Below, in pieces: positions 1 through 64,000 of a stretch of DNA of 64,000 nucleotides. The translations under genes were made by a program, and so were the position numbers. The stretch is from positions 2,243,501-2,307,500 of the forward strand of contig NZ_CP029639.1 in NCBI RefSeq assembly GCF_003268635.1, read 5' to 3'. Source of the stretch: Paenibacillus sp. DCT19. GTDB lineage: Bacteria; Bacillota; Bacilli; Paenibacillales; Paenibacillaceae. The number at the start of each line of letters is the position of its first letter. The first letter of the stretch is position 1. The notes under the pieces were generated by a model that worked only from the letters and a program-made list of their open reading frames with translations, was not told where the DNA came from and did not search any database.

Positions 1-31
1 GTGAAAAAGGGCTTTTTCTATTCAGGCTAGG

Positions 32-745
32 TTATTTAAGTCGGTTTAATTGTTTCATTTCCTTTTTCAGCTGATCTTTAATGCGAACGCATTTATTCAA
101 ATGTAAAAAATTATGTCTTGTCGCTGGCATTAGTACAAGTCCGGCGATTGTTTTCTTGCTCCAATATTCAGCAATATCACTTGCTTCTTGAAGAATAGCC
201 TTTTCATCAAACAACTTTTTAATCCTACTATCTTGTACTTTATTTCTAAACTCGCCTGGCTGCAGTGACGAAACGATTTGTCGGGTTTGTTTTCCTACGG
301 CGATCCTATATTCTAACAATGATTCTATATTGATCAGTGAACTTAATTCTGCAATATCATCATCACTCATACTGTTTCCGCTATGGGAAAAACGGATGTT
401 CATTTTTTGTAGCCATTGATCAGAATGAAGTACCTGTTGACTGTCAGCAACTAAAATATTCATTGTTATGTCCTCAACTCTTGCGATATGCCAGAGATGC
501 CATACGATTGAATTTTTTGTATCTCGAGCGCGTACGGGATACTTCCTTAAGTTACTTTCATGCATATGTTCTAGAACAATGTCCTCTAAGGTATGGATAC
601 GATCCTTACTCATTTTCGATGAGTATAACAAGGCATGGTGATCGAGAAAAAGCTTAATCGTTGGAACATGTTCATTTGCATTTAAAATGATTTCGGTTAA
701 TTGCTTATGGTTTTCGTTCCAAGTCCTTCTTTGCTCAATATTCAT
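32..745 (-). CDS. DinB-like (DinB_2 superfamily) protein
   Basis: A 237-residue soluble protein. The segment WHLWHIARVED (residues 82-92) and the C-terminal stretch MPATRHNFLHLNKC (207-220) supply the spaced histidines expected of a DinB/YfiT four-helix bundle, a fold that usually binds a divalent metal. Many members of this superfamily in Bacillota have no known substrate; some are thiol-dependent transferases. The ATG is preceded by GGAGGT eight bases upstream. The gene stands alone next to the window edge and no operon partner is visible. The family is inferred from the His pattern, and the exact function is unknown. Confidence 0.7.
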   Translation of the reverse strand: MNIEQRRTWNENHKQLTEIILNANEHVPTIKLFLDHHALLYSSKMSKDRIHTLEDIVLEHMHESNLRKYPVRARDTKNSIVWHLWHIARVEDITMNILVADSQQVLHSDQWLQKMNIRFSHSGNSMSDDDIAELSSLINIESLLEYRIAVGKQTRQIVSSLQPGEFRNKVQDSRIKKLFDEKAILQEASDIAEYWSKKTIAGLVLMPATRHNFLHLNKCVRIKDQLKKEMKQLNRLK

Positions 746-1123
746 TAAAATTACCTCCAGAATAAAGTGGGAAGAAATTCAGTTGCTTCACAAGCAAACG
801 ATACCTCACCAAGAGCTGACCAAGATCGTCTCTATTTCAAGAAACAAACAGGAAGAAACTAACATATTATTTTTTTATTCGACGCTATGTTTCGTATTCC
901 TTGCTGTCTAAATAACGAAATCATGACAAGTGATTGGCTGAATAATTGGCTGTCACACCGTTTAAGTACTCATCCATCGTTATAGTCGGAGGTGATCATT
1001 GTCCGCATTTTTGGATGAACTTATTTGATCTCTCCGAAAATGTGAATTGCATTATTATGAAACGTTTCTCCTTTCATTACGTTGTAATAAGTAAAGAATT
1101 CCATAGGAGGGAGCCGGTACCAC
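746..1123. other. intergenic region, no supported gene
   Basis: This 378-base stretch lies between a leftward and a rightward gene, so it should hold two divergent promoters, but I see no convincing -35/-10 pair. A Shine-Dalgarno-like GGAGGTGAT near 990 precedes a nine-codon TTG reading frame that stops at once. I do not regard it as a gene. Confidence 0.5.
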
Positions 1124-2065
1124 ATGAATTATAAAGAATTGAATGAGCAATTGGCGATTCTGAAGGAAAAGGGGAGAATTTACGAGAAGTGGAAGAGCAG
1201 GCTTGCGAAACTAAACGAGGAAGAGAACGAGTGGAAAGCCAAAGTAGAGCGACGCTTGGAGCATTTGAAAAAGGAACAAAGCGATGTAGATCGTTTAAAT
1301 AGCATGACATTGTCGGCATTTTTCTATAACTTTATTGGTAAGAAACAGGAACGGTTAGAGAAGGAAGAGCTGGAGCTTATGGAGAGCAAAGCTGAGTATG
1401 ACACGGCATGCCGCATGTTACAGGATGTGCAAGAACAGCGTTTACAGGTACAGCGTGAGCTGGATGGACAACGTGAACTTCAGTTCTGGGAAAGTGATTA
1501 CAAGCAGCTATGGGGCAAGAAGGAACACCATTTACTAGCCAGAGATCATGAACTACAACAGATGGCAGAGGATCGCGAACATGTCATCGGGGAGTTGAAG
1601 GAGCTACATGAGGCGGAGCGAGAAGGTAAACGTCTAATGCTCGCCTTGGATCGTGCTGCAGAGGCTCTAAAGTCGGCAGGGAACTGGGGAGCGTATGATA
1701 TGATGGGTGGTGGTATGATCTCCACTCATATCAAGCGTAGCCGAATGGATGATGCACAATCTGCCATCAATGAAGCTGGAAGACATCTGAAACGTTTTCA
1801 GAAGGAGCTGGATGATGTCAAAATGGCGGTCAAAGCCGACTTAGAACTCGGAGGTTTGTTATCGTTCGCTGATTATTTCTTCGATAACCTCTTCGTGGAT
1901 TGGATGGTTCAGGACAAAATTCGTAAAGCTGAATCTCAGGTGCAGGAGGGACAAAGTACGATCCGCCGTACTATGCATGTTCTAAAAAATGAAATACGTG
2001 CACATCAGGCAAGCAAGGAGAGCTTGGAGCGTCGTTATCATCAACATATTGAGCTTGCCGATTAG
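1124..2065 (+). CDS. coiled-coil protein of unknown function
   Basis: A 313-residue, highly charged protein that is almost wholly alpha-helical by composition. Long Glu/Lys/Leu-rich heptad-like segments cover roughly residues 1-175 and 205-310. They are interrupted near residues 188-210 by a glycine-rich patch (GNWGAYDMMGGGMIS) that looks like a conserved hinge or active loop. There is no signal peptide; a mildly hydrophobic segment (GGLLSFADYFFDNLFVDWMV, about 245-264) is too polar to be a clear membrane span. The ATG follows TAGGAGGGAGC. I recognise no named family. A scaffold or filament-like role is possible but not shown. It is monocistronic by its neighbours. Confidence 0.75.
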   Translation: MNYKELNEQLAILKEKGRIYEKWKSRLAKLNEEENEWKAKVERRLEHLKKEQSDVDRLNSMTLSAFFYNFIGKKQERLEKEELELMESKAEYDTACRMLQDVQEQRLQVQRELDGQRELQFWESDYKQLWGKKEHHLLARDHELQQMAEDREHVIGELKELHEAEREGKRLMLALDRAAEALKSAGNWGAYDMMGGGMISTHIKRSRMDDAQSAINEAGRHLKRFQKELDDVKMAVKADLELGGLLSFADYFFDNLFVDWMVQDKIRKAESQVQEGQSTIRRTMHVLKNEIRAHQASKESLERRYHQHIELAD

Positions 2066-2096
2066 CTTCATGCTTCTATATCCTATAAAAAAATCT

Positions 2097-2151
2097 AAAA
2101 TAGGGTACGCCCTGCTATCCATGAAGTTATGGTGCAAGACGTACCCTATTT
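2097..2151 (-). terminator. inverted repeat terminator downstream of the M42 gene
   Basis: AAATAGGGTACG (about 2098-2109) pairs perfectly with CGTACCCTATTT (2140-2151) across a 30-base loop. Read on the minus strand the stem is followed by TTTTAGATTTTTTT, as expected for a terminator of the leftward M42 gene. It may also slow transcription of the coiled-coil gene from the other side. Confidence 0.6.
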
Positions 2152-2253
2152 ACGTTAAATGCCGGTTACTGATTATTCAACTTGATAAGACGGACAGAAG
2201 ATGGTAAGTGCTTCTTTTTACATTATGAAATTGCCTATTGTATGACGTTTAGC

Positions 2254-3294
2254 TTATTTGGTTGTTATATATGCCGTGAGCAATCGCGCGGTGTTTAACA
2301 CTGCGTCTTTATGCGTACGCTCCATGGAGTGAGAGGCGTGAACCCCTGGGCCAATGAGTGCAGCTCGAATGTTGTTGCCGGCACGTAACGCAGCGGAACC
2401 GTCTGATCCATATTGTGGATAAATGTCGATGACATAATCCATGTTGCTCACTTTTGCTAGCTCGATTAAGCGGCTTGTCATCTCATAGTCGTATGGACCC
2501 GAAGAATCCTTGGCACAGATCGATACATCGGTTTCTTTGCAGCTGAGATCATCACCCATAGCTCCCATATCTACAGCGATCATTTCGCTAATCTCGGCAG
2601 GGATATAGGATGCTCCGTGCCCCACTTCTTCGTAGTTGGAGATTAACAATGACACGTTATGTAGAGGCTTCCAGCCCTCGCGGTGAGCAGACTCCAGTAT
2701 GCCAAATAAGGCAGCTACGCTGGCTTTATCATCAAGATGTCTTGATTTGATATAACCACTTGGTGTAATGACAGCTCTGGCATCGAAGGAAATGAAGTCT
2801 CCGACACAGATACCTAGTCCTAATACATCCTCCTTGGAATTAACGACTTCGTCAATTCGAACTTCCATGTTACTTTCTTTGCGTTCGAAGGTACGTGCAT
2901 CGGGATAGACGTGTACAGAGGGATGAAGAGAGAGAATCGTGCCTGTGTAGCTTCTACCATCCCGAGTATGAATCGTGCAGTATTCATTTTCAATACTCTG
3001 CATGGAGAATCCGCCAACAGATGTTAGTTTCAAAGTGCCGTAGGAAGTAATTGAGCGTACCATTGCACCTAGGGTGTCAACGTGTGCGCTAAGTCCAATC
3101 GTTTTGGATGAATCTTGTCCAGCCAGCGTAAGGATCGCTCCGCCTTTATTGTTTAATTCAAAAGGAATGGATAATTTGTCTGCTTCCTCACGAATCATCT
3201 CGATGATGTGGTGTGTGTATCCACTTGGACTCGGTGTATCTAGCATTTTTTTAAGCAAAGTTAAGACATAGGATTCATTAATCGTAAAAGACAT
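2254..3294 (-). CDS. M42 family aminopeptidase
   Basis: A 346-residue metallopeptidase of family M42 (glutamyl/leucyl aminopeptidase, formerly called endo-glucanase-like). Metal and catalytic motifs are in the expected order: HVDTLG at 71-76, LDDK near 186 (metal-bridging Asp), YEEVGHG near 220 (general base and metal Glu), an Asp near 240, and GPGVHASHS around 315-323. Family members are cytoplasmic, usually dodecameric, di-Zn or Co enzymes trimming N-terminal residues from short peptides. The ATG has AAGGAGG upstream. Downstream is an inverted-repeat terminator and upstream lies a LapA-like gene with its own terminator, so it is probably monocistronic. Confidence 0.9.
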   Translation of the reverse strand: MSFTINESYVLTLLKKMLDTPSPSGYTHHIIEMIREEADKLSIPFELNNKGGAILTLAGQDSSKTIGLSAHVDTLGAMVRSITSYGTLKLTSVGGFSMQSIENEYCTIHTRDGRSYTGTILSLHPSVHVYPDARTFERKESNMEVRIDEVVNSKEDVLGLGICVGDFISFDARAVITPSGYIKSRHLDDKASVAALFGILESAHREGWKPLHNVSLLISNYEEVGHGASYIPAEISEMIAVDMGAMGDDLSCKETDVSICAKDSSGPYDYEMTSRLIELAKVSNMDYVIDIYPQYGSDGSAALRAGNNIRAALIGPGVHASHSMERTHKDAVLNTARLLTAYITTK

Positions 3295-3336
3295 GGTATA
3301 ACTTCCTCCTTAAAAATTATTGTTGTGGAACAAATA

Positions 3337-3391
3337 CAGCCTGTCTGGCAGGAATGTTGGAGCTCACCCATTCCTTAGGCCAGCAGGCTGC
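3337..3391 (-). terminator. terminator downstream of the LapA-like gene
   Basis: CAGCCTGTCTGGC pairs with GCCAGCAGGCTG with an inner ATTCC/GGAAT stem. On the minus strand it lies just after the LapA-like stop codon and separates it from the M42 gene. Confidence 0.6.
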
Positions 3392-3398
3392 CTGTTTT

Positions 3399-3785
3399 TT
3401 ACAACGTACCTGTAGGATTTCCTTTACGCTGGCTTTCGATAGAGTCATTAGCAACAGAACTTTCCGGTTCAGTTGTTTCAAATGTATCCATTGAAGCGTA
3501 GGAATCGAACGTGTCAGTGCTTGATGTGGGTGCGGCATTCTCTAATTCAGCTACGCGTAGCTTCAACTGTTTGTTTTCACGTTGCAGTCGATATTGGCGA
3601 TAGATGCCGTATGACCCTACAATAATTCCACCGATCAGTGTACAACCGAGAATCAGTAGAATTAGCGGGATTTGGAACGTGTTAAAGAGCAGGTTAACCT
3701 CCACCGAATTCACATTAATGACAGCAAATATTCCGGTTAAGAGTGCAAAAACAAGACCTGCAATAAGCGCCCATTGCATTTTCAT
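3399..3785 (-). CDS. LapA domain-containing membrane protein
   Basis: A 128-residue protein with two membrane segments (about residues 5-25 and 38-60) separated by a short loop containing NVNSVEVNLLF, followed by a short coiled coil (YRQYRLQRENKQLKLRVAELENA) and a Ser/Thr-rich tail. This is the layout of the lipopolysaccharide assembly protein A (LapA/DUF1049) domain, which is common in Gram-positive bacteria despite its name. Function in Bacillota is unknown. The ATG follows CAAGGAGGC. It lies upstream of the M42 gene but has its own terminator. Confidence 0.75.
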   Translation of the reverse strand: MKMQWALIAGLVFALLTGIFAVINVNSVEVNLLFNTFQIPLILLILGCTLIGGIIVGSYGIYRQYRLQRENKQLKLRVAELENAAPTSSTDTFDSYASMDTFETTEPESSVANDSIESQRKGNPTGTL

Positions 3786-3867
3786 GGTGGTGCCTCCTTG
3801 TTGAACAATTCAGGACTAAGATACATTACCCCATTAGCCTGAGGTTGTATCCTGCAATGATTATAAA

Positions 3868-3893
3868 ATCCCCTGCCCGAATGGGCAAGGGAT
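3868..3893 (-). terminator. terminator of pepF
   Basis: The stem ATCCCCTGCCC / GGGCAAGGGAT closes over a GAAT loop. Read on the minus strand it is followed by TTTTAT, shortly after the pepF stop codon. Confidence 0.6.
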
Positions 3894-3920
3894 GCAGGTC
3901 GTAAGGATGGAACAACAACC

Positions 3921-5840
3921 TTATTTGGTTAATTCCTCCATCTGCTCGATCAGTTCTTTGAAGACGCTCATAGCTTCACGGATCGGCTGCGGTGAGGACA
4001 TATCCACACCAGCTTTTTTCAAGATGTTGATGGAGTAATCACTACCGCCGCTCTTCAGGAAACCGAGATAGCGATCTACTGCAGGCTGACCCTCTTCCAG
4101 AATTTGCTTCGAGAAGCTTGTTGCAGCGGAGAAGCCTGTAGCATATTTGTACACGTAGAAGCTGTTGTAGAAGTGGGGAATACGTGCCCATTCCATTTCA
4201 ATTTCTTTGTCTACCGCCATGTCTTTACCATGATATTGTACGTTCAGATCATAATAAATCTCGGATAGCAGTTGTGGAGTAAGCGCGTCACCTTGCTCCG
4301 CACGTTCATGAATGATCTTCTCGAATTCGGCAAACATCGTTTGACGGAATACAGTAGTGCGGAATTGATCTGCATAATAAGTTAGCAGATACAACTTCTC
4401 TTTTGGATCGGTTGATTTATTCAATAGATAATCCATCAACAATGCTTCGTTCGTGGTGGATGCAACTTCAGCAAGGAAGATGGTGTATTGCGCATCACGA
4501 TACGGAAGCGTTGTATCTGAATAATGAGAATGCAGTGCATGACCCATTTCATGAGCAAGTGTAAACATGCTGTTCAGATTATCCTTGTGATTGAGCAGGA
4601 CATAAGGGTGTGTGCCGTAAGCTCCCCATGCATAAGCGCCTGAGCGTTTATTTTCATTCTCATATACATCGATCCAGCGATTATCATAACCTGCCTGAAG
4701 TGTATCAGCATAATCCTGCCCCAGTGGCTTCAAGCCATCTTTGACGATTTGTTTGGCTTCATCATAGGTGATATCCATCTTGTACTCATCTACGAGTGGA
4801 GCGAACAGATCATACATATGCAATTGATCAACACCAAGCAATTTCTTGCGCAGATCCATGTAACGGTGCAGCAAAGGAAGGCTTTCGTGAATGGTATCCA
4901 CGAGGTTTGTGTATACATCCTTCGGAATGTTGTCGCCGTAGAGGGACATTTCCAGAACAGAAGGATACTTGCGTACGTCTGAATAAAACATATTTTTGGT
5001 TACATTGGCATTCAGGGCAGCAGCAATCGTATTTTTTTGTTTGCCATATGTTTCATATACCGCCTTAAAAGCGCGTTCGCGAACTTCACGGTTCGGATTT
5101 TCTAGGAATTGAATGTAACTGCCATGTGTCAGTTCAACTTCATTTCCTTGCTCATCCTTAATTTTTGGGAATTTGAGATCGGCATTGTTCAACATGCTAA
5201 AAATCGTTTGCGGAGCTTGAGAGAGGTTACCCACTTGAGCCAGTAAAGCTTCCTCTGTTTTGCTCAGAACATGCGCTTTTTCCCGTTTCATTTCTTCTAA
5301 AGTGAACTTGTAAGCTTTAAGCTGCTCATCAGCAATTAATGCATCCAGTTGGTCGTCTGGAAGTGCCAAAATCTCAGGTGTTACAAACGAGAGGGCTTCC
5401 CCAACTTGAACACTCAGCTTTTGCGCTTTTTGGGAAAGGTTTTGATATGTAGGATTAGCTGTGTCTTCATCTTGGTGCATGCGTGCGTACACAAAAAGGC
5501 GCTCTATTTTGAGAGATACCTCATCTTCCAGCTCGAAACATGCGTTTAATGCTTCGGGTTTATCCAGTTTGCCTTGAAATTCGGAGGCTTTCTTCGTCAA
5601 AGAAGAGACTTCTTCATACTCTTGATCCCAAGCTTTCTGATCGGCAAACAAATCTTCCAGTTTCCAAGTATGTTCAGTTGGTACCTCGGAACGTTTCAAT
5701 AATTGACTCATGGGAATCCTCCTTAATGGTAATGATGAATCTATGGATGAAACAGTCTTCGCCTCGACCGCTGAAATGGGCAGAGACGAAGGAATTAAGC
5801 TAAGTACCAGCAAAATAGCGAATGATCTGCGGTAGTTCAA
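3921..5840 (-). CDS. pepF: oligoendopeptidase F (M3 family), possible exported form
   Basis: A zinc oligopeptidase of family M3B. The HEMGHALHS motif is around residue 430 of the long form (387 of the short form), with the downstream metal Glu expected. The frame opens with TTG at 5840 behind GAGGAGG and encodes a Sec-type leader: basic MNYRR, a hydrophobic core, then AVEA followed by KT. A second start, ATG at 5711 behind a perfect AAGGAGG (5718-5724), gives MSQLLKRSE and a 596-residue protein, which is the usual PepF length (about 600). Both starts look functional, so the gene may yield a secreted and a cytoplasmic enzyme, or the upstream one may be dominant. Family members cut oligopeptides of roughly 7-17 residues. 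A terminator follows. Confidence 0.9.
   Translation of the reverse strand: MNYRRSFAILLVLSLIPSSLPISAVEAKTVSSIDSSLPLRRIPMSQLLKRSEVPTEHTWKLEDLFADQKAWDQEYEEVSSLTKKASEFQGKLDKPEALNACFELEDEVSLKIERLFVYARMHQDEDTANPTYQNLSQKAQKLSVQVGEALSFVTPEILALPDDQLDALIADEQLKAYKFTLEEMKREKAHVLSKTEEALLAQVGNLSQAPQTIFSMLNNADLKFPKIKDEQGNEVELTHGSYIQFLENPNREVRERAFKAVYETYGKQKNTIAAALNANVTKNMFYSDVRKYPSVLEMSLYGDNIPKDVYTNLVDTIHESLPLLHRYMDLRKKLLGVDQLHMYDLFAPLVDEYKMDITYDEAKQIVKDGLKPLGQDYADTLQAGYDNRWIDVYENENKRSGAYAWGAYGTHPYVLLNHKDNLNSMFTLAHEMGHALHSHYSDTTLPYRDAQYTIFLAEVASTTNEALLMDYLLNKSTDPKEKLYLLTYYADQFRTTVFRQTMFAEFEKIIHERAEQGDALTPQLLSEIYYDLNVQYHGKDMAVDKEIEMEWARIPHFYNSFYVYKYATGFSAATSFSKQILEEGQPAVDRYLGFLKSGGSDYSINILKKAGVDMSSPQPIREAMSVFKELIEQMEELTK
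5711..5724 (-). promoter_or_regulatory. internal ribosome binding site and second start of pepF
   Basis: AAGGAGG at 5718-5724 with six bases to an in-frame ATG (5709-5711). It lies 129 bases inside the longer reading frame, directly after the segment that encodes the signal peptide. It is at least as strong as the site at the outer TTG. Confidence 0.75.
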
Positions 5841-5910
5841 CGTATTTCCTCCTCAGTCATACCAATATTTCGTATAGTATGACCTGGTACACGTTGAAAT
5901 ATTTGAAAAG

Positions 5911-6096
5911 CTAAGCCCCCATATTGTAGAGGAAATATACAATTAGGAAGAAAGCAAAGCAAATCATGAGAGTGGCGATCAGGGCCATGCCTCTTCTCAG
6001 TCGATCCGGGATGGAATTACGTCCCAGAATCAGCACAATTCCTAGGGAAAAGGCGAGAATAATAAATATGACGACATTACTTGAATCGAGCTGCAT
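5911..6096 (-). CDS. small two-span membrane protein
   Basis: A 61-residue hydrophobic protein with two predicted membrane helices (about 7-24 and 36-58) joined by a basic loop, NSIPDRLRRG. The ATG at 6096 is preferred over an upstream in-frame ATG because AAAGAGGT lies just upstream, inside the last codons of the neighbouring gene whose stop is only five bases away. Translation is therefore probably coupled. No known family is recognised; it resembles the many small conserved membrane proteins of Paenibacillus. Confidence 0.65.
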   Translation of the reverse strand: MQLDSSNVVIFIILAFSLGIVLILGRNSIPDRLRRGMALIATLMICFAFFLIVYFLYNMGA

Positions 6097-6100
6097 CAAT

Positions 6101-6334
6101 CTAGACCTCTTTGAAGGCAGCCATAAGCTGGCGCCATTCATCCTCACGGTTCTCGAAATCGGCTTTTGGGAAACGGCGTTCAGCCCAATGCATTAAGGCT
6201 GGACGGCTTAAGAACGTATGACATTCCTCGCCCCATTCTTCAGAGATTTCACGAAGCACGAGATACTTGCCTTGTACTTCCACAGTCATCATATTCCATT
6301 TGTCTGTTTTGTATATTTCATGTTTTTTTATCAT
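6101..6334 (-). CDS. small hypothetical protein
   Basis: A 77-residue acidic, tryptophan-rich soluble protein with no membrane segment and no motif that I recognise. It precedes, and is probably cotranscribed with, the small membrane protein that begins five bases after its stop. An alternative start at Met15 or Met16 would shorten it. It is divergent from the cold-shock gene. Confidence 0.55.
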   Translation of the reverse strand: MIKKHEIYKTDKWNMMTVEVQGKYLVLREISEEWGEECHTFLSRPALMHWAERRFPKADFENREDEWRQLMAAFKEV

Positions 6335-6423
6335 AGGTAGTCTCCAAACTAACGGTTTTGGTAAAATGATACCGTACCCTTCGATTCAAAGCAAATTTTT
6401 TCGGGATTTATAAAAAAGAAAAA

Positions 6424-6497
6424 TTGCAAAATGGAGGGGCTTACAGTATAATAAGGGTATTCGCCATAGATGGCGATATTTTTAGGAGGTTGTTCAT
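6424..6497 (+). promoter_or_regulatory. csp promoter and 5' UTR hairpin
   Basis: TTGCAA (6424-6429), a 17-base spacer and a perfect TATAAT (6447-6452) form a sigma-A promoter. Transcription should begin near 6459-6461. The leader then immediately forms the hairpin TCGCCA-TAGA-TGGCGA (6461-6476), followed by the ribosome binding site AGGAGGT (6484-6490). A hairpin at the extreme 5' end commonly protects an mRNA from decay; a thermosensing role is possible but not shown. Confidence 0.8.
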
Positions 6498-6695
6498 TTG
6501 AAAGGTACAGTTAAATGGTTTAATGCAGAAAAAGGCTATGGCTTTATTTCAGTTGAAGGCGGCGAGGACGTATTCGTACATTTCTCCGCAATCCAAGGCG
6601 ACGGCTTTAAAACATTGGAAGAAGGTCAAGCGGTAGAATTCGAAATCACTGATGGAAACCGTGGTCCTCAAGCAGCTAACGTAACTAAATTGTAA
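6498..6695 (+). CDS. cold-shock protein (CspA/CspB family)
   Basis: A 65-residue single cold-shock domain that binds single-stranded RNA and DNA and acts as an RNA chaperone. RNP1 (KGYGFI, residues 12-17) and RNP2 (VFVHF, 25-29) are intact, and the length is exactly that of Bacillus CspB. It starts with TTG behind AGGAGGT. It is monocistronic, with a strong promoter upstream and a terminator downstream. Paenibacillus usually has several paralogues, so no specific csp letter is given. Confidence 0.95.
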
Positions 6696-6753
6696 GAATC
6701 TTTCCGGTCAACGGACTTCTTATAAATGACTTATAGCTGAATATACGAACACA

Positions 6754-6789
6754 AGCACAGTCCCCATTTAGGAGGCTGTGCTTTTTTTG
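6754..6789 (+). terminator. csp terminator
   Basis: AGCACAG (6754-6760) pairs with CTGTGCT (6775-6781), followed by a T-run beginning in the last stem base (TTTTTTT). Confidence 0.8.
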
Positions 6790-6863
6790 ATGATTATTTA
6801 TCATTATGTGTAGTTTGACGTATTTAATTCAGTTAGCCGAGAAGTTGGATGAATTCCATTTCA

Positions 6864-8036
6864 TCAACCTGTTCGACGTGTGCCGCTGAATAATAACTTT
6901 AGGCCGAATCCAAGCAACGCAGCTAGAGAGAAAGCCATCGCGGTTAAATAAAAGGTTTGTCTACCAGCATGTTGAATCAGTAGTCCGCCTAGTGTTCCAC
7001 TAAGCAAACCGGCTAAGCTTGACCATACGATCGTAAAGAGAGCCATGCCTGTGGCGCGGTATTCATCCGGTACAAGGTTGGTAATGTATCGAACTGCGGT
7101 AACGTAGAATATGCCGAACGTCACACTGTGCATAAATTGAATCGCAACCACTGCTTCAGGCGTATGAGAGATCGACATCAGCAATAGACGTAGGGCATAC
7201 ATTAGAGCAGCAAAGGCAATCAGCGGCAATTCCTTATACCGACTACCGTATTTGCTTAGCAACATGAAGATTGGAATCTCGCTTACAGAAGAGATCAGTA
7301 GTGACCAGCCAATTAAGCCTTCGCCAGCGCCCAATTCTTTGAGCGTAATGGTGAGAAAGGCTTCATTCATTCGATGACCCATGGCAAGCAAAAAAACACA
7401 GGCGAAAAAGCTCAGCACCTCTCGGCGTTTTAGAATAGCCCATAACCCCGAAAGCTCCATCTTCGTGCTACCACTGGAGGGTTGATCCTGTAAACGCAAA
7501 CTGATGAGCAGTGTAGTTCCAGCTAAGACGATACATAACCACATGGTCCAACCTACTCCGAACGAACCGAGAAAGTAGCCGATGGTAAGAGCGAAGAAGG
7601 CATACCCAATTGAACCAAACACACGGATGGTCGTAAAATTTCTACCATATTTATTAGCGGTTGTAATCGCCATCGTGTCTGCAAGCGGATAGATTGGATA
7701 ATAGAAAAAGTAAAATAAGGACACAAGTATAAATACTTCCCCAAATGTTGTTGCGTTGGCTAGCAAAATACCTGTAAGAAACTGTCCTGCGAGCAAGATG
7801 ATCATGACTTTACGCACTGTTTTATATCGATCACTCGCCATACTCCAGAACATGTTGGAGAATACGGATACAAGTGGACCGATCCCGTACAAGTAACCGA
7901 TCTCTGCGCGAGAAAAACCAAGGTGGCTAAAGAATAGCTGGAAATAAGAAACTACCAGTACTGTTGAACCGAAAATAGTGAACATCAGTGCCCGCAGCCA
8001 GGTTTGATCTGGGCGGGCGTTGTGACTTAATTTCAT
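6864..8036 (-). CDS. MFS transporter (HcaT/PPP-type MFS_1-like)
   Basis: A 390-residue polytopic protein with about twelve membrane helices. The loop SMASDRYKTVRK (about 64-75) is the MFS motif A between helices 2 and 3, and a related loop (LLSKYGSRYKE) occurs in the second half. The short length and the NKYGRNFTTIRVFGSIGYAFFA segment match the PPP/HcaT and nucleoside-symporter-like branch. The substrate cannot be told. The ATG follows GGAG. It starts 36 bases after the stop of the MATE-like gene and is probably cotranscribed with it. Confidence 0.85.
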   Translation of the reverse strand: MKLSHNARPDQTWLRALMFTIFGSTVLVVSYFQLFFSHLGFSRAEIGYLYGIGPLVSVFSNMFWSMASDRYKTVRKVMIILLAGQFLTGILLANATTFGEVFILVSLFYFFYYPIYPLADTMAITTANKYGRNFTTIRVFGSIGYAFFALTIGYFLGSFGVGWTMWLCIVLAGTTLLISLRLQDQPSSGSTKMELSGLWAILKRREVLSFFACVFLLAMGHRMNEAFLTITLKELGAGEGLIGWSLLISSVSEIPIFMLLSKYGSRYKELPLIAFAALMYALRLLLMSISHTPEAVVAIQFMHSVTFGIFYVTAVRYITNLVPDEYRATGMALFTIVWSSLAGLLSGTLGGLLIQHAGRQTFYLTAMAFSLAALLGFGLKLLFSGTRRTG

Positions 8037-8072
8037 GTTGTGAAAACTCCAATCCTAAATAACTTTCCAGCA

Positions 8073-9413
8073 CTAACCTTTGAGTGAAGTCGACTTCCTA
8101 GAAGATCGAGTAGACATCGAAGGTTCTTTGGTCGTACGCCGAATAACCAACCATACGATAACTAGTTCCGCGAGTAACCCCAGAGATTGTGCGACGGCTC
8201 CAATCATGCCATTCCACGCCGGGAAGATGCTTACTAGAATAAGCAGAACGATGATCGTGCAGATTGCATTGGCTGTTTGTGAGCGGAACATCGTTTTGGT
8301 CTGTCCTCGTAATAAAATGAGCCCGTTGCTGTAATCGAGAAAAGGCGAGATCAGAGGAAAGAGCACAAAGGCGCGCAAGGTCCATAGACTTTGCTCTAAC
8401 AGAGTACCCTGAACACTCATGACATTTTCCATCACCCATGGACCTAGGGGTGTGTATGCAATCGATACGGTCATGGCAAAAGGGATAAATCCGGTGACGA
8501 GTGCAAATTTTTTGACTAGTTTCGCGTCAATCTCATAGAAATTGAGCACAATTTGGTGAATGTACGTAAAAAAGCTCAGCATCAGCTGCATCAAACTGCT
8601 GGCAATAGCAAAGGAAGAGATCGCTAAAGCAATACCCGTTGTTTTGCCAAGCACGATATTAATGACCGGTCCGATGAAGAGTGCGACAAAGCTGGAAAGC
8701 AATAAAGGTTTGTAGAATCGAAATACATCATTTCTCGTTTCGACGGGATGATCTTCGAGCTTTGCAGGCATATTTCGTTTAATGTTATTTCCCTCAATGA
8801 AGCTGACCAACGCCTCAATCATCATACCTGCAGCAAAAATGATCGCACCTACACGTCCGCTATTAATCGTATCAGTATATATAAAATAGAGAGACAGACC
8901 GTACATCCCGGCTAATCGAAAGATCATGCCGATGGTCAGCCACTTCGTTCGATTATTTGTTATGATAATGCCTTGATAAACGTTACGGATAACAGAGAAA
9001 ATACTGACGTACATCAAAATTTCATAAACATCAATAACATGGGATAACAAATCAGGACTAACGCCAAATAAATATTTGAAAACACCTGTACCAATAGGGG
9101 AATAGACAATGGCGAATCCGATCAAAAGGACACAGGCGAGAAATATTTTGGTTACAAAGGTGAGTGCTTGAAAAGAAAGTCGGTCCCGAACGAGTGCAGA
9201 GCAAGTTTGCCGTAACAAGGTCGAGGGGCGTTCGGTGAGAGTAAGCAGGCTACCGGCAATGGCATAGCTTGCAATGATCGTCTCTGGGTGAGCAGAGCGG
9301 GCAAGCGTGCTATTGATGATAACGTGAGAGATGGTGACTAGAGAGGCAGATATGCCGAGTGGCACAAAAAAAGCAAATAACCGTCTCCACGAGAGCGGTT
9401 CACTTGACGTCAT
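8073..9413 (-). CDS. MATE/ANKH-like multispan transporter
   Basis: A 446-residue protein with about twelve hydrophobic segments and a basic, serine-rich C-terminal tail. The early segment WRRLFAFFVPLGISASLVTI and the helix spacing resemble the multidrug/oligosaccharide-flippase (MOP) superfamily, in particular the branch annotated as multi antimicrobial extrusion protein and related to eukaryotic ANKH. It is distinct from the NorM-type MATE gene further right in the window. The ATG follows GGAG. It is divergent from ytpB and upstream of the MFS gene. The substrate is unknown. Confidence 0.7.
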   Translation of the reverse strand: MTSSEPLSWRRLFAFFVPLGISASLVTISHVIINSTLARSAHPETIIASYAIAGSLLTLTERPSTLLRQTCSALVRDRLSFQALTFVTKIFLACVLLIGFAIVYSPIGTGVFKYLFGVSPDLLSHVIDVYEILMYVSIFSVIRNVYQGIIITNNRTKWLTIGMIFRLAGMYGLSLYFIYTDTINSGRVGAIIFAAGMMIEALVSFIEGNNIKRNMPAKLEDHPVETRNDVFRFYKPLLLSSFVALFIGPVINIVLGKTTGIALAISSFAIASSLMQLMLSFFTYIHQIVLNFYEIDAKLVKKFALVTGFIPFAMTVSIAYTPLGPWVMENVMSVQGTLLEQSLWTLRAFVLFPLISPFLDYSNGLILLRGQTKTMFRSQTANAICTIIVLLILVSIFPAWNGMIGAVAQSLGLLAELVIVWLVIRRTTKEPSMSTRSSRKSTSLKG

Positions 9414-9507
9414 GTGAAGGACTCCTTTGATGATTCAAATAAAGCTAGTATATCACAAACCCTTGACAGTGTAAGCGATTTTTTGCCCTGATTATGCGCT
9501 ACATCAT

Positions 9508-9581
9508 TTGTACAATTAAGGGGTTCATATTATAATAGGATTGGTTAAAAATCGCTCTAATACGTATCAACCAAGTGGAGG
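9508..9581 (+). promoter_or_regulatory. ytpB promoter and start-defining ribosome binding site
   Basis: TTGTAC (9508-9513), a 17-base spacer and TATAAT (9531-9536) place the transcript start near 9543. The in-frame TTG at 9541 would therefore be leaderless. GTGGAGG (9575-9581) precedes a TTG at 9592, which I take as the true start. Confidence 0.75.
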
Positions 9582-9591
9582 CACATTTATT

Positions 9592-10671
9592 TTGAGCCAA
9601 TCAAATCAGAGTCGTCATCAATATCCACGAAATTCATTGGATTTGATGAGAAAGGTGTACAAGTACACGATTCCGGAAACGCGGAAAAAATTAGATGAGT
9701 GGCGTGAAGAGGCTGAGAAGATTCCGAATGAGGAATTGCGCAATCAGGCACTCGCCAGCATCAGGGACAAGCAATTCCACTGCGAAGGCGGTACGGTCTA
9801 TGCTTTGCCCGATATGCCGAAGAGGCATATCTTAATTCCGCTAATTGTTGCTTACCAAACAATCAGTGATTATTTAGACAATCTGTGCGACCGCAGCACA
9901 TCGATGGATCCGAACGACTTTCGTCTGCTCCATCAATCCATGCTTGATGCGGTAGATCCCGAGGCGACACCAGTCAATTATTATGCTCTTCGTGAGGAGC
10001 AGGATGACGGTGGGTACTTGCGGAATCTGGTGACTACATGTCAGGAGTTGACTCGTCAGCTACCTGGGTATGCGTCCGCCAAGCCTCAAATTCAGGATCT
10101 GGCAGGCCTATACACGGACCTGCAGGTATATAAGCATATCAAACCGGAACTGAGAGAAACGGCTTTGCTCGAATGGTGGTCGGAGCATCGTCACCGCACA
10201 CCTCAGTTTCGTTGGAACGAATTTGCCGCCGCTACTGGCTCTACGCTGGGCGTATTCATGCTGTTTTTGGCTGCGAGCGATGAGCAGCTGACTGAAGAAC
10301 AGGCAGCCTCAATCCACACCGCCTATTTTCCGCATGTATGCGCATTACACATTATGCTCGATTATTTAATCGACCAGGATGAGGATCGTGTCGGGGGAGA
10401 TCTCAACTTCTGTAATTACTATGAGAATGTAGAGACGATGCTGGACCGAATTGCTTTTATTGTGGAGATGGCGCGCAGTGATGTGCAGAACATTCCGGGA
10501 AGCTCCTTTCACCGAATGATCATTGAAGGATTACTTGCCATTTACCTGTCTGATCCCAAAGTAAGCGAACAACATGAAGTTCGCGCCATTTCCAAGCGTT
10601 TGATGAAGAATAGTCCAATGACAAGAGTGTTTTTCTTTATCTTCAGTCGCTGGATTCGAAAGCACATGTAA
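9592..10671 (+). CDS. ytpB: tetraprenyl-beta-curcumene synthase (YtpB family)
   Basis: A 359-residue class IB terpene synthase (formerly DUF2600). The motif DYLDNLCDR around residue 105 is the aspartate-rich Mg-diphosphate motif of the family, and a second acidic run, DYLIDQDED, lies near residue 265. In Bacillus subtilis YtpB converts heptaprenyl diphosphate to tetraprenyl-beta-curcumene, precursor of C35 sesquarterpenes/baciterpenols. The TTG start at 9592 is chosen from promoter and ribosome-binding-site positions. pfkA follows 54 bases downstream and may share the transcript. No terpene cyclase partner (SqhC) is seen in the window. Confidence 0.9.
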   Translation: MSQSNQSRHQYPRNSLDLMRKVYKYTIPETRKKLDEWREEAEKIPNEELRNQALASIRDKQFHCEGGTVYALPDMPKRHILIPLIVAYQTISDYLDNLCDRSTSMDPNDFRLLHQSMLDAVDPEATPVNYYALREEQDDGGYLRNLVTTCQELTRQLPGYASAKPQIQDLAGLYTDLQVYKHIKPELRETALLEWWSEHRHRTPQFRWNEFAAATGSTLGVFMLFLAASDEQLTEEQAASIHTAYFPHVCALHIMLDYLIDQDEDRVGGDLNFCNYYENVETMLDRIAFIVEMARSDVQNIPGSSFHRMIIEGLLAIYLSDPKVSEQHEVRAISKRLMKNSPMTRVFFFIFSRWIRKHM

Positions 10672-10725
10672 GTCAGGCGATTTGTTGCGGGAGCCTGAAG
10701 TGAAACTAGAGGAGGAAGAAACATC

Positions 10726-11703
10726 ATGACAGCAGTAAAAAAAATCGCAGTTTTAACGAGCGGTGGCGACTCACAAGGGATGAACGCGGCCGTTCGTGCG
10801 GTGGTTCGCAGCGGACTATTTCACGGTCTTGAGGTATATGGTGTGCAGCGTGGTTACCAAGGCCTTCTGAACAACGATATTTTCCCAATGGATCTCCGTA
10901 GTGTCGGTGATATCATCCAACGCGGGGGAACAGTTCTACAATCTGCGCGTTGTAAAGAGTTCTACACAGCTGAAGGTCAGGAAAAGGGAGCGGATATTCT
11001 TCGTGCTCGTGGCATCGACGGTTTGGTTGTTATCGGTGGAGACGGATCATACAATGGTGCCAACAAGCTGAGTAAGCTCGGCATCAACACAATGGGTCTT
11101 CCAGGAACGATTGACAACGACATCTCATTCACTGATTACACTATTGGCTTCGATACAGCAGTAAGTGTAGTTGTTGATGCAGTTAACAAATTGCGGGATA
11201 CGATGTCTTCCCATGAGCGTTCTTCTATTGTTGAGGTTATGGGTCGTCATTGCGGCGATATCGCTCTGCATGCAGGGCTTGCTTCTGGTGCGGAAACGAT
11301 TCTCGTTCCTGAAGTACCGTTTGACATGGATGAAGTAGCAGATCGGATGAAAGCTAACTTCGCTCATGGCAAACGCCACAGTATCATCATCGTTGCAGAG
11401 GGAGTAGGTAAAGGTGAGGATGTTGCAAAAGAATTAATGGAGCGTTGCCCTACGTATGAACCACGTGTAACGGTGCTGGGTCACATTCAACGTGGAGGTA
11501 CACCAACACCATTCGACCGTAACTTGGCAAGTCGATTGGGTGACTTCGCCGTTCGTAGCCTGATTGCAGGTGAGACGGATAAAGCTTGTGGTATTATCAA
11601 AGGTGAGCTTGTCCTCACTGATATTGATAAAGTTGTTAATACGAAAAAGATTTTGACGTGGAAACGTATGAACTGGCACAACGTTTGTCCCAGTAATAAA
11701 TAA
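10726..11703 (+). CDS. pfkA: 6-phosphofructokinase, C-terminus frameshifted
   Basis: ATP-dependent phosphofructokinase of glycolysis. GGDSQGMN (13-20), GGDGSYNGA near 104 and TIDND around 128-132 mark the ATP and fructose-6-phosphate sites. Bacillus PfkA is 319 residues. The frame as written runs into an unrelated tail after NTKK (ILTWKRMNW...). Adding one A to the run at 11644-11648 restores DFDVETYELAQRLSQ and a stop at 11694-11696, which is the normal PfkA C-terminus and gives 323 residues. The lesion is probably a sequencing error. The ATG follows AGAGGAGG. An intrinsic terminator lies just downstream. Confidence 0.95.
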   Translation: MTAVKKIAVLTSGGDSQGMNAAVRAVVRSGLFHGLEVYGVQRGYQGLLNNDIFPMDLRSVGDIIQRGGTVLQSARCKEFYTAEGQEKGADILRARGIDGLVVIGGDGSYNGANKLSKLGINTMGLPGTIDNDISFTDYTIGFDTAVSVVVDAVNKLRDTMSSHERSSIVEVMGRHCGDIALHAGLASGAETILVPEVPFDMDEVADRMKANFAHGKRHSIIIVAEGVGKGEDVAKELMERCPTYEPRVTVLGHIQRGGTPTPFDRNLASRLGDFAVRSLIAGETDKACGIIKGELVLTDIDKVVNTKKILTWKRMNWHNVCPSNK

Positions 11704-11711
11704 ATAACAAC

Positions 11712-11749
11712 AAAAGAGCACAGCCCTTATCGAGGGGCGTGCTCTTTTT
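11712..11749 (+). terminator. bidirectional terminator between pfkA and MATE gene
   Basis: AAAAGAGCAC pairs with GTGCTCTTTTT, with extra GCCC/GGGC pairing inside. A-rich and T-rich flanks allow it to serve both convergent genes. Confidence 0.85.
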
Positions 11750-11761
11750 GCGTTTGCACAC

Positions 11762-13117
11762 TTATGCTTCAGTGGCAGCTTTTCGCTGTACCAAGAACAA
11801 TCTCCAAAGCAGTGCTACTGCACCGACAGCCAGACCTGTAATCAATCCAATCCAGTAGCCAAATGCACCAAGTGACGTATAAGTAGCCGTAATATATCCA
11901 ACGGGCAGTCCAATGATCCAATAAGCTATAAACGTAATGATTAGAGCAGGGTTCACATCCTTATACCCTCGAAGCGCTCCCTGTGTCGGCGTAGCAATGG
12001 CATCTGATATTTGAAAGAAGATCGCATAGATCAAAAAGTGCTGTGTTAGTGCAATAACTTGCTGATCATTCGAATAAAGACCGGCAATCTGTTCGCCGAA
12101 CACAAGTAATACGACGGCGGTTAACAAGGACAGCACAATCGCGCCGCCAATGCCTAGAAGGCTATATTGTTTCGCGTCTTTCACTCGCCCTGCACCTGCT
12201 TCAAAGCCTACAAGGATCGTAAGAGCCATACAGATGCTTACAGGTAACATATAGAGCGTAGAAGCGAAGTTTAGGGCGGCCTGATGAGCAGCGATCGTAA
12301 TGGTATCGAAACGGCTCATTAATAACGTAACAGCTGCAAAAATGGAGGTTTCAAAAAAGGTAGCGAATCCGATAGGAATACCGATTTTGAGCAGTTCTTT
12401 CCACTTCCCAAGAGATATTCTAGACATTTGACGGAAGATACCATACTGAGCGAATGGCTCTACCCGATGCACAACGAAAAGGCTGATTAGAAAGATGAGC
12501 CAATAGGTAAAGGCTGTTGCTACCCCAGCACCTACACCGCCTAATTGAGGGAAGCCCCAACGTCCGAAAATAAGCAGATAGTTCAGTAGAATGTTCACAG
12601 GTAATGAGGTCAACGTAATTAACATGCTAATTCGCGTCTGTCCGAGAGCGTCCATAAAGCTACGGAGAACGGTATACCCGAATAAAGGCGTAATTCCAAA
12701 GGCGAGAGCACTCAAGAAGTAAAAAGCAACCTGAGCCACTCGTGGTTCCAACGGCATAGCATTTAAAATTGGCTTCAGCAGCAACGCACCTGCGGCAAGA
12801 ACGAATAAACTGACCGCAATACCAAGATACAAAGCCTGTATAACATTGTAACCGATCTGATCCTTACGTTTAGCACCGAGTAAATGGGAAACAACAGGTG
12901 TAATTCCGATTAGAATACCACTAAGGCCTGTCTGTACAGGCATCCACAGACTCGTACCAATGGCTACACCTGCTAGATCAGAAGGAGAAAATTTGCCTGA
13001 CATGTTGGTATCGAAGAATGACATGGCAGATAAAGCGATCTGTGTGGTGAAGATGGGTAGAAATATGATCAAAAATTGTTTTGCTTTCTGCGAAAAGCTT
13101 GTTGTGGTCATGTTCAC
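11762..13117 (-). CDS. MATE family efflux transporter (NorM-like)
   Basis: A 451-residue, twelve-span exporter. Two MatE repeats are visible: residues about 15-175 and 240-400. Each has the Gly/Pro-rich first helix and the conserved segment in helix 7 ([15 protein letters not shown]). Family members export cationic drugs in exchange for Na+ or H+. The start is GTG at 13117, nine bases after GAGG; an ATG two codons later is possible. It is convergent with pfkA and shares its terminator. The substrate is unknown. Confidence 0.9.
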
Positions 13118-13232
13118 GTGAAATGCCTCGCTATTCTCATAAAGTTATCATCATCGTGTTATTTCTGGACAGCTACTTATTGTAGATGATTTTATTGCGT
13201 TTGAACAGAGAAGAGCAGAGCGGCATGAAAAA

Positions 13233-13257
13233 CCCGCTTCGTCGAATACGGAGCGGG
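13233..13257 (-). terminator. terminator of the DUF4015 gene
   Basis: CCCGCTTCG pairs with CGGAGCGGG; read on the minus strand the stem is followed by TTTTTC. It separates the DUF4015 gene from the MATE gene. Confidence 0.75.
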
Positions 13258-13310
13258 CTGTATTTTATATTATTTATATAATGATTTAGAATAAGTGCCT
13301 TTCCAGATAT

Positions 13311-14492
13311 CTATTCGTAATTAACTCCTGGCGTATAACGATTGGATGCATTCCAGAGCAGATATTCATCCACATTCATGTCTTTCATGGCTTTGATCTG
13401 GTCTTCGACTTGTTTCTTCCCGTATTTCACGTAATGCCCACTGCCTAACCAGCTAGCCGTAAAATCTTGAATCCACGGCCGTATGATCGGTTTAAGCTCC
13501 TCGGTTGGATCCAGTTTCTTATGTGTGTCTTCCATGGATCCTTTGATCGTTGTGTAGGGGTCTTTATCTGGATCCTTCACACCATACCAGCCTGTAGAGT
13601 AATGACTAGGATACACCATGGGTGAGATGACATCTACATTCTCTGATATCTTCACAAAATCCTGTCCAATCCCTTCAGCAGCAGGGACAGATGCAGCATA
13701 TCCGAAAATATCGACAGATACTCTAACGCCTAATGGAGCAAGCTCCTTGCGAGCGTATTGCACGAATTCAGCTACAATATCAACCCGTGATTTGTCTGTT
13801 TTCGTATATTTTAACGTATCCGCGCGATTTTCAAAGCCTTCCGGGAACCGAACATAGTCAAATTGAATTTCCTTGAATCCAAGTTTGGCTGCTTCCTTGG
13901 CAATTGCAACATTGTAATCCCACACCTCTTTGCTGTAGGGGTTCACAAAGCTATCGCCCTTACTGTTAGCCCAGACGCTTCCGTCTTTGTTCTTGAATGA
14001 AAGTTCTGGATTCTTTTCGGCCAAAATCGTATCTTTGAAAACGACGACTCGCGCGATGGGATACACGTCATGTTTCTGTAGTCTTTTCATTAGTGCATCA
14101 ATATCCCGAATGAAGGGTTGGGATGTACCCATTTCAAGTAACGTTTTATTCTCTGTCGGGTATGTAATATATCCTAGATCGTCTTTGATATCGATGACCA
14201 TGGAATTTAACTCTGAATTGTCTATTAGCTGCAATAATTCCTTCATGCGTGCTCCACCAGCGCTATAGGCAGTGACATAGATACCTTTGACAATGGGTGC
14301 ATCGGGTTGAGGGTCGATTTTAACCGGAGGATTGTCTGCGTCGATTACCACTTGATCTTGTTGAGATTGAATAATTGCTGTATTGAAGTTATTCGTTATC
14401 GATGGAGATGCCTTTACTCCCTGATCTGACGTTACCGAAGAGCCGCTGAAGCTTCCCAAGGCCATGGCAAGTAAGGCCCAAAACATATTCAT
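13311..14492 (-). CDS. putative glycoside hydrolase (DUF4015), exported
   Basis: A 393-residue protein with a hydrophobic N-terminus (MNMFWALLAMALGSFSG) that looks like a short signal peptide or anchor, a linker of about 50 residues and then a TIM-barrel-like domain from about residue 67. Characteristic segments are VKGIYVTAYSAGG, SMVIDIKDDLGYI, EIQFDYVRFPE (with acidic residues at the expected strand ends) and SPMVYPSHY. This is the DUF4015/GHL family, predicted to act on extracellular or cell-wall polysaccharide; the substrate is unknown. The ATG follows GGAG. It is monocistronic with its own terminator. Confidence 0.8.
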   Translation of the reverse strand: MNMFWALLAMALGSFSGSSVTSDQGVKASPSITNNFNTAIIQSQQDQVVIDADNPPVKIDPQPDAPIVKGIYVTAYSAGGARMKELLQLIDNSELNSMVIDIKDDLGYITYPTENKTLLEMGTSQPFIRDIDALMKRLQKHDVYPIARVVVFKDTILAEKNPELSFKNKDGSVWANSKGDSFVNPYSKEVWDYNVAIAKEAAKLGFKEIQFDYVRFPEGFENRADTLKYTKTDKSRVDIVAEFVQYARKELAPLGVRVSVDIFGYAASVPAAEGIGQDFVKISENVDVISPMVYPSHYSTGWYGVKDPDKDPYTTIKGSMEDTHKKLDPTEELKPIIRPWIQDFTASWLGSGHYVKYGKKQVEDQIKAMKDMNVDEYLLWNASNRYTPGVNYE

Positions 14493-14597
14493 TGCATTCC
14501 ACTCCCTTTATGTGCTTCCGTATCTGTATTATACAGTGAACCCCTCCCGGATTTTAACCTTATTATCCAAGTGATGAAACATGTGTAAAAAATGAAA

Positions 14598-14636
14598 ACC
14601 GCTTCCTGATAGGGGATAACCCTCACAAGAAGCGGC
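14598..14636 (-). terminator. terminator of the small gene at 14653-14856
   Basis: CCGCTTC (14599-14605) pairs with GAAGCGG (14629-14635), with an inner AGGGG/CCCT stem. On the minus strand it ends in TTTTCATTTT. Confidence 0.7.
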
Positions 14637-14652
14637 ATGAACAATCTAAAAA

Positions 14653-14856
14653 TTATTGAATGTAAATATCGTTCTGATGCTCACAAATACTGTACTGAAT
14701 GATTTCTATTGCATCTCCCTGCTCCAAGATGCCCAGCCCATCTCGGAGAACAATCAGTGAGTCGAGCTCATTCGGTTTCAAGAAAGGGAGCATTTCCGGG
14801 CACCATTTGTTGACGATCTCAAACAGTTTTACCGTTTCCATATCCACAATAATCAC
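14653..14856 (-). CDS. small hypothetical protein
   Basis: A 67-residue acidic soluble protein with no recognised motif. The GTG start follows AGGAAAGG closely; an in-frame GTG three codons later or ATG five codons later gives METVKLFEIVNKW and is equally plausible. A strong terminator follows, which supports real transcription. It lies between YitT and the DUF4015 gene, all leftward. Confidence 0.55.
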   Translation of the reverse strand: MIIVDMETVKLFEIVNKWCPEMLPFLKPNELDSLIVLRDGLGILEQGDAIEIIQYSICEHQNDIYIQ

Positions 14857-15015
14857 CCTTTCCTACTCGAATTCCAAAATGGTAAGTCATTCGGCGCGAA
14901 TCGGAAAAGCAAAGTGCCTGTGAAATTGAAGGGCAGATCCTGCTATACATCATATTTAGGAGCCGTGCACGATTATTATACCACATTTATGATAATTGTT
15001 AACCGTACAGGTGTC

Positions 15016-15837
15016 TTAACTTCGACGGAAGGAACCCATAACGCCAACCGTTTCTACAATATTCACAAATGCTTTTGGATCGGTTTCTTTAATGATTCGT
15101 TTGATCTCAACCAGCTCATATCGAGTCGTTACAGTCATTAACATGTCCTTTTCGATATCGGTATATGCTCCTTGGGTTTTGATCTTCGTAACACCCCGTG
15201 GACGAACAAGCAATTTCTTCAGCATCGCTTCGGTTTCGTTCGTAATAATGTACAGTGTTACTTTGACATGGCTGATATGGATCAGATCCAGCACTTTACC
15301 CGTGATATAGATGGATACCATAGATGCCAGGGCAATTGTCCAGTTATCACTCAAGTAACCTGCGAGCATAATGATCGCTCCGTTCATACCCGCCATAACG
15401 GTACCGATGGGAAAGTCGCGGTTGCGTGTGAAAATGGAACCGACAATATCAAGCCCGCCAGTTGAACCACCCACTCGGAACGAAATGCCTGTGCCCAATC
15501 CAACAAGAATACCACCAAACACACAGCTAAGCAGTGGATCTGGCGACACAGCAAAAACAGGCAGCAAACCGATAAACCAGGAGGTCGCTGCTACAGATAC
15601 AATACTTAATATAATGAAACGTCGTCCAAGAATAAACCAACCTGCGATGAGCAAGGGAATGTTAAGAACAAAATACATTATACTAAGATTCAGGGTTGTG
15701 AAATAACCCAGAAGCATGGAAATACCGGATACCCCGCCGCTAAGCATTTGATGGGGAATTAAGAACCAGTTGAAGCCGCAGGCAATAGCTGCAGCACCCA
15801 AAATGATCACTAAAGAGTGCCAAATTATTTTGGGCAA
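15016..15837 (-). CDS. yitT: YitT family membrane protein
   Basis: A 273-residue protein with five or six membrane helices (YitT/DUF161 domain, about residues 1-195). The loops GFNWFLIPHQMLSGGVSGISML and GTGISFRVGGSTGGLDIVG are characteristic. It ends in a C-terminal cytoplasmic DUF2179 domain (about 200-273). I choose TTG at 15837 because AGGTGA lies six bases upstream and this gives the usual family length near 280; a longer frame reaches 15948. Function is unknown. It is divergent from the cshA gene. Several paralogues are normal in Paenibacillus, so the symbol denotes the family. Confidence 0.8.
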   Translation of the reverse strand: MPKIIWHSLVIILGAAAIACGFNWFLIPHQMLSGGVSGISMLLGYFTTLNLSIMYFVLNIPLLIAGWFILGRRFIILSIVSVAATSWFIGLLPVFAVSPDPLLSCVFGGILVGLGTGISFRVGGSTGGLDIVGSIFTRNRDFPIGTVMAGMNGAIIMLAGYLSDNWTIALASMVSIYITGKVLDLIHISHVKVTLYIITNETEAMLKKLLVRPRGVTKIKTQGAYTDIEKDMLMTVTTRYELVEIKRIIKETDPKAFVNIVETVGVMGSFRRS

Positions 15838-15953
15838 TTTAATCACCTCATTTATATTTAAAACCAGATTGCTGGTAATCTTGAATTGTTTTGTGATATA
15901 ATGATTTGTGGATATTCTTGAGTAGGAAACTTTTTCCAAATGTATCAATAAAA

Positions 15954-15969
15954 TTTGAAATGTTTCAAA
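15954..15969. promoter_or_regulatory. palindrome in the yitT/cshA divergent region
   Basis: TTTGAAA TG TTTCAAA is an inverted repeat with 7-base arms and a two-base centre. It looks like a dimeric repressor operator between two divergent genes. The regulator is unknown. Confidence 0.4.
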
Positions 15970-16140
15970 CGCATGTGTGTAGTTTTAGTCTTATGTTGGG
16001 GACCCATACACGAATTATAATGAATTGTGATAATAATTTGACGAGATGGGATACCCTATAAATATTAACGCTACTTAAGAATACAGACAACAAAGTGGAT
16101 TGTCCACCATGTCCACCATATAGAAGGAGTATGAATAATT

Positions 16141-17715
16141 TTGACAAATTTAAATTTCGCAGATTTCAATCTTGAACCACTGGTGCTGCAAGCCATCACT
16201 GAGCTCGGGTTTGAGGAAGCAACACCGATTCAATCCAAATCGATTCCTATCGCACTTCAAGGCAGAGATTTGATCGGTCAAGCTCAAACAGGTACAGGTA
16301 AAACAGCAGCATTCGGTATTCCATTGATTAGCAAAATCTCCAAGACTGACGACAAAATCCGCGCCCTCATCATGGCACCTACACGCGAACTTGCGATTCA
16401 AGTTGCCGAAGAAATCGAAAAACTCACTCGCTTCAAAGGTTTGCGCTCCCTGCCAATCTACGGAGGACAAGATATTGTTCGCCAAATCCGTGCACTGAAA
16501 AGAAAACCACAGATTATCATTGGTACACCTGGACGTCTCCTAGACCATATCAACCGTAAAACAATCAAACTTGATGATGTACAAACTGTTGTATTGGATG
16601 AAGCAGATGAAATGCTCGACATGGGTTTCATGGAGGACATTCAATCCATCCTGAAACAAGTTCCAGACGACCGTCAAACAATGCTGTTCTCAGCAACAAT
16701 GCCTCCTAACATTCAAAAATTGGCTCAACAATTCCTGAACAACCCTGAGCATGTGTCCGTAATTCCAAAACAAGTTAGTGCACCTCTGATTGACCAAGCT
16801 TATATCGAAGTGCCTGAACGTCAAAAATTCGAAGCGTTGAGCCGTTTGCTTGATATGGAATCTCCAGAACTTGCAATTGTATTCGGACGTACGAAGCGTC
16901 GTGTTGACGAATTGGCTGAAGCGTTGCAAAAACGTGGATATTCTGCTGATGGTCTTCATGGTGACCTTTCTCAAAACCAACGTGATACAGTAATGCGTAA
17001 GTTCCGTGACGGCAGCATTGACGTACTCGTTGCAACTGACGTTGCTGCTCGTGGTCTCGACGTATCCGGCGTAACACATGTTGTGAACTTTGACCTTCCG
17101 CAAGATCCTGAGAGCTATGTTCACCGTATCGGACGTACTGGCCGTGCTGGTAAAGAGGGTGCTGCTTGGTCATTCGTTACACCGCGTGAGATTGATCACT
17201 TGCACTTTATTGAGCGTGTAACGCGTCATCGTATCCCACGTAAACCGTTGCCAACTTTGGCTGAGGCTGTTGAAGGTAAACAACGTTTGACGGCTGAGCG
17301 TTTGCTTGAGATCGTACAATCAGGTGAATTGAACGAGTACAAAGGTATTGCAATTCAAATGCTTGAGCAATATGATTCTGTGCAATTGCTGTCTGCTGCT
17401 CTGAAACTTTTGACAGGTGACAAAAAAGATGCACAAGTGGATCTGACTCCAGAAGATCCAATCCGTGCTAAACGTCGTAAACCAGATGTTCGCTCCGGCG
17501 GACGTAAACCATCAGGTTACAGTGGTAACCGCAGTGGCGGTGGTGGCGGCTACAACCGTGATCGCAACAGCAGTGGCGGTGGACGTGGTGGCTACAACCG
17601 CGATCGTAACAGCGGTGGCAGTGGAAGCAGAGAAGGTGGTTACAACCGTGACCGCAAGCCTCGTCCAAGCAACAATGAAGGACGTCGTCCTGCCAAAGAT
17701 TCATCTTTTGAATAA
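16141..17715 (+). CDS. cshA: DEAD-box ATP-dependent RNA helicase (CshA type)
   Basis: A 524-residue RNA helicase. The Q motif with ATPIQ lies at 10-31, motif I AQTGTGKT at 48-55, PTREL near 82, DEAD at 153-156, SAT near 182, and motif [10 protein letters not shown] at 328-335. From about residue 440 there is a basic, glycine-rich tail in which [12 protein letters not shown] units recur three times; this is an RGG-like RNA-binding tail. CshA proteins take part in mRNA decay, ribosome assembly and cold adaptation. The TTG start lies behind GAAGGAG. The leader holds two direct copies of GTCCACCAT (16102-16119). A strong terminator follows. Confidence 0.92.
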
Positions 17716-17746
17716 CATTTAATCAAATAACATAAAAGCATGATCT

Positions 17747-17783
17747 AAAGAATGGGGCAGGTGACTGCCTCATTCTTTTTTTG
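17747..17783 (+). terminator. cshA terminator
   Basis: AAAGAATGGGGCAG pairs with CTGCCTCATTCTTT over a GTGA loop and is followed by a T-run. Confidence 0.9.
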
Positions 17784-17915
17784 TAAGTCACAGAAAGTAG
17801 GACGAGATCAGGTGAATCATCTCTTTTCCGGAAGTACTGGCTTTTACTATATAAAATAAGGTATATTAATATTAGACTTCAGGTTACACGCAAGGCTGCG
17901 GAGGAGGAGAAATGT

Positions 17916-18725
17916 TTGGAATTTAAAGGAGCTATGGGCGGGATATACAGGCTTACAGAGTGGATTACACGACTTGCCGCAACCAACTTGTTGTGGGCTA
18001 TTTGCTCGTCTCCATTCTTGTTTTTCATGATTATGAAGGTCTTAGTAATGCAACAGAACTTGGCTAATGAATCGTTGCAAATGAACTGGGCTATGGCGAT
18101 TGTGGCACCGCTTACACTGTTCCCGGCAACCTCAGCTTTATTTACGGTTGTACGTAAATGGAATATGGGTGATACGGATGTGCCGATTTTCCGCACGTTC
18201 TTTGTGGGTTACAAAGAGAATTACAAACAAAGTTTGATCGGCGGTATATTCTATACGCTGCTTTTTGCCATTATGTATCTAGATTATACGGTTTACATGA
18301 CACAGTTCAAAAATATGCAGCTCGTAGGTATTATTATGCTAGTGTTGCTGCTGTTGTTGTTCGTTTCACTGTTTAACTTTTTCTCAATGGTTGTGCACTA
18401 TCATATGTCGATTGGATTGATTATCAAAAATGCAGTTTTGTTAACACTGATTAGACCGTTTCGTGTATTTTCGACCTTGCTGGGAAGTGGGTTGTTAATT
18501 TACATCGGCTCTAGATATCCAGTATTGTTTGTCTTCTTTATTGTAAGTATTATCGCTTGGTTCGCGTTCTTCAATTTCTATGCAACCTTCATGAAGATGC
18601 AAGAGCAAATGGAGAAAATGCAGAAGCAGAAGGAAGAAGAGGAAGCAGCACAAGCTGGAGAGTCTGTCGAAACAATTGAGGGTGCAGACCCTGCGGATGA
18701 CAAAAACGAAACACTGCGAAAATAA
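17916..18725 (+). CDS. YesL family membrane protein (DUF624)
   Basis: A 269-residue protein with five or six membrane helices and a charged, Gln/Glu-rich C-terminal tail (KMQEQMEKMQKQKEEEE, coiled coil). The N-terminal segment GGIYRLTEWITRLAATNLLWAICSSP is typical of YesL/DUF624. Members often sit in carbohydrate uptake operons, but none is present here and the function is unknown. It starts with TTG behind GGAGGAG; the ATG just before it is out of frame and stops after four codons. Confidence 0.85.
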   Translation: MEFKGAMGGIYRLTEWITRLAATNLLWAICSSPFLFFMIMKVLVMQQNLANESLQMNWAMAIVAPLTLFPATSALFTVVRKWNMGDTDVPIFRTFFVGYKENYKQSLIGGIFYTLLFAIMYLDYTVYMTQFKNMQLVGIIMLVLLLLLFVSLFNFFSMVVHYHMSIGLIIKNAVLLTLIRPFRVFSTLLGSGLLIYIGSRYPVLFVFFIVSIIAWFAFFNFYATFMKMQEQMEKMQKQKEEEEAAQAGESVETIEGADPADDKNETLRK

Positions 18726-18742
18726 AACATGCCCTGTCGGCA

Positions 18743-19028
18743 TTTACTTTTTACACAGTTAGGGATATAATAATTGTACATCCTGCGATGTACGTTTCGG
18801 TTATTCGTTGTTTTGAACCAATGATGATGTCTTCGGGAGATCAATACAAAATGTTGCTGAAACGCCCTGTCTATACGACATGGGGACTTCAAATTCATTT
18901 TTGCGGCCACCCACCTGCCAAGCAGGTTCATAAGACAATGTAGCCGGACGGCATAGGCGGGTTTCTATGTTACAAGTACAGCACCCTGACAATTTCCTCT
19001 AATCCAGGAATATCAGGGTGCTTTTTTG
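18743..19028 (+). ncRNA. structured small RNA with own promoter and terminator; 6S RNA candidate
   Basis: TTTACT (18743-18748), 17 bases and TATAAT (18766-18771) place a start near 18778. An intrinsic terminator at 18980-19028 ends a transcript of about 250 nt with no open reading frame. The RNA folds into a long rod. CGGTTA (18798-18803) pairs with TAGCCG (18941-18946). TTGTTTT-GAACC (18808-18819) pairs with GGTTC-AAGACAA (18925-18938). Inside, CAAAATG pairs with CATTTTTG, and CCCTGTC (18865-18871) with GACATGGG (18877-18884). Length, rod shape and internal loops fit 6S RNA (SsrS), the RNA polymerase regulator, but this identity is inferred from shape and remembered family features. It could be another RNA. 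Confidence 0.55.
18980..19028 (+). terminator. terminator of the structured RNA
   Basis: AGCACCCTGA (18980-18989) pairs perfectly with TCAGGGTGCT (19013-19022), with an inner TTCCT/AGGAA stem, then a run of T. Confidence 0.9.
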
Positions 19029-19139
19029 TGAGAAGAATCGTATTTTTGTTAAAAATGCGGGTTACCCTTTTGTTACATCTTGAACAATGTTACACTAGAA
19101 TACATAAATGGAACGGTTACACTCAAAGGAGGAAGGGTC

Positions 19140-19532
19140 TTGACCTTAAAGAGAACGCTCGTAGGTATCATCCGAAGCATGGAGGGAACCAGCGATCGAG
19201 CCAAGGATCCCAAATTAAAAACACGGTATTATAACCTATCTAAAGAGAGAGCGTGGGAAGAGGTTTCTTCTACACTTAAGAAAATTCCGGGTTATAAAGT
19301 GCTGCATGAAGTACCATCTGTTGGAGAGATCATCTTGGAGAAACGTACGACGTTTGGCCGAACAATGGATATCACCGTTTCTATTATTTCAGTTAGCCCT
19401 GTGCGTAGTGCGGTAGATATGTATTCTGCTTCACGTGGTTCACTTGGAGACCTGGGATCGAACTATCGTACCATTATGAATTTATTCTCTGTGCTTGATA
19501 AGAAGCTGGTAAAATACAAAACGAATGATTAG
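19140..19532 (+). CDS. DUF1499-like small protein
   Basis: A 130-residue soluble protein of the DUF1499 type, recognised by the pattern SKERAWEEVSSTLKKIPGYKVLHEV followed by a long beta-rich segment (DITVSIISVSPVRSAVDMYSASR). Function is unknown. I choose TTG at 19140 because AAAGGAGG lies just upstream; a longer frame from 19080 lacks such a site. A weak promoter (TTACAT at 19073, TAGAAT at 19096) may drive it independently of the small RNA whose terminator precedes it. Confidence 0.65.
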   Translation: MTLKRTLVGIIRSMEGTSDRAKDPKLKTRYYNLSKERAWEEVSSTLKKIPGYKVLHEVPSVGEIILEKRTTFGRTMDITVSIISVSPVRSAVDMYSASRGSLGDLGSNYRTIMNLFSVLDKKLVKYKTND

Positions 19533-19534
19533 AG

Positions 19535-19677
19535 CGTGTCTGAAAACTCCGAAGGAAGCAGATATTGCCGAATTTTTGTTCCGAGTAAGGACGTTTTCCG
19601 CAGGCGTGCCGGGGCGCATCAAGGGAAAGTGACACAGTAGGGGCGAAAAGGTGAACTTCAGCGAGTTTTCAAACACG
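19535..19677. repeat. MITE-like inverted-repeat element
   Basis: CGTGTCTGAAAACTC (19535-19549) is repeated in inverse orientation as GAGTTTTCAAACACG (19663-19677), with 14 of 15 bases matching. The 143-base unit has no reading frame and a locally GC-rich core (GTGCCGGGGCGCATC). This looks like a miniature inverted-repeat element or dispersed intergenic repeat. No target duplication is visible and no second copy lies in the window. Confidence 0.55.
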
Positions 19678-19696
19678 TCCTATATAGATGATGGCA

Positions 19697-19738
19697 AAAC
19701 AAAAAGCGAGAGAAGGTGAGCCTTCCTCGCTTTTGTTC
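19697..19738 (-). terminator. tpx terminator
   Basis: AAAAGCGAG.AAGG pairs with CCTT.CTCGCTTTT; on the minus strand it ends in TTTTTGTTTTG. Confidence 0.8.
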
Positions 19739-19755
19739 TGGGACGTGTATGACTT

Positions 19756-20274
19756 CTACAGCAGAGCTTTTACTGCAGCAATGGCTTGCTCGAAGTTAGG
19801 GGATTCTGTCATTTCAGGCAGATACTCCACATATGTAATCTTATCTTCGGCATCCACTACGAAAATGGAACGCATGTCCAGTTGGAATTCCTTGATCAGA
19901 ACACCGTAGTTTTCGCCGAATGAGCGTGTTTTGTAATCAGACAGAGTAACAACGCGGTCTACGCCGGCTGCTCCGCACCACCGTTCCTGTGCGAACGGAA
20001 GGTCTACGCTTACAGTCAGGACAACTACGTTGTCTCCGAGTTCTCCAGCTTCAACATTGAAGCGACGAGTCTGCGCATCACATACGCCGGTGTCCAGGGA
20101 AGGAACAACGCTAATCAATTTAATTTTGCCTGCATAGTCTTTCAGGGATACTTCTTCAATCAGGTTTTTGCTGAGTGTAAAATCAGGAGCTTGGTCGCCT
20201 ACTTTCAGTTCAGGTCCGATCAATGTGATAGGGTTACCTTTGAATGTAGCTGCGCCTGTACGTTCTTGTGCCAT
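19756..20274 (-). CDS. tpx: thiol peroxidase Tpx
   Basis: A 172-residue 2-Cys peroxiredoxin that reduces peroxides using thioredoxin. The peroxidatic Cys65 is in the family signature [14 protein letters not shown] and the resolving Cys is Cys100 (ERWCGAAG). The ATG at 20274 has AAGGAGG nine bases upstream and gives the family length; an upstream in-frame Met would add 15 residues without a ribosome binding site. It is monocistronic, with a strong terminator, and divergent from the rhomboid gene. Confidence 0.95.
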
Positions 20275-20441
20275 AATAATGTTCCTCCTTATTAATTGGT
20301 GATCCGTGCCAAAATCCATTATAATCTTTTATGAAAGACATTGTCCAATGTGGACGTAGTTTATTACGATGGATCAGATGAAAGCCGATCTGACAGGGTG
20401 GAGTGAAAGTAGAGTCGTATGATATTTATTAGGTATGAAAA

Positions 20442-21044
20442 TTGGAAGAGTTATTTGAAGTTTTTCCTTTGACGTCAATGTTATTAGTTGCAAACGTAGT
20501 GATGTTCATTCTGTTGAGTTTAAACGGTGGTTCAACCAATCCTGTAACCTTGGTCGAGTGGGGGGCGTTAACGAACCTTCCAGTCTACTCGGAGGAGTGG
20601 TGGCGGTACTTTACGTCCATTTTCCTACACGCTGGATTCAGTCACCTGTTATTTAACAGTTTTGCTCTCGTTGTGTTTGCGCCTCCGATGGAGCGAATCC
20701 TCGGGTCAATCAGGTATGGTGTGTTGTACCTTGCCAGTGGTGTTCTGGGTAATGTACTTGCAATTGCTTGGTACAATTCAGTAGGACAAACAACCATATC
20801 CGTTGGCGCTTCTGGTGCGGTGTACGGTATTTATGGGGCGTTTCTGTATGTCGCGTTGTTTCAGCGAACGATCATGGATGAATCGTCGCGCAAAACGCTA
20901 TATACGCTGCTTGTATTCGGAATTATATTCTCGTTCGCGATGTCGGGGATTAACTGGATGGCTCACTTGGGTGGATTGTTAGGTGGATTCTTTATCTACG
21001 GACTTATCATTCGGTTATGGCGTCCGCGGATGTTGAAGAGGTAA
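20442..21044 (+). CDS. rhomboid family intramembrane serine protease
   Basis: A 200-residue six-span rhomboid. The catalytic Ser124 is in GASGAVYGIYG and the catalytic His175 in MAHLGG; the helix-2 histidines and Asn (HAGFSHLLFN, 63-72) are also present. Such proteases cut single-span membrane proteins within the bilayer. No extra N- or C-terminal domain is present, unlike Bacillus GluP, which carries TPRs. The TTG start has only a weak ribosome binding site (TTAGGT). The LysR gene follows at 21126 and may be cotranscribed. The substrate is unknown. Confidence 0.9.
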   Translation: MEELFEVFPLTSMLLVANVVMFILLSLNGGSTNPVTLVEWGALTNLPVYSEEWWRYFTSIFLHAGFSHLLFNSFALVVFAPPMERILGSIRYGVLYLASGVLGNVLAIAWYNSVGQTTISVGASGAVYGIYGAFLYVALFQRTIMDESSRKTLYTLLVFGIIFSFAMSGINWMAHLGGLLGGFFIYGLIIRLWRPRMLKR

Positions 21045-21125
21045 TAAAGGGTGTTTCAAATGATCTGTAATCTTGGTATGCATGTAAGGATAAGTAGGGT
21101 ATAGCAGAATGGAGCGATCAGGCTA

Positions 21126-22037
21126 GTGGAATTAAGACAGTTGCATTACTTTTTGAAAGTGGCACAGAAGGAGCATGTTACCCAAGCGGCAGAAGAATTG
21201 CATGTCGCGCAGTCTGCGGTAAGTCGTCAAATTCATCAACTGGAGGAAGAGCTCGGTGTTGATCTGTTTATGCAGAAGGGGCGGAATCTGCAATTGACTG
21301 CTGTGGGACAGCTCTTCTGTAAACGCATAGAAGGAATTTTAAAGGATTTGGACAAAGCAGTTGGAGAGGTCCATGAATTTTTGGATCCTGAGCATGGTGA
21401 GATTCGAATTGGCTTCCCGCACAGTCTGGGTATACATCTAATTCCTTCTGTGGTGGCCGCATTTCGCCAGCGTTATCCTAATGTTAAATTCCGTTTTAAG
21501 CAAGGCATGTTTCCTACCCTAATTCGTGACGTGCTATCGGCAGAAGTGGATCTGGCATTCATTTCTCCTTTTCCGGAGAAGCATGATCAGGTTGCAGGGG
21601 ATATTGTACTTACGGAGGAATTGCATGCAATCCTTCCACCGAACCATACACTTGCCAATGAAGAAACGATTGCATTAGAGCAGCTGAAAGACGATAAGTT
21701 TGTGTTATTCAGCAAAGGCTACTCGCTGAGACCGATTGTATGGCATGCTTGTCTCGAAGCTGGATTCACACCCAAAATTGCCTTTGAGGGTGAAGAGACG
21801 GATACGATTCGTGGATTAGTTGCAGCAGGTATGGGAGTCAGCCTTCTTCCTGAGATGGCTCTGTTTCAGACCAATCCTTTGCAGCCTGCCCACGTAGCGA
21901 TCTCCCATCCAAAAGTGACGCGTACGATTGGATTAATTCATCGAGCAGATGATAAGCTTCCGCTTGTGGCGCAGTCGTTCCGATCATTTTTATTAAATTA
22001 TTTCGGTTTACAACAAAACAATACCCCATCCGGTTAA
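21126..22037 (+). CDS. LysR-type transcriptional regulator
   Basis: A 303-residue LysR regulator. The N-terminal winged helix-turn-helix spans residues 1-60 (VTQAAEELHVAQSAVSRQIHQLEEELGVDLF), followed by a periplasmic-binding-like effector domain (90-295, EIRIGFPHSLGIHLIP). It starts with GTG. The usual divergent target gene is absent: the rhomboid gene lies on the same strand just before it and YugP is convergent. Its effector and targets cannot be told. The stop codon lies inside the loop of the downstream terminator. Confidence 0.9.
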   Translation: MELRQLHYFLKVAQKEHVTQAAEELHVAQSAVSRQIHQLEEELGVDLFMQKGRNLQLTAVGQLFCKRIEGILKDLDKAVGEVHEFLDPEHGEIRIGFPHSLGIHLIPSVVAAFRQRYPNVKFRFKQGMFPTLIRDVLSAEVDLAFISPFPEKHDQVAGDIVLTEELHAILPPNHTLANEETIALEQLKDDKFVLFSKGYSLRPIVWHACLEAGFTPKIAFEGEETDTIRGLVAAGMGVSLLPEMALFQTNPLQPAHVAISHPKVTRTIGLIHRADDKLPLVAQSFRSFLLNYFGLQQNNTPSG

Positions 22038-22056
22038 CGGTGGGGTATTGTTTTGT
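22015..22056 (+). terminator. bidirectional terminator between LysR gene and yugP
   Basis: AAACAATACCCCA pairs with TGGGGTATTGTTTT. The loop contains the LysR stop codon, so coding sequence and terminator overlap. Confidence 0.9.
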
Positions 22057-22073
22057 TTATGTTAGATATTTGA

Positions 22074-22754
22074 TTAGTCACGGCTGTTGAAAATACCGAT
22101 GTAACGGATCAATTCAAGTAAGGAGATTAATGCTGCAGCAACGTAAGTCAGAGCAGCGGCGTTCAGTACCTTTGCTACACCTTTTTCTTCCTCGTTCCGA
22201 ATATATCCTTCAGATACCATAATCTCACGTGCACGGTTGCTGGCGTTGAATTCTACCGGCAGGGTAATCAGTTGGAAAGCAACGGTAACGGAGAAGAAGA
22301 TAATCCCAATCCCGACAAGATTCATAGCGTTGAAGAGGAAACCTGCGATAAGCAAGAACGGAGCTAGACCGGATGCAAAGTTCACGATTGGGAAGATCCG
22401 GTGACGCAATGCAAGCATTGGGTAGCTTTCTTTATGTTGAATCGCATGTCCAACCTCGTGACACGCTACCGAAACGGCTGAGATTGAATTTTCGTAATAA
22501 ACGGGCTCTGACAAGCGAACGACCCGGTTCATTGGATCATAGTGGTCAGAGAGGGTTCCGCGAACAGGTTCAATCGGAACATCGTGCAAGCCGTTAGCGT
22601 CAAGCATGTGACGAGCGGCATCATAACCAGTCATTCCATTCAAGTTGGGTACTTCAGCCCAACGCCTAAAGGTACTTTTTACGCGGAATTGAGCCCATAA
22701 AGAGAGCAAAAACGCGATAATGATCAAAACGAACATACCGTTATTAAAACTCAT
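22074..22754 (-). CDS. yugP: zinc metallopeptidase YugP family
   Basis: A 226-residue membrane protein with an N-terminal anchor helix (about 5-20), the zinc signature HEVGHAIQH (99-107), and two further hydrophobic segments. It belongs to the putative neutral zinc metallopeptidase family (Zn_peptidase_2); the substrate is unknown. I choose the ATG at 22754 because GGAGG lies seven bases upstream, whereas the ATG two codons earlier is too close. The length matches Bacillus YugP. It follows the MerR gene by 28 bases, so the two form an operon. Confidence 0.9.
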   Translation of the reverse strand: MSFNNGMFVLIIIAFLLSLWAQFRVKSTFRRWAEVPNLNGMTGYDAARHMLDANGLHDVPIEPVRGTLSDHYDPMNRVVRLSEPVYYENSISAVSVACHEVGHAIQHKESYPMLALRHRIFPIVNFASGLAPFLLIAGFLFNAMNLVGIGIIFFSVTVAFQLITLPVEFNASNRAREIMVSEGYIRNEEEKGVAKVLNAAALTYVAAALISLLELIRYIGIFNSRD

Positions 22755-22782
22755 ATTCATTCCTCCACTTTCTAATAATAAG

Positions 22783-23211
22783 TTACATCATGGTGTTTTC
22801 GAGCAGAATTTTAAGTGCTTCCATCGTACCTGCGCTTTTCGTGAGCAGCCCTGCCATCATTTTGCGTGCTTGTACAGGTTTCATCTCGCCAAGGAGAGGT
22901 TTGAGCTCGTTAACCTCGCGCTCAAGCTGCTGCACGTGAAGTTCTAAGGTAGTCAGTTTATGGGCAACCTGCTCTTCAGTACTCACCAGACTCCACTTCT
23001 GAAGAGATTGTTTAATCTCGTCGAGACTATACTTCTCTTGTTTCATTTGTACAATACGTTCAAGTCTGGTTAAGGTTTCACTACTATAGAGACGATAATT
23101 TTTCTCTGTACGCTCTTCAGGGTCAATGAGCCCTAGTTTTGTGTAATAGTCAATCGTCCGTTCGCTTACACCCGCGGTCTTGGCAAGTTCGCCAATTCTA
23201 AATAGTTTCAT
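22783..23211 (-). CDS. MerR family transcriptional regulator
   Basis: A 142-residue regulator. The MerR winged helix occupies residues 4-70 (FRIGELAKTAGVSERTIDYYTKLGLI), followed by a dimerisation coiled coil (LELHVQQLEREVNELKPLL). It has no cysteine cluster for metal binding and no large ligand domain. The ATG at 23211 is chosen because the DNA-binding domain begins there; the frame upstream to 23484 encodes nothing recognisable. It lies directly before yugP. Confidence 0.85.
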   Translation of the reverse strand: MKLFRIGELAKTAGVSERTIDYYTKLGLIDPEERTEKNYRLYSSETLTRLERIVQMKQEKYSLDEIKQSLQKWSLVSTEEQVAHKLTTLELHVQQLEREVNELKPLLGEMKPVQARKMMAGLLTKSAGTMEALKILLENTMM

Positions 23212-23563
23212 ATCCCCAATGATATTCACCTCGCTTGCAAGTTCAAATGTAGGGAATTGTAGATTCCACCTGCGGCTTAATACAGTTCGCCCAGTTTTTC
23301 TTACTAATAGATATGATACATGATCTTTAACCATACAGTCAAACGTTATGCTTTGAAGATGAGAGGTGTATCGGTCTATATCTATGTGCTCATGCCCCAT
23401 GATTATGTACTTAAGTGCAAGAAAAAGACGTATGACTTTATTCCCAGAAATAATTTTCAATTTTGTTGAAAATACTCTTGTCAACTTTCCTGTCTTCTGC
23501 TTATAATGACATTAAGAGTTTCACGATGTGTGAAGAAACTTAACATGTGAGGGAGTGGGGTTC
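23212..23563. promoter_or_regulatory. divergent region with amt promoter
   Basis: TTGTCA (23478-23483), an 18-base spacer and TATAAT (23502-23507) form the likely amt promoter. No TnrA or GlnR site (TGTNAN7TNACA) was found by eye. The rest of the stretch, toward the MerR gene, shows no gene. Confidence 0.6.
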
Positions 23564-24965
23564 ATGAGAAAGAAATGGTTGGTTTCGGTGTTAGTAATGC
23601 TTACTTTATTGGCTTTTCCGGTCAGCGCATTCGCTGCTGCTGAGGGGCCGACTAATATCGAGCTTCAAAGTGGTTTGAACTCAGCCTTTACGTTCTTGGC
23701 TGTTGTGTTGGTGTTCTTGATGCAAGGGGGATTTGCTCTACTTGAAGCAGGCTCAACACGAATGAAAAACGCAGGACATATTGCGGGTAAAACGATCCTG
23801 ACGTTAGGAATCTCAGTAATTGCGTTCTGGGCACTAGGTTTCGGCCTTGGCTTCGGTAACGGTAACGCCTTCTTCGGAACAACAGGATTTTTCCTGAGTG
23901 GGGACAAAATGGCTGCTTCCTTCGAGTCATTGGCATTCTCGGATGTTCCACTGACCGTTAAATTTGTATTCCATCTTGCTTTTGCTGCGGTATCATTAGC
24001 CATTGCTTGCGGTGGTATGGCTGAACGCGCAAAGATGAGCGTATATATCGTTTTCGGTACTCTTTATACTATTATAATGTATCCTGTTGTTGCTCACTGG
24101 GTATGGGGCGGCGGCTGGCTCGCAGAGCTGGGTATGCAAGACTTTGCAGGTTCGACAGTCGTTCACTTAACGGGTGCGACAGCAGCATTGGTTGCTACAA
24201 TCTTGTTGAAACCTCGTATCGGTAAATATAACAAAGACGGCAAACCTAACATTATTCCAGGTCACAACCAAGTGTATTCTGTACTCGGGTTATCATCCTC
24301 TGGATTGGTTGGTTTGGTTTCAATCCAGGTAGTACATTAACAGCTCTGGATGATGGATTCTTCGGTTATGTTGCTTTGACTACAAACGTAGCTGCGGCTG
24401 CTGGTGGTGTAGCTGCACTCTTGATCTCTTGGGCAGTTCTTGGTAAATCCGATATTCCTAGTATGTTGAACGGTGTGCTTGCGGCACTCGTTGCAATCAC
24501 TGGTGCTTGTGCTTTCGTTGAGCCTTGGGCAGCTTTGGTAATCGGTGCTTTGGCAGGTATTATCACATTCTTCACAGCTCAATACTTCGATCGTAAAGGT
24601 ATTGACGATCCAATCTATGCTTTCTCTGTTCACGGTGTTGCTGGTATGTGGGAGCGATCTCTACAGGATTGTTTGCTACACCAGAGCTTGCTGAGCATGC
24701 GGGTGTAGGTCAAGCGGGTCTGTTCTATGGTGGCGGATTCCACCAATTGGGTGTACAGCTTCTCGGTCTTGTAGGCGCATTTGCCTTCGTACTTGTTGTA
24801 TCCTTCATTATCCTGGGCGGTATGAAAGCTATTATGGGTATCCGTGTTACGGAAGAAGAAGAAACAATGGGTCTGGATATGAGTGAGCATGGTACTTACG
24901 GGTATCCTGAGCAAATGAAACATGCGGAAAGCAAATCCAACGGAGGCGGTACGTTCAGCTCCTAA
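23564..24965 (+). pseudogene. amt: ammonium transporter Amt, two frameshifts (probably sequencing errors)
   Basis: An Amt/MEP/Rh ammonium channel. A cleavable signal peptide (residues 1-27, ending FPVSAFAAA) is followed by eleven membrane helices. Two single-base losses split it. Restoring one G at 24287-24289 yields VLGVIILWIGWFGFNPGS, the conserved signature. Restoring one G at 24650-24652 yields VAGMWGAISTGLFATP. The repaired protein is 467 residues. Both lesions are GGGG read as GGG, so the gene is probably intact. The ATG follows GAGGGAGTGGGG. No glnK lies beside it; a DUF294 gene follows instead. Confidence 0.9.
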
Positions 24966-25003
24966 GTTGAAGATTGCTGAATCATGCTTCAAGGAGGCCG
25001 GAC

Positions 25004-26091
25004 ATGATGGAACCCATCCCGTTTATCAACCATTCCTGGTCCTATACGGAAATAGATGTTGCAGCATCTGTTGAAGAATTACGCCAGGCACGTATCGTAT
25101 TACAGAATGAGCTCCAGGAATTGTTGTCCGCTTCCTTGTCGAAGGTTGAATGGTACCAAACGGTAAATGAGCTGCATGACCGGATTGCTCGGAAGGCAGT
25201 AGAGTTGTGCATCCAGGGGATGGTAGAGGAAGGCTTCGGCCAACCTCCCGTCCCCTATGCCTTTATCGTTTTTGGTAGTTCAGGCAGGGAAGAGTCAACA
25301 TTATGGAGTGATCAGGACAATGGCATGATCATTAGTGACATGCCGCATGAGGAAAAAGAATCCTATTATGCTGAGCTCGGTCAGCGGATTACAGATGTGT
25401 TAGAAGAGCTTGGTTATGCCAAATGTGAAGGTAAGGTCATGTGTTCTGAGCCGTTATGGAGGAAGACGCTTGAAGCTTGGAAGCAGCAGTTGCTGGAATG
25501 GCGTTCAGATCTAGCGTGGGAGCCAGTTCGTAATCTCATAATTGCCTCAGATATGCGCTTTATTACAGGGATCATCAACTTGCGGAAGAATGGATTGCTG
25601 AATTTTACGAAGGGTTCAGGCAGGTTCCTGAACTGTCCGATGCTGTTCTACGCAACACGGTTAAACATAAAGCTACATTGAATATTCTTGGGCAAGTGGT
25701 CACAGAGCGTTTTGGTGAACATGCTGGAGGATTTGATGTGAAATATGGTTTATACATTCCTCTAGTAAATAGCGCAAGATTTTTGGCATTACAGCATGGC
25801 ATCAAAGAAACCTCCACACTCAAGCGAATAGAGCGATTAGTTTCGCTAGAGGCTGTACCGCTTACCTTACTGGATGCAGCTGGCAGAGCTTTTGTATCCG
25901 CACTTGAATTTCGGCGGAATACGCCGGTTGTGCTCAAAAATGATTTACAGCACAGCAGTGGATTTTTGGATGAGAAACAAATGAAGCAAAAGCAAGTGCA
26001 TTATGAACTGAGGAATACATTAGGGCTGGTACGTCGTGTGCACCGAGCACTGCAACGACAGCTGCGTTTCGCGGAGAGGAGACGTCCATGA
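25004..26091 (+). pseudogene. DUF294 putative nucleotidyltransferase, one frameshift (probably sequencing error)
   Basis: A protein of the DUF294 type, related to the GlnD uridylyltransferase catalytic domain. It has an N-terminal helical region, then the nucleotidyltransferase motif FGSSGREES with DQD (about residues 89-104), and a DUF294_C substrate-binding-like domain to the end. Adding one G at 25568-25570 joins the halves (FITGDHQLAEEWIAEFYEGF) into 362 residues. No CBS domains are present. The ATG follows AAGGAGG. It begins 39 bases after amt and overlaps the exonuclease gene by four bases (ATGA). Its link to amt suggests a role in nitrogen signalling, which is inference. Confidence 0.85.
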
Positions 26092-26825
26092 GAGAGCCGG
26101 CACGGGGCAATACAGGATTTTGGAATTCGCTGCGTCAGGGAGGGGTTCCTTCCGCCATCGCTTCCATAATGGGAGCCCCAACGGCGCAACACATGGCTTT
26201 TATCCGTTCCATGATGAGAGAGCAACGTAGACCAGAGGTGCTTCATACCCCGTTGAATGAGTTGGACGCAGTTGTGTTCGACCTTGAAACGACGGGCTTC
26301 TCGCCTCAACATGGAGATGAGATTCTTTCGTTTGGAGCGGTACGGATTAATGGCGGTGTCATCGTGGAGGGGGAACAGTTCTACACATTGGTACAATCCA
26401 AGACGTCCGTTCCAGAACATATCACTGAACTAACGGGAATAACGCAGGAGATGACATTGGATGCACCCTCCCTTTTGGAGGGTTTGCATGATTTTATGTC
26501 ATTCGTTGGTGGTAGTGTGCTTGTTGCACATGCGAGTGGGCATGATCGTGCTTTTTTGAATGCAGCGTTATGGCGTACCACTAAGGTAAGGCTTACGCAC
26601 CGATTAATAGACACGATGATGTTGGCGCGATGGCTGGAGCCTGGTAGACCTGGTTATGGGCTGGATGAACTACTGGAATCAAGAGGTATTACCATTCAGG
26701 GTCGTCACCATGCTCTGGAAGATGCAAAGATGACGGCACAACTATGGTCTTGTTACTTGGAAGATATGATTCAGCATAATGTAGAAACGTTGGGGGATCT
26801 ATACACGCAGCTAAGTCATGCATAA
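26088..26825 (+). CDS. DnaQ-like 3'-5' exonuclease (DEDDh)
   Basis: A 245-residue protein with an N-terminal extension of about 58 residues and then a DEDDh exonuclease domain. Exo I is FDLETTGF (Asp65, Glu67), Exo II lies around HASGHDRAFL, and Exo III is HHALEDAKMTA with the conserved His and Asp. The family includes the polymerase III epsilon subunit and many stand-alone nucleases. It starts with an ATG overlapping the DUF294 stop and is therefore translationally coupled. Its last 15 bases overlap the convergent JAMM gene, leaving no room for a terminator. Confidence 0.85.
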   Translation: MREPARGNTGFWNSLRQGGVPSAIASIMGAPTAQHMAFIRSMMREQRRPEVLHTPLNELDAVVFDLETTGFSPQHGDEILSFGAVRINGGVIVEGEQFYTLVQSKTSVPEHITELTGITQEMTLDAPSLLEGLHDFMSFVGGSVLVAHASGHDRAFLNAALWRTTKVRLTHRLIDTMMLARWLEPGRPGYGLDELLESRGITIQGRHHALEDAKMTAQLWSCYLEDMIQHNVETLGDLYTQLSHA

Positions 26826-27305
26826 TTGTAGTGGCTGTAATGTATGTTTGATTCTTTCATTAACTTGGTTAGCTGTCTTTGCCTCGGATTGAATCTCGTA
26901 AGCATGCAAGTTCATCTTGTTATGACTTGTCGTATCACTGGGATGAATGGGAGATCCAATTAGATATACATTCAACATACCGGCGAAAGTCGGAAGGGAG
27001 TGGATGTCCTCTAGAGATGGTAACGGCTCTGTTCGAGGATGCGAATGGAACACACCAATAAGGGTAGGTTCTTGAAAGATGCAACGGATCCATTCCACTT
27101 GCTCCAGTTGGAAGTGATGCAGCGGGTCAGGTGCTACGTTACGAATGGGCTGAAACCGACTGATTCGTATGCCGCCCGCTGCAGCTTCACCCAGCACAAC
27201 CCCGCAGGCTTCCTGCGGCAGCGAATGGAACATGTACTCCGACATTTCTTGCTCCACGGAGGAAGGGATGTAGAGTGTGTTCTGCTGTCCACGAAGTGCT
27301 GCCAT
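26811..27305 (-). CDS. JAMM/MPN+ metalloprotease (M67 family)
   Basis: A 164-residue stand-alone Mov34/MPN/PAD-1 protein. The JAMM zinc motif is complete: Glu40 (GVVLGE), then HSHP at 87-90 and SLED at 97-100, i.e. HxH-x7-SxxD. Bacterial members such as Mec+ and QbsD remove C-terminal extensions from sulfur-carrier proteins of the ThiS/ubiquitin-like type; others are deubiquitinase-like. No ThiS-like or E1-like partner lies nearby, so the substrate is unknown. The ATG follows GAGGGGTGA. It overlaps the exonuclease gene tail to tail. Confidence 0.9.
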   Translation of the reverse strand: MAALRGQQNTLYIPSSVEQEMSEYMFHSLPQEACGVVLGEAAAGGIRISRFQPIRNVAPDPLHHFQLEQVEWIRCIFQEPTLIGVFHSHPRTEPLPSLEDIHSLPTFAGMLNVYLIGSPIHPSDTTSHNKMNLHAYEIQSEAKTANQVNERIKHTLQPLQLCMT

Positions 27306-27327
27306 TTGTATTCACCCCTCTCTCTTT

Positions 27328-27355
27328 GGCTCCTGCTTCGGCAGGAGTCCTTTTT
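27328..27355 (+). terminator. plus-strand terminator upstream of the resA-like gene
   Basis: GGCTCCTGC-TTCG-GCAGGAGTCC followed by TTTTT. It lies beyond the 5' end of the minus-strand JAMM gene and is the first plus-strand terminator after the amt-DUF294-exonuclease operon. Confidence 0.75.
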
Positions 27356-27513
27356 CATTTTATTTTATAGAAGCTGTTTAAAAAGTCCAATTTCTATGGA
27401 TTCAGATTGTAAAAAATTTGAGGAAAAGGGTACAATATGTGAGAGGATCTGGTTTTGTACCAATATGAATGTTAAAATCATGCGGGATACTGACGATAAG
27501 AGGGTGAATAACC

Positions 27514-28065
27514 GTGAAAAGAAATCTATACATACTGTTTGTTGCTGTATTACTCGTTGGTTTTGCATTAGTGCAAAATGCAGGAGATGGAATTGCAGCG
27601 GTATTCAAGCAGGAGGAACCTCTTCCTACGGAGACTGGGCCTCGTGCAGGTCTGCTTGCTCCTGGATTTTCTCTTACAGCTATGGATGGGAAAACCTACA
27701 ATGTAGGTGGAGCTAAGGATAAAGCAATATTTGTGAATTTTTGGGCGTCTTGGTGTGAACCTTGCAAACAAGAGGCGCCAGAGCTCAATACATTAGCAGC
27801 AAAGTACAAAGATAAACTAGACGTGTATGGTGTTAATGTGACATCTTACGATAAGCTTAAGGATGCCAAAGCCTTTGTTGATGAATATAAGCTTACCTTC
27901 CCGATCTTGCTAGATGAAGACGGAGCGACTTATGCGAAGTATAACGGTGTGGCATTTCCTACAAATGTACTGATTGATGCTAATGGCGTTATTCAGGAGG
28001 TCATTCTCGGTATTTTACCTGAGGAAGAGTTGGAACGTAAAATCAAGGCCGTGATTAAAAAGTAA
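27514..28065 (+). CDS. ResA/TlpA-like thiol-disulfide oxidoreductase
   Basis: A 183-residue membrane-anchored thioredoxin-fold protein. An uncleaved N-terminal helix (5-23) is followed by a TlpA-like domain with the active site WCEPC (Cys81, Cys84) and the cis-proline loop VAFPTNVLID. Members keep extracytoplasmic cysteines reduced, for example during cytochrome c maturation or sporulation (ResA, StoA). No ccdA or res genes lie beside it, so the partner is unknown. It starts with GTG behind AGAGGGTGA. A terminator follows. Confidence 0.88.
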   Translation: MKRNLYILFVAVLLVGFALVQNAGDGIAAVFKQEEPLPTETGPRAGLLAPGFSLTAMDGKTYNVGGAKDKAIFVNFWASWCEPCKQEAPELNTLAAKYKDKLDVYGVNVTSYDKLKDAKAFVDEYKLTFPILLDEDGATYAKYNGVAFPTNVLIDANGVIQEVILGILPEEELERKIKAVIKK

Positions 28066-28133
28066 CTGTATTAAAAGAGAAACTCGATTATGTTTGCATT
28101 AAGTTAGCAGATGATAAGTGTAATCCAAAAACA

Positions 28134-28176
28134 AAGCGCCCATTCTCCGTAGATGGAGAAGAGCGCTTCTTTTATT
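28134..28176 (+). terminator. bidirectional terminator between resA-like gene and cimA
   Basis: AAGCGC.TTCTCC pairs with GGAGAA.GCGCTT and is followed by CTTTTATTTT. The A-rich left flank lets it also serve the leftward cimA. Confidence 0.85.
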
Positions 28177-28193
28177 TTCCGGGAAATATGAGT

Positions 28194-29812
28194 TTAATGA
28201 TTATTTAGCCCAAGTGCAGCAATCGAAACGATGCTAGGCTCGTCCTGAATGTTTTCCTGAAGTAACGCGTAGCGGAAACTATGCACGAGTGCTTCCCAGC
28301 TCGCTTCAATGACATTCTCGGATACACCAACCGTATTCCATGTGTTTTCCGTATTTTTGGATTCAATTAGAACGCGTACTTTGGCTGCTGTAGCATCTTT
28401 CTCATCCAGAACACGCACTTTATAGTCAGAAAGGTGCATGTTGCCGAGGGAAGGGAAATATTGTACAAGCGCTTTACGAACAGCATTATCGAGTGCGTTG
28501 ACAGGACCATTACCTTCAGCAGCGGTGTACACACTGTTCCCGCCCACATTCAGTTTAACAAAAGCTTCGGAAACAACGGGTTTTCCAGCTGTTTTCTCTA
28601 CAAGCATTTTGAAAGACTCGAAGGTGAATAGTTCTTTCATGTCTCCATTTGCCTCACGAATCAATAGTTCGAGTGAAGCATCCGCACCTTCAAACTGGTA
28701 GCCTTGGTGCTCCAGATCTTTGATTTTCTCTATAATCTGACGAGAATTCTCGCTACTAGGGTCGAACTCAAGCCCAAGCTCTTGAGCCTTGGACACAATG
28801 TTACTTTGTCCAGCGAGTTCAGAGACAAGCACACGCTGTTTGTTACCCACAAGTTCTGGCACGATATGTTCATACGTACGGGAATCACGCAAGATGGCGG
28901 AGACGTGAATTCCACCTTTGTGAGCAAATGCAGCATTACCAACATAAGGTTGGTTAATTGGCATGTTCACATTCGCGATCTCACTCACGTAGCGGGCTAC
29001 GTTGGTCAGTTGTTTCATCGAATCTTCAGACACGCACTCATAGCCAAGCTTCAATTGTAGGTTAGGGATAATAGAAGCCAGGTTGGCGTTACCACAGCGT
29101 TCTCCGTATCCATTCATTGTACCCTGTACTTGTCTTGCCCCGGCTTGTACAGCACTTAATGTGTTGGCAACCGCCAGTTCACAGTCGTTGTGCGTATGAA
29201 TACCAAGCTGAGCGAGGGGCAGTCCGCGGTATAGCGTTGAAACAATCTCATGCACCTCGTGGGCATCGTTCCACCGTTGGTGTCACACATAACCAGCCAG
29301 TCCGCTCCGGCTTCATGTGCTTTGGTTAACACCGCTTGTGCATATTCGGGATTATGTTTGAAGCCGTCGAAGAAGTGCTCAGCATCAAAAATGACTTCCA
29401 TTCCGTTTTGTTTAAGATAGGCGATAGAGTCATAGATCATGGACAGGTTTTCTTCCAAAGTCGTTTGCAGTGCAGTGTGCACATGGAAGTCCCATGACTT
29501 CCCAACGAGTGTCGCTGCATGAGCACCTGATTCAAGGATTCGTTGTAAGTTTGCGTCCCCACTGGCGACAGAGCCTTTCCGACGTGTACTGCCAAATGCA
29601 ACCACCTTGGCGTTCAAGTTCAATTCCTTGACTCTTTTGAAAAATTCAATGTCCTTGGTGTTGCTGCCCGGAATTCCGCCTTCAATATAATGAGCACCCA
29701 GGTCATCGAGCTTTTTGGCAATCTTAAGCTTGTCATCTGCCGATAAGCTGACACCCTCCCCTTGTGTGCCGTCACGTAAAGTCGTATCGAAGATGGAAAT
29801 GGCCTTTGACAT
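28194..29812 (-). pseudogene. cimA: (R)-citramalate synthase, one frameshift (probably sequencing error)
   Basis: A member of the 2-isopropylmalate synthase superfamily of the CimA type, which condenses pyruvate and acetyl-CoA to citramalate for threonine-independent isoleucine synthesis. FDTTLRDGTQGEGVSLS (8-24) and GIHTHNDCELAVAN carry the metal and catalytic residues, and a C-terminal LeuA-dimer regulatory domain is present. The two halves join when one base is restored at GGG 29261-29263 (coding strand CCC to CCCC): TNGGTMPHEVHEIVSTLYRG. The repaired length is 539 residues. The ATG has AAAGGAGG. A long leader with hairpins precedes it. Confidence 0.92.
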
Positions 29813-30116
29813 GAAGATCCTCCTTTGAGATAAAGCGCTTTTTTAAAAGTTTATTGGTTAGTTGGGAAAGTAAAAAAAACCTAAGTTGAATCGATCCTTC
29901 GATTCTGCAACGCTACACTGTGTTAAACTGGCTGCGTTGATTTGTCCTAAAGTCGTGAATTTGTATAATTAATTATTATAGCACCATTATAGCCAAATGC
30001 TACATAGAAATCGCAGTTTCATGTAACAAAAATAGGATTTTTGAGTTGTAGTACAGCGTGAACGACTGAGAAAATTATGTTATGCTTGTTAGAATTGGAT
30101 AAAGGAGGGAGATAAT
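29813..30116 (-). promoter_or_regulatory. cimA leader with hairpins
   Basis: Two TATAAT-like -10 elements on the minus strand (29986-29991 and 29975-29980) imply a leader of about 160 bases. It contains the stem CAACGC/GCGTTG (29909-29938) and then a perfect 7-bp stem GAATCGA/TCGATTC (29888-29905). Eight bases later in the direction of transcription there is a run of eight T. This resembles an attenuator, though the T-run is not adjacent to the stem. No T-box motif (AGGGTGGNACCGCG) was found. Confidence 0.4.
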
Positions 30117-30224
30117 TTGAACTTTGTTTGGGAAAATAACATTATTTCATTAATAGTTACAATTATATTTGGAGTTGGTATATGGGCAATTGTTCGAATG
30201 ATCATCAAATTCTTTCAGAAATAA
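30117..30224 (+). CDS. 35-residue small membrane protein
   Basis: TTG start seven bases after AAGGAGGG. The product has a short polar N-terminus (MNFVWENN), one hydrophobic helix (residues 9-26) and a basic C-terminus (VRMIIKFFQK). There is no family assignment. The size and layout resemble both small regulatory membrane peptides and type I toxins; no antisense RNA promoter was identified. It is divergent from cimA and precedes dinB by about 215 bases. Confidence 0.55.
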   Translation: MNFVWENNIISLIVTIIFGVGIWAIVRMIIKFFQK

Positions 30225-30440
30225 ATGGGATCTAGCTCGTGATGAAAATATGTTAGGTATGATGGAATTCATTATAACGATAAGCCTTTTGAATTCCATG
30301 ATGATGATCAACGGGATGCAAAATGCTTGTATAAATAATTTTACATAAGAAACTGGAATATTATAAACTATAGTGTGTGGGGTGTAAGGTTATAGCTTTT
30401 GTTGGCTATGAATCGATATACGAAAGGGCGGAGGTTGAAT

Positions 30441-31742
30441 ATGTCTTCAGACGGCACGCATCATACCCATGTTGAACAATATTATCCTGCCGCCGGGCGG
30501 GTCATTTTGCATGTGGATATGAACGCTTTCTACTGTTCTGTGCATGAAGCGGAGGAGCCTGAGTTATATCGAGGTAAAGCAACGGCTGTGGCTGGCAGCA
30601 GTGAAGTGCGAAAAGGGGTTATTGTAACCTGCTCTTATGTAGCTAGAGGCAGAGGAATATCAACAGGCATGGTTGTGCACCAGGCCATGAAGAAGTGTCC
30701 TGACTTAATTGTGATTCGACCTGATTTTCATTTATATCGAAAGTATTCCAGAGCATTCATGCAGATCGCGTACAGCTATACACCGCTGCTTGAGGCAACC
30801 TCTATAGATGAGTGTTATCTTGATATCACGGGTTCTAAACAGTTCGGCACACCAATAGAAATTGCAGCCAGCATACAGGATCGAATTCGGGAGGAGCTAG
30901 GATTGCCTTGTTCTATCGGAATCGCACCCAACAAATTGCTGGCAAAGATGGCATCGGATCTGAAAAAGCCAAATGGAATATCCATTCTGCGGATGAGGGA
31001 TGTTCCGAATGTGCTGTGGCATAGACCTTGTCATGAAATGTTTGGCATAGGTAAGAAAACAGCGGAGAAGCTAAAGAAGATCGGTATTGAGACGATTGGA
31101 CAACTTGCTCAATCTGATGAGCGGATGCTTACCGATCTATTTGGTGTCAATGGAACCTGGTTGAAGAATTCAGCTAATGGAGTTAATCACTCACCTGTGC
31201 AAGCTGAGCGGGAAGCGAACAAATCCATTGGGCATACAACAACACTGCCAGCGGACATATCAGATATGAATGATGTGCAGCGCGTTCTATTAAACATTAG
31301 TGACCAGGTCGCCAGAAGGTTACGCAAGCATGAAATGTTAAGCCAGGGTATCCAGATCACCATTCGCACGCCGGACATGAAGACCATTACCCGCTCACGG
31401 ATGATGGAAGTCCCTACAGAGGATTCATCCATCATATATCGGGAAGCTTGCGCATTGTTCGCTAAACATTGGGGCAGTGGGAAGCCGGTTCGAATGTTAG
31501 GTATCACTTTACAAACGTTGATCCCGCGTGAGGAATCTGCCATTCAGATGGATCTGTTCGAATATGAGCAGAAACCGAAGAAAGAGAGCTTGATTCGGAT
31601 CATGGATCAGTTACGTGACAAATTTGGGGAAAATGCGGTTGTAACTGCGGGCATGATCGGTGACGATCCATCCGTACTACTGCGCGATCATAAAGTACGG
31701 GGAACTTCCTTGCAAAAAGATAATTTGCAAAGTCTTGATTAA
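30441..31742 (+). CDS. dinB: DNA polymerase IV (Y family)
   Basis: A 433-residue translesion polymerase. HVDMNAFYCSVH holds the first catalytic Asp, SIDECYLD the catalytic Asp-Glu pair, and GIAPNKLLAKMASDLKKP the family signature; a helix-hairpin-helix and a little-finger domain follow. QMDLFEY at residues 369-375 matches the beta-clamp binding motif QxxLF. The ATG at 30441 follows GGAGGT six bases upstream; the frame extends 14 codons further without a better site. No LexA box was recognised. It appears to be monocistronic. Confidence 0.93.
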   Translation: MSSDGTHHTHVEQYYPAAGRVILHVDMNAFYCSVHEAEEPELYRGKATAVAGSSEVRKGVIVTCSYVARGRGISTGMVVHQAMKKCPDLIVIRPDFHLYRKYSRAFMQIAYSYTPLLEATSIDECYLDITGSKQFGTPIEIAASIQDRIREELGLPCSIGIAPNKLLAKMASDLKKPNGISILRMRDVPNVLWHRPCHEMFGIGKKTAEKLKKIGIETIGQLAQSDERMLTDLFGVNGTWLKNSANGVNHSPVQAEREANKSIGHTTTLPADISDMNDVQRVLLNISDQVARRLRKHEMLSQGIQITIRTPDMKTITRSRMMEVPTEDSSIIYREACALFAKHWGSGKPVRMLGITLQTLIPREESAIQMDLFEYEQKPKKESLIRIMDQLRDKFGENAVVTAGMIGDDPSVLLRDHKVRGTSLQKDNLQSLD

Positions 31743-31815
31743 ATAAGGCATAATAGAGACTTGCGGTTATAAAATTATTTGTAATTACTCTTACTTTGTA
31801 TTAATATGTTTCTAG

Positions 31816-32103
<288 letters not shown>

Positions 32104-32126
32104 TTCATTATCCATATTGTACATGC

Positions 32127-32170
32127 TAAGCACTTTCTGCTGTCTTCCACAGTGGGACGTGCTTTTTCGT
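32127..32170 (+). terminator. fer terminator
   Basis: AAGCAC pairs with GTGCTT around an inner CTGCTGT/ACAGTGG stem; TTTTT follows. Confidence 0.75.
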
Positions 32171-32295
32171 TGTTTACACGGATTTGCCCGAAAATGATGA
32201 GAAGTAATCCGAGGACTCAAGTCCTATGGATTTCAAGCGCCAATCTGCCGATATATTAGGAAGAAACGGAAAACGGCGAACTGATGGAGGATCGG

Positions 32296-33717
32296 ATGCA
32301 AAATACTCATTTACGTACATATGTGAAGAAACACCCCGATAATAAAATGGCTTGGTATTTACTTGGTAAGGAATACTTGAACGAAGGGCAAGAAGCCAAA
32401 GCCAACTACTGCTTTCAACAGGCTGGAGAGGTATATGAAGCTTTCGAGCGGAGTAAAGCACCAGCAGACATATGGGTGGACTATCAGAATAAACTCGTGG
32501 AGATGGGTGAGCAAAAAGAGAAGAAACAACGGGTTCGCAAGTTATGGTTAACCTTGTTAATGCTACTGGTGCTTGCGTTAGTTCCGCCTGCTGATGCACC
32601 TGGCTTCAGTCGTGATACAGCCAAAGCACTCACAGATGCACTGGCAGCAACGGAGGATCAGGAAGAACAAGCTGATCAAACATCGCTTGTAGAGCCAGAA
32701 AGCAACGATTCCAGTGTGTTTACTGCCGGCGCCTTCGGGGGTGGGAGTCAGGGGGAAGCTGCGTTAGCTGCGGCCTGGGCTGGGGCTGGATCGAATGTGC
32801 AGACGTCCGCTGTTCTCGGTATGCAGGTATCGGATCAATGGTCGTTATGGAAGCGTAAAATGCCAGTGAAATACATCATACAGACCAACAATAAGGGGAG
32901 ATTAACAGCCCAAAGTTATGATGCAAAGCAGTGTGATTGCGAGCCTCCAGAGGTTTCAGTGGAAGTGAAACAGTTGGCAGCGGCTTGGACAGCCAAACAA
33001 GAGGTAGCGGTGTCACTGTCCAGTGCGATTGGAGCTTATCGGAAAAAGAATGGAGCTTGGCCGAAAAATGTGAGCGAGCTTGCTCAGCCGTTTCCTAATA
33101 ATGTAATAGGTGAGACCTCACCCGGCATGAGTCAGATGTTCCCTGTTCTACTGGCGATGCATCAACAAGGTAAGGCTACTAACGCCCAAGCGGGTAGTGC
33201 CGCTGGCGATAACGCAGCGAATTCAGCCGATGTGTTTGGTGATACGTTAGGTGGCGAGCCTTTCCTGAAGGAACCATTGGAGATTGTTGTGGATAAGAAG
33301 AATCATAGACTTGCGCTCCTCAGTGGGAACACGATTATTCGCAATTATGAGGTGGGGCTAGGCGGGGATCGAACTCCAGAAGGCAAATTTGTCATTAGTG
33401 ATAAAGTGGTTAATCCGAATGGTCGCTCTAACGGAGAGTTTGGATCAAGGGGAATGCAACTCTCGGATACCAATTATGCCATCCACGGGACCAACGAGCC
33501 GGATAGTATCGGACTAGATGAATCCCTTGGATGTGTGAGGATGAACAAGGCGGATGTAGAAGAGTTATTCGCACTTGCTCCTCAGGGTACTCCCGTGCGG
33601 ATAGGGAAGGATCTGCTTCCAGATACGACGGTTGTTCCAGAAGCGAAGGATCGTTACAAGTACACGCTCGTACCTAAGCAGAATAATCCGAACAAGACGT
33701 ATCACTGGTTGAACTAG
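32296..33717 (+). CDS. L,D-transpeptidase (YkuD) with TPR-like N-terminus
   Basis: A 473-residue type II membrane protein. A cytoplasmic N-terminus with one TPR-like unit (AWYLLGKEYLNEGQEAKANYCFQQAGEVY) precedes a basic stretch and one membrane helix (about 83-100). A low-complexity extracellular linker of over 200 residues follows. The C-terminal YkuD domain (about 330-450) has His397 and the SLGCVRM motif with Cys413 and Arg415. YkuD enzymes make 3-3 peptidoglycan cross-links. The ATG at 32296 is chosen because GGAGG (32286-32290) lies five bases upstream and overlaps an earlier in-frame ATG. It is monocistronic. Confidence 0.88.
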   Translation: MQNTHLRTYVKKHPDNKMAWYLLGKEYLNEGQEAKANYCFQQAGEVYEAFERSKAPADIWVDYQNKLVEMGEQKEKKQRVRKLWLTLLMLLVLALVPPADAPGFSRDTAKALTDALAATEDQEEQADQTSLVEPESNDSSVFTAGAFGGGSQGEAALAAAWAGAGSNVQTSAVLGMQVSDQWSLWKRKMPVKYIIQTNNKGRLTAQSYDAKQCDCEPPEVSVEVKQLAAAWTAKQEVAVSLSSAIGAYRKKNGAWPKNVSELAQPFPNNVIGETSPGMSQMFPVLLAMHQQGKATNAQAGSAAGDNAANSADVFGDTLGGEPFLKEPLEIVVDKKNHRLALLSGNTIIRNYEVGLGGDRTPEGKFVISDKVVNPNGRSNGEFGSRGMQLSDTNYAIHGTNEPDSIGLDESLGCVRMNKADVEELFALAPQGTPVRIGKDLLPDTTVVPEAKDRYKYTLVPKQNNPNKTYHWLN

Positions 33718-33814
33718 ATACATACATCGCATGATTACGCACCTATCAACATCGAACTGATCTTACACAGCCTGCTTAATCATTATGTAGAATGTAAAGC
33801 ATGGGTTGGTTCAT

Positions 33815-33952
33815 TTACATATTGGCGATAATAATCAGTGCGCTGATAATAATGATTAATCCGACTACACTGGCTGCTGTCCAAATGATAGCTTTACGAT
33901 TAACTTCTTCTTTTTTCTGCTGAAGTGTTGGTGGTTTACGTTTCGGAGCCAT
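33815..33952 (-). CDS. 45-residue small membrane protein
   Basis: ATG at 33952 with AAGGAGG eight bases upstream. The product has a basic N-terminal half (MAPKRKPPTLQQKKEEVNRK) and one strongly hydrophobic C-terminal helix (about 21-44). This resembles tail-anchored small proteins common in Paenibacillus. Function is unknown. Confidence 0.7.
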   Translation of the reverse strand: MAPKRKPPTLQQKKEEVNRKAIIWTAASVVGLIIIISALIIIANM

Positions 33953-34292
33953 GAGCTGTTCCTCCTTTACCATCGAGCTGTTATTCATGTGACTATGGTA
34001 TCATTGTAAAGAATTCCCCTTCTCTTTTCCAGTATGCATGTGGATTTCTTATGACGCCATTTTGAAATGTCTAATCTAAGGCCATGTATAAGGTTCTGAT
34101 CGTAGCATTCTGCGGAAAGCGGATACTTCCGTTCGTTCTTTGGATGATCTGAATAAATGATTGTGTCTATACGTAAATTACTTTCCTTTTGAAGAAGAAA
34201 CGGATAGACTTGTGTATAGAGTGTTTTTTTACATATGAAAAGACGGGAAAGCCTTTTTTAAAAGCGTACCGGACGAGAACGGAGTGAACGAT
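33953..34292. other. divergent intergenic region upstream of pyrD
   Basis: About 340 bases between the small membrane protein and pyrD. A short hairpin CGGAA/TTCCG occurs near 34111-34130. No PyrR-binding attenuator motif was found and no clear promoter could be assigned. I see no further gene. Confidence 0.45.
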
Positions 34293-35390
34293 TTGTTATA
34301 TAGAAGTCTTGCAAAACCGCTATTGTTCAAAATGGACCCAGAGCAGGCTCATCATCTCATTATTGGTGGCCTTAGTGGTATGGGGAGCATACGCCCGGTG
34401 CCTTCCGGTTTACGTGTGATGTACGGTGTGCGTGAAACGGCTGATCTCGCAGTAGATATGTTTGGTTGCCACTTCCCTACGCCTGTAGGATTGGCAGCAG
34501 GCCTGGACAAAAACGGACAAGCCGTAACGGGTTTTTCTTCGATTGGATTTGGGTTCATGGAGGTCGGTACTGTGACGCCTCTAGCACAGCCAGGCAATGA
34601 TCAGCCGCGATTGTTCCGTTTGCCTCCCGATGAGGCACTAGTGAACCGTATGGGATTTAATAATCTGGGCGCGGAAGCGATGGCAGGTGAGCTATCCCGT
34701 CTGAAGGAACGTCGTATTCCAGTTGCTGTGAATATCGGTAAGAACAAGGCAACACCGAATGAAGAGGCTCATCTGGATTATGCGAAGTGCATCCGAGCAC
34801 TGTATACATATGCCGATCTATTTGTCGTGAATATTAGCTCACCAAATACACCGGATTTGCGTAATCTGCAACATGGGAATGAATTAAAAGAATTGCTTGC
34901 TGCGGTTATGAATGAGATGGAAGCTCAGCGAGCGAGCATTGGTGGCTCCGCCAAATCCGTTCTTGTCAAAATTGCACCAGATGTTAATGACCAGGAGCTT
35001 GAATATATGGTGAGCACGATTGCGGACAGCGGTGTAGCCGGCATTATCGCAACCAATACGACAATTAGTCGTGAAGGGTTGTCTCACCAGCATGCAAAGG
35101 AAACAGGTGGACTAAGCGGTAAGCCGCTCCGTGATCGCTCTACGGAAATCATTCGCCAGATCTATCGCCAGACCGAAGGCAAGCTTCCGATTATCGGCTC
35201 AGGTGGTATTTTTACAAGCGAGGACGCTTATGAGAAAATTAAGGCGGGAGCAAGCCTTGTGGAAATTTATACAGCCCTGATCTATGAAGGGCCAGAAGTA
35301 AACCGCCGCATCCATGCAGGATTGCGCGAATTGTTGCGCCAAGATGGGTATAGTCATATCTCGGAAGCGGTGGGCGCAGAGCACAAGTAA
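34293..35390 (+). CDS. pyrD: dihydroorotate dehydrogenase (quinone), class 2
   Basis: A 365-residue FMN enzyme oxidising dihydroorotate in pyrimidine synthesis, membrane-associated through an N-terminal amphipathic segment. Motifs are PVGLAAGLDKNG, FGFMEVGTVTP, NRMGFNN, NISSPNTPDLR (catalytic Ser) and IGSGGIFTSEDAYEKI. Class 2 is quinone-linked, unlike the class 1B pyrD/pyrK pair of Bacillus pyr operons; no pyrK is nearby. The TTG at 34293 is chosen because GGAG lies eight bases upstream and the protein then begins MLYRSLAKPLLF, as in homologues; the GTG three codons earlier abuts that site. Confidence 0.95.
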   Translation: MLYRSLAKPLLFKMDPEQAHHLIIGGLSGMGSIRPVPSGLRVMYGVRETADLAVDMFGCHFPTPVGLAAGLDKNGQAVTGFSSIGFGFMEVGTVTPLAQPGNDQPRLFRLPPDEALVNRMGFNNLGAEAMAGELSRLKERRIPVAVNIGKNKATPNEEAHLDYAKCIRALYTYADLFVVNISSPNTPDLRNLQHGNELKELLAAVMNEMEAQRASIGGSAKSVLVKIAPDVNDQELEYMVSTIADSGVAGIIATNTTISREGLSHQHAKETGGLSGKPLRDRSTEIIRQIYRQTEGKLPIIGSGGIFTSEDAYEKIKAGASLVEIYTALIYEGPEVNRRIHAGLRELLRQDGYSHISEAVGAEHK

Positions 35391-35521
35391 GAGAGAAGGA
35401 AGTTCCCCAACAGCAAAATATAGAAGCTTGGAAGAGGTTAAGTGTACGGGACTCTTCCCCCCGACGAACATCATGTATAATAGTGAGTATAGGGGACGCT
35501 ATAGAGACAGGAGGCATAAGC

Positions 35522-36337
35522 ATGGACGGTAGAGACTGGGGTACATTTTTACTTCCTTATGAACAAGCGGTAGAGGAATTGAAGGTTAAGTTCAAAACGA
35601 TGCGGGCGGAGCTGAAGAAAAGGGAAGAATACGCTCCGATCGAATTCGTGACGGGTCGTGTCAAAAAAATATCCAGCATTTTGGAGAAGTCCAGGCGTTT
35701 GAATGTGCCGCTGGATCAGGTAGAAACCGGGATAGAGGATATTGCAGGCATCCGGATTATGTGTCAGTTCGTGGATGATATTCGCCGAGTAGCTGAGTAT
35801 ATTAGGGCACGCAAGGATCTAACGGTTCTCATTGAAAAAGATTATATTACGAACTTCAAAGAGAGCGGCTACCGTAGTTTCCATATGATCATTGAATATC
35901 CTGTTCAGACGGCACTAGGACAAAAGATCGTGTTGGCGGAGATACAGATCCGGACATTAGCGATGAATTTCTGGGCGACCATCGAACATTCCCTTAGTTA
36001 TAAGTTTCGGGAGAGTCTTCCCGATGATATGCGAGCTAGGCTGAAGAAGACGGCGGAAGCTGCATTTGTACTCGATAACGAAATGTCTGCAATTCGATTG
36101 CAAATCCTAGAGGCACAGAAGGCGTTTGAGGATGACTCTAATATCGTATCAAGAACACTGAACATCATCCATCAGTTGTATTTCTACCACCTGGTGAATG
36201 AAGCAATTGAAGCCCAGAAGCGTTTCAATGATTGCTGGGAGCGCCATGACATGGAAGGGCTTAAAGACCTTTTAGATGATGTGAAGGAACTTTTGAACAA
36301 TGCGAGGAAGGGCGAGAACCCAGATGAACAGCTATGA
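35522..36337 (+). CDS. relQ: small alarmone synthetase (RelQ/YjbM type GTP pyrophosphokinase)
   Basis: A 271-residue single-domain (p)ppGpp synthetase without a hydrolase domain. The RelA_SpoT signature is seen in GIEDIAGIRIMCQF (Asp73), ESGYRSFHMIIEYP and EIQIRTLAMNFWATIEH (140-156). Family members form tetramers and raise the alarmone level under cell-wall stress. The C-terminus is somewhat longer than the 211 residues of B. subtilis YjbM. The ATG follows AGGAGG; a TATAAT (35476-35481) may be its -10. It overlaps the DUF309 gene by 14 bases and follows pyrD. Confidence 0.92.
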   Translation: MDGRDWGTFLLPYEQAVEELKVKFKTMRAELKKREEYAPIEFVTGRVKKISSILEKSRRLNVPLDQVETGIEDIAGIRIMCQFVDDIRRVAEYIRARKDLTVLIEKDYITNFKESGYRSFHMIIEYPVQTALGQKIVLAEIQIRTLAMNFWATIEHSLSYKFRESLPDDMRARLKKTAEAAFVLDNEMSAIRLQILEAQKAFEDDSNIVSRTLNIIHQLYFYHLVNEAIEAQKRFNDCWERHDMEGLKDLLDDVKELLNNARKGENPDEQL

Positions 36338-36806
36338 GCCGCTGTACATCGACTACTTAATCTACTTTAATCGCGATCAGGATTATTTTGAATGCCATGA
36401 AGTGTTGGAAGAACTCTGGTTGAAATGTGATCGTGATTCATTTTATAAAGGTATGCTGCAAATTGCCGTTGGTCTGTATCATTTTAGAAACGGCAATCTC
36501 CGTGGAGCGCGAATGATGCTTCAAAGTGCAGTAGAGCTTCTGGAGCCATATCCTTCTATTACGCAGGGAATTGAGCTTGAACGAATAGTCAAGGAAGTGC
36601 GTGAGCTGTTAGAGGGACTGACAGACGCAAATTCGGACAGCTTCCCTTATCGTGATCTCACGATTGTGATCCAAGATGAAGTGTTGATTCAAGCTGTTAA
36701 TTTAAGAAGCCAGCACGTGAAACCCAACATACCACAGCGGCGGAGTCCAACACGTGGACGGATCTATGAAGAGAAGATGAGAGCGTTGCAGCAGAAACAG
36801 CAATAA
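36324..36806 (+). CDS. DUF309 domain protein
   Basis: A 160-residue helical protein with the DUF309 signature FNRDQDYFECHEVLEELWLK near the N-terminus, followed by LQIAVGLYHFRNGNLRGA. The fold resembles a TPR-like helical bundle with conserved His/Glu, and the function is unknown. The ATG at 36324 overlaps the end of relQ, so translation is coupled. The basic C-terminal tail is variable. No characterised functional link to relQ is known to me. Confidence 0.85.
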   Translation: MNSYEPLYIDYLIYFNRDQDYFECHEVLEELWLKCDRDSFYKGMLQIAVGLYHFRNGNLRGARMMLQSAVELLEPYPSITQGIELERIVKEVRELLEGLTDANSDSFPYRDLTIVIQDEVLIQAVNLRSQHVKPNIPQRRSPTRGRIYEEKMRALQQKQQ

Positions 36807-36892
36807 AGCCGAACAGTAACCAAGCGGAATACATGATCTTTCATGCATATCATTATTTCTTGGATTGTGATATCCTGCAGGAGAAAAATAAA

Positions 36893-36933
36893 AAACACCC
36901 CGATCATGCCTTACAGGCTATCGGGGTGTTTCG
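36893..36933 (-). terminator. bidirectional terminator between DUF309 and thioredoxin genes
   Basis: AAACACCCCGAT pairs with ATCGGGGTGTTT. On the minus strand it is followed by TTTTATTTTTC, so it is strongest for the leftward thioredoxin gene; the 125 bases between it and that gene hold nothing I recognise. Confidence 0.85.
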
Positions 36934-37058
36934 TATTGTACCGATGGATAATGGAGGGGCACAACAACATTACAACTAGTACAGCCTCTGTGTGCTCTAT
37001 GCTTGTCCCACCATCAACAACATGTTCAAGCAACAGTTCCATAACACCGAACTTGTGC

Positions 37059-37604
37059 TTAGCTTGCTGCTGGCGTTGCGCTATCCTTATATTTGTCAAA
37101 GAATTGTTTGTAGTCATCCAGGGTATAGCCGTTATCACTGCCATTCTCTTGAAGTCCGCCAACCATGCGATCCTTCTCAACACCGTCTTGGTAATAAACA
37201 AGCGTCGGTGTGAACTCGATATTGTAATCTGTCCATCCAGCGTCAAACTCACGAAGATTGAACTGTGGCAATTGAATACCTTCTTGATCCACCAAAGGCA
37301 TCAATTGAGGTGTTGTAGCACGGCAGTGCGAGCAATCCGATGCGAAGAAATAAACAAAAAAGCTTTCTTTGTTATCAATCTTAGCTTTCATATCAGCAGG
37401 CAAAATAATTTGTTGGTAATTCGGATCATCGAGCAGTTCCCGAGTAGCTGAAGTGAGCTTGGAAGCCGGAATACCGTATGCGTTCTCTACAGAATCCATC
37501 TGCTTCTTGGATTGTTGATTCACCAGTACAAGTGCAGCGAGCAAAATGACGAAAATGCCTAGGAAAATAAGGATCGTGGCACTTTTCTTTTTCTTAGATT
37601 TCAT
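37059..37604 (-). CDS. membrane-anchored thioredoxin-like protein
   Basis: A 181-residue protein with a basic N-terminus (MKSKKKK), one membrane helix (about 9-28) and an extracytoplasmic thioredoxin-fold domain. The active site is CSHC in FFASDCSHCRATTP, followed later by the cis-proline loop EFTPTLVYYQDG. The CSHC dipeptide is uncommon and hints at an oxidase or bacteriocin-transport-accessory (Bta/PedC)-like branch. The ATG at 37604 is behind GGGGGAT. It is monocistronic and divergent from rsmF. The partner is unknown. Confidence 0.82.
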   Translation of the reverse strand: MKSKKKKSATILIFLGIFVILLAALVLVNQQSKKQMDSVENAYGIPASKLTSATRELLDDPNYQQIILPADMKAKIDNKESFFVYFFASDCSHCRATTPQLMPLVDQEGIQLPQFNLREFDAGWTDYNIEFTPTLVYYQDGVEKDRMVGGLQENGSDNGYTLDDYKQFFDKYKDSATPAAS

Positions 37605-37834
37605 TGAACATCCCCCATTATTCATATCGTGATATGGCTTTGGCAAAAATAGAGTATGGGATAATATGCATAATACACCGAATTTTTGCTCAAGAATTAA
37701 CCTACTTGTCATTATACAACATTACAGGCTGTAGTGGAATATCTACTGAACCGATAAGACAGCAAAACTCGGATATGATAACATAGAGCAAGATGTAGGC
37801 ATTCTAAGAGATGCTGGTATTTTAACAGAACAGG

Positions 37835-39496
37835 ATGAGTGGAATTATGGCTGTACAGCTACCTTTGAAATTTACTGAGCGAATGAAAACGTTGCTTGGC
37901 AATGAATTTGAACAATTTATGTCATCATATGATCAGTCCCCACATGCGGGGCTTAGAGTGAATACGTTAAAAATATCCATGAAGTCTTTCGAGCAGCTTG
38001 CTCCATTCAACTTGCGTCCCATTCCTTGGTGTGGGACAGGTTTTTATGTGCCTCACGGGGTGAAGCCGGGATTGCATCCGTATTATCATGCGGGTCTGTA
38101 TTACATTCAAGAACCAAGTGCGATGGCACCTGTTGAATTATTAGGTGTGCAGCCAGGAGACCGAGTGCTGGATCTGTGTGCTGCGCCAGGTGGGAAATCT
38201 ACCCAGATTGCAGCCAAACTGCAAGGTAAGGGTGTGCTTGTGACCAATGATATTCATGCTGAACGAACGAAGGCGCTTGCCAAGAACGTGGAATTGTACG
38301 GGGTTCGAAATGCAGTTGTGTTGAACGAATCTCCAGAGCGCATTGCGGGTGCGTTTGAGCATTATTTTGATAAGGTCTTGATTGATGCACCATGTTCAGG
38401 GGAAGGCATGTTCCGCAAGGATGAGGATATGGTGAAATCATGGGAGGATCATTCCATTGATAAGTGTGTTCTGATGCAACGAGATATTCTAGAGACGGCT
38501 GCAAGACTGTTAGCTTCAGGCGGCACCATCGTTTATTCAACATGCACATTTGCACCTGAAGAAAATGAAGCGATGATTGCAGAGTTTCTGAAGCTGAATC
38601 CTGATTTTGTTGTGAAAGACATCCCTAGGGAAACAGGTTTTCAGCCAGGTAGACCCGATTGGGTGCGTCAAACTATGCCAGAAACAGCGCAGGAGACTGC
38701 ATTGGTATTGGATCAAGTGGCTGGAACAGCGAGATTATGGCCCCATTTGTTAGAAGGGGAAGGTCATTATGTGGCAGTACTGCAGCATCGGAGTCAATCC
38801 TCAGCTGGACAAGTTATGTTGGATAGAGAGGCGCACGATACTGCGGAGGGAGCGGTAGAAGAGAGCGCGCAAGTCGATTATGAGCGCGATTCAGAGCAAG
38901 AGCGTTTCGTTGCAGCGTCCGTACCGCTCAGCAAGGCCGATCGTAAACGAGAGCGTCTACTGAGAACAGAGGCAAGGGAGAACAAGCCTAGGCAGGACTA
39001 CGAGGGCAAATCGAAGGGGAAACAGGTGAAAGGGAACGAACGTGGCGGACGCAAGGCCGATCGGCGTGGACAAGGTCGTGGAACGGAGCAAGTGGAACCG
39101 GAGGTCATCTACAAGCAGTTTGTACAAGATCATCTGGAGATAGAGCTTCCCGGAGAAACGGTGTATTACGGTGATCGTGTATATCAATCCGCAGTAGGTG
39201 CTGAACGTCTGGAAGGACTTAAAGTCATCCGTCCTGGATGGTTCATGGGAACCGTGAAAAATGGGCGATTTGTGCCATCTCATCCGTTAGCATGTGCGTT
39301 GCAGGGTACAGAGGCAGTACGAGTGATCAACCTTAACTCTGCAAATGGTGAAGCGGTGAGGTATCTAAAAGGAGAGACCTTAAATATAGAGGAATCTCGG
39401 GTGCAGCTTAAGGCGGGAGCAGTTGCCAAGGGTTACGCTTTAGTGTGTGTTGATGGTTATGCCGCTGGATGGGGAAATGGCTGGATGGTGTGCTGA
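37835..39496 (+). CDS. rsmF: RsmF/NOL1-NOP2-Sun family rRNA cytosine-C5 methyltransferase
   Basis: A 553-residue SAM-dependent m5C methyltransferase. LDLCAAPGGKST (from 112) is the SAM loop, Cys187 in DAPCSGEGMF and Cys237 in YSTCTF are the two catalytic cysteines, and a C-terminal RsmF_B/PUA-like domain covers roughly 430-553. Between about 330 and 430 there is a highly charged, Lys/Arg/Glu-rich, apparently disordered insert (KADRKRERLLRTEAREN...). The start is the ATG at 37835 or the one four codons later; neither has a strong ribosome binding site. The pseudouridine synthase gene follows 37 bases later, so this may be an rRNA modification operon. Confidence 0.9.
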   Translation: MSGIMAVQLPLKFTERMKTLLGNEFEQFMSSYDQSPHAGLRVNTLKISMKSFEQLAPFNLRPIPWCGTGFYVPHGVKPGLHPYYHAGLYYIQEPSAMAPVELLGVQPGDRVLDLCAAPGGKSTQIAAKLQGKGVLVTNDIHAERTKALAKNVELYGVRNAVVLNESPERIAGAFEHYFDKVLIDAPCSGEGMFRKDEDMVKSWEDHSIDKCVLMQRDILETAARLLASGGTIVYSTCTFAPEENEAMIAEFLKLNPDFVVKDIPRETGFQPGRPDWVRQTMPETAQETALVLDQVAGTARLWPHLLEGEGHYVAVLQHRSQSSAGQVMLDREAHDTAEGAVEESAQVDYERDSEQERFVAASVPLSKADRKRERLLRTEARENKPRQDYEGKSKGKQVKGNERGGRKADRRGQGRGTEQVEPEVIYKQFVQDHLEIELPGETVYYGDRVYQSAVGAERLEGLKVIRPGWFMGTVKNGRFVPSHPLACALQGTEAVRVINLNSANGEAVRYLKGETLNIEESRVQLKAGAVAKGYALVCVDGYAAGWGNGWMVC

Positions 39497-39533
39497 AAAA
39501 TGAATATCCGGCAGGCTGGAGGTGGACATCGGT

Positions 39534-40280
39534 ATGAGTGGAAAGGGAAAACAGACTTTGCGTCTGGACAAGATCTTGAGTCATATGGGTGTGGGTACAC
39601 GAAGTGAACTCAAAAAATTAGTGAAGCAAGGCCGCATTCTTGTGGATGGCAAAGCGGTCAAAGATAGCGGATTACAGGTGAATCCAGACTTAAATGTTAT
39701 CGAGGTAGATGGCGAACGGATCGTATACCGGGAAATGATCTATCTGATGCTGCATAAACCTCCGGGTGTTGTGTCAGCTACCGAAGACAACAGAGATCGA
39801 ACGGTATTAGATATACTGCGTAAAGAGGACCGTGTCTTCAACCCGTTCCCGGTTGGGCGTCTGGATAAAGACACGGAAGGTCTGCTGATTCTAACCAATG
39901 ACGGGCCGCTTGCACATGATCTTCTGTCCCCTCGTAAACACGTGCCGAAGACGTATGAAGCTCGTGTGTTAGGAAGAGTGGATGAAGAGGATATCCAGAA
40001 ATTCAAAGCAGGCGTGCAACTGGATGATGGATACGAAACCTTACCGGCTGACCTAACGATTCTGAACCACGAAGAGACGGATGAAGGCGTATATTCATCC
40101 ATATCGTTAATCATTCATGAAGGCAAGTTCCACCAAGTAAAACGTATGTTTCAGGCTGTTGGCAAACGAGTGGTCTACCTTAAACGCGTAGCCATGGGTG
40201 ACCTGCAGCTCGATGCGGATCTACCGATCGGCAGCTACCGCGAACTTTCCGCAGAAGAGCTGAATATTCTGCGGAAATAA
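39534..40280 (+). CDS. pseudouridine synthase, RsuA/RluB/RluF family
   Basis: A 248-residue enzyme with an N-terminal S4 RNA-binding domain (about 10-60) and a catalytic domain in which GRLDKDTEGLL carries catalytic Asp111. LMLHKPPGVVSATED and FHQVKRMFQAVG are family signatures. It converts a uridine of rRNA to pseudouridine; the target cannot be told from sequence alone. The ATG at 39534 has GGAGGTGG eight bases upstream. It follows rsmF closely. A GC-rich tandem repeat begins two bases after its stop. Confidence 0.9.
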   Translation: MSGKGKQTLRLDKILSHMGVGTRSELKKLVKQGRILVDGKAVKDSGLQVNPDLNVIEVDGERIVYREMIYLMLHKPPGVVSATEDNRDRTVLDILRKEDRVFNPFPVGRLDKDTEGLLILTNDGPLAHDLLSPRKHVPKTYEARVLGRVDEEDIQKFKAGVQLDDGYETLPADLTILNHEETDEGVYSSISLIIHEGKFHQVKRMFQAVGKRVVYLKRVAMGDLQLDADLPIGSYRELSAEELNILRK

Positions 40281-40281
40281 A

Positions 40282-40575
40282 CTCCCGCCCTTCGCGGAGC
40301 GGAGCAGGGAGCCCCGGGCAAGGGGCGAAGCCTTACCCCTAGCGCCAAAGGCGCAAAAGCTCCCGCCCTTCGCGGAGCGGAGCAGGGAGCCCCGGGCAAG
40401 GGGCGAAGCCTTGCCCCTAGCGCCAAAGGCGCAAAAGCTCCCGCCCTTCGGGAAGCGGAGCAGGGAGCTCCGGGCAAGGAGCGAAGCCTTGCCCCAGCGC
40501 CAAAGGCGCAAAAGCTCCCGCCCTTCGGGAAGCGGAGCAGAGAGCCCCGGGTTAGGGGCGAAGCCTTGCCCGAAA
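40282..40575. repeat. GC-rich tandem repeat, 78-bp unit, nearly four copies
   Basis: Copies begin at 40282, 40360, 40438 and 40515, i.e. periods of 78, 78 and 77 bases. Each starts CTCCCGCCCTTCG and contains GGAGCGGAGCAGGGAGC, GGGCAAGGGGCGAAGCC and the hairpin GCGCC-AAA-GGCGC. The third copy lacks one T and later copies carry small substitutions; the fourth is truncated. Composition differs sharply from the neighbouring genes. The open frames on the minus strand are by-products of the repeat. Confidence 0.9.
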
Positions 40576-40762
40576 TGGTCCCCGTAAGCTTGGGCAGGAT
40601 TACCGCTATATTAGCGGTGACCCTGGCAGACAAGCGCTCCCACACCAACCGATACATAGCAAGACCCGACCCACCGTCGCTTCCGCAAACGGGAGTCCAG
40701 AGGGCAGAGCCCTCTGGGGCCCTCCCTCGGAAGGGAGGGTTTGGGTGGGTGCGATCCCCCCT
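40576..40762. repeat. cluster of hairpin-forming intergenic palindromes
   Basis: After the tandem repeat come ACCGCTA-TAT-TAGCGGT (near 40600), CAGAGGGC-AGA-GCCCTCTG (near 40700) and CCCTCCCT-CGGA-AGGGAGGG (near 40725). No gene is seen. This looks like an accumulation of dispersed palindromic elements between two unrelated genes. Confidence 0.6.
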
Positions 40763-40779
40763 AAGGAGTGAATACGATA

Positions 40780-41583
40780 ATGACATATAAATTAATTGCA
40801 CTAGATGTAGATGGAACATTGCTGAATGATCACCATGAATTAACCCAGATGACACAAGAAACCTTGATTCGTGCTTCTCAACAAGGGATAGAGATTGTAC
40901 TTTGCTCAGGCAGAGGACCAGCCAATACAATTCCTTTTATGGAGAAGATGGGGTTGGCTGGATATGTTATAACACATAACGGAGCGGTAACTGCTGAAGT
41001 AAGCACTCGTGAAATTGTTCATCGTTTTGCTATGGAGGGTCAGGGGTTAGAGCCGTTCATCACGTATTGTCGGGAGAATGGAGTCCATTTTGACATTAAC
41101 ACAGCGTTTGGATTGTATGTGGATCAGCCGGAGGGGCTTGGATTGCAAGTCCAAGAGATGTACCGCAATTTCCTAATGAAACCACAACAGTTGCCCCAAT
41201 GGGCCGATCTAAGTGAACCGCTTGTCAAATTTACAGCCTTTGGCCCACTGGAGCAAATGAACACAGTACAGCAAGAGTGGGGGAACTGGAACCTTCCCTA
41301 CTACATGACACGTAGTGGAGATTTTTTCATTGATCTAATGCATCCCGAAGCAACCAAAGGTACAGCATTGAAAAGACTAGCTGAATCGAAAGGTATTAAA
41401 CCCTCTGAGGTAATGGCTATAGGCAATTATTATAATGATCTAACGATGCTAACCTATGCAGGCAAAGGAATTGCGATGGACAATTCTCCTGAAGAAGTGA
41501 AGGCCGCTGCAGATGAAGTGACACTTTCGAACAATGAGCAGGGAGTAGCGCATTCAATCCGTAAACATGTACTAGGTGAATAG
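40780..41583 (+). CDS. Cof-type HAD-IIB sugar phosphatase
   Basis: A 267-residue HAD-superfamily phosphatase of the Cof/YkrA type. Motif I is LDVDGTLL with nucleophile Asp9 and Asp11; motif II is CSGRG; motif IV is GNYYNDLTML. The C2-type cap domain occupies the middle. Family members hydrolyse sugar or flavin phosphates with broad specificity. The ATG at 40780 lies 11 bases after AAGGAG; a GTG at 40768 overlaps that site. It follows the repeat block and is probably monocistronic. Confidence 0.9.
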   Translation: MTYKLIALDVDGTLLNDHHELTQMTQETLIRASQQGIEIVLCSGRGPANTIPFMEKMGLAGYVITHNGAVTAEVSTREIVHRFAMEGQGLEPFITYCRENGVHFDINTAFGLYVDQPEGLGLQVQEMYRNFLMKPQQLPQWADLSEPLVKFTAFGPLEQMNTVQQEWGNWNLPYYMTRSGDFFIDLMHPEATKGTALKRLAESKGIKPSEVMAIGNYYNDLTMLTYAGKGIAMDNSPEEVKAAADEVTLSNNEQGVAHSIRKHVLGE

Positions 41584-41691
41584 AGACGAGTTCAGCTTAC
41601 GATCAGGGAAGCTCTACGTTTGATCTGATAATCTACTGTCTTCCTGGGTAACCTAAGAGAATAATCTTAGAAGACCAAGGAGGACGGATTC

Positions 41692-42813
41692 ATGAAACTA
41701 CATGTGGAGCTCATTCCGAATCTGCGAACAATAGGCGGCGAAGTACTGGATGTTATGGTACATGGTCAATATGTAGGTTCGCTCTTAGTCGTGTATAGAG
41801 AGACAGATCGGTTGTCGGGAAGTCTTCAATTGGAACGTGGATCGCTTACGGAAGAGTCTGAAGAAGTCGTTATGGAGAAGGTACATGAATATGTTCGTTC
41901 ACTTGTTGATGCAGTGGAAGCTGAGTATTACGAAGTGTTAGTCAATTGTGGAACACTACGTTCGGTGTTGCTGAAACCAGATACTGAGGTTGAGGTGGAA
42001 TGGTACGAAGATGAGAGCATATGTGATAGGGATTATGATGATACAGTGAGTGCGATTCAAGTCATTCCCGGTTCGCAAGATGAATCTTTTACATATGAAG
42101 ATCAGGAACATCTGCTGGAGATGGAGCTAGTGACAGCGGGGCGCAACATATCGACGTACGTATTCAACGATGTACAAGGTCAGGAACTTGCCGAAGCTAC
42201 ACTGAAACAGTATGGAGCAGATGTCCAAGGTGAAATTCACTGGTATGACGAACCGGATGAACATCAGCAAGAGATTGCTGCCGAGTTACTTGTGCGAGAG
42301 TTGGATGAAGAGCTGATTGATACAATCACGATTCATTATTGGCATCAGGGGAACCATTTAGATTCGATAGAGTGGGTACACCGTGATTTTGCTGGGGATG
42401 ATGAGGAAGATAATGTGCATGAGGAATACAACGCAATTGGTGTTCTAACCAATGCCTCTCATTATGATACATCAGGAGTTGCTCGAACGAATGAGCTACA
42501 AGATCGAGATGAACAAGAGGATGCGGAGGACATCTCTTATGTCATGCTTGTACGCAAGGATCGAGAGTTCCGTGAGTACGAATTGTTTCTTCAGGAACGT
42601 GGTGGATTGCCTGTAGGAACGGCTACGATTGACACTTCACATCCTGATCTGACCGGATATATGGATTACCAGATTCCAGGTACCAATGTGCAGCGACAGA
42701 GCTTGGTTGAAGTGCTTTTGAAGGAACTGGACAAGGAGCTTGAGTTCGATACGTTGCATCTGACGATGTTATATCGTAATCAGATTATTGATGAAGCGAG
42801 GATTGACAGGTAA
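41692..42813 (+). CDS. unknown acidic protein with three internal repeats
   Basis: A 373-residue, strongly acidic, soluble protein without signal peptide. Three units of about 90 residues can be aligned by eye: 1-102, 140-230 and 281-373. Each has an extended beta-rich start, then a helix and strand: EEVVMEKVHEYVRSLVDAVE, EIAAELLVRELDEELID and SLVEVLLKELDKELEFD, followed by EVLVNCG, TITIHYWHQG and LHLTMLYRN. Acidic linkers separate the units. I recognise no family. The ATG follows AAGGAGG. The stop codon is part of the terminator stem. Confidence 0.8.
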   Translation: MKLHVELIPNLRTIGGEVLDVMVHGQYVGSLLVVYRETDRLSGSLQLERGSLTEESEEVVMEKVHEYVRSLVDAVEAEYYEVLVNCGTLRSVLLKPDTEVEVEWYEDESICDRDYDDTVSAIQVIPGSQDESFTYEDQEHLLEMELVTAGRNISTYVFNDVQGQELAEATLKQYGADVQGEIHWYDEPDEHQQEIAAELLVRELDEELIDTITIHYWHQGNHLDSIEWVHRDFAGDDEEDNVHEEYNAIGVLTNASHYDTSGVARTNELQDRDEQEDAEDISYVMLVRKDREFREYELFLQERGGLPVGTATIDTSHPDLTGYMDYQIPGTNVQRQSLVEVLLKELDKELEFDTLHLTMLYRNQIIDEARIDR

Positions 42814-42842
42814 AGGGCTGAGGCTCTTTACTTTTTTTTTTT
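42811..42842 (+). terminator. terminator overlapping the stop codon of the triple-repeat gene
   Basis: TAAAGGGC-TGAG-GCTCTTTA (8-bp stem with one G-T pair) followed by eleven T. The stop codon TAA is the first three bases of the stem. Confidence 0.9.
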
Positions 42843-42914
42843 GTAATTTTGACGAAATAATCATTTCCGGGTATAGTTCGATTATTCATAAGAGATAAAG
42901 GAGTGCGGAGTAAG

Positions 42915-43463
42915 ATGCAGCAATCATTTACAATGATTCAAGACACTATAAACGAAGATTTTCGAGCTGTATTGGCAGAACAAGAAGATACGGAAGTAGT
43001 AATGGCTCTTCTCACAGAAACGGCTGAATGGCTGCAGAGTCAAGGTTCATCTCAGTGGAGTGCCTTGCTGGAGGGCGAGGATTCGCATGATACTGTAGGC
43101 GCCATTCTGCGTGGTGATGTTTTTGTGTTCAAAAAAGGCGCTGATGTCGCTGGAATGGTCATTCTGATGCGCAAACCGAGTGCTTGGGATGTTAAGTTAT
43201 GGGGAAGGAGAGCGCATGCGGAGGATGGTGCGGTTTATTTACACCGATTAGCTATTCGCAGAAAATATGCTCAGACGGGTCTTGGACGCAGTATATTGGA
43301 CTGGGCGACTCAAGGCATTCAGTTTGATGATAAACACACGATGCGATTGGATTGTGGTGCTGACAACGCCACGCTCAATGCGTTTTACGCTCGTCATGGA
43401 TACACATTTGTAGGAGAGATCGAAGGATACAGCACGTACGAGAAGTCATTAGTATCAAATTAA
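42915..43463 (+). CDS. GNAT family N-acetyltransferase
   Basis: A 182-residue GNAT protein. Motif A with the acetyl-CoA pyrophosphate loop is VYLHRLAIRRKYAQTGLGRSILDWA, and motif B is near ADNATLNAFYARHGYTFVGE. The substrate is unknown. The ATG at 42915 lies behind AAAGGAG; a GTG at 42903 overlaps that site. It is monocistronic. Confidence 0.88.
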   Translation: MQQSFTMIQDTINEDFRAVLAEQEDTEVVMALLTETAEWLQSQGSSQWSALLEGEDSHDTVGAILRGDVFVFKKGADVAGMVILMRKPSAWDVKLWGRRAHAEDGAVYLHRLAIRRKYAQTGLGRSILDWATQGIQFDDKHTMRLDCGADNATLNAFYARHGYTFVGEIEGYSTYEKSLVSN

Positions 43464-43808
43464 TGTTAAATGGGTTACGTATTGAATAAAAATAATGATG
43501 TGGAGCCGGGAGTGTGAATTATAGCTCACCGGCTCTTATTATGCGCTTTTTTTCTACCAATCTGGTGCTTTCTTTGTCATCAATCTATTGATACATGCAC
43601 TCATGGTGGTACTTGATCACATTCACACCCGAACAGAAAAATAAAACAAACGTATACTGATGAAGAGAGAAATGACCAAACATGTTATCCCAATGTAAGA
43701 AGAATGGAGAGGAATTGTTCAGTTATTGCTTTACTGAAACATACGTTCTAATATATCATAATTGAAGATGGATCAATAAGATCGAAGCAGGAAAGGGGGA
43801 AACTAACG
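43464..43808. other. intergenic region with a hairpin
   Basis: GAGCCGG (43503-43509) pairs with CCGGCTC (about 43530-43536) downstream of the acetyltransferase gene, with a delayed T-run at 43547, a plausible terminator. I see nothing else until the ribosome binding site of the glycosyltransferase gene. Confidence 0.5.
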
Positions 43809-44945
43809 GTGAAATTGCTGCAGGCGCTATTCTTTCCTCCGGAGCAGCCCGGAGGTGTATCCTCTATGATACCGTATATGCAAGAGAGGTTTACAACTCC
43901 ACGATGGGAGATGGATCTATTCTCGCTACCCAAGCGTATTCGCAACAAAGGTAGAGAAGACGTAGCTTTTGATACGTTCGATTGGACGCTGTATCAGGGC
44001 AGCCCGATCGTTCAGAAATATATGCAAACCTATCGAGATTACTTATGGTGGACTAAATTACGGATTCAAAAGCCGTATGATCTTATTCACGCACATCATC
44101 CAATTGCTGGTCTTGCGATGAAAAAGGTTTTCCCAGATACACCCCTCATTCAGACGATTCACTCCAGTTATGAACGAGAACTGATTTTGAATGGTCGGAT
44201 CGAGCCAGATGGATTGGAACACCAATTCCTGGTAGCGATTTACCGTGAGCTAGAGCATCAGGCAGAACGGTTGTTAACCGTGTCTGATTCATTCCGTCGT
44301 TATTTGGGCTCTTATGTTCAACAGCCGGATGCGATCAGCATTATACCGAATGGATTCGATGAAAAAAGGTTTAAACCCATTGCGCATGACAATGCTATTC
44401 CACAGTTAGTTACCGTATGTCGTCTTGTTCCGGCCAAAGGTCTGGATATTCTGTTTAAAGCGTGTGCGGAACTTAAGGAGCGAGGGCTGGATTACGTTCT
44501 TCATATTATCGGAGATGGTCCAATTCGTCCGGATCTGGAGGAATTGGCTCAGCGGCTGGGCATCTATAATGAAACGATATTTTATGGCTACACGCTGCAT
44601 CCTGAGGAATTTATGCCTTTCTTTGATATTTTTGTACTGCCTTCACGTGCGGAGGCCTTTGGATCTGTATTTGCAGAGGCTGCACTGAGCTGTCTAGCGT
44701 TGGTTGGTACAGATGTCGGGGGAATCCCTGAACAGATAGAGAATGGCAGTAACGGACTTCTGGTCCCTGCTGAGAACCCGTCTGCGCTTGCAGAAGCTCT
44801 AGAGAAGGTAATGGTCGATCCGGCATATCGTTATGAGCTAGCCCGCTCGGCATGCGAGAAGGCGAAGACTCATTATTCTCTAGGCAGATCAGTCAATGAA
44901 CTGAAAAAAATGTATTTACAGTTTGCGAAATCATCTTTAACGTAA
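43809..44945 (+). CDS. glycosyltransferase family 4 protein
   Basis: A 378-residue GT-B glycosyltransferase of the GT4/WaaG-like type. The N-terminal half has the glycine-rich acceptor loop PPEQPGGVSSMIPY and HAHHPIAG; the C-terminal half has VPAKGLDILFKA, GDGPIRPDLEELA and the EX7E motif RAEAFGSVFAEAA. Retaining enzymes of this family add a sugar from a nucleotide donor to glycans or lipids. The acceptor is unknown. It starts with GTG behind GGGGGA. It stands alone, not in a polysaccharide cluster. Confidence 0.9.
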   Translation: MKLLQALFFPPEQPGGVSSMIPYMQERFTTPRWEMDLFSLPKRIRNKGREDVAFDTFDWTLYQGSPIVQKYMQTYRDYLWWTKLRIQKPYDLIHAHHPIAGLAMKKVFPDTPLIQTIHSSYERELILNGRIEPDGLEHQFLVAIYRELEHQAERLLTVSDSFRRYLGSYVQQPDAISIIPNGFDEKRFKPIAHDNAIPQLVTVCRLVPAKGLDILFKACAELKERGLDYVLHIIGDGPIRPDLEELAQRLGIYNETIFYGYTLHPEEFMPFFDIFVLPSRAEAFGSVFAEAALSCLALVGTDVGGIPEQIENGSNGLLVPAENPSALAEALEKVMVDPAYRYELARSACEKAKTHYSLGRSVNELKKMYLQFAKSSLT

Positions 44946-44986
44946 TGAAATAACGATATTTTAGAAGAACATACCATTAAATAAAG

Positions 44987-45034
44987 AACACAACATAATT
45001 GCTGTTACATAAGCAGTTATGCTGTGTTTTTTCA
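44987..45034 (+). terminator. terminator of the GT4 gene
   Basis: AACACAACATAATTGCT pairs with AGCAGTTATGCTGTGTT and is followed by T-runs. Confidence 0.8.
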
Positions 45035-45167
45035 TTTTTTAGTTTCTGGTTAAGTTAGAATAGTAGCAATTAGAGCTTTTAATCAGAGAGGGAAATGTAA
45101 ATTAGGGACTACAAATGAGATGTGTAATGCATGAAATATTGGATTAGAAGGAAAGGAGAAGGGAAGT

Positions 45168-45752
45168 TTGAAGAAGTTTGCTAAACCTCTTATAGCCTGC
45201 GCGAGTATAATACTGTTTCTCATTGCTGGCTGCACTGATCTGAATCATCGTGGACTAGCGAAGGAATTAAGTGATATGGAAAGCAAGATTGCGTATCAGC
45301 CTGAAGTGTTCTTGACGGATGTGATGAATGATCATTTCAACATTATAGCTACGATCAGCTATAGAAATAAGGAAAATGTGGAGCATATCATTTACGAAAT
45401 GTTCATTGAACAACCCAAAGTGGAGGTGGAACAGCTGCAAATGAGCTTTCATCTTCATCCACAAATGCTGAGTAAAATAGGTACAACCAACATTTTCGAA
45501 TCAAATGTCCTCTTTGATAACCTGCCAACAATTGCACCACATGGCACAAGTACAGGAGCATCCCTATTTAGGGCGTTCTTGTTAGATCCATCGAAGGTAG
45601 ATCGTGAGACATTGGAGATTTATACAGATCTGTACGTGAAGGTAAGCTATCAAGTAGATCGAGAAGAGTATGTTCATTATTTTAAGTTAAACGCAGAGCC
45701 CTCGGAGGAGCTTGTGAATGTTCTTCATAATACAGCGATGACGCTGAATTGA
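45168..45752 (+). CDS. lipoprotein of unknown function
   Basis: A 194-residue exported lipoprotein. The signal peptide has basic KK, a hydrophobic core and the lipobox LIAGC with Cys22 as the lipidated residue. The mature part is mixed alpha/beta without a recognised domain. It starts with TTG behind GGAGAAGGGAAG. A terminator shared with the convergent ykvI-like gene follows. Possible roles as a binding protein or adhesin cannot be chosen between. Confidence 0.75.
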   Translation: MKKFAKPLIACASIILFLIAGCTDLNHRGLAKELSDMESKIAYQPEVFLTDVMNDHFNIIATISYRNKENVEHIIYEMFIEQPKVEVEQLQMSFHLHPQMLSKIGTTNIFESNVLFDNLPTIAPHGTSTGASLFRAFLLDPSKVDRETLEIYTDLYVKVSYQVDREEYVHYFKLNAEPSEELVNVLHNTAMTLN

Positions 45753-45781
45753 CCTTTTAAAACTAAACGATCGAAAAAAAT

Positions 45782-45827
45782 AAAAACCGACTCTTAAAAT
45801 AAATGAATTATCCTAGAGTCGGTCTAT
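45782..45827 (-). terminator. bidirectional terminator between lipoprotein and ykvI-like genes
   Basis: ACCGACTCT pairs with AGAGTCGGT. On the minus strand it is followed by TTTTATTTTTTTC, making it strong for the leftward gene. Confidence 0.8.
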
Positions 45828-45852
45828 TCAGCTCACATTGTCACAAAGTGAA

Positions 45853-46911
45853 CTAATATTTTTCTTTTGTTCCTCGAAAGCTGCCCCAACGATCCATAAT
45901 TAATTTAAAAGCCCAGATGAGTGCCAAACATCCGAAAATGGGGTAAAGAATAGATAATAGGGAGCTGAAGCCAAATTGACTAAGTGAGTAACACAACAAC
46001 ATAATAACCAGCATAATGACCCGCGGATGTAAACGAACGTGTTGTCTAACCTGTAGTGTCATTCCATAAATATCCGCTACAAAGGTGCTGAATATTTCCA
46101 TGAAAATCAGGGATACATAAACGGACTGAACCATCCAACCAAGCTGAAAGGCAATGCTGCCCATCGGAATTTCAAATTGTGTTATTCCCGGCATTTGTGC
46201 AGACATCGCAAAATGAGCTGCGAGTAGCATAAAGCCAACTCCAATTCCGCCTAGTACGCCGCCCCACTTCAGCATGTTTCGACTATGAATCTGGTTACCT
46301 AAAGGTACGAGTACAGCTTGGGCTAATACCAGATTAAATGAAGTGTATAAGAGTGGGGATAGCCATACCTGTATCAGACTTTTATCGGTCGTTAACGTGA
46401 TAAATCTAGAAGCACCAGGTTGATGGAGTGTGCTGGTAATCATAAGCAGCGAGAGCAGCAGCATCATGGGCACAACGATACTATTCATCTGCATAATGGC
46501 TCGGATACCTCGTCCCAGAAGAAGATAAGTACCGACAAGCGTAACAAGCAACCCAGTCTGGTAATGCATGCCGAGATGTTCAACAAAGACGGAGCCTGCT
46601 CCGGCCAACATGACGCTGTTCACTCCAATGAGAATGAGAAGGGTAATCCAAGTGATCCATCTGCCTGCCTTGTGGCCGAATAAATGCTTATTAAGATCTT
46701 CGTAGGAGCGGGAGCCAGTATCGTGAGCAATGAGCATCATTTTGGTGCCTAGCCAGACAAAAAGTATAGTGGATAGGCCAATGGTGAGCGTTGCCCATTT
46801 GCCATACTGGGTAAAAAACTGCAGGATCTCCTGGCCTGTTGCAAAGCCGGCACCTACCACCGTCCCAATGTATGTAAATGCGATCTGCAGCACCCGAAAT
46901 GCCTGTTTCAT
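45853..46911 (-). CDS. YkvI family membrane transporter
   Basis: A 352-residue protein with ten or eleven membrane helices. The first helix contains the unwound glycine-rich segment GTVVGAGFATGQEILQFF, typical of YkvI and of the wider LeuT-fold amino acid transporter group. A second glycine-rich segment, GGVLGGIGVG, lies mid-protein. The substrate is unknown. No spore germination partner genes (gerA, gerC type) lie nearby, so it is not a GerAB receptor subunit. The ATG is at 46911. It is divergent from xpt. Confidence 0.82.
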   Translation of the reverse strand: MKQAFRVLQIAFTYIGTVVGAGFATGQEILQFFTQYGKWATLTIGLSTILFVWLGTKMMLIAHDTGSRSYEDLNKHLFGHKAGRWITWITLLILIGVNSVMLAGAGSVFVEHLGMHYQTGLLVTLVGTYLLLGRGIRAIMQMNSIVVPMMLLLSLLMITSTLHQPGASRFITLTTDKSLIQVWLSPLLYTSFNLVLAQAVLVPLGNQIHSRNMLKWGGVLGGIGVGFMLLAAHFAMSAQMPGITQFEIPMGSIAFQLGWMVQSVYVSLIFMEIFSTFVADIYGMTLQVRQHVRLHPRVIMLVIMLLCYSLSQFGFSSLLSILYPIFGCLALIWAFKLIMDRWGSFRGTKEKY

Positions 46912-47115
46912 GCGTTTCCCCTCTCAGGCCCCGGTATAGTTTGGACATGTGGGTGCCATGGTACAAGGTATGCTTGGCCATTGGAACTCATGACAATGAG
47001 CTCACTCTTTGGGGTTCATTTCTAAGGCAGAGTAACAATAAAGCTGATTTCGCTTGAATTGACAGTCATATCTATGATACTTTTACGTCATAGGATAGGC
47101 TTGGGAGGTCAAATC

Positions 47116-47697
47116 ATGGAATTATTGAAACAACGTATTTTAGAAGAAGGAGTAGTCATCTCCGATCAAGTGCTCAAATTGGATGGACTACTGAATCATC
47201 AGATTGACCCTGGTTTGACAATGGAAATGGGACGTGAGTTTGCCTCACGTTTTCGTGAAAGTGGTGTGACACGCGTGATTACGGTGGAGTCTTCTGGCAT
47301 TCCAGTTGCTTTTGCTGTTGCACATGAGCTAGGAGTACCTCTTGTATTTGCTCGGCGCAAAAAAACGCTTCTGGCTGATCCTGATGCCTACTGTGAACGT
47401 GTACCGTCCTTTACGAAAGGGATTGTGACCGATATTATGGTATCTCGCGAATATATTCATGAGAATGATCGTATTTTGTTCATAGACGATATTATTGCTA
47501 ATGGGGATGCAGCTCGGGGCGTTATCAAAATTATTGAACGCTCTGGCGCTGAATTAGTTGGCTTCGGTGTAGTGGTCGAAAAATGTTTTCAAGCAGGAGC
47601 ACGAACCATCCGTGAACAGGGAATTCCTGTTGAAGCCCTGGTACGTATCCGTTCCCTGAACGATGGAAGCATTCAGTTTGACGATAACGAAATGTGA
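47116..47697 (+). CDS. xpt: xanthine phosphoribosyltransferase
   Basis: A 193-residue type I phosphoribosyltransferase that salvages xanthine to XMP. The PRPP loop is ILFIDDIIANGDAARG (about 123-138), and TVESSGIPVAFAVAHELGVPLVFARRKK is family-specific. The length matches Bacillus Xpt (194). The ATG has GGGAGG six bases upstream. In Bacillus xpt-pbuX is controlled by a guanine riboswitch; I see no purine riboswitch core in the 200 bases upstream and no pbuX downstream, so regulation must differ. It is apparently monocistronic. Confidence 0.95.
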   Translation: MELLKQRILEEGVVISDQVLKLDGLLNHQIDPGLTMEMGREFASRFRESGVTRVITVESSGIPVAFAVAHELGVPLVFARRKKTLLADPDAYCERVPSFTKGIVTDIMVSREYIHENDRILFIDDIIANGDAARGVIKIIERSGAELVGFGVVVEKCFQAGARTIREQGIPVEALVRIRSLNDGSIQFDDNEM

Positions 47698-47736
47698 CAT
47701 TTTAAAGGAAAAGGGCCTATTTTTTGAACAATGCCT

Positions 47737-47764
47737 TTGCATGACCGCAGAATTCATTTATAAT
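47737..47764 (+). promoter_or_regulatory. promoter of the 109-residue gene
   Basis: TTGCAT (47737-47742), a 16-base spacer and TATAAT (47759-47764), followed by the ribosome binding site GAGAGGAGG. Confidence 0.6.
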
Positions 47765-47794
47765 GGGGTTATGTTAGGGAGAGGAGGCAACACC

Positions 47795-48124
47795 ATGGGG
47801 AACCAAGCGGCAACAGAACAATTTTTTATTGATAAGCTGGCGGAATCGAAAGTTCATTTTGAACGTGCCCTGGATTGTAAACATACGGAATTCGATGACC
47901 TTTATCCCTATATGATTGAACATCCTCAATTTTTCTGGTACAAACGCTATGTTGCCTGGTCAGAACTTCTGACGATTGTAGGCTTGTGTGAAGAGTTGTC
48001 CTTCTCTTGGAAAGAGCAATTTACACCGCATCAAGTGGAGTACCTTGAAGAACGTGTGATGTCCGCCAAAGTGCTTGATTTTTGGTTTGAGAAGAATGAC
48101 AGCAAAGAGCACGCGCAGCGGTAA
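47795..48124 (+). CDS. hypothetical protein, 109 residues
   Basis: A small soluble helical protein rich in aromatic residues (EHPQFFWYKRYVAWSELL). I recognise no family. The ATG at 47795 is chosen from GAGAGGAGG upstream and the promoter position; the frame upstream overlaps the xpt stop and is unlikely to be translated. A perfect hairpin terminator follows. Confidence 0.7.
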   Translation: MGNQAATEQFFIDKLAESKVHFERALDCKHTEFDDLYPYMIEHPQFFWYKRYVAWSELLTIVGLCEELSFSWKEQFTPHQVEYLEERVMSAKVLDFWFEKNDSKEHAQR

Positions 48125-48177
48125 ATTTCAGTCGGGACATACATTTCGTATGACATGACAGTCCAATACAGTCACGT

Positions 48178-48212
48178 GAGACCTAAATGAGTTGTCATTT
48201 AGGTCTCTTTTT
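48178..48212 (+). terminator. perfect hairpin terminator
   Basis: GAGACCTAAATGA-GTTG-TCATTTAGGTCTC: a 13-bp perfect stem with a 4-base loop, followed by TTTTT. Confidence 0.95.
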
Positions 48213-48244
48213 GTAAATTAATTTGGAACATAGGAGCTATAGAC

Positions 48245-48463
48245 ATGATTAGTGATACAGAGCTGGATGCCCTGCGTTTGTCAGGTGAAAAGGTTAGAGT
48301 AGTAAGGGACGAGCTGGAGTCCAATGATGTAACAGGAATTGTTGTTGCTTGGGATGGAGAGCAGGTACTCATTCGTCGGCAGAATCGGCGTGTGGTTAAG
48401 CTCGATCGTAGTTATCGCTATCAGTTGTTCAGCGAGCCGCGCCAGAGTCCACTTAGCGATTAG
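48245..48463 (+). CDS. small beta-barrel-like hypothetical protein
   Basis: A 72-residue basic protein. VRVVRDELESNDVTGIVVAWDGEQVLIRRQNRRVVKLDRSY reads as alternating short strands, as in SH3- or Sm-like small barrels that contact nucleic acid; this is inference from pattern only. The ATG follows ATAGGAGC. It lies between a terminator and the carboxymuconolactone decarboxylase-like gene and may be cotranscribed with the latter. Confidence 0.65.
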   Translation: MISDTELDALRLSGEKVRVVRDELESNDVTGIVVAWDGEQVLIRRQNRRVVKLDRSYRYQLFSEPRQSPLSD

Positions 48464-48534
48464 AAAGAAAGTTAACGGGATTTACCATCATTCCATAGGC
48501 ATAAACGAATCGCTCAGGAGAAAGGATAGTTACA

Positions 48535-48906
48535 GTGAAGGAATTGGGAACTATCTTTGAGAGGGCGTGCAATGATATGACATTGATGAATGAGAAGGTT
48601 CATGCGTATAAAGATCAGATTGGTGAATTGAGCGATGTGTTACCAGGAGTGGTGAAGTCTTACCATGAGTTTACCGGAGAATGCTTTCAACCTGGAGCCA
48701 TTGATGCCAAAACAAAACAATTAATTGCCTTGGGCATTGGCTTATTTGCCAATAACGAAGTGTGTACCTTCTATCACGTGGAGGAAGCTCGTGCGAAGGG
48801 CGCTACTGATCAGGAGATTATGGAGACTATAGCTGTTGCAGGAGCCGTAGGCGGTGGACATGCACTGTCTCAGGGGGCAATGCGCGTACAAAAGGCGCTG
48901 CACTAA
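48535..48906 (+). CDS. carboxymuconolactone decarboxylase/AhpD-like protein, single Cys
   Basis: A 123-residue CMD-family protein. The family core is FANNEVCTFYHVEEARAKGATDQEI. AhpD-type members have CxxC followed by a His four residues later; here only the second cysteine remains (Cys77, with His81), and the first position is Asn74. A classical disulfide reductase cycle is therefore unlikely. It starts with GTG behind AAAGGATAG. A terminator follows. Function is unknown. Confidence 0.8.
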   Translation: MKELGTIFERACNDMTLMNEKVHAYKDQIGELSDVLPGVVKSYHEFTGECFQPGAIDAKTKQLIALGIGLFANNEVCTFYHVEEARAKGATDQEIMETIAVAGAVGGGHALSQGAMRVQKALH

Positions 48907-48930
48907 AGCAGGATGAAGTTAAAGAAATGA

Positions 48931-48980
48931 AAATAAGGACTTATTCCTTGGCATAATGCTACGGAAATAGGTCCTTATTT
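48931..48980 (+). terminator. bidirectional terminator after the CMD gene
   Basis: AAATAAGGAC pairs with GTCCTTATTT with an inner ATTCC/GGAAT stem; both flanks are A/T-rich, serving the two convergent genes. Confidence 0.8.
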
Positions 48981-48999
48981 ATGTTTACAGTAAGTTGTA

Positions 49000-49470
49000 T
49001 TATATTTTTCCAATCATTTTATTATACATAAACTGCCCAGTTACCCGGCGGGCTGTGACATAACGGTCTTTGAAGTAAGGGTTGGACAATTTGGTGATGC
49101 TAACCCCTTTGCTGCTTGAAGCATGTGCGAATTTGCCGTCACCGATATAAACGCCTGTGTGTGAAACGCCATTGCCCATTGTGTTGAAGAAAACAAGATC
49201 TCCTGTGCGAAGGTTCGCTTTGGATACTGGTGTTCCTGCTTTGGCTTGCTGCTGGGAAGTGCGAGGTAAATTGATACTATATTTATCAAAGAGATATCTC
49301 ATGAATCCAGAACAATCGAAGCCGGCCATGGTTGTACCGCCCCATTTGTACGGAATGCCTGTCATGTTATTAACAACTGTATTGATTGTGCTTGCCTCTG
49401 TACTTGTTGCACCTGAAGTAAATAGTACTGCTGCTCCAAAAATGGAGATGATAAGTTTTTTCAAAATCAA
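49000..49470 (-). CDS. secreted NlpC/P60 peptidoglycan endopeptidase (C40)
   Basis: A 156-residue exported cell-wall hydrolase. A signal peptide (1-28, ending TEAS) is followed directly by a minimal NlpC/P60 domain. The catalytic Cys53 is in FDCSGFMRYLF, the His104 in SHTGVYIGDG, and a third polar residue is His116. It cuts the gamma-D-Glu/diaminopimelate bond in peptidoglycan stems. No LysM or SH3 binding module is present. The TTG start follows GAAGGGAG. It is monocistronic. Confidence 0.9.
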   Translation of the reverse strand: MILKKLIISIFGAAVLFTSGATSTEASTINTVVNNMTGIPYKWGGTTMAGFDCSGFMRYLFDKYSINLPRTSQQQAKAGTPVSKANLRTGDLVFFNTMGNGVSHTGVYIGDGKFAHASSSKGVSITKLSNPYFKDRYVTARRVTGQFMYNKMIGKI

Positions 49471-50045
49471 TGTTCTCCCTTCGTTGCCTACGGAGTTAGC
49501 TAAGGGTTCGGTAGAAGGTTCCCTATATTTCCTATGTATAAGAATAATTCACCCAAAATGGTTCCCCCGTTTTCAAACATGAAACTCGGCAATTGAATAA
49601 TTAAGTTTTTGTAACCTTTTGAAACTATATTGCATATATGCGTAAATGTCAAACCCTTCTTAATACCTTCTTTATCGCCCAATGTTAACGGAACTATCGA
49701 TTTTTATGAAGAAGAAACACGAAATAAAGATGCAACTGATTACAAAAAAGTAATATGTGTTTCAAATCCAAACAGGGTTGTATATCATTCGAACTTTGTC
49801 ATGTGCAGTTTGAACTATTCTCATAGATACAATAATCGAGGAATGTTACAAGATGTTGCATTAATTGACAAAGATATTTTTTTTGCATAAGATCGTTCTA
49901 TCCAATCCACATATTGGATAAAAATATAGTAGTTATATTTTAATTCAAATTAAGGTGGTGGTGGATGGTCGTGTAATTAGAAGGAAAGTAGTAAGTAGAA
50001 TGATGGAAAATGAATGATTCTAATAAAAGGGAGTGTGTTATCATT
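49471..50045. other. AT-rich intergenic region upstream of the pectate lyase
   Basis: 575 bases without a supported gene. The right part carries the pectate lyase promoter and an inverted repeat (given separately). Short open frames exist but lack ribosome binding sites and homology that I can recognise. Confidence 0.6.
49865..49920 (+). promoter_or_regulatory. pectate lyase promoter with palindrome at the transcript start
   Basis: A perfect -35 TTGACA (49865-49870), a 17-base spacer and TAAGAT (49888-49893) predict a start near 49900. Exactly there lies the inverted repeat TATCCAAT-CCACAT-ATTGGATA (49899-49920). It could be a repressor operator over +1 or a 5' stabilising hairpin in the mRNA. 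Confidence 0.65.
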
Positions 50046-51002
50046 TTGAGTACAAAAACAAAGTTAGTCACATTAGTTTTGGCATTTTCGATGGTATTTT
50101 CTGCGGTAGGTATGGTAATCCAACCCGTTAACACTGTATCTGCTGCTGATGCTTCAGGAACGACAGCAAGTATATCTGATATCTTGAAGAACCAACAAGC
50201 GGACGGTGGCTGGAGAAAAGAATATAAGCAAACAACGGGTGAGTGGGCGAAATCTACAATCGATAATAAAGCTACATACTCAGAAATTAGAAGATTAGCC
50301 AAAGAGTTTAAAAAGACAAACGACCCACGTTATTCTGCTGCGGCGATTAAAGGCATTAACTTTTTGCTGAATATGCAGTATTCCAATGGTGGATGGCCTC
50401 AAGTTTATCAAAGTTCCGGTTATCATAAACATATCACTTATAATGACGATGCAATGATAAATGTAATGTACATGCTGGATGAAGTAGCGACACGCAAAGG
50501 TGACTTCTCGTTTATCGACAGCAATCTCGCCAATCGTAGTAAAAATGCGGTTGCTAAAGGTGTAGATGCTATTTTGAACACTCAGGTGGTTTCAGGTGGC
50601 AAGCTGACAGCGTGGGGACAACAACATGATTCCAGCACACTCAAGCCTGCAGGTGCAAGAATCTATGAAGTGCCATCATTAACTGCTGGAGAGAGTGTAA
50701 CAATTGTTAAATTCCTGAAAACGAGACCTTCCAACGCCAAAATTACTGCATCCATCAAGGGAGCAGAAGCTTGGTTTAACAAGGTGAAAATTACAGGTTA
50801 CAGGTATGAGAGAGCTAATGGGGACAGCAAAATCATTGCTGACTCCAAAGCTGCACCGATCTGGGCTCGTTTCTATGAAGTCGGAACGGATAAACCGATC
50901 TTTATCGGTCGTGACGGTATCGTAAAATATAAATTAAGCGATATTGACAAAGAAAGAAGAGGCGGTTATGCATGGTATGGCAACTGGCCATCCAAGCTGT
51001 AA
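50046..51002 (+). CDS. pelA: secreted pectate lyase, polysaccharide lyase family 10
   Basis: A 318-residue exported enzyme that cleaves polygalacturonate by beta-elimination. A signal peptide of about 33 residues (ending NTVSAADA) precedes an all-helical PL10 domain. The family repeats QQADGGWRKEY and MQYSNGGWPQVY are clear, as are TYNDDAM and the catalytic-region segment GARIYEVPSLT. No CBM is attached. The TTG at 50046 gives a typical signal peptide; an ATG at 50010 would add 12 polar residues. The leader is about 145 bases. A strong terminator follows. Confidence 0.9.
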   Translation: MSTKTKLVTLVLAFSMVFSAVGMVIQPVNTVSAADASGTTASISDILKNQQADGGWRKEYKQTTGEWAKSTIDNKATYSEIRRLAKEFKKTNDPRYSAAAIKGINFLLNMQYSNGGWPQVYQSSGYHKHITYNDDAMINVMYMLDEVATRKGDFSFIDSNLANRSKNAVAKGVDAILNTQVVSGGKLTAWGQQHDSSTLKPAGARIYEVPSLTAGESVTIVKFLKTRPSNAKITASIKGAEAWFNKVKITGYRYERANGDSKIIADSKAAPIWARFYEVGTDKPIFIGRDGIVKYKLSDIDKERRGGYAWYGNWPSKL

Positions 51003-51054
51003 CTTGCTTTAACTTCTAAACGGGCACGAATTAGTGCTGAGATCCCAATCACGA

Positions 51055-51092
51055 GAAGCCCGATCCGGAATGGAATATCTGGATCGGGCTTC
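51055..51092 (+). terminator. pectate lyase terminator
   Basis: GAAGCCCGATCC pairs perfectly with GGATCGGGCTTC and is followed by TTTAT. Confidence 0.85.
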
Positions 51093-51180
51093 TTTATGAG
51101 CATTTCATGTTGACATGTAAGTGCTTGCGTGATATATTATTTTTTGTCGCCGAGATACATAGTCACGGAGATCATCATAT

Positions 51181-51264
<84 letters not shown>

Positions 51265-51270
51265 TCAAAT

Positions 51271-51315
51271 AAAAAGGTTCCCTGTTAGACATTCGTCTAG
51301 CGGGGAACCTTTTTA
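51271..51315 (+). terminator. tRNA-Leu terminator
   Basis: AAAAAGGTTCCC.GTTAGAC pairs with GTCTAGC.GGGAACCTTTTT; works in both directions, so it may also end the leftward xylanase transcript. Confidence 0.9.
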
Positions 51316-51442
51316 TATTTTTTATTTACGGACTGATATGCGGATCTCACAGCTTGTCCATCCATGCTATCGCGTACTACAACAATCGATCAAAATGGAG
51401 GATTGGGCAATTTTTTGCCACATAAGTTGATCCAAACCCGTA

Positions 51443-53119
51443 TTATGATGCCGTAACTGTAATATTATCGATATTTGGCCCCTCGGTGCCTGTCGTTACG
51501 ATTTTTATGGTATTCGAGCCTGAATTCATGGGTACCTGAATGGTTTTCTCACCCCACGTAGACCAGCTTCCCGTTGCTGAAAAGGGTGTATTGCTGATCA
51601 CTTTTGTGCCGTTTACGAACACATCAAGGTTACGTGTACCACTCTCTAACGCATAACGAAACTTTACGTTTTTGGTGCCACTTGTAGCATTGTTGATGTT
51701 ACTCCATTCAATGGCAGAATTCGTCAATGCGTTGAAATTAACATAGCCAGAGCCTGTGTAACCAGGGTAGATTGTTTCAATTAGAGCATCAGTTAACGTA
51801 GTTCCCGTTTCAGCTTCATACGTTGTGCCACTTGTGTTACCACTACCTGATCCGGTGATATCCGCTACAAATGTGGTTACACTTTGGGCAGGAAGCTGTG
51901 CAGTAAATGCACCATTAGACACATTGATCGGTGCTCCGCTAGCCAGGTTACGGCTGCTATCCGTTACCCATGAGGATACAGTAGACGCGTTACCATTTTG
52001 CAGGACAAATCGCTGACTGGTCGCAGAGGTTCCTTTGTTAATCGCTACAACGACGACCTTGTTATCTCCTTTGTAAGCAGATACAAACGTATTGGTATCG
52101 GGGTTTTTCGTTGCATCCACTCGCAGATAGCCTGGACGTACAAATTTGGAGAAATGAGCCATATTATAACCGCGTTTGCTAATCGTGCCATCCTCTTTCA
52201 TCGGTCCGTACTGTCTACGGATGTACCACCATACATATGCTTGAAAATCTGCCTCTACCATTGCATTGTGCATGTGATGGGAGACTTCCAAAGCTTCCGG
52301 CCAGCGGTCAGCAGAATTGTTATCACTGTTTGGATAATAGACTTCCGTCATCCACAGTTCTTTGCCGGCACCTTTTTGCTTGAAGAGAGGGTATGCAAAA
52401 TTATTGACTTGAGTACCATATAAATGCGCTCCTAAAATGTCCATATTAGCAAGCGCTTGTGGATCATTCAGGATTGGGTCAGATATGTTTTTTAGGTATT
52501 GAAAGGACTCTGGAGCCATGACTTTGGTGTTCTGGATCGATCCTGCATTTTCTTTCATGAAACGAAGGATCTCCTGTGGTGTCCACCAGGTCCAATCATG
52601 CGCGTAATCCGGTTCATTTTGTACCGAGATCGCATACAGGTTGACACCGTTATCTCTCATGTACGTAACAAAGTCATTCAGATGCTGAGCGTACGCAGCA
52701 TATTTGTCATATCTAAGACGTTTAGCATTGGTGTCGCCATTCCGGTTGAACGTCTCGACCATATCACTTGGCGGATTCCAAGGAGAGGCAAATACTAGAG
52801 CGCCTTGCTCTATTGCTCTTTTGGCGGTATCTATTTCTCTCGACCAATTACTTCGATTCGGATCGACACTGATCCTCAGAATGGAGAAGCCCAATTGATT
52901 TTGCCCGTTGCCAAAGGCTGTGTCACGTTGAGCAGGTGTCAAGTCACCGATCCAAACCGGGTGATTAATTCCTCCAAAGCCCTTGATGAGCTGCTTCTCC
53001 GAGGATAAATTGATGGTGGCATCACTTGCTGCTGAAGCTTGTGTGGGCGTTAACATCAGTGGCAGAGCCGTTAAACAGGCGAGTAAAACGTTAAAGGTCT
53101 TTTTTAGTTTAAATTTCAC
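51443..53119 (-). CDS. xynC: secreted glucuronoxylan endo-xylanase, GH30 with CBM6-like module
   Basis: A 558-residue exported enzyme. Signal peptide 1-32 (ending ASAAS), GH30 subfamily 8 catalytic barrel plus side beta-domain (about 33-422), a Ser/Gly/Thr linker, then a C-terminal CBM6-like beta-sandwich (about 433-558). Acid/base Glu169 is in SVQNEPDY and nucleophile Glu259 in WMTEVYY. Such enzymes cut xylan next to methylglucuronic acid branches. I choose GTG at 53119 because GAGGAGG lies nine bases upstream; the ATG nine bases earlier touches that site. A CcpA-like palindrome and a promoter operator lie upstream. Confidence 0.93.
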   Translation of the reverse strand: MKFKLKKTFNVLLACLTALPLMLTPTQASAASDATINLSSEKQLIKGFGGINHPVWIGDLTPAQRDTAFGNGQNQLGFSILRISVDPNRSNWSREIDTAKRAIEQGALVFASPWNPPSDMVETFNRNGDTNAKRLRYDKYAAYAQHLNDFVTYMRDNGVNLYAISVQNEPDYAHDWTWWTPQEILRFMKENAGSIQNTKVMAPESFQYLKNISDPILNDPQALANMDILGAHLYGTQVNNFAYPLFKQKGAGKELWMTEVYYPNSDNNSADRWPEALEVSHHMHNAMVEADFQAYVWWYIRRQYGPMKEDGTISKRGYNMAHFSKFVRPGYLRVDATKNPDTNTFVSAYKGDNKVVVVAINKGTSATSQRFVLQNGNASTVSSWVTDSSRNLASGAPINVSNGAFTAQLPAQSVTTFVADITGSGSGNTSGTTYEAETGTTLTDALIETIYPGYTGSGYVNFNALTNSAIEWSNINNATSGTKNVKFRYALESGTRNLDVFVNGTKVISNTPFSATGSWSTWGEKTIQVPMNSGSNTIKIVTTGTEGPNIDNITVTAS

Positions 53120-53192
53120 TGCGATCATCCTCCTCGAAATGGTTATTCTGAGAACTGCTAAATCAATGAAATAGTACTTTAATAGACTACGA

Positions 53193-53206
53193 TGTAAGCC
53201 CTTACA
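53193..53206. promoter_or_regulatory. cre-like palindrome in the xynC leader
   Basis: TGTAAG-CC-CTTACA matches the catabolite-responsive consensus TGTAANCGNTNACA except that the central CG is CC. It lies between the promoter and the start of xynC, where CcpA would block elongation. Confidence 0.5.
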
Positions 53207-53269
53207 CAACCTCCTTTCGAAAATAAAAGGAAAGAAAATCAATTTATTCTTTCTTTTGTTTATTTTAAT

Positions 53270-53307
53270 AAAATATTGTTGAACTGAATACCTGACAAAT
53301 TTCAGGT
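53270..53307 (-). promoter_or_regulatory. xynC promoter overlapped by an inverted repeat
   Basis: On the minus strand, TTGTCA (53293-53298), a 17-base spacer and TATTTT (53270-53275) form the promoter. The inverted repeat ACCTGA-CAAATT-TCAGGT (53290-53307) covers the -35 element, as expected for a repressor operator. The repressor is unknown. Confidence 0.6.
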
Positions 53308-53520
53308 CTTTTACTAATTTATCTCATTTTAACGAGAAACCATGACATTTTTATCCTAAATTCAGAATCTCATACGACAAGTAAATTACTTAAGAGATGT
53401 ATTCCTGTGTTGGTGCCTTTTGGATATACAAATTTTCCTTTAGGCTCGTCAGCCCATTTCTTACATAGAACACCCTACAATATCAAACAATGAGAACACA
53501 GATCTAAGGAGGGAATCAGC

Positions 53521-54420
53521 ATGGAAAACCAAACAAAAAGCAAGAGATACACACGAATAGCGGGGTTCCTTATTCTTTTGCTACTTATTAATGTGGTGAG
53601 TCTGACAGGTGGAGGGATAACCGCAGCATCTGAGATGAAAAGAGAAGTTGGCAAGGTGAATACTCAAACACAGTCGAACCAGGATACTCAACCCGCTGTC
53701 GGTCCTAATCGTATGGCCATCATTATAGACGATGTTGGTAACGATATGAAGGGAACCGCAGAGATTTTGGAGATGCCCATTAAGTTGACGGTTGCGGTAA
53801 TGCCTTTTCTGCCAACAACTCAAAAGGATGCCATTGCCGCACATGAGAAAGGGATGGATGTGATCGTACACATGCCAATGGAGCCCAAGAAAGGCAGACC
53901 AGAGTGGCTTGGCCCAGGAGCGATTACGTCCAACTTGACAGATGAAGAAGTTCGCGTACGCGTGGAAAAAGCGATTGATGATGTCCCGTACGCCATTGGC
54001 ATGAACAATCATATGGGCTCTAAGATTACTTCAGACAAACGGATTATGTCGATTGTGCTGGATGTATGCCGGGAGCGGGGACTTTTTTTTGTAGATAGCA
54101 GAACCAATTTTCGCTCGGTTGTCGGGGAGATAGCCACGTCCAAAAATATGCCTCCGATCGGTAATGACATCTTCTTAGACGACCAGAACTCTAAGCCGCA
54201 TATCCGCAAGCAAATGGAACTGGCCGCTAAGCATGCCATGGACAAGAAAAGCTGTGTAGTTATCGGCCATGTTGGTCACACCGGGTTAAATACATCATCT
54301 GTTATTCGTGAATCAGTCGCGCATCTTAAGGGACAGATCGAATTCGTTGGCGTTGGTGATCTGGTGCGGGAGGTGTGGGATTGGCATACTGCTCCTACAC
54401 TACCGACAGATAATAAATAA
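53521..54420 (+). CDS. divergent polysaccharide deacetylase family protein (DUF610/YibQ type)
   Basis: A 299-residue exported protein. A signal anchor (about 12-35) is followed by a linker and an NodB-like barrel from about residue 64: MAIIIDDVGND, TVAVMPFLPTT, GMDVIVHMPMEP, MNNHMGSKITSD and CVVIGHVGHTG. Acidic and His positions resemble those of metal-dependent deacetylases, though divergent members may lack activity. The ATG has AAGGAGG. It is convergent with the CwlD-type amidase gene; after frame repair of the latter the two overlap by 26 bases, so no separate terminator exists. Confidence 0.85.
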   Translation: MENQTKSKRYTRIAGFLILLLLINVVSLTGGGITAASEMKREVGKVNTQTQSNQDTQPAVGPNRMAIIIDDVGNDMKGTAEILEMPIKLTVAVMPFLPTTQKDAIAAHEKGMDVIVHMPMEPKKGRPEWLGPGAITSNLTDEEVRVRVEKAIDDVPYAIGMNNHMGSKITSDKRIMSIVLDVCRERGLFFVDSRTNFRSVVGEIATSKNMPPIGNDIFLDDQNSKPHIRKQMELAAKHAMDKKSCVVIGHVGHTGLNTSSVIRESVAHLKGQIEFVGVGDLVREVWDWHTAPTLPTDNK

Positions 54421-55169
54421 TGCCATTTGCGATGGACTCGGCTATGCGCTTTTGCTCGGCTGGATCAGTAATTTTGGCTCGGTCTGCCGCATTACTCAAA
54501 AATCCGGTTTCTACAATGACTGCTGGATGCTTCACATAATTCAACAAATAAAAGGGTTTACCCACACCACTTCCCGTTTAGTTCCATACAAGTCATTCAT
54601 GGCATTTTGGATCGATTGTGCTAGAAGGTAACTTCTACCTTCCTTTTGGTGCAAAACCACCGGGCCATGGGAAGTGGACTTTGCACTCCAATTGGCATGA
54701 ATACTTACAACAATATCTGTACTCACTTCTTCGCTAAGGCTTTTGCGTTGTGCTAAATCTCTGCGATGCCGGGATCGGCTGTTAAGCCAGCGATTATCAT
54801 CACTGAGCGCGTAATCACCAAGTCGATTGATGATGACTGCGTATCCCTTACTCCGCAAGAGAAGATAAACTTTTTGACTTATAGCCAGGTTAATGTCCTT
54901 CTCCAGCACGCCTTGGGCTGTCGTTCCTCCATCAATTCCCCCGTGACCTACATCAAGTAGAATTACGGGTGCTGCAAAGGCGTGATGGCTGGAACGATAA
55001 GCTTCACCGTCGATTATTGGTAACATGGACGGACTGTTCGTTGAGGGGCTTGCTTGAAATGACTCAACAGATCTAACTTGATGGGGGTCTGTCCCTGAGC
55101 AAGTGGAAGAACCGGAAGATATAACAAGCTACCTAACAATGCGGTCGAAGCAAGCAGTACCTTATACAT
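54395..55169 (-). pseudogene. cwlD: N-acetylmuramoyl-L-alanine amidase (CwlD type), two frameshifts (probably sequencing errors)
   Basis: An Amidase_3 enzyme. The signal peptide starts at ATG 55169 (behind AAGGAG): MYKVLLASTALLG... up to LAQG. The domain carries VILLDVGHGGIDGG, the metal Glu in VLEKDINLAI and SIHAN. Two C3 runs on the plus strand (55093-55095 and 54562-54564) each need one more base. The first repair fuses leader to domain (LAQGTDPHQVRSVESF), the second restores VVWGKPFYLLNYVKHPAVIVETGFLSNAAD with the catalytic Glu. The repaired protein has 258 residues. CwlD makes muramic lactam in spore cortex together with PdaA. Confidence 0.88.
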
Positions 55170-55361
55170 GGAACATACACTCCTTCATGATCTAGGTGGT
55201 TGATGTAGATTTGGGATGTCATGGATACCTTTGGCATTAGACTGTGCATTCTGTAGATTTTCATACACTTCCAAGGCAAAAATGTTTAGCCTGAACACTT
55301 CCTGAGCACAATAGAATTATCGTACGCTTCGTTATGTGACGGAGCCAGGGAGGCAGAGGTT

Positions 55362-55580
55362 ATGGCCAAAAGTGATGAATTGGTAAAATATATAACACAA
55401 CGTGTGGTTCATTATATCGATACTCCAAAGGATGAGCGAAAAGGACGTACCAAACTGAAGGAGCCATGGGCGATGAAGTGGTTTGGCATGATTCCGTTTG
55501 CCGTGTCGCTATGGGTTGGCAAGAAGGGGAGAGCGGGCGATTCGAAATTAGGTAAACGAAGCTCTTCAGACAAGGAATAG
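55362..55580 (+). CDS. yqzE: YqzE family protein
   Basis: A 72-residue basic protein matching YqzE: KSDELVKYITQRVVHYIDTPKDERKGR followed by WAMKWFGMIPFAVSLWVGKK, a short amphipathic or membrane-contact segment. In Bacillus it lies at the end of the comG operon; here no competence gene is adjacent. Function is unknown. The ATG has GGGAGG upstream. A strong bidirectional terminator follows. Confidence 0.85.
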   Translation: MAKSDELVKYITQRVVHYIDTPKDERKGRTKLKEPWAMKWFGMIPFAVSLWVGKKGRAGDSKLGKRSSSDKE

Positions 55581-55655
55581 ATGGATGGAAGCAGTTATCG
55601 TTTAAAGATCGAATAGGTTATATACAATCCTGTATCTACAAAGAGACTCACCAAC

Positions 55656-55701
55656 TAAAATAGACGCACTTCCTGTATGGTCAGGAAAGGCGTCTATTTT
55701 G
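55656..55701 (+). terminator. bidirectional terminator after yqzE
   Basis: AAAATAGACGC pairs with GCGTCTATTTT, with an inner TTCCT/AGGAA stem. Confidence 0.88.
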
Positions 55702-55728
55702 TATGGAAATTATTAAGGAACAATCATT

Positions 55729-56730
55729 TCAGGGATTAGTGACGTAGAATTGCCCATCTTTCAAAAGCGTGTCTAATGGGACGAATCGTTGCGTGGAATT
55801 ATGTCCACCAATGGCTATATAGAGGATGGATTGAACTTTAGTGCTGTTATGCCATAATTGATAACCACCAATAGGTAACGGGCCACCATAGGATACATTA
55901 CGATCATTCGCTGAATAAACAATTCCAGACTCCTTATGAAGCTGAGTCCAATCTTGTACACGGGTGAGCTTCACTGGTTTGGAGGTGATCCATAACAGGT
56001 TGTTCATAGGATTAAAGGTAGGTCGCCTTTGTACAGAATCGACAAGCCAGGATGAATTCACAGAAGCATCGGTAACACTGGATATCTTTGGTTTGATAGC
56101 AGTCTCGATCTGTTTCACCGTCGCTGAGGGCAATAGATCACCATTCGTAGCATCGATATAAAGCGCTTGGTGATTCGGTCGTTCTACCTTCCAGTAAGCG
56201 AGTAGAGGAAGAGCATAACGAAGCTGAATCTCTCCTCCATCGGCTTGAAGCATCGTAAGGCCCAGGTGTTGTCTTTCTAACGCATGGCTTAGCAACTCAC
56301 GATCATAGGGAGAGTGTTCTCCCAACCCGTACTCGCTGAGCATTAACTCTCCCTGATCTGTAGCTGAAATAATCATATAACCAATTAATTTATCTTCAAA
56401 AGCAGCCTGCACGAGCCAGCTATGCGTACCTGGGCCAAGTGGAGTGAAACTTAGTTCTGCCTTTTTCCAGTTGGATTCTCCGTGAGCCGAACTAAGTGAG
56501 ATTGCGTGCTGATGAGCAAACTCCTGTACAGCCAGAGGAGCAAACTTGTCGTGCTGGAGAGCAGTGCTTTCTTCGAGATCAGTTAATGACGTAAGTGGAA
56601 GTGGAGGGACGCTTCGATCCTCGGCACTTGCAATCGACCAGAAGGTAGATAAGGCTGCACAACTGAGCATAGCTAGAGTGATTGTGGCTATTCTCCGTAG
56701 TAAAATCCATTGCGTAGCGTTTCGTTCCAA
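55729..56730 (-). CDS. exported hypothetical protein
   Basis: A 333-residue protein with an N-terminal signal peptide or anchor (about 12-34, ending SIASAED) and no other membrane segment. The mature region contains a beta-rich section (LIGYMIISATDQGELMLSEYGLGEHSPY) and a C-terminal part GGPLPIGGYQLWHNSTK. I recognise no family; it resembles exported proteins with PepSY-like segments found in Paenibacillus. It starts with TTG behind AAGGTG. It is monocistronic between yqzE (convergent) and yqhG (same strand, upstream). Confidence 0.7.
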   Translation of the reverse strand: MERNATQWILLRRIATITLAMLSCAALSTFWSIASAEDRSVPPLPLTSLTDLEESTALQHDKFAPLAVQEFAHQHAISLSSAHGESNWKKAELSFTPLGPGTHSWLVQAAFEDKLIGYMIISATDQGELMLSEYGLGEHSPYDRELLSHALERQHLGLTMLQADGGEIQLRYALPLLAYWKVERPNHQALYIDATNGDLLPSATVKQIETAIKPKISSVTDASVNSSWLVDSVQRRPTFNPMNNLLWITSKPVKLTRVQDWTQLHKESGIVYSANDRNVSYGGPLPIGGYQLWHNSTKVQSILYIAIGGHNSTQRFVPLDTLLKDGQFYVTNP

Positions 56731-56870
56731 ATAAACACCTTCTTCTTCGGGATACTTTGAATCAAATTTATCTATGACATATTGGTTACGTGAGCGACGC
56801 TAGTATTCATTCTAGGGGACAAGTTATGCAAAGGTTGCTGTAACCTGTCGGGCAACTGAATATGAATAAA

Positions 56871-56907
56871 CACTACTTTTGCCAGCATTTGCAGGAAAAG
56901 TAGTGTC
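56871..56907 (-). terminator. yqhG terminator
   Basis: ACACTACTTTT pairs with AAAAGTAGTGT; on the minus strand TTTATTC follows. Confidence 0.75.
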
Positions 56908-56912
56908 TTCGT

Positions 56913-58109
56913 CTATCTTAAGTGAAACATGCCGCTGCTGATAGCGGTAACCTTCACTTTGGGTTCATATTGCCAGATCATTTCCGTTCGGCGTGTCTCA
57001 TATTGCAGTTTCATCGCCTCACGATCCATAACCGCTTGTTTTGCTTTTTCTTGCTCTGGATCTGCTTCGGTTTCTAACGGAAAGGCTGGCTCAGCTGCCA
57101 GTTCTACATCCTCTCGAATACGATTATTCGTCACCATATCATCAGTCGTTACACTTGTTCGTAAATGAGAAGGTTTGAGTGCTGAAGAGACATGTTGAAT
57201 GTTAGCGTCAGGTGTGCTCGTAGCATCTACCTCAGGCATGTCCTCACGCAATACAGCTTCGTAGTACGTATCTACGACGTCAAGCTCCAGTGCAAGCCTC
57301 TCTTTAGCCTGTTCTGCCCAACCGTAATCAAGCTGAAGCAAACGGTTGGTAAGATGGGATTCTAGCGCTGCTCCAGCAGCAGATAATGAAATTTTTGCCG
57401 CCTGCGCATGCATGTTCTCTGCCAATCGTGGGCTAAGGTCGCGACGGTTAAGCTTTGCCCCGAATTGCTCAATAATCTCACCGGAGCGAAGAGAAATGCC
57501 GAGAAAATGAAGCTCCTCCCGTTTCAGATCACAGGCGAATTCCACCTTGAAGCAAACACCAAGCCAAGGTTCATAGACGGCTGGCGCTGTAGCTCGCAAC
57601 TGTCGTTTGGCCGCCTGTTCGAACAGGTTAACGAAAGCCCCGCCTTCACGTGCCGCATCAAAAATTTGCTGAAGTCGGCGGCTGCCATAAACGACATCTT
57701 CACGCAAAATACGTCCTGGCCCCAGTTGCGGTAGGGAAGGGGTGATACCGAAGTAACGTCCCAGAATGGTTTCTTTCACAGGCTCAGCACCTGGGGGACT
57801 TGTACTGGCTCCGCCACTGGCTGTACTAGATCCAACTGGAGGATTCGCCTGGGCTGCAGTGGCTTCCGCTGCCTCGATCGCTTGCTTGTAAGCTTCCGGG
57901 TCAAATACAAAAGTAAATGACATGGTTTCTGCCGGTGCACCTGTACGTTCTACAAATCCCCAATAATACGGTCGGTTCGTCAGCGCCTTATCGGCTTCGG
58001 GGGAAAGTTTAACCGTCACATGGGCGGGAGAGCGCTCTATGATCTGACAGTCCATGGCTTCAAGATAGGTGAGCACATAAGCCTGAATCTCGTGCGGTGA
58101 CATGGTCAT
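56913..58109 (-). CDS. yqhG: YqhG family protein
   Basis: A 398-residue soluble protein of the YqhG family: the N-terminal segment EIQAYVLTYLEAMDCQIIERSPAHVTVKLSPEADKAL and PYYWGFVERTG are characteristic. A Ser/Gly/Pro-rich linker (about 88-112) and an acidic, variable region near 300-350 are unlike the shorter Bacillus protein. Function is unknown. It begins three bases after the stop of yqhH, and its ribosome binding site AAAGGAGG lies within the end of yqhH, so the two are translationally coupled as in Bacillus. Confidence 0.88.
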   Translation of the reverse strand: MTMSPHEIQAYVLTYLEAMDCQIIERSPAHVTVKLSPEADKALTNRPYYWGFVERTGAPAETMSFTFVFDPEAYKQAIEAAEATAAQANPPVGSSTASGGASTSPPGAEPVKETILGRYFGITPSLPQLGPGRILREDVVYGSRRLQQIFDAAREGGAFVNLFEQAAKRQLRATAPAVYEPWLGVCFKVEFACDLKREELHFLGISLRSGEIIEQFGAKLNRRDLSPRLAENMHAQAAKISLSAAGAALESHLTNRLLQLDYGWAEQAKERLALELDVVDTYYEAVLREDMPEVDATSTPDANIQHVSSALKPSHLRTSVTTDDMVTNNRIREDVELAAEPAFPLETEADPEQEKAKQAVMDREAMKLQYETRRTEMIWQYEPKVKVTAISSGMFHLR

Positions 58110-58112
58110 AGG

Positions 58113-59873
58113 TTAGCTTCCTCCTTTACGAAGATCGAGCTTGGTAATCAGAGGTACTTCATCTGCGACCTCGCGCTGAATGGAGTTCAATGATTGTCCT
58201 AGTGAATCCATCTTGTGACGCAGGTCCTCTTCATTTTGAGATTCCAACAAAATTTTGGTTAAGCTTTTCTCGATCGACTCCTTCTTCTCAAGCCGCTCCA
58301 GAATAACATCCAGTCCACCGATAACCATCTCGAACATGTTGATTTTCTCATGCAGCAGATGCAGAATATGCTCTTCAATGGTACCTGTCGTGGATAGATT
58401 GAAGATATTAACATCGTTTTGCTGTCCCAATCGGTGTACCCGTCCGATCCGTTGCTCCACCCGCATGGGGTTCCAAGGCAGGTCGAAGTTAATCATATGG
58501 TGACAGAATTGCAGGTTGATACCTTCACCACCAGCTTCGGTTGCAATCATGGCCTGAACGCGTCCGCGGAAGAGATCCATCATCCAGTCTTTTTTCCCGC
58601 GGTTCATGCCGCCTCGGTAGGGTACAGCAGTAAGTCCATTATTGCGAAAATAGTTAAGTAGATACTCCTGCGTTGCCCGGTATTCTGTGAAAATAATGAC
58701 TTTCTCATTCATATTGCGAATAAGTTCCATCGTTTTCTCGGCTTTGGTATTCTCCTTAATCGCTTTGATATGGGCTACAAGTTCCCAGATGGTATCCCGA
58801 AGAGGCGAGTCAAGCGGAAGCTTCTTCGACAGGTTGACGAGTGTTACGAATACGGCATCCCTACTGCTGCACACTTCTCGCTGCAACGTAACGAGTGAGA
58901 GCATGCTGCTCAGATTGCCACCAGTTTCCTGATACTGATCCTTTACAAATGAGGTTACACCGTCATATAGTGCCTGTTCTTCGGGTGAAAGTTGGAGGTT
59001 GACGTTCGAGACGTTTCGCTTCGTAAACTGAACAGGTCCTTCGCCGCGTCGGTTGCGAATCATGACTTTGGACAACTCATCCTTGAGCTGTTCCTGGTTT
59101 TTCGGAACCCTTTTATCAACGACGAAGTTGGCGGCAAAATCACCTTGACGGCCAAGTTGACCTGGTTTCAGCAGGTTAATCAGATTGAACAGCTCACTCA
59201 TATCATTCTGTACGGGGGTCGCTGTAAGCAGTAGACAGTATTTTTTGCGCAATTTCAGCATGAATTGATAGTTTGTTGTTTTCTTGTTTTTGAGCTTATG
59301 AGCCTCATCAATAATAATCATGTCATAATCGATATTCAGTAACATGTCTTTGTGCGGATCACGTTTGGCAGTGTCCATGGAAGCAACAACGACCTCGTTT
59401 TGCCAGGAATATGCCTTTTTCTGAGCAACGGCAGGAATGCCGAATTTCGAATTCAGCTCTCTTACCCATTGCAGTACAAGGGAGGCAGGGACGAGGATAA
59501 GCACTTTGGATACAAGGCCACGAACCATATATTCTTTGAGGATAAGGCCGGCTTCAATCGTTTTACCCAGTCCTACTTCATCAGCGAGAATGGCTCGGCC
59601 AGACATTTCAAATAATACTTTACGCGCAGTGTCCATCTGGTGAGGAAGCGGGGTCAGACCTTGTAAATGCTTCAAACACTGGATTTCATCAAAGTTCGGA
59701 ATCAGATTCGTCTGTTCGGCCTGAATCCCTAATTGAAAGAGTCGATAATCTCCCCAAGGTCCCCCTTTATCCAAACGAGACTCAAGCTGGGTAAGCCAGC
59801 TTCGATCAAACTCCAGTGGTACGGGCATTTCGGATATAGGCTGTTTGATGTGATGCGGATTGTTCCGGTTCAT
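58113..59873 (-). CDS. yqhH: SNF2-family helicase YqhH
   Basis: A 586-residue superfamily 2 ATPase of the SNF2/RapA type. Motif I is ADEVGLGKTIEA, motif II IDEAH, motif III LTATPVQN, motif V GGEGINLQ and motif VI QRIGRVHRLGQ. A predicted coiled tail follows. It probably remodels protein-nucleic acid complexes, but the role of YqhH is not established. The ATG at 59873 is chosen because GGGAGG lies six bases upstream; an earlier in-frame ATG (59897) lacks such a site. It is divergent from nrdJ. In Bacillus this pair adjoins the gcv operon, which is absent here. Confidence 0.9.
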   Translation of the reverse strand: MNRNNPHHIKQPISEMPVPLEFDRSWLTQLESRLDKGGPWGDYRLFQLGIQAEQTNLIPNFDEIQCLKHLQGLTPLPHQMDTARKVLFEMSGRAILADEVGLGKTIEAGLILKEYMVRGLVSKVLILVPASLVLQWVRELNSKFGIPAVAQKKAYSWQNEVVVASMDTAKRDPHKDMLLNIDYDMIIIDEAHKLKNKKTTNYQFMLKLRKKYCLLLTATPVQNDMSELFNLINLLKPGQLGRQGDFAANFVVDKRVPKNQEQLKDELSKVMIRNRRGEGPVQFTKRNVSNVNLQLSPEEQALYDGVTSFVKDQYQETGGNLSSMLSLVTLQREVCSSRDAVFVTLVNLSKKLPLDSPLRDTIWELVAHIKAIKENTKAEKTMELIRNMNEKVIIFTEYRATQEYLLNYFRNNGLTAVPYRGGMNRGKKDWMMDLFRGRVQAMIATEAGGEGINLQFCHHMINFDLPWNPMRVEQRIGRVHRLGQQNDVNIFNLSTTGTIEEHILHLLHEKINMFEMVIGGLDVILERLEKKESIEKSLTKILLESQNEEDLRHKMDSLGQSLNSIQREVADEVPLITKLDLRKGGS

Positions 59874-60197
59874 GCTGCTACCTCCCATGCCATTCAAGAT
59901 GACGTTTAATTTCGTAGGTAATAGTATGGACGAATGAGAGACAGTTCATAACCGGATTCATATTTCGATCTGTACGGCTGTATCTTCCCAGAAAGTTCAC
60001 AGAGTACATATACATGCGTCTGAGGGCGTGTGGTGAAGCTTGTCCGAGTATAGATAAGTACGAGAAACGACTATGATATAAATCACATGGAAAATCAATA
60101 TATAGTGTAATATACTGAATTATAATCACTATATGTGGTGTTTAGTCATAATTTAATCGTAGAGCAAAATTGAACCGTTATTCCGGGGAGGCTGAGC
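59874..60197. other. yqhH/nrdJ divergent intergenic region
   Basis: 324 bases without a gene. The right half holds the nrdJ promoter and two NrdR-type boxes, listed separately; the left half should contain the yqhH promoter, which I could not assign. Confidence 0.6.
60093..60141 (+). promoter_or_regulatory. two NrdR-type boxes flanking the nrdJ -10 element
   Basis: Box 1 (60093-60108) has CAATATATAGTGT and box 2 (60126-60141) has CACTATATGTGGTGT. Both fit the NrdR consensus acaCwAtATaTwGtgt well. Equivalent bases are 33 apart, three helical turns, as for known tandem NrdR sites. TATAAT (60121-60126) lies between and abuts box 2, so bound NrdR would block RNA polymerase. Confidence 0.8.
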
Positions 60198-62903
60198 GTG
60201 GCGATGAAAACGAACAAACAATCACACAAGTTGGAAGGACTAAGCGAAAAAATATTTCTGGACCGGTATGCCTGGAAGAACGCAGATTCGAATCATGCAA
60301 AGGTCGGGGATGTTGTATTGGTATTAACGAAGGATGATCCCAAATTTCCAACGAAAGAAGTTGGGGAAATTATAGAACGTGAGGGTCAGCTGGTACAAGT
60401 GAGAACCCGAAGCGGAGAGATCGTTAAGACAGATGTAGAGAAGCTGACGCTTAATATAGAAAAGACACCTGAAGAGATGTGGGATCGTCTGGCTAAAGCG
60501 ATGGCCTCCGTTGAATCAACCGCTGAACAACGAACCATATGGGAATCTCGATTCCGTTCGGTATTGGAGGATTGGAAGCTTGTACCGGGAGGTCGAATTG
60601 CTGCGGGTGCTGGTGCGAGTGATGAACTAACGCTATTTAATTGTTATGTTATTCCTTCGCCGCAGGATAGCCGCGGTGGCATTATGAAAACGCTGACCGA
60701 GATGACTGAGATTATGGCACGTGGAGGAGGCGTGGGGATTAACTTGTCCTCTTTACGTCCTCGCCGCGCCGTTGTTAAAGGGGTCAATGGGTCATCGAGC
60801 GGTTCTGTGTCTTGGGGTGGCTTGTTCAGTTATACTACCGGACTGATTGAGCAGGGAGGAAGCCGGCGAGGTGCCTTGATGCTGATGATGAACGATTGGC
60901 ATCCTGACGTACTTGATTTTATTACGGTGAAACAAACCATGGGTCAAGTAACGAATGCGAACCTATCTGTGTGCGTAAGTAACGGATTTATGGAAGCTGT
61001 TAAGCAGGATGGTGACTGGGAGCTCGTATTCCCAGATACAAGTGATCCAGACTATGACACGGAGTGGAACGGAGATCTACAGCAATGGAGAGATGCTGGT
61101 CGCTCGGTCATTCCATATCGCACGGTTAAAGCGCGGGAAATTTGGAGTACCATTATTGAATCTGCTTGGAAATCCGCAGAACCGGGTGTTGTATTTATGG
61201 AATACTATAATCAAATGTCGAACAGCTGGTATTTTAACCCGATCATCTGCACTAATCCGTGTGGCGAACAAGGTCTGCCAGGATGGGGTGTATGCAATCT
61301 GTCCGCGATCAATCTATCCAAATTCTATGATGCAGAGGCAGACGATGTAGCTTGGGGAGAACTGGCGGAGACGACACGCGTTTCGGCGAGATTTTTGGAT
61401 AATGTAATTGATGCGACGCCATATCATTTTGAGGAGAATAGACAGAATCAGCAGCATGAACGTCGGGTAGGTCTTGGTACGATGGGACTGGCGGAGCTGA
61501 TGATCAAACTTCGCATTCGATATGGGAGCCCGGAGTCACTGGAATTTCTGGATAAACTGTATGGATTCATGGCGAAGGAAGCCTATCTGGCATCGGCGGA
61601 GATTGCGGCTGAGAAGGGCTCGTTTCCTGCATTTGAAGTAGAGCCATACCTACAGAGTGGTTTTATGAAAAATATGGTTGCGACGTATCCGGAAGTGGGA
61701 GAGGCTATACGGAAACAGGGCGTTCGTAATGTCACCCTCATCACTCAAGCTCCGACTGGAAGTACAGGCACGATGGTGGGAACATCAACAGGTATTGAAC
61801 CCTATTTTGCTTTTAAATATTTCCGTCAGAGCCGGCTTGGTTATGATGAACAGTTTGTACCGATTGCCCAAGAATGGCTGGATGCCCATCCAGGCGAGCC
61901 ACTTCCAGCTTACTTTGTAACCTCGATGGATCTATCCGCTGAGAATCACATTCGCGTGCAAGCGGCCATCCAGCAGTGGGTGGATAGCTCTATATCCAAA
62001 ACAGCCAACTGTCCAGCCGATTTTACGGTCGAAGATACGGCTCAGCTCTATGAGCTTGCCTACGATCTGGGGTGTAAAGGGGTAACGATCTACCGAGATG
62101 GCAGTAGGGATGTGCAGGTGTTATCCACTTCGAAGAAGGAAGAGGTAAAGGAAGAAGTGCAAGAAGGGGCAAAAACACAAGAAACATATGCAACGCAAGA
62201 AGAGGTATTGAAAAAACAAGAATCTCCGCCAGCGGCAGAAGTAGAACCAGCGGCAATAGCAGGATCAGATGTAGCAGCCACCTCTGCCAAAGTGCTGGAT
62301 AAACAGTACAGAAGCCGCCCTCAGGTTCTGCGTGGAGCCACTTACAAAATTAATACGCCATTTGGAATGGCTTATATTACAATCAATGACCTAGACGGCA
62401 TTCCAGCCGAGATTTTCCTGAATGTGGGTAAAGCAGGTTCAGACGTATTTGCCATGGCAGAGGCACTTGGACGGGTATGCTCTCTGTTCCTTCGGTATGG
62501 GGATCATGGACACAAAGTGGAACTGCTCATTAAACACTTGAAGGGCATTGGAGGCTCAGGAGCCATTGGCTTTGGCGTGAATCGGGTCGAATCCATTGCA
62601 GATGCAGTTGCCAAAGCTTTGGAGAGTCACGTACAGAACGAATCTTTAGAGAACGCGCCAAAGTTAAGTGCTGTTCACAATCACACAGGTCCCCTCCATG
62701 CGGATGAAGGGAACGAAGAAGCGTGGAGAGAGGCATTGAGGAAGGATACGAACCATGCTGCTACGCATGAACCAACAGGAGGAATTGGACGTCCTTCTAT
62801 CGCTGAATCAAGAGACTTATGTCCTTCATGTGGTTCAGCAAGTCTGATCAATCTGGAAGGATGCAAAACATGCAGCAATTGTGGATACAGTAAATGTAGT
62901 TGA
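60198..62903 (+). CDS. nrdJ: adenosylcobalamin-dependent ribonucleotide reductase (class II)
   Basis: A 901-residue vitamin B12-dependent reductase converting ribonucleotides to deoxyribonucleotides, usable with or without oxygen. Residues around NCYVIPSPQDSRGG and RGGGVGINLSSLR form the substrate pocket; the finger loop has NPCGEQ (353-358, catalytic Cys355). GSTGTMVGTSTGIEPYF is typical of NrdJ. A low-complexity Glu/Ala linker (about 640-690) leads to a C-terminal domain and a zinc ribbon with CPSCGS and CKTCSNCGYSKC (about 874-900). The GTG start has GGGGAGG six bases upstream; an ATG two codons later is possible. Two NrdR boxes lie upstream. It is monocistronic with a strong terminator. 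Confidence 0.95.
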   Translation: MAMKTNKQSHKLEGLSEKIFLDRYAWKNADSNHAKVGDVVLVLTKDDPKFPTKEVGEIIEREGQLVQVRTRSGEIVKTDVEKLTLNIEKTPEEMWDRLAKAMASVESTAEQRTIWESRFRSVLEDWKLVPGGRIAAGAGASDELTLFNCYVIPSPQDSRGGIMKTLTEMTEIMARGGGVGINLSSLRPRRAVVKGVNGSSSGSVSWGGLFSYTTGLIEQGGSRRGALMLMMNDWHPDVLDFITVKQTMGQVTNANLSVCVSNGFMEAVKQDGDWELVFPDTSDPDYDTEWNGDLQQWRDAGRSVIPYRTVKAREIWSTIIESAWKSAEPGVVFMEYYNQMSNSWYFNPIICTNPCGEQGLPGWGVCNLSAINLSKFYDAEADDVAWGELAETTRVSARFLDNVIDATPYHFEENRQNQQHERRVGLGTMGLAELMIKLRIRYGSPESLEFLDKLYGFMAKEAYLASAEIAAEKGSFPAFEVEPYLQSGFMKNMVATYPEVGEAIRKQGVRNVTLITQAPTGSTGTMVGTSTGIEPYFAFKYFRQSRLGYDEQFVPIAQEWLDAHPGEPLPAYFVTSMDLSAENHIRVQAAIQQWVDSSISKTANCPADFTVEDTAQLYELAYDLGCKGVTIYRDGSRDVQVLSTSKKEEVKEEVQEGAKTQETYATQEEVLKKQESPPAAEVEPAAIAGSDVAATSAKVLDKQYRSRPQVLRGATYKINTPFGMAYITINDLDGIPAEIFLNVGKAGSDVFAMAEALGRVCSLFLRYGDHGHKVELLIKHLKGIGGSGAIGFGVNRVESIADAVAKALESHVQNESLENAPKLSAVHNHTGPLHADEGNEEAWREALRKDTNHAATHEPTGGIGRPSIAESRDLCPSCGSASLINLEGCKTCSNCGYSKCS

Positions 62904-62949
62904 GTAGTTGACTTGATATTTATTAAATAATGCAATACGATTTTTCATA

Positions 62950-63001
62950 CAAACGATTAGTGAAATTTTCCGATTTCATCGACTAATCGTTTGTTTTTTT
63001 G
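62950..63001 (+). terminator. nrdJ terminator
   Basis: CAAACGATTAGT (62950-62961) pairs with ACTAATCGTTTG (62982-62993), with an inner GAAAT/ATTTC stem, followed by TTTTTTT. Confidence 0.92.
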
Positions 63002-63107
63002 TTGTTAGGGCGTATGATGAGAAATACATGTGAAACGCATGGAGGTAGGTTTTTTTTGCGGATATATAGAATAGGACATTATAGGGACGTTAATTAGGAG
63101 GGCTTTG

Positions 63108-63758
63108 ATGCTATCATTAATTTTTGATATGGATGGAACGTTGTTTCAGACGGATAAAATATTGGAATCTTCGCTGCATGACACATTTGAGCACCTTAGG
63201 TCACAAGGGTTATGGGATCACGGGACACCTATAGAAAAATACCGCGAGATTATGGGGGTTCCACTGCCGGTCGTTTGGGAGAACTTATTACCTGGTCATT
63301 CTGACAAAATTAGAAATCAGGCCAATGAATGGTTCCATGCGAGATTAATAGAACATATCAGTTCAGGTAAAGGGGCGCTATACCCTGGTGTAGAAGAATT
63401 CTTTCAGTTGTGCAAAGACAGAGAAATTCCGATATACATAGCAAGTAACGGACAGATCGAATACTTGGAATCCATCGTTAGCTACTACCATTTGCATGAA
63501 TGGGTTACGGAAACCTTTAGCATACAACAGATTGAATCGCAGAATAAGTCAGATCTTGTACGAACAATCATACAGAAGTATAAGATCACCCAGGGGATTG
63601 TCATTGGCGATCGATTGTCCGATATCAAAGCAGCCAAGGAAAATGGATTGAGGTCTATTGGGTGCAATTTCGATTTTGCTCAGCCTGATGAGTTAGCACA
63701 AGCCGATCGTGTGATTAATAGCCTGATGGAATTAAAAACCGAAATAGATAAAGCATAG
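63108..63758 (+). CDS. HAD-IA family phosphatase
   Basis: A 216-residue HAD hydrolase with a small helical cap (subfamily IA, PGP/beta-phosphoglucomutase-like). Motif I is FDMDGTLF (Asp7, Asp9), motif II IASNG, motif III the Lys in NKSDL, and motif IV GDRLSDIKAAKENG. The substrate is unknown. The ATG at 63108 lies six bases after GGAGG; the TTG directly before it is less favourable. It stands alone after the nrdJ terminator. Confidence 0.88.
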   Translation: MLSLIFDMDGTLFQTDKILESSLHDTFEHLRSQGLWDHGTPIEKYREIMGVPLPVVWENLLPGHSDKIRNQANEWFHARLIEHISSGKGALYPGVEEFFQLCKDREIPIYIASNGQIEYLESIVSYYHLHEWVTETFSIQQIESQNKSDLVRTIIQKYKITQGIVIGDRLSDIKAAKENGLRSIGCNFDFAQPDELAQADRVINSLMELKTEIDKA

Positions 63759-63955
63759 AACAGGAACGATGCAGTAAATAGATTAAAGGAAAATGGAAAT
63801 GCAAATGTTGGATTGTCAAGAACCCTAATGATTTAAGCTCTGTTATAGTTATTAATTGTAAAAAATACCCTATTCAGCGCTTGAGTCCTAGGCTTCGAGA
63901 TGCATTTATGAGCAAAACTTTCAATCCGGCGAAAGATAGGTTTATAATGGTTAGT

Positions 63956-63983
63956 GGCTGCTGAGTAAGTCGGCAGCCTTTTT
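63956..63983 (+). terminator. hairpin terminator near the window end
   Basis: GGCTGC (63956-63961) pairs with GCAGCC (63973-63978), followed by TTTTT. It lies 200 bases after the HAD gene; the transcript it ends is uncertain. A TATAAT at about 63940 could belong to a short unrelated transcript. Confidence 0.6.
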
Positions 63984-64000
63984 CCATGGATTACATGTTT

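Follow-up and report, generated by a model that had tools for sequence, protein, structure and literature searches.

The broken genes in the Paenibacillus assembly G000, a single contig of 6,667,063 bases (6.67 Mb), are almost certainly errors of the deposited sequence rather than true damage in the bacterium, as judged by comparison with its relatives. We hold with high confidence that the one-base losses found in them arose in the assembly consensus, where homopolymers, chiefly of G/C, would have been under-called with a chance climbing steeply with length. The initial annotation of one stretch of this DNA had preferred a systematic basecalling or consensus error to decay, and this preference is borne out by the pattern of losses, which is genome-wide, mostly -1, biased towards G/C runs, dependent on run length and blind to coding status. 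We infer that the cause lay in base calling or consensus of an insufficiently polished long-read assembly, and the artefact is of an already known kind.

One-base losses in the window

The window, as we term the whole stretch of 64,000 nucleotides that was analysed (G000:C1:2243501-2307500), has Paenibacillus sp. Root52 and P. tundrae DS1314, which by sequence match are G034 and G064, respectively, as its closest named relatives. It contains nine -1 losses across seven genes:

10726..11703, + strand: pfkA, with an A run (11644-11648) that is longer by one base in relatives, and residues past 308 altered
20419..21044, + strand: rhomboid-family gene, its start inferred via alignment with the 208-aa gene of G035, with a C run (20466-20467) that has one base more in both G035 and G034
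23555..24965, + strand: amt, in three frames, with two runs (24287-24289 and 24650-24652) each one base shorter than in relatives
24974..26091, + strand: DUF294 nucleotidyltransferase gene, split over two frames, with a base missing at 25568-25570
28194..29812, - strand: cimA, in two frames, one base short at 29261-29263
37835..39496, + strand: RsmF-type rRNA methyltransferase gene, with an A run (39475-39477), close to the 3′ end, that has one base more in relatives
54397..55167 (outer limits approximate), - strand: cwlD, with losses at 54561-54563 and 55083-55087

Seven lesions had initially been listed in five of these genes (pfkA, amt, the DUF294 gene, cimA and cwlD), and all five are indeed one base short in comparison with G035 and G034, the deficit at the first amt site being visible against G035. 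The list lacked the losses at 20466 and 39475, and its seventh site was misplaced: the GGG at 55093-55095 of cwlD is likewise present in the three closest relatives (L191-L193), and the gap sits a few bases away, in 55083-55087. The other cwlD lesion, placed at 54562-54564, is a real loss, although the run occupies 54561-54563; a four-G motif is found there in 19/19 loci, even though a plain length tally yields +1 in 12 and -1 in seven, owing to an adjacent gap. The pfkA site, both amt sites and the DUF294 site are one base short against 19 of 19 same-genus loci, and the cimA site against all 25 aligned loci (26 given).

The claim that these genes would appear dead or split holds for amt, the DUF294 gene and cimA, which are broken, with consecutive pieces of amt and of cimA matching their family profiles in differing frames. 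In contrast, pfkA is altered in its tail only: of 323 residues the first 308 agree with its relative, and the gene retains a 325-aa frame and does not clearly look dead. Among 79 named loci, a single open frame extends over at least 93% of the gene in 68/72 cases for amt, 64/79 for DUF294 and 71/73 for cimA, the remaining loci being either in distant species, as single pieces, or on two contigs that are short (L070, L085). The breaks of the window in these three genes occur in none of the 79. Related strains with the same lesions, which would have spoken against a sequence error, were found nowhere among the relatives compared.

Six of the seven lesions had also been described as G4 or C4 runs read as three. 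This is firm at 24650 and 54561, where the longer run is present throughout the relatives displayed, but too strong at 24287 and 29261, where some relatives carry a different base at the third codon position, and at 25568, where the three closest relatives have GGAG. Our reading of 24287 and 29261 is that a substitution in G000 may have been followed by shortening of the run.

A metagenomic CimA (P0052, on a 3,009-base contig) is 307 aa long, which is the length of the shortened protein of the window, and 93% identical, a point against a sequence error; the closest full-length CimA proteins are 94-96% identical among the best 120 of 8,000 scored in a protein search. At positions 40312-40545 of the window, repeat units of about 78 bases vary in copy number among relatives, appearing as clustered indels.

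Frameshift excess across the genome

Genes of G035 with at least 150 aa and at least 80% identity were checked for frameshifts in G000 in three sampled regions: A, the 320 kb in which the window lies; B, from 5.0 to 5.2 Mb; and C, from 1 to 160 kb. Only interior and uncompensated events were kept, and an event was dropped if it lay no more than 30 columns from the low end of the gene or 45 from its high end, or if local identity was below 75%; this filter reduced the counts in A and B from 43/206 and 20/124, in which gene-end differences are still included, to 33 and 15. The use of G000 as the reference for frameshift counting was discarded, as its own broken frames inflated the count. The identical filter was applied as a control to G034 versus G035 in regions A and B.

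Frameshifted genes amounted to 33/206 in A, 15/124 in B and 11/94 in C, or 59 of the 424 genes in total. They contain 71 events, of which 62 are -1, five +1 and two +2, with one -26 and one +8; the 62 losses lie in 486,735 coding bases, or one per approximately 7.9 kb. The control yielded 1/119 and 2/79 (total 3/198), so that in A and B together 48/330 G035 genes are frameshifted in G000, as opposed to 3/198 in G034. Identity is 88-95% per aligned block between G000 and G035 and 96.2% between G034 and G035; the control pair is therefore less diverged, about two-fold, and somewhat understates natural indels, but a two-fold gap in divergence would not account for a nine-fold excess of frameshifts. 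The shortened runs are absent from the assemblies of the other relatives compared, with the exception of G054 (Paenibacillus sp. OVF10), which has defects of its own.

Ordinary lineage-specific decay of five unrelated genes would agree with the lack of these lesions in the relatives compared. We nevertheless consider it extremely improbable, as the window does not stand out from the genome in its frequency of losses, the genes are conserved on either side of each break, and decay would leave unexplained both the genome-wide excess and the dependence on run length described below. If the proportion of 59/424 holds throughout the genome, annotation would present some 800 genes as broken or split, taking the gene number to be about 5,800, as in P. 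tundrae MLY93, a PacBio-only assembly (PMC11556098). Pathway calls, counts of pseudogenes and statistics of the pan-genome drawn from G000 would then mislead, and conclusions of the kind that the citramalate pathway is missing or that the strain is a mutator would be at risk.

Run length, base and coding status

When every loss is assigned, as one base gone, to the run that it touches, G/C runs account for 47 of the 62 losses, with inferred lengths of three (3), four (17), five (15), six (10) and seven (2) bases, and 15 fall outside them. Taking intact runs from all aligned G035 genes and losses from the filtered genes, shortened coding G/C runs number 3/5,535 at length three, 17/1,072 at four, 15/166 at five, 10/20 at six and 2/3 at seven, and the corresponding numbers for coding A/T runs are 3/2,820 at four, 0/855 at five, 3/226 at six and 2/73 at seven. 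Counting shortened against intact G4 runs had been proposed initially as a check, and this tally shows that within the sampled regions few four-base runs are short and longer runs fare worse; because the error grows with run length, the narrower description of G4 read as three needs revision. In G/C runs of at least four bases, coding and non-coding, there are 39 losses versus two gains. In the G034 control, 0/383 coding G/C runs with a length from four to six bases are shortened, versus 23/602 in G000.

Runs conserved in G035 are shortened in 14/702 (four), 8/94 (five) and 3/10 (six) cases, and runs created by substitution in G000 in 3/370, 7/72 and 7/10 cases, respectively; for four- and five-base runs the length curve is similar in both. 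Counted more strictly, with matched flanks required, the numbers are 9/515 (four), 10/81 (five) and 4/6 (six) for coding G/C runs, and 2/216, 8/46 and 6/8 for non-coding ones, defined as those not within any ORF of 100 aa or more, a definition that takes in rRNA and possibly small genes. The frequency of loss is about equal inside and outside genes (Fisher p = 0.52 at four, 0.43 at five and 1.0 at six, on small numbers). The 16S genes of two sampled operons show no such loss, which, like the 15 losses lying outside G/C runs, speaks against a consensus error; 23S was in part unaligned. Over whole genomes, G6 runs number 218 in G000, and 353 in G035, 346 in G034, 321 in G064, 402 in G002 and 460 in G072, while six-base G/C runs per Mb in the samples (32 in G000, 71 in G035 and 46 in G034) give a less clear picture.

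Breaks at homopolymer runs might also be expected in expressed genes with programmed frameshifting or transcriptional slippage; yet the frames of relatives are unbroken at those places and the defect is present outside genes as well, leaving this explanation a vanishingly small probability. It is also very doubtful that a modified guanine in the DNA of the strain disturbed base calling at G runs, in which case the artefact would mark an uncharacterised DNA modification. A flanking motif was sought at the affected runs, and no clear or strong one was seen (p = 0.92, 0.37, 0.72 and 0.04 at four positions, uncorrected). As regards the consensus error that we favour, identical-base runs, chiefly of G or C, would be called one base too short, the chance of a miscall rising steeply with run length, from about 2% of four-base to half of six-base G/C runs, and the shortened runs would then introduce frameshifts into coding sequence irrespective of gene function.

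Affected core genes and comparable assemblies

The genes that carry a -1 loss number 54. NCBIfam names were assigned to ten of these, chosen for their familiar look, and Pfam names to eight proteins; among the ten are ObgE, glutamate racemase, MurA, FolC, Lgt, HPr kinase, Tgt, ferrochelatase, GalE and RicT. Nine of them, in addition to obg, are commonly regarded as essential, the number of copies having been checked for obg alone; a literature search for an essential-gene list gave none. The genome has one obg match above the cut-off, and its pieces, in differing frames, flank two losses that are 59 bases from each other. Obg is termed essential for bacterial growth (PMC3056739). The mutL gene (G000:C1:2890070-2892018; L184, L185) was matched as two pieces in differing frames and is one base short at a G run in comparison with G034, while mutS gave an uninterrupted single match (1-830 of 840). 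The break in mutL belongs to the same class as the other losses, and could pass for a mutator genotype.

The state of mutL raises the question of whether the losses are true mutations of a mismatch-repair-deficient strain, in which homopolymer slippage would have gone unrepaired and many genes would have been lost. Homopolymer indels that scale with run length are indeed typical of such strains (PMC5854121). However, the mutS-deficient Vibrio lines described there show either a slight deletion bias or insertions slightly ahead, as against the 39 losses and two gains counted here. Moreover, the losses are not depleted within genes, the sole obg copy above the cut-off is broken twice, mutS is in one piece, and the mutL loss does not differ in class from the rest. 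Since the gains and the sparing of essential genes expected of a mutator are contradicted, and the expected deficit of losses within genes is not seen, we regard a mutator as very unlikely, and return to consensus error as the preferred explanation.

Errors of this kind have been described elsewhere. For Clostridium autoethanogenum, whose closed genome was built from PacBio data only, about 240 under-called homopolymers in 4.35 Mb are reported on Illumina and Sanger evidence (PMC4687164). That genome resembles G000 in being a closed single contig with scattered one-base losses in short homopolymers and vital genes that seem frameshifted; G000 differs in that its losses are denser, as estimated from the coding bases sampled, strongly G/C-biased and known from sequence comparison alone. 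Work on MinION assemblies with Kastor (PMC12007338) describes gene-fragmenting deletions at homopolymers, most of them after four to five equal bases; the ties to homopolymers and the detection by means of reference genes are shared with G000, the platform of which may differ.

The count of G6 runs provides a cheap screen, and it flagged a second assembly, G054, which by sequence is Paenibacillus sp. OVF10 (CP094668.1; L068), with just 75 such runs. At a 20 kb locus of OVF10, 7/14 genes are frameshifted, whereas ten other loci have 0-3 frameshifted genes among their 11-19. OVF10 therefore shares with G000 both the depletion of G6 runs and the frameshifted genes, the effect being stronger in OVF10, and it looks like a second assembly with the same defect.
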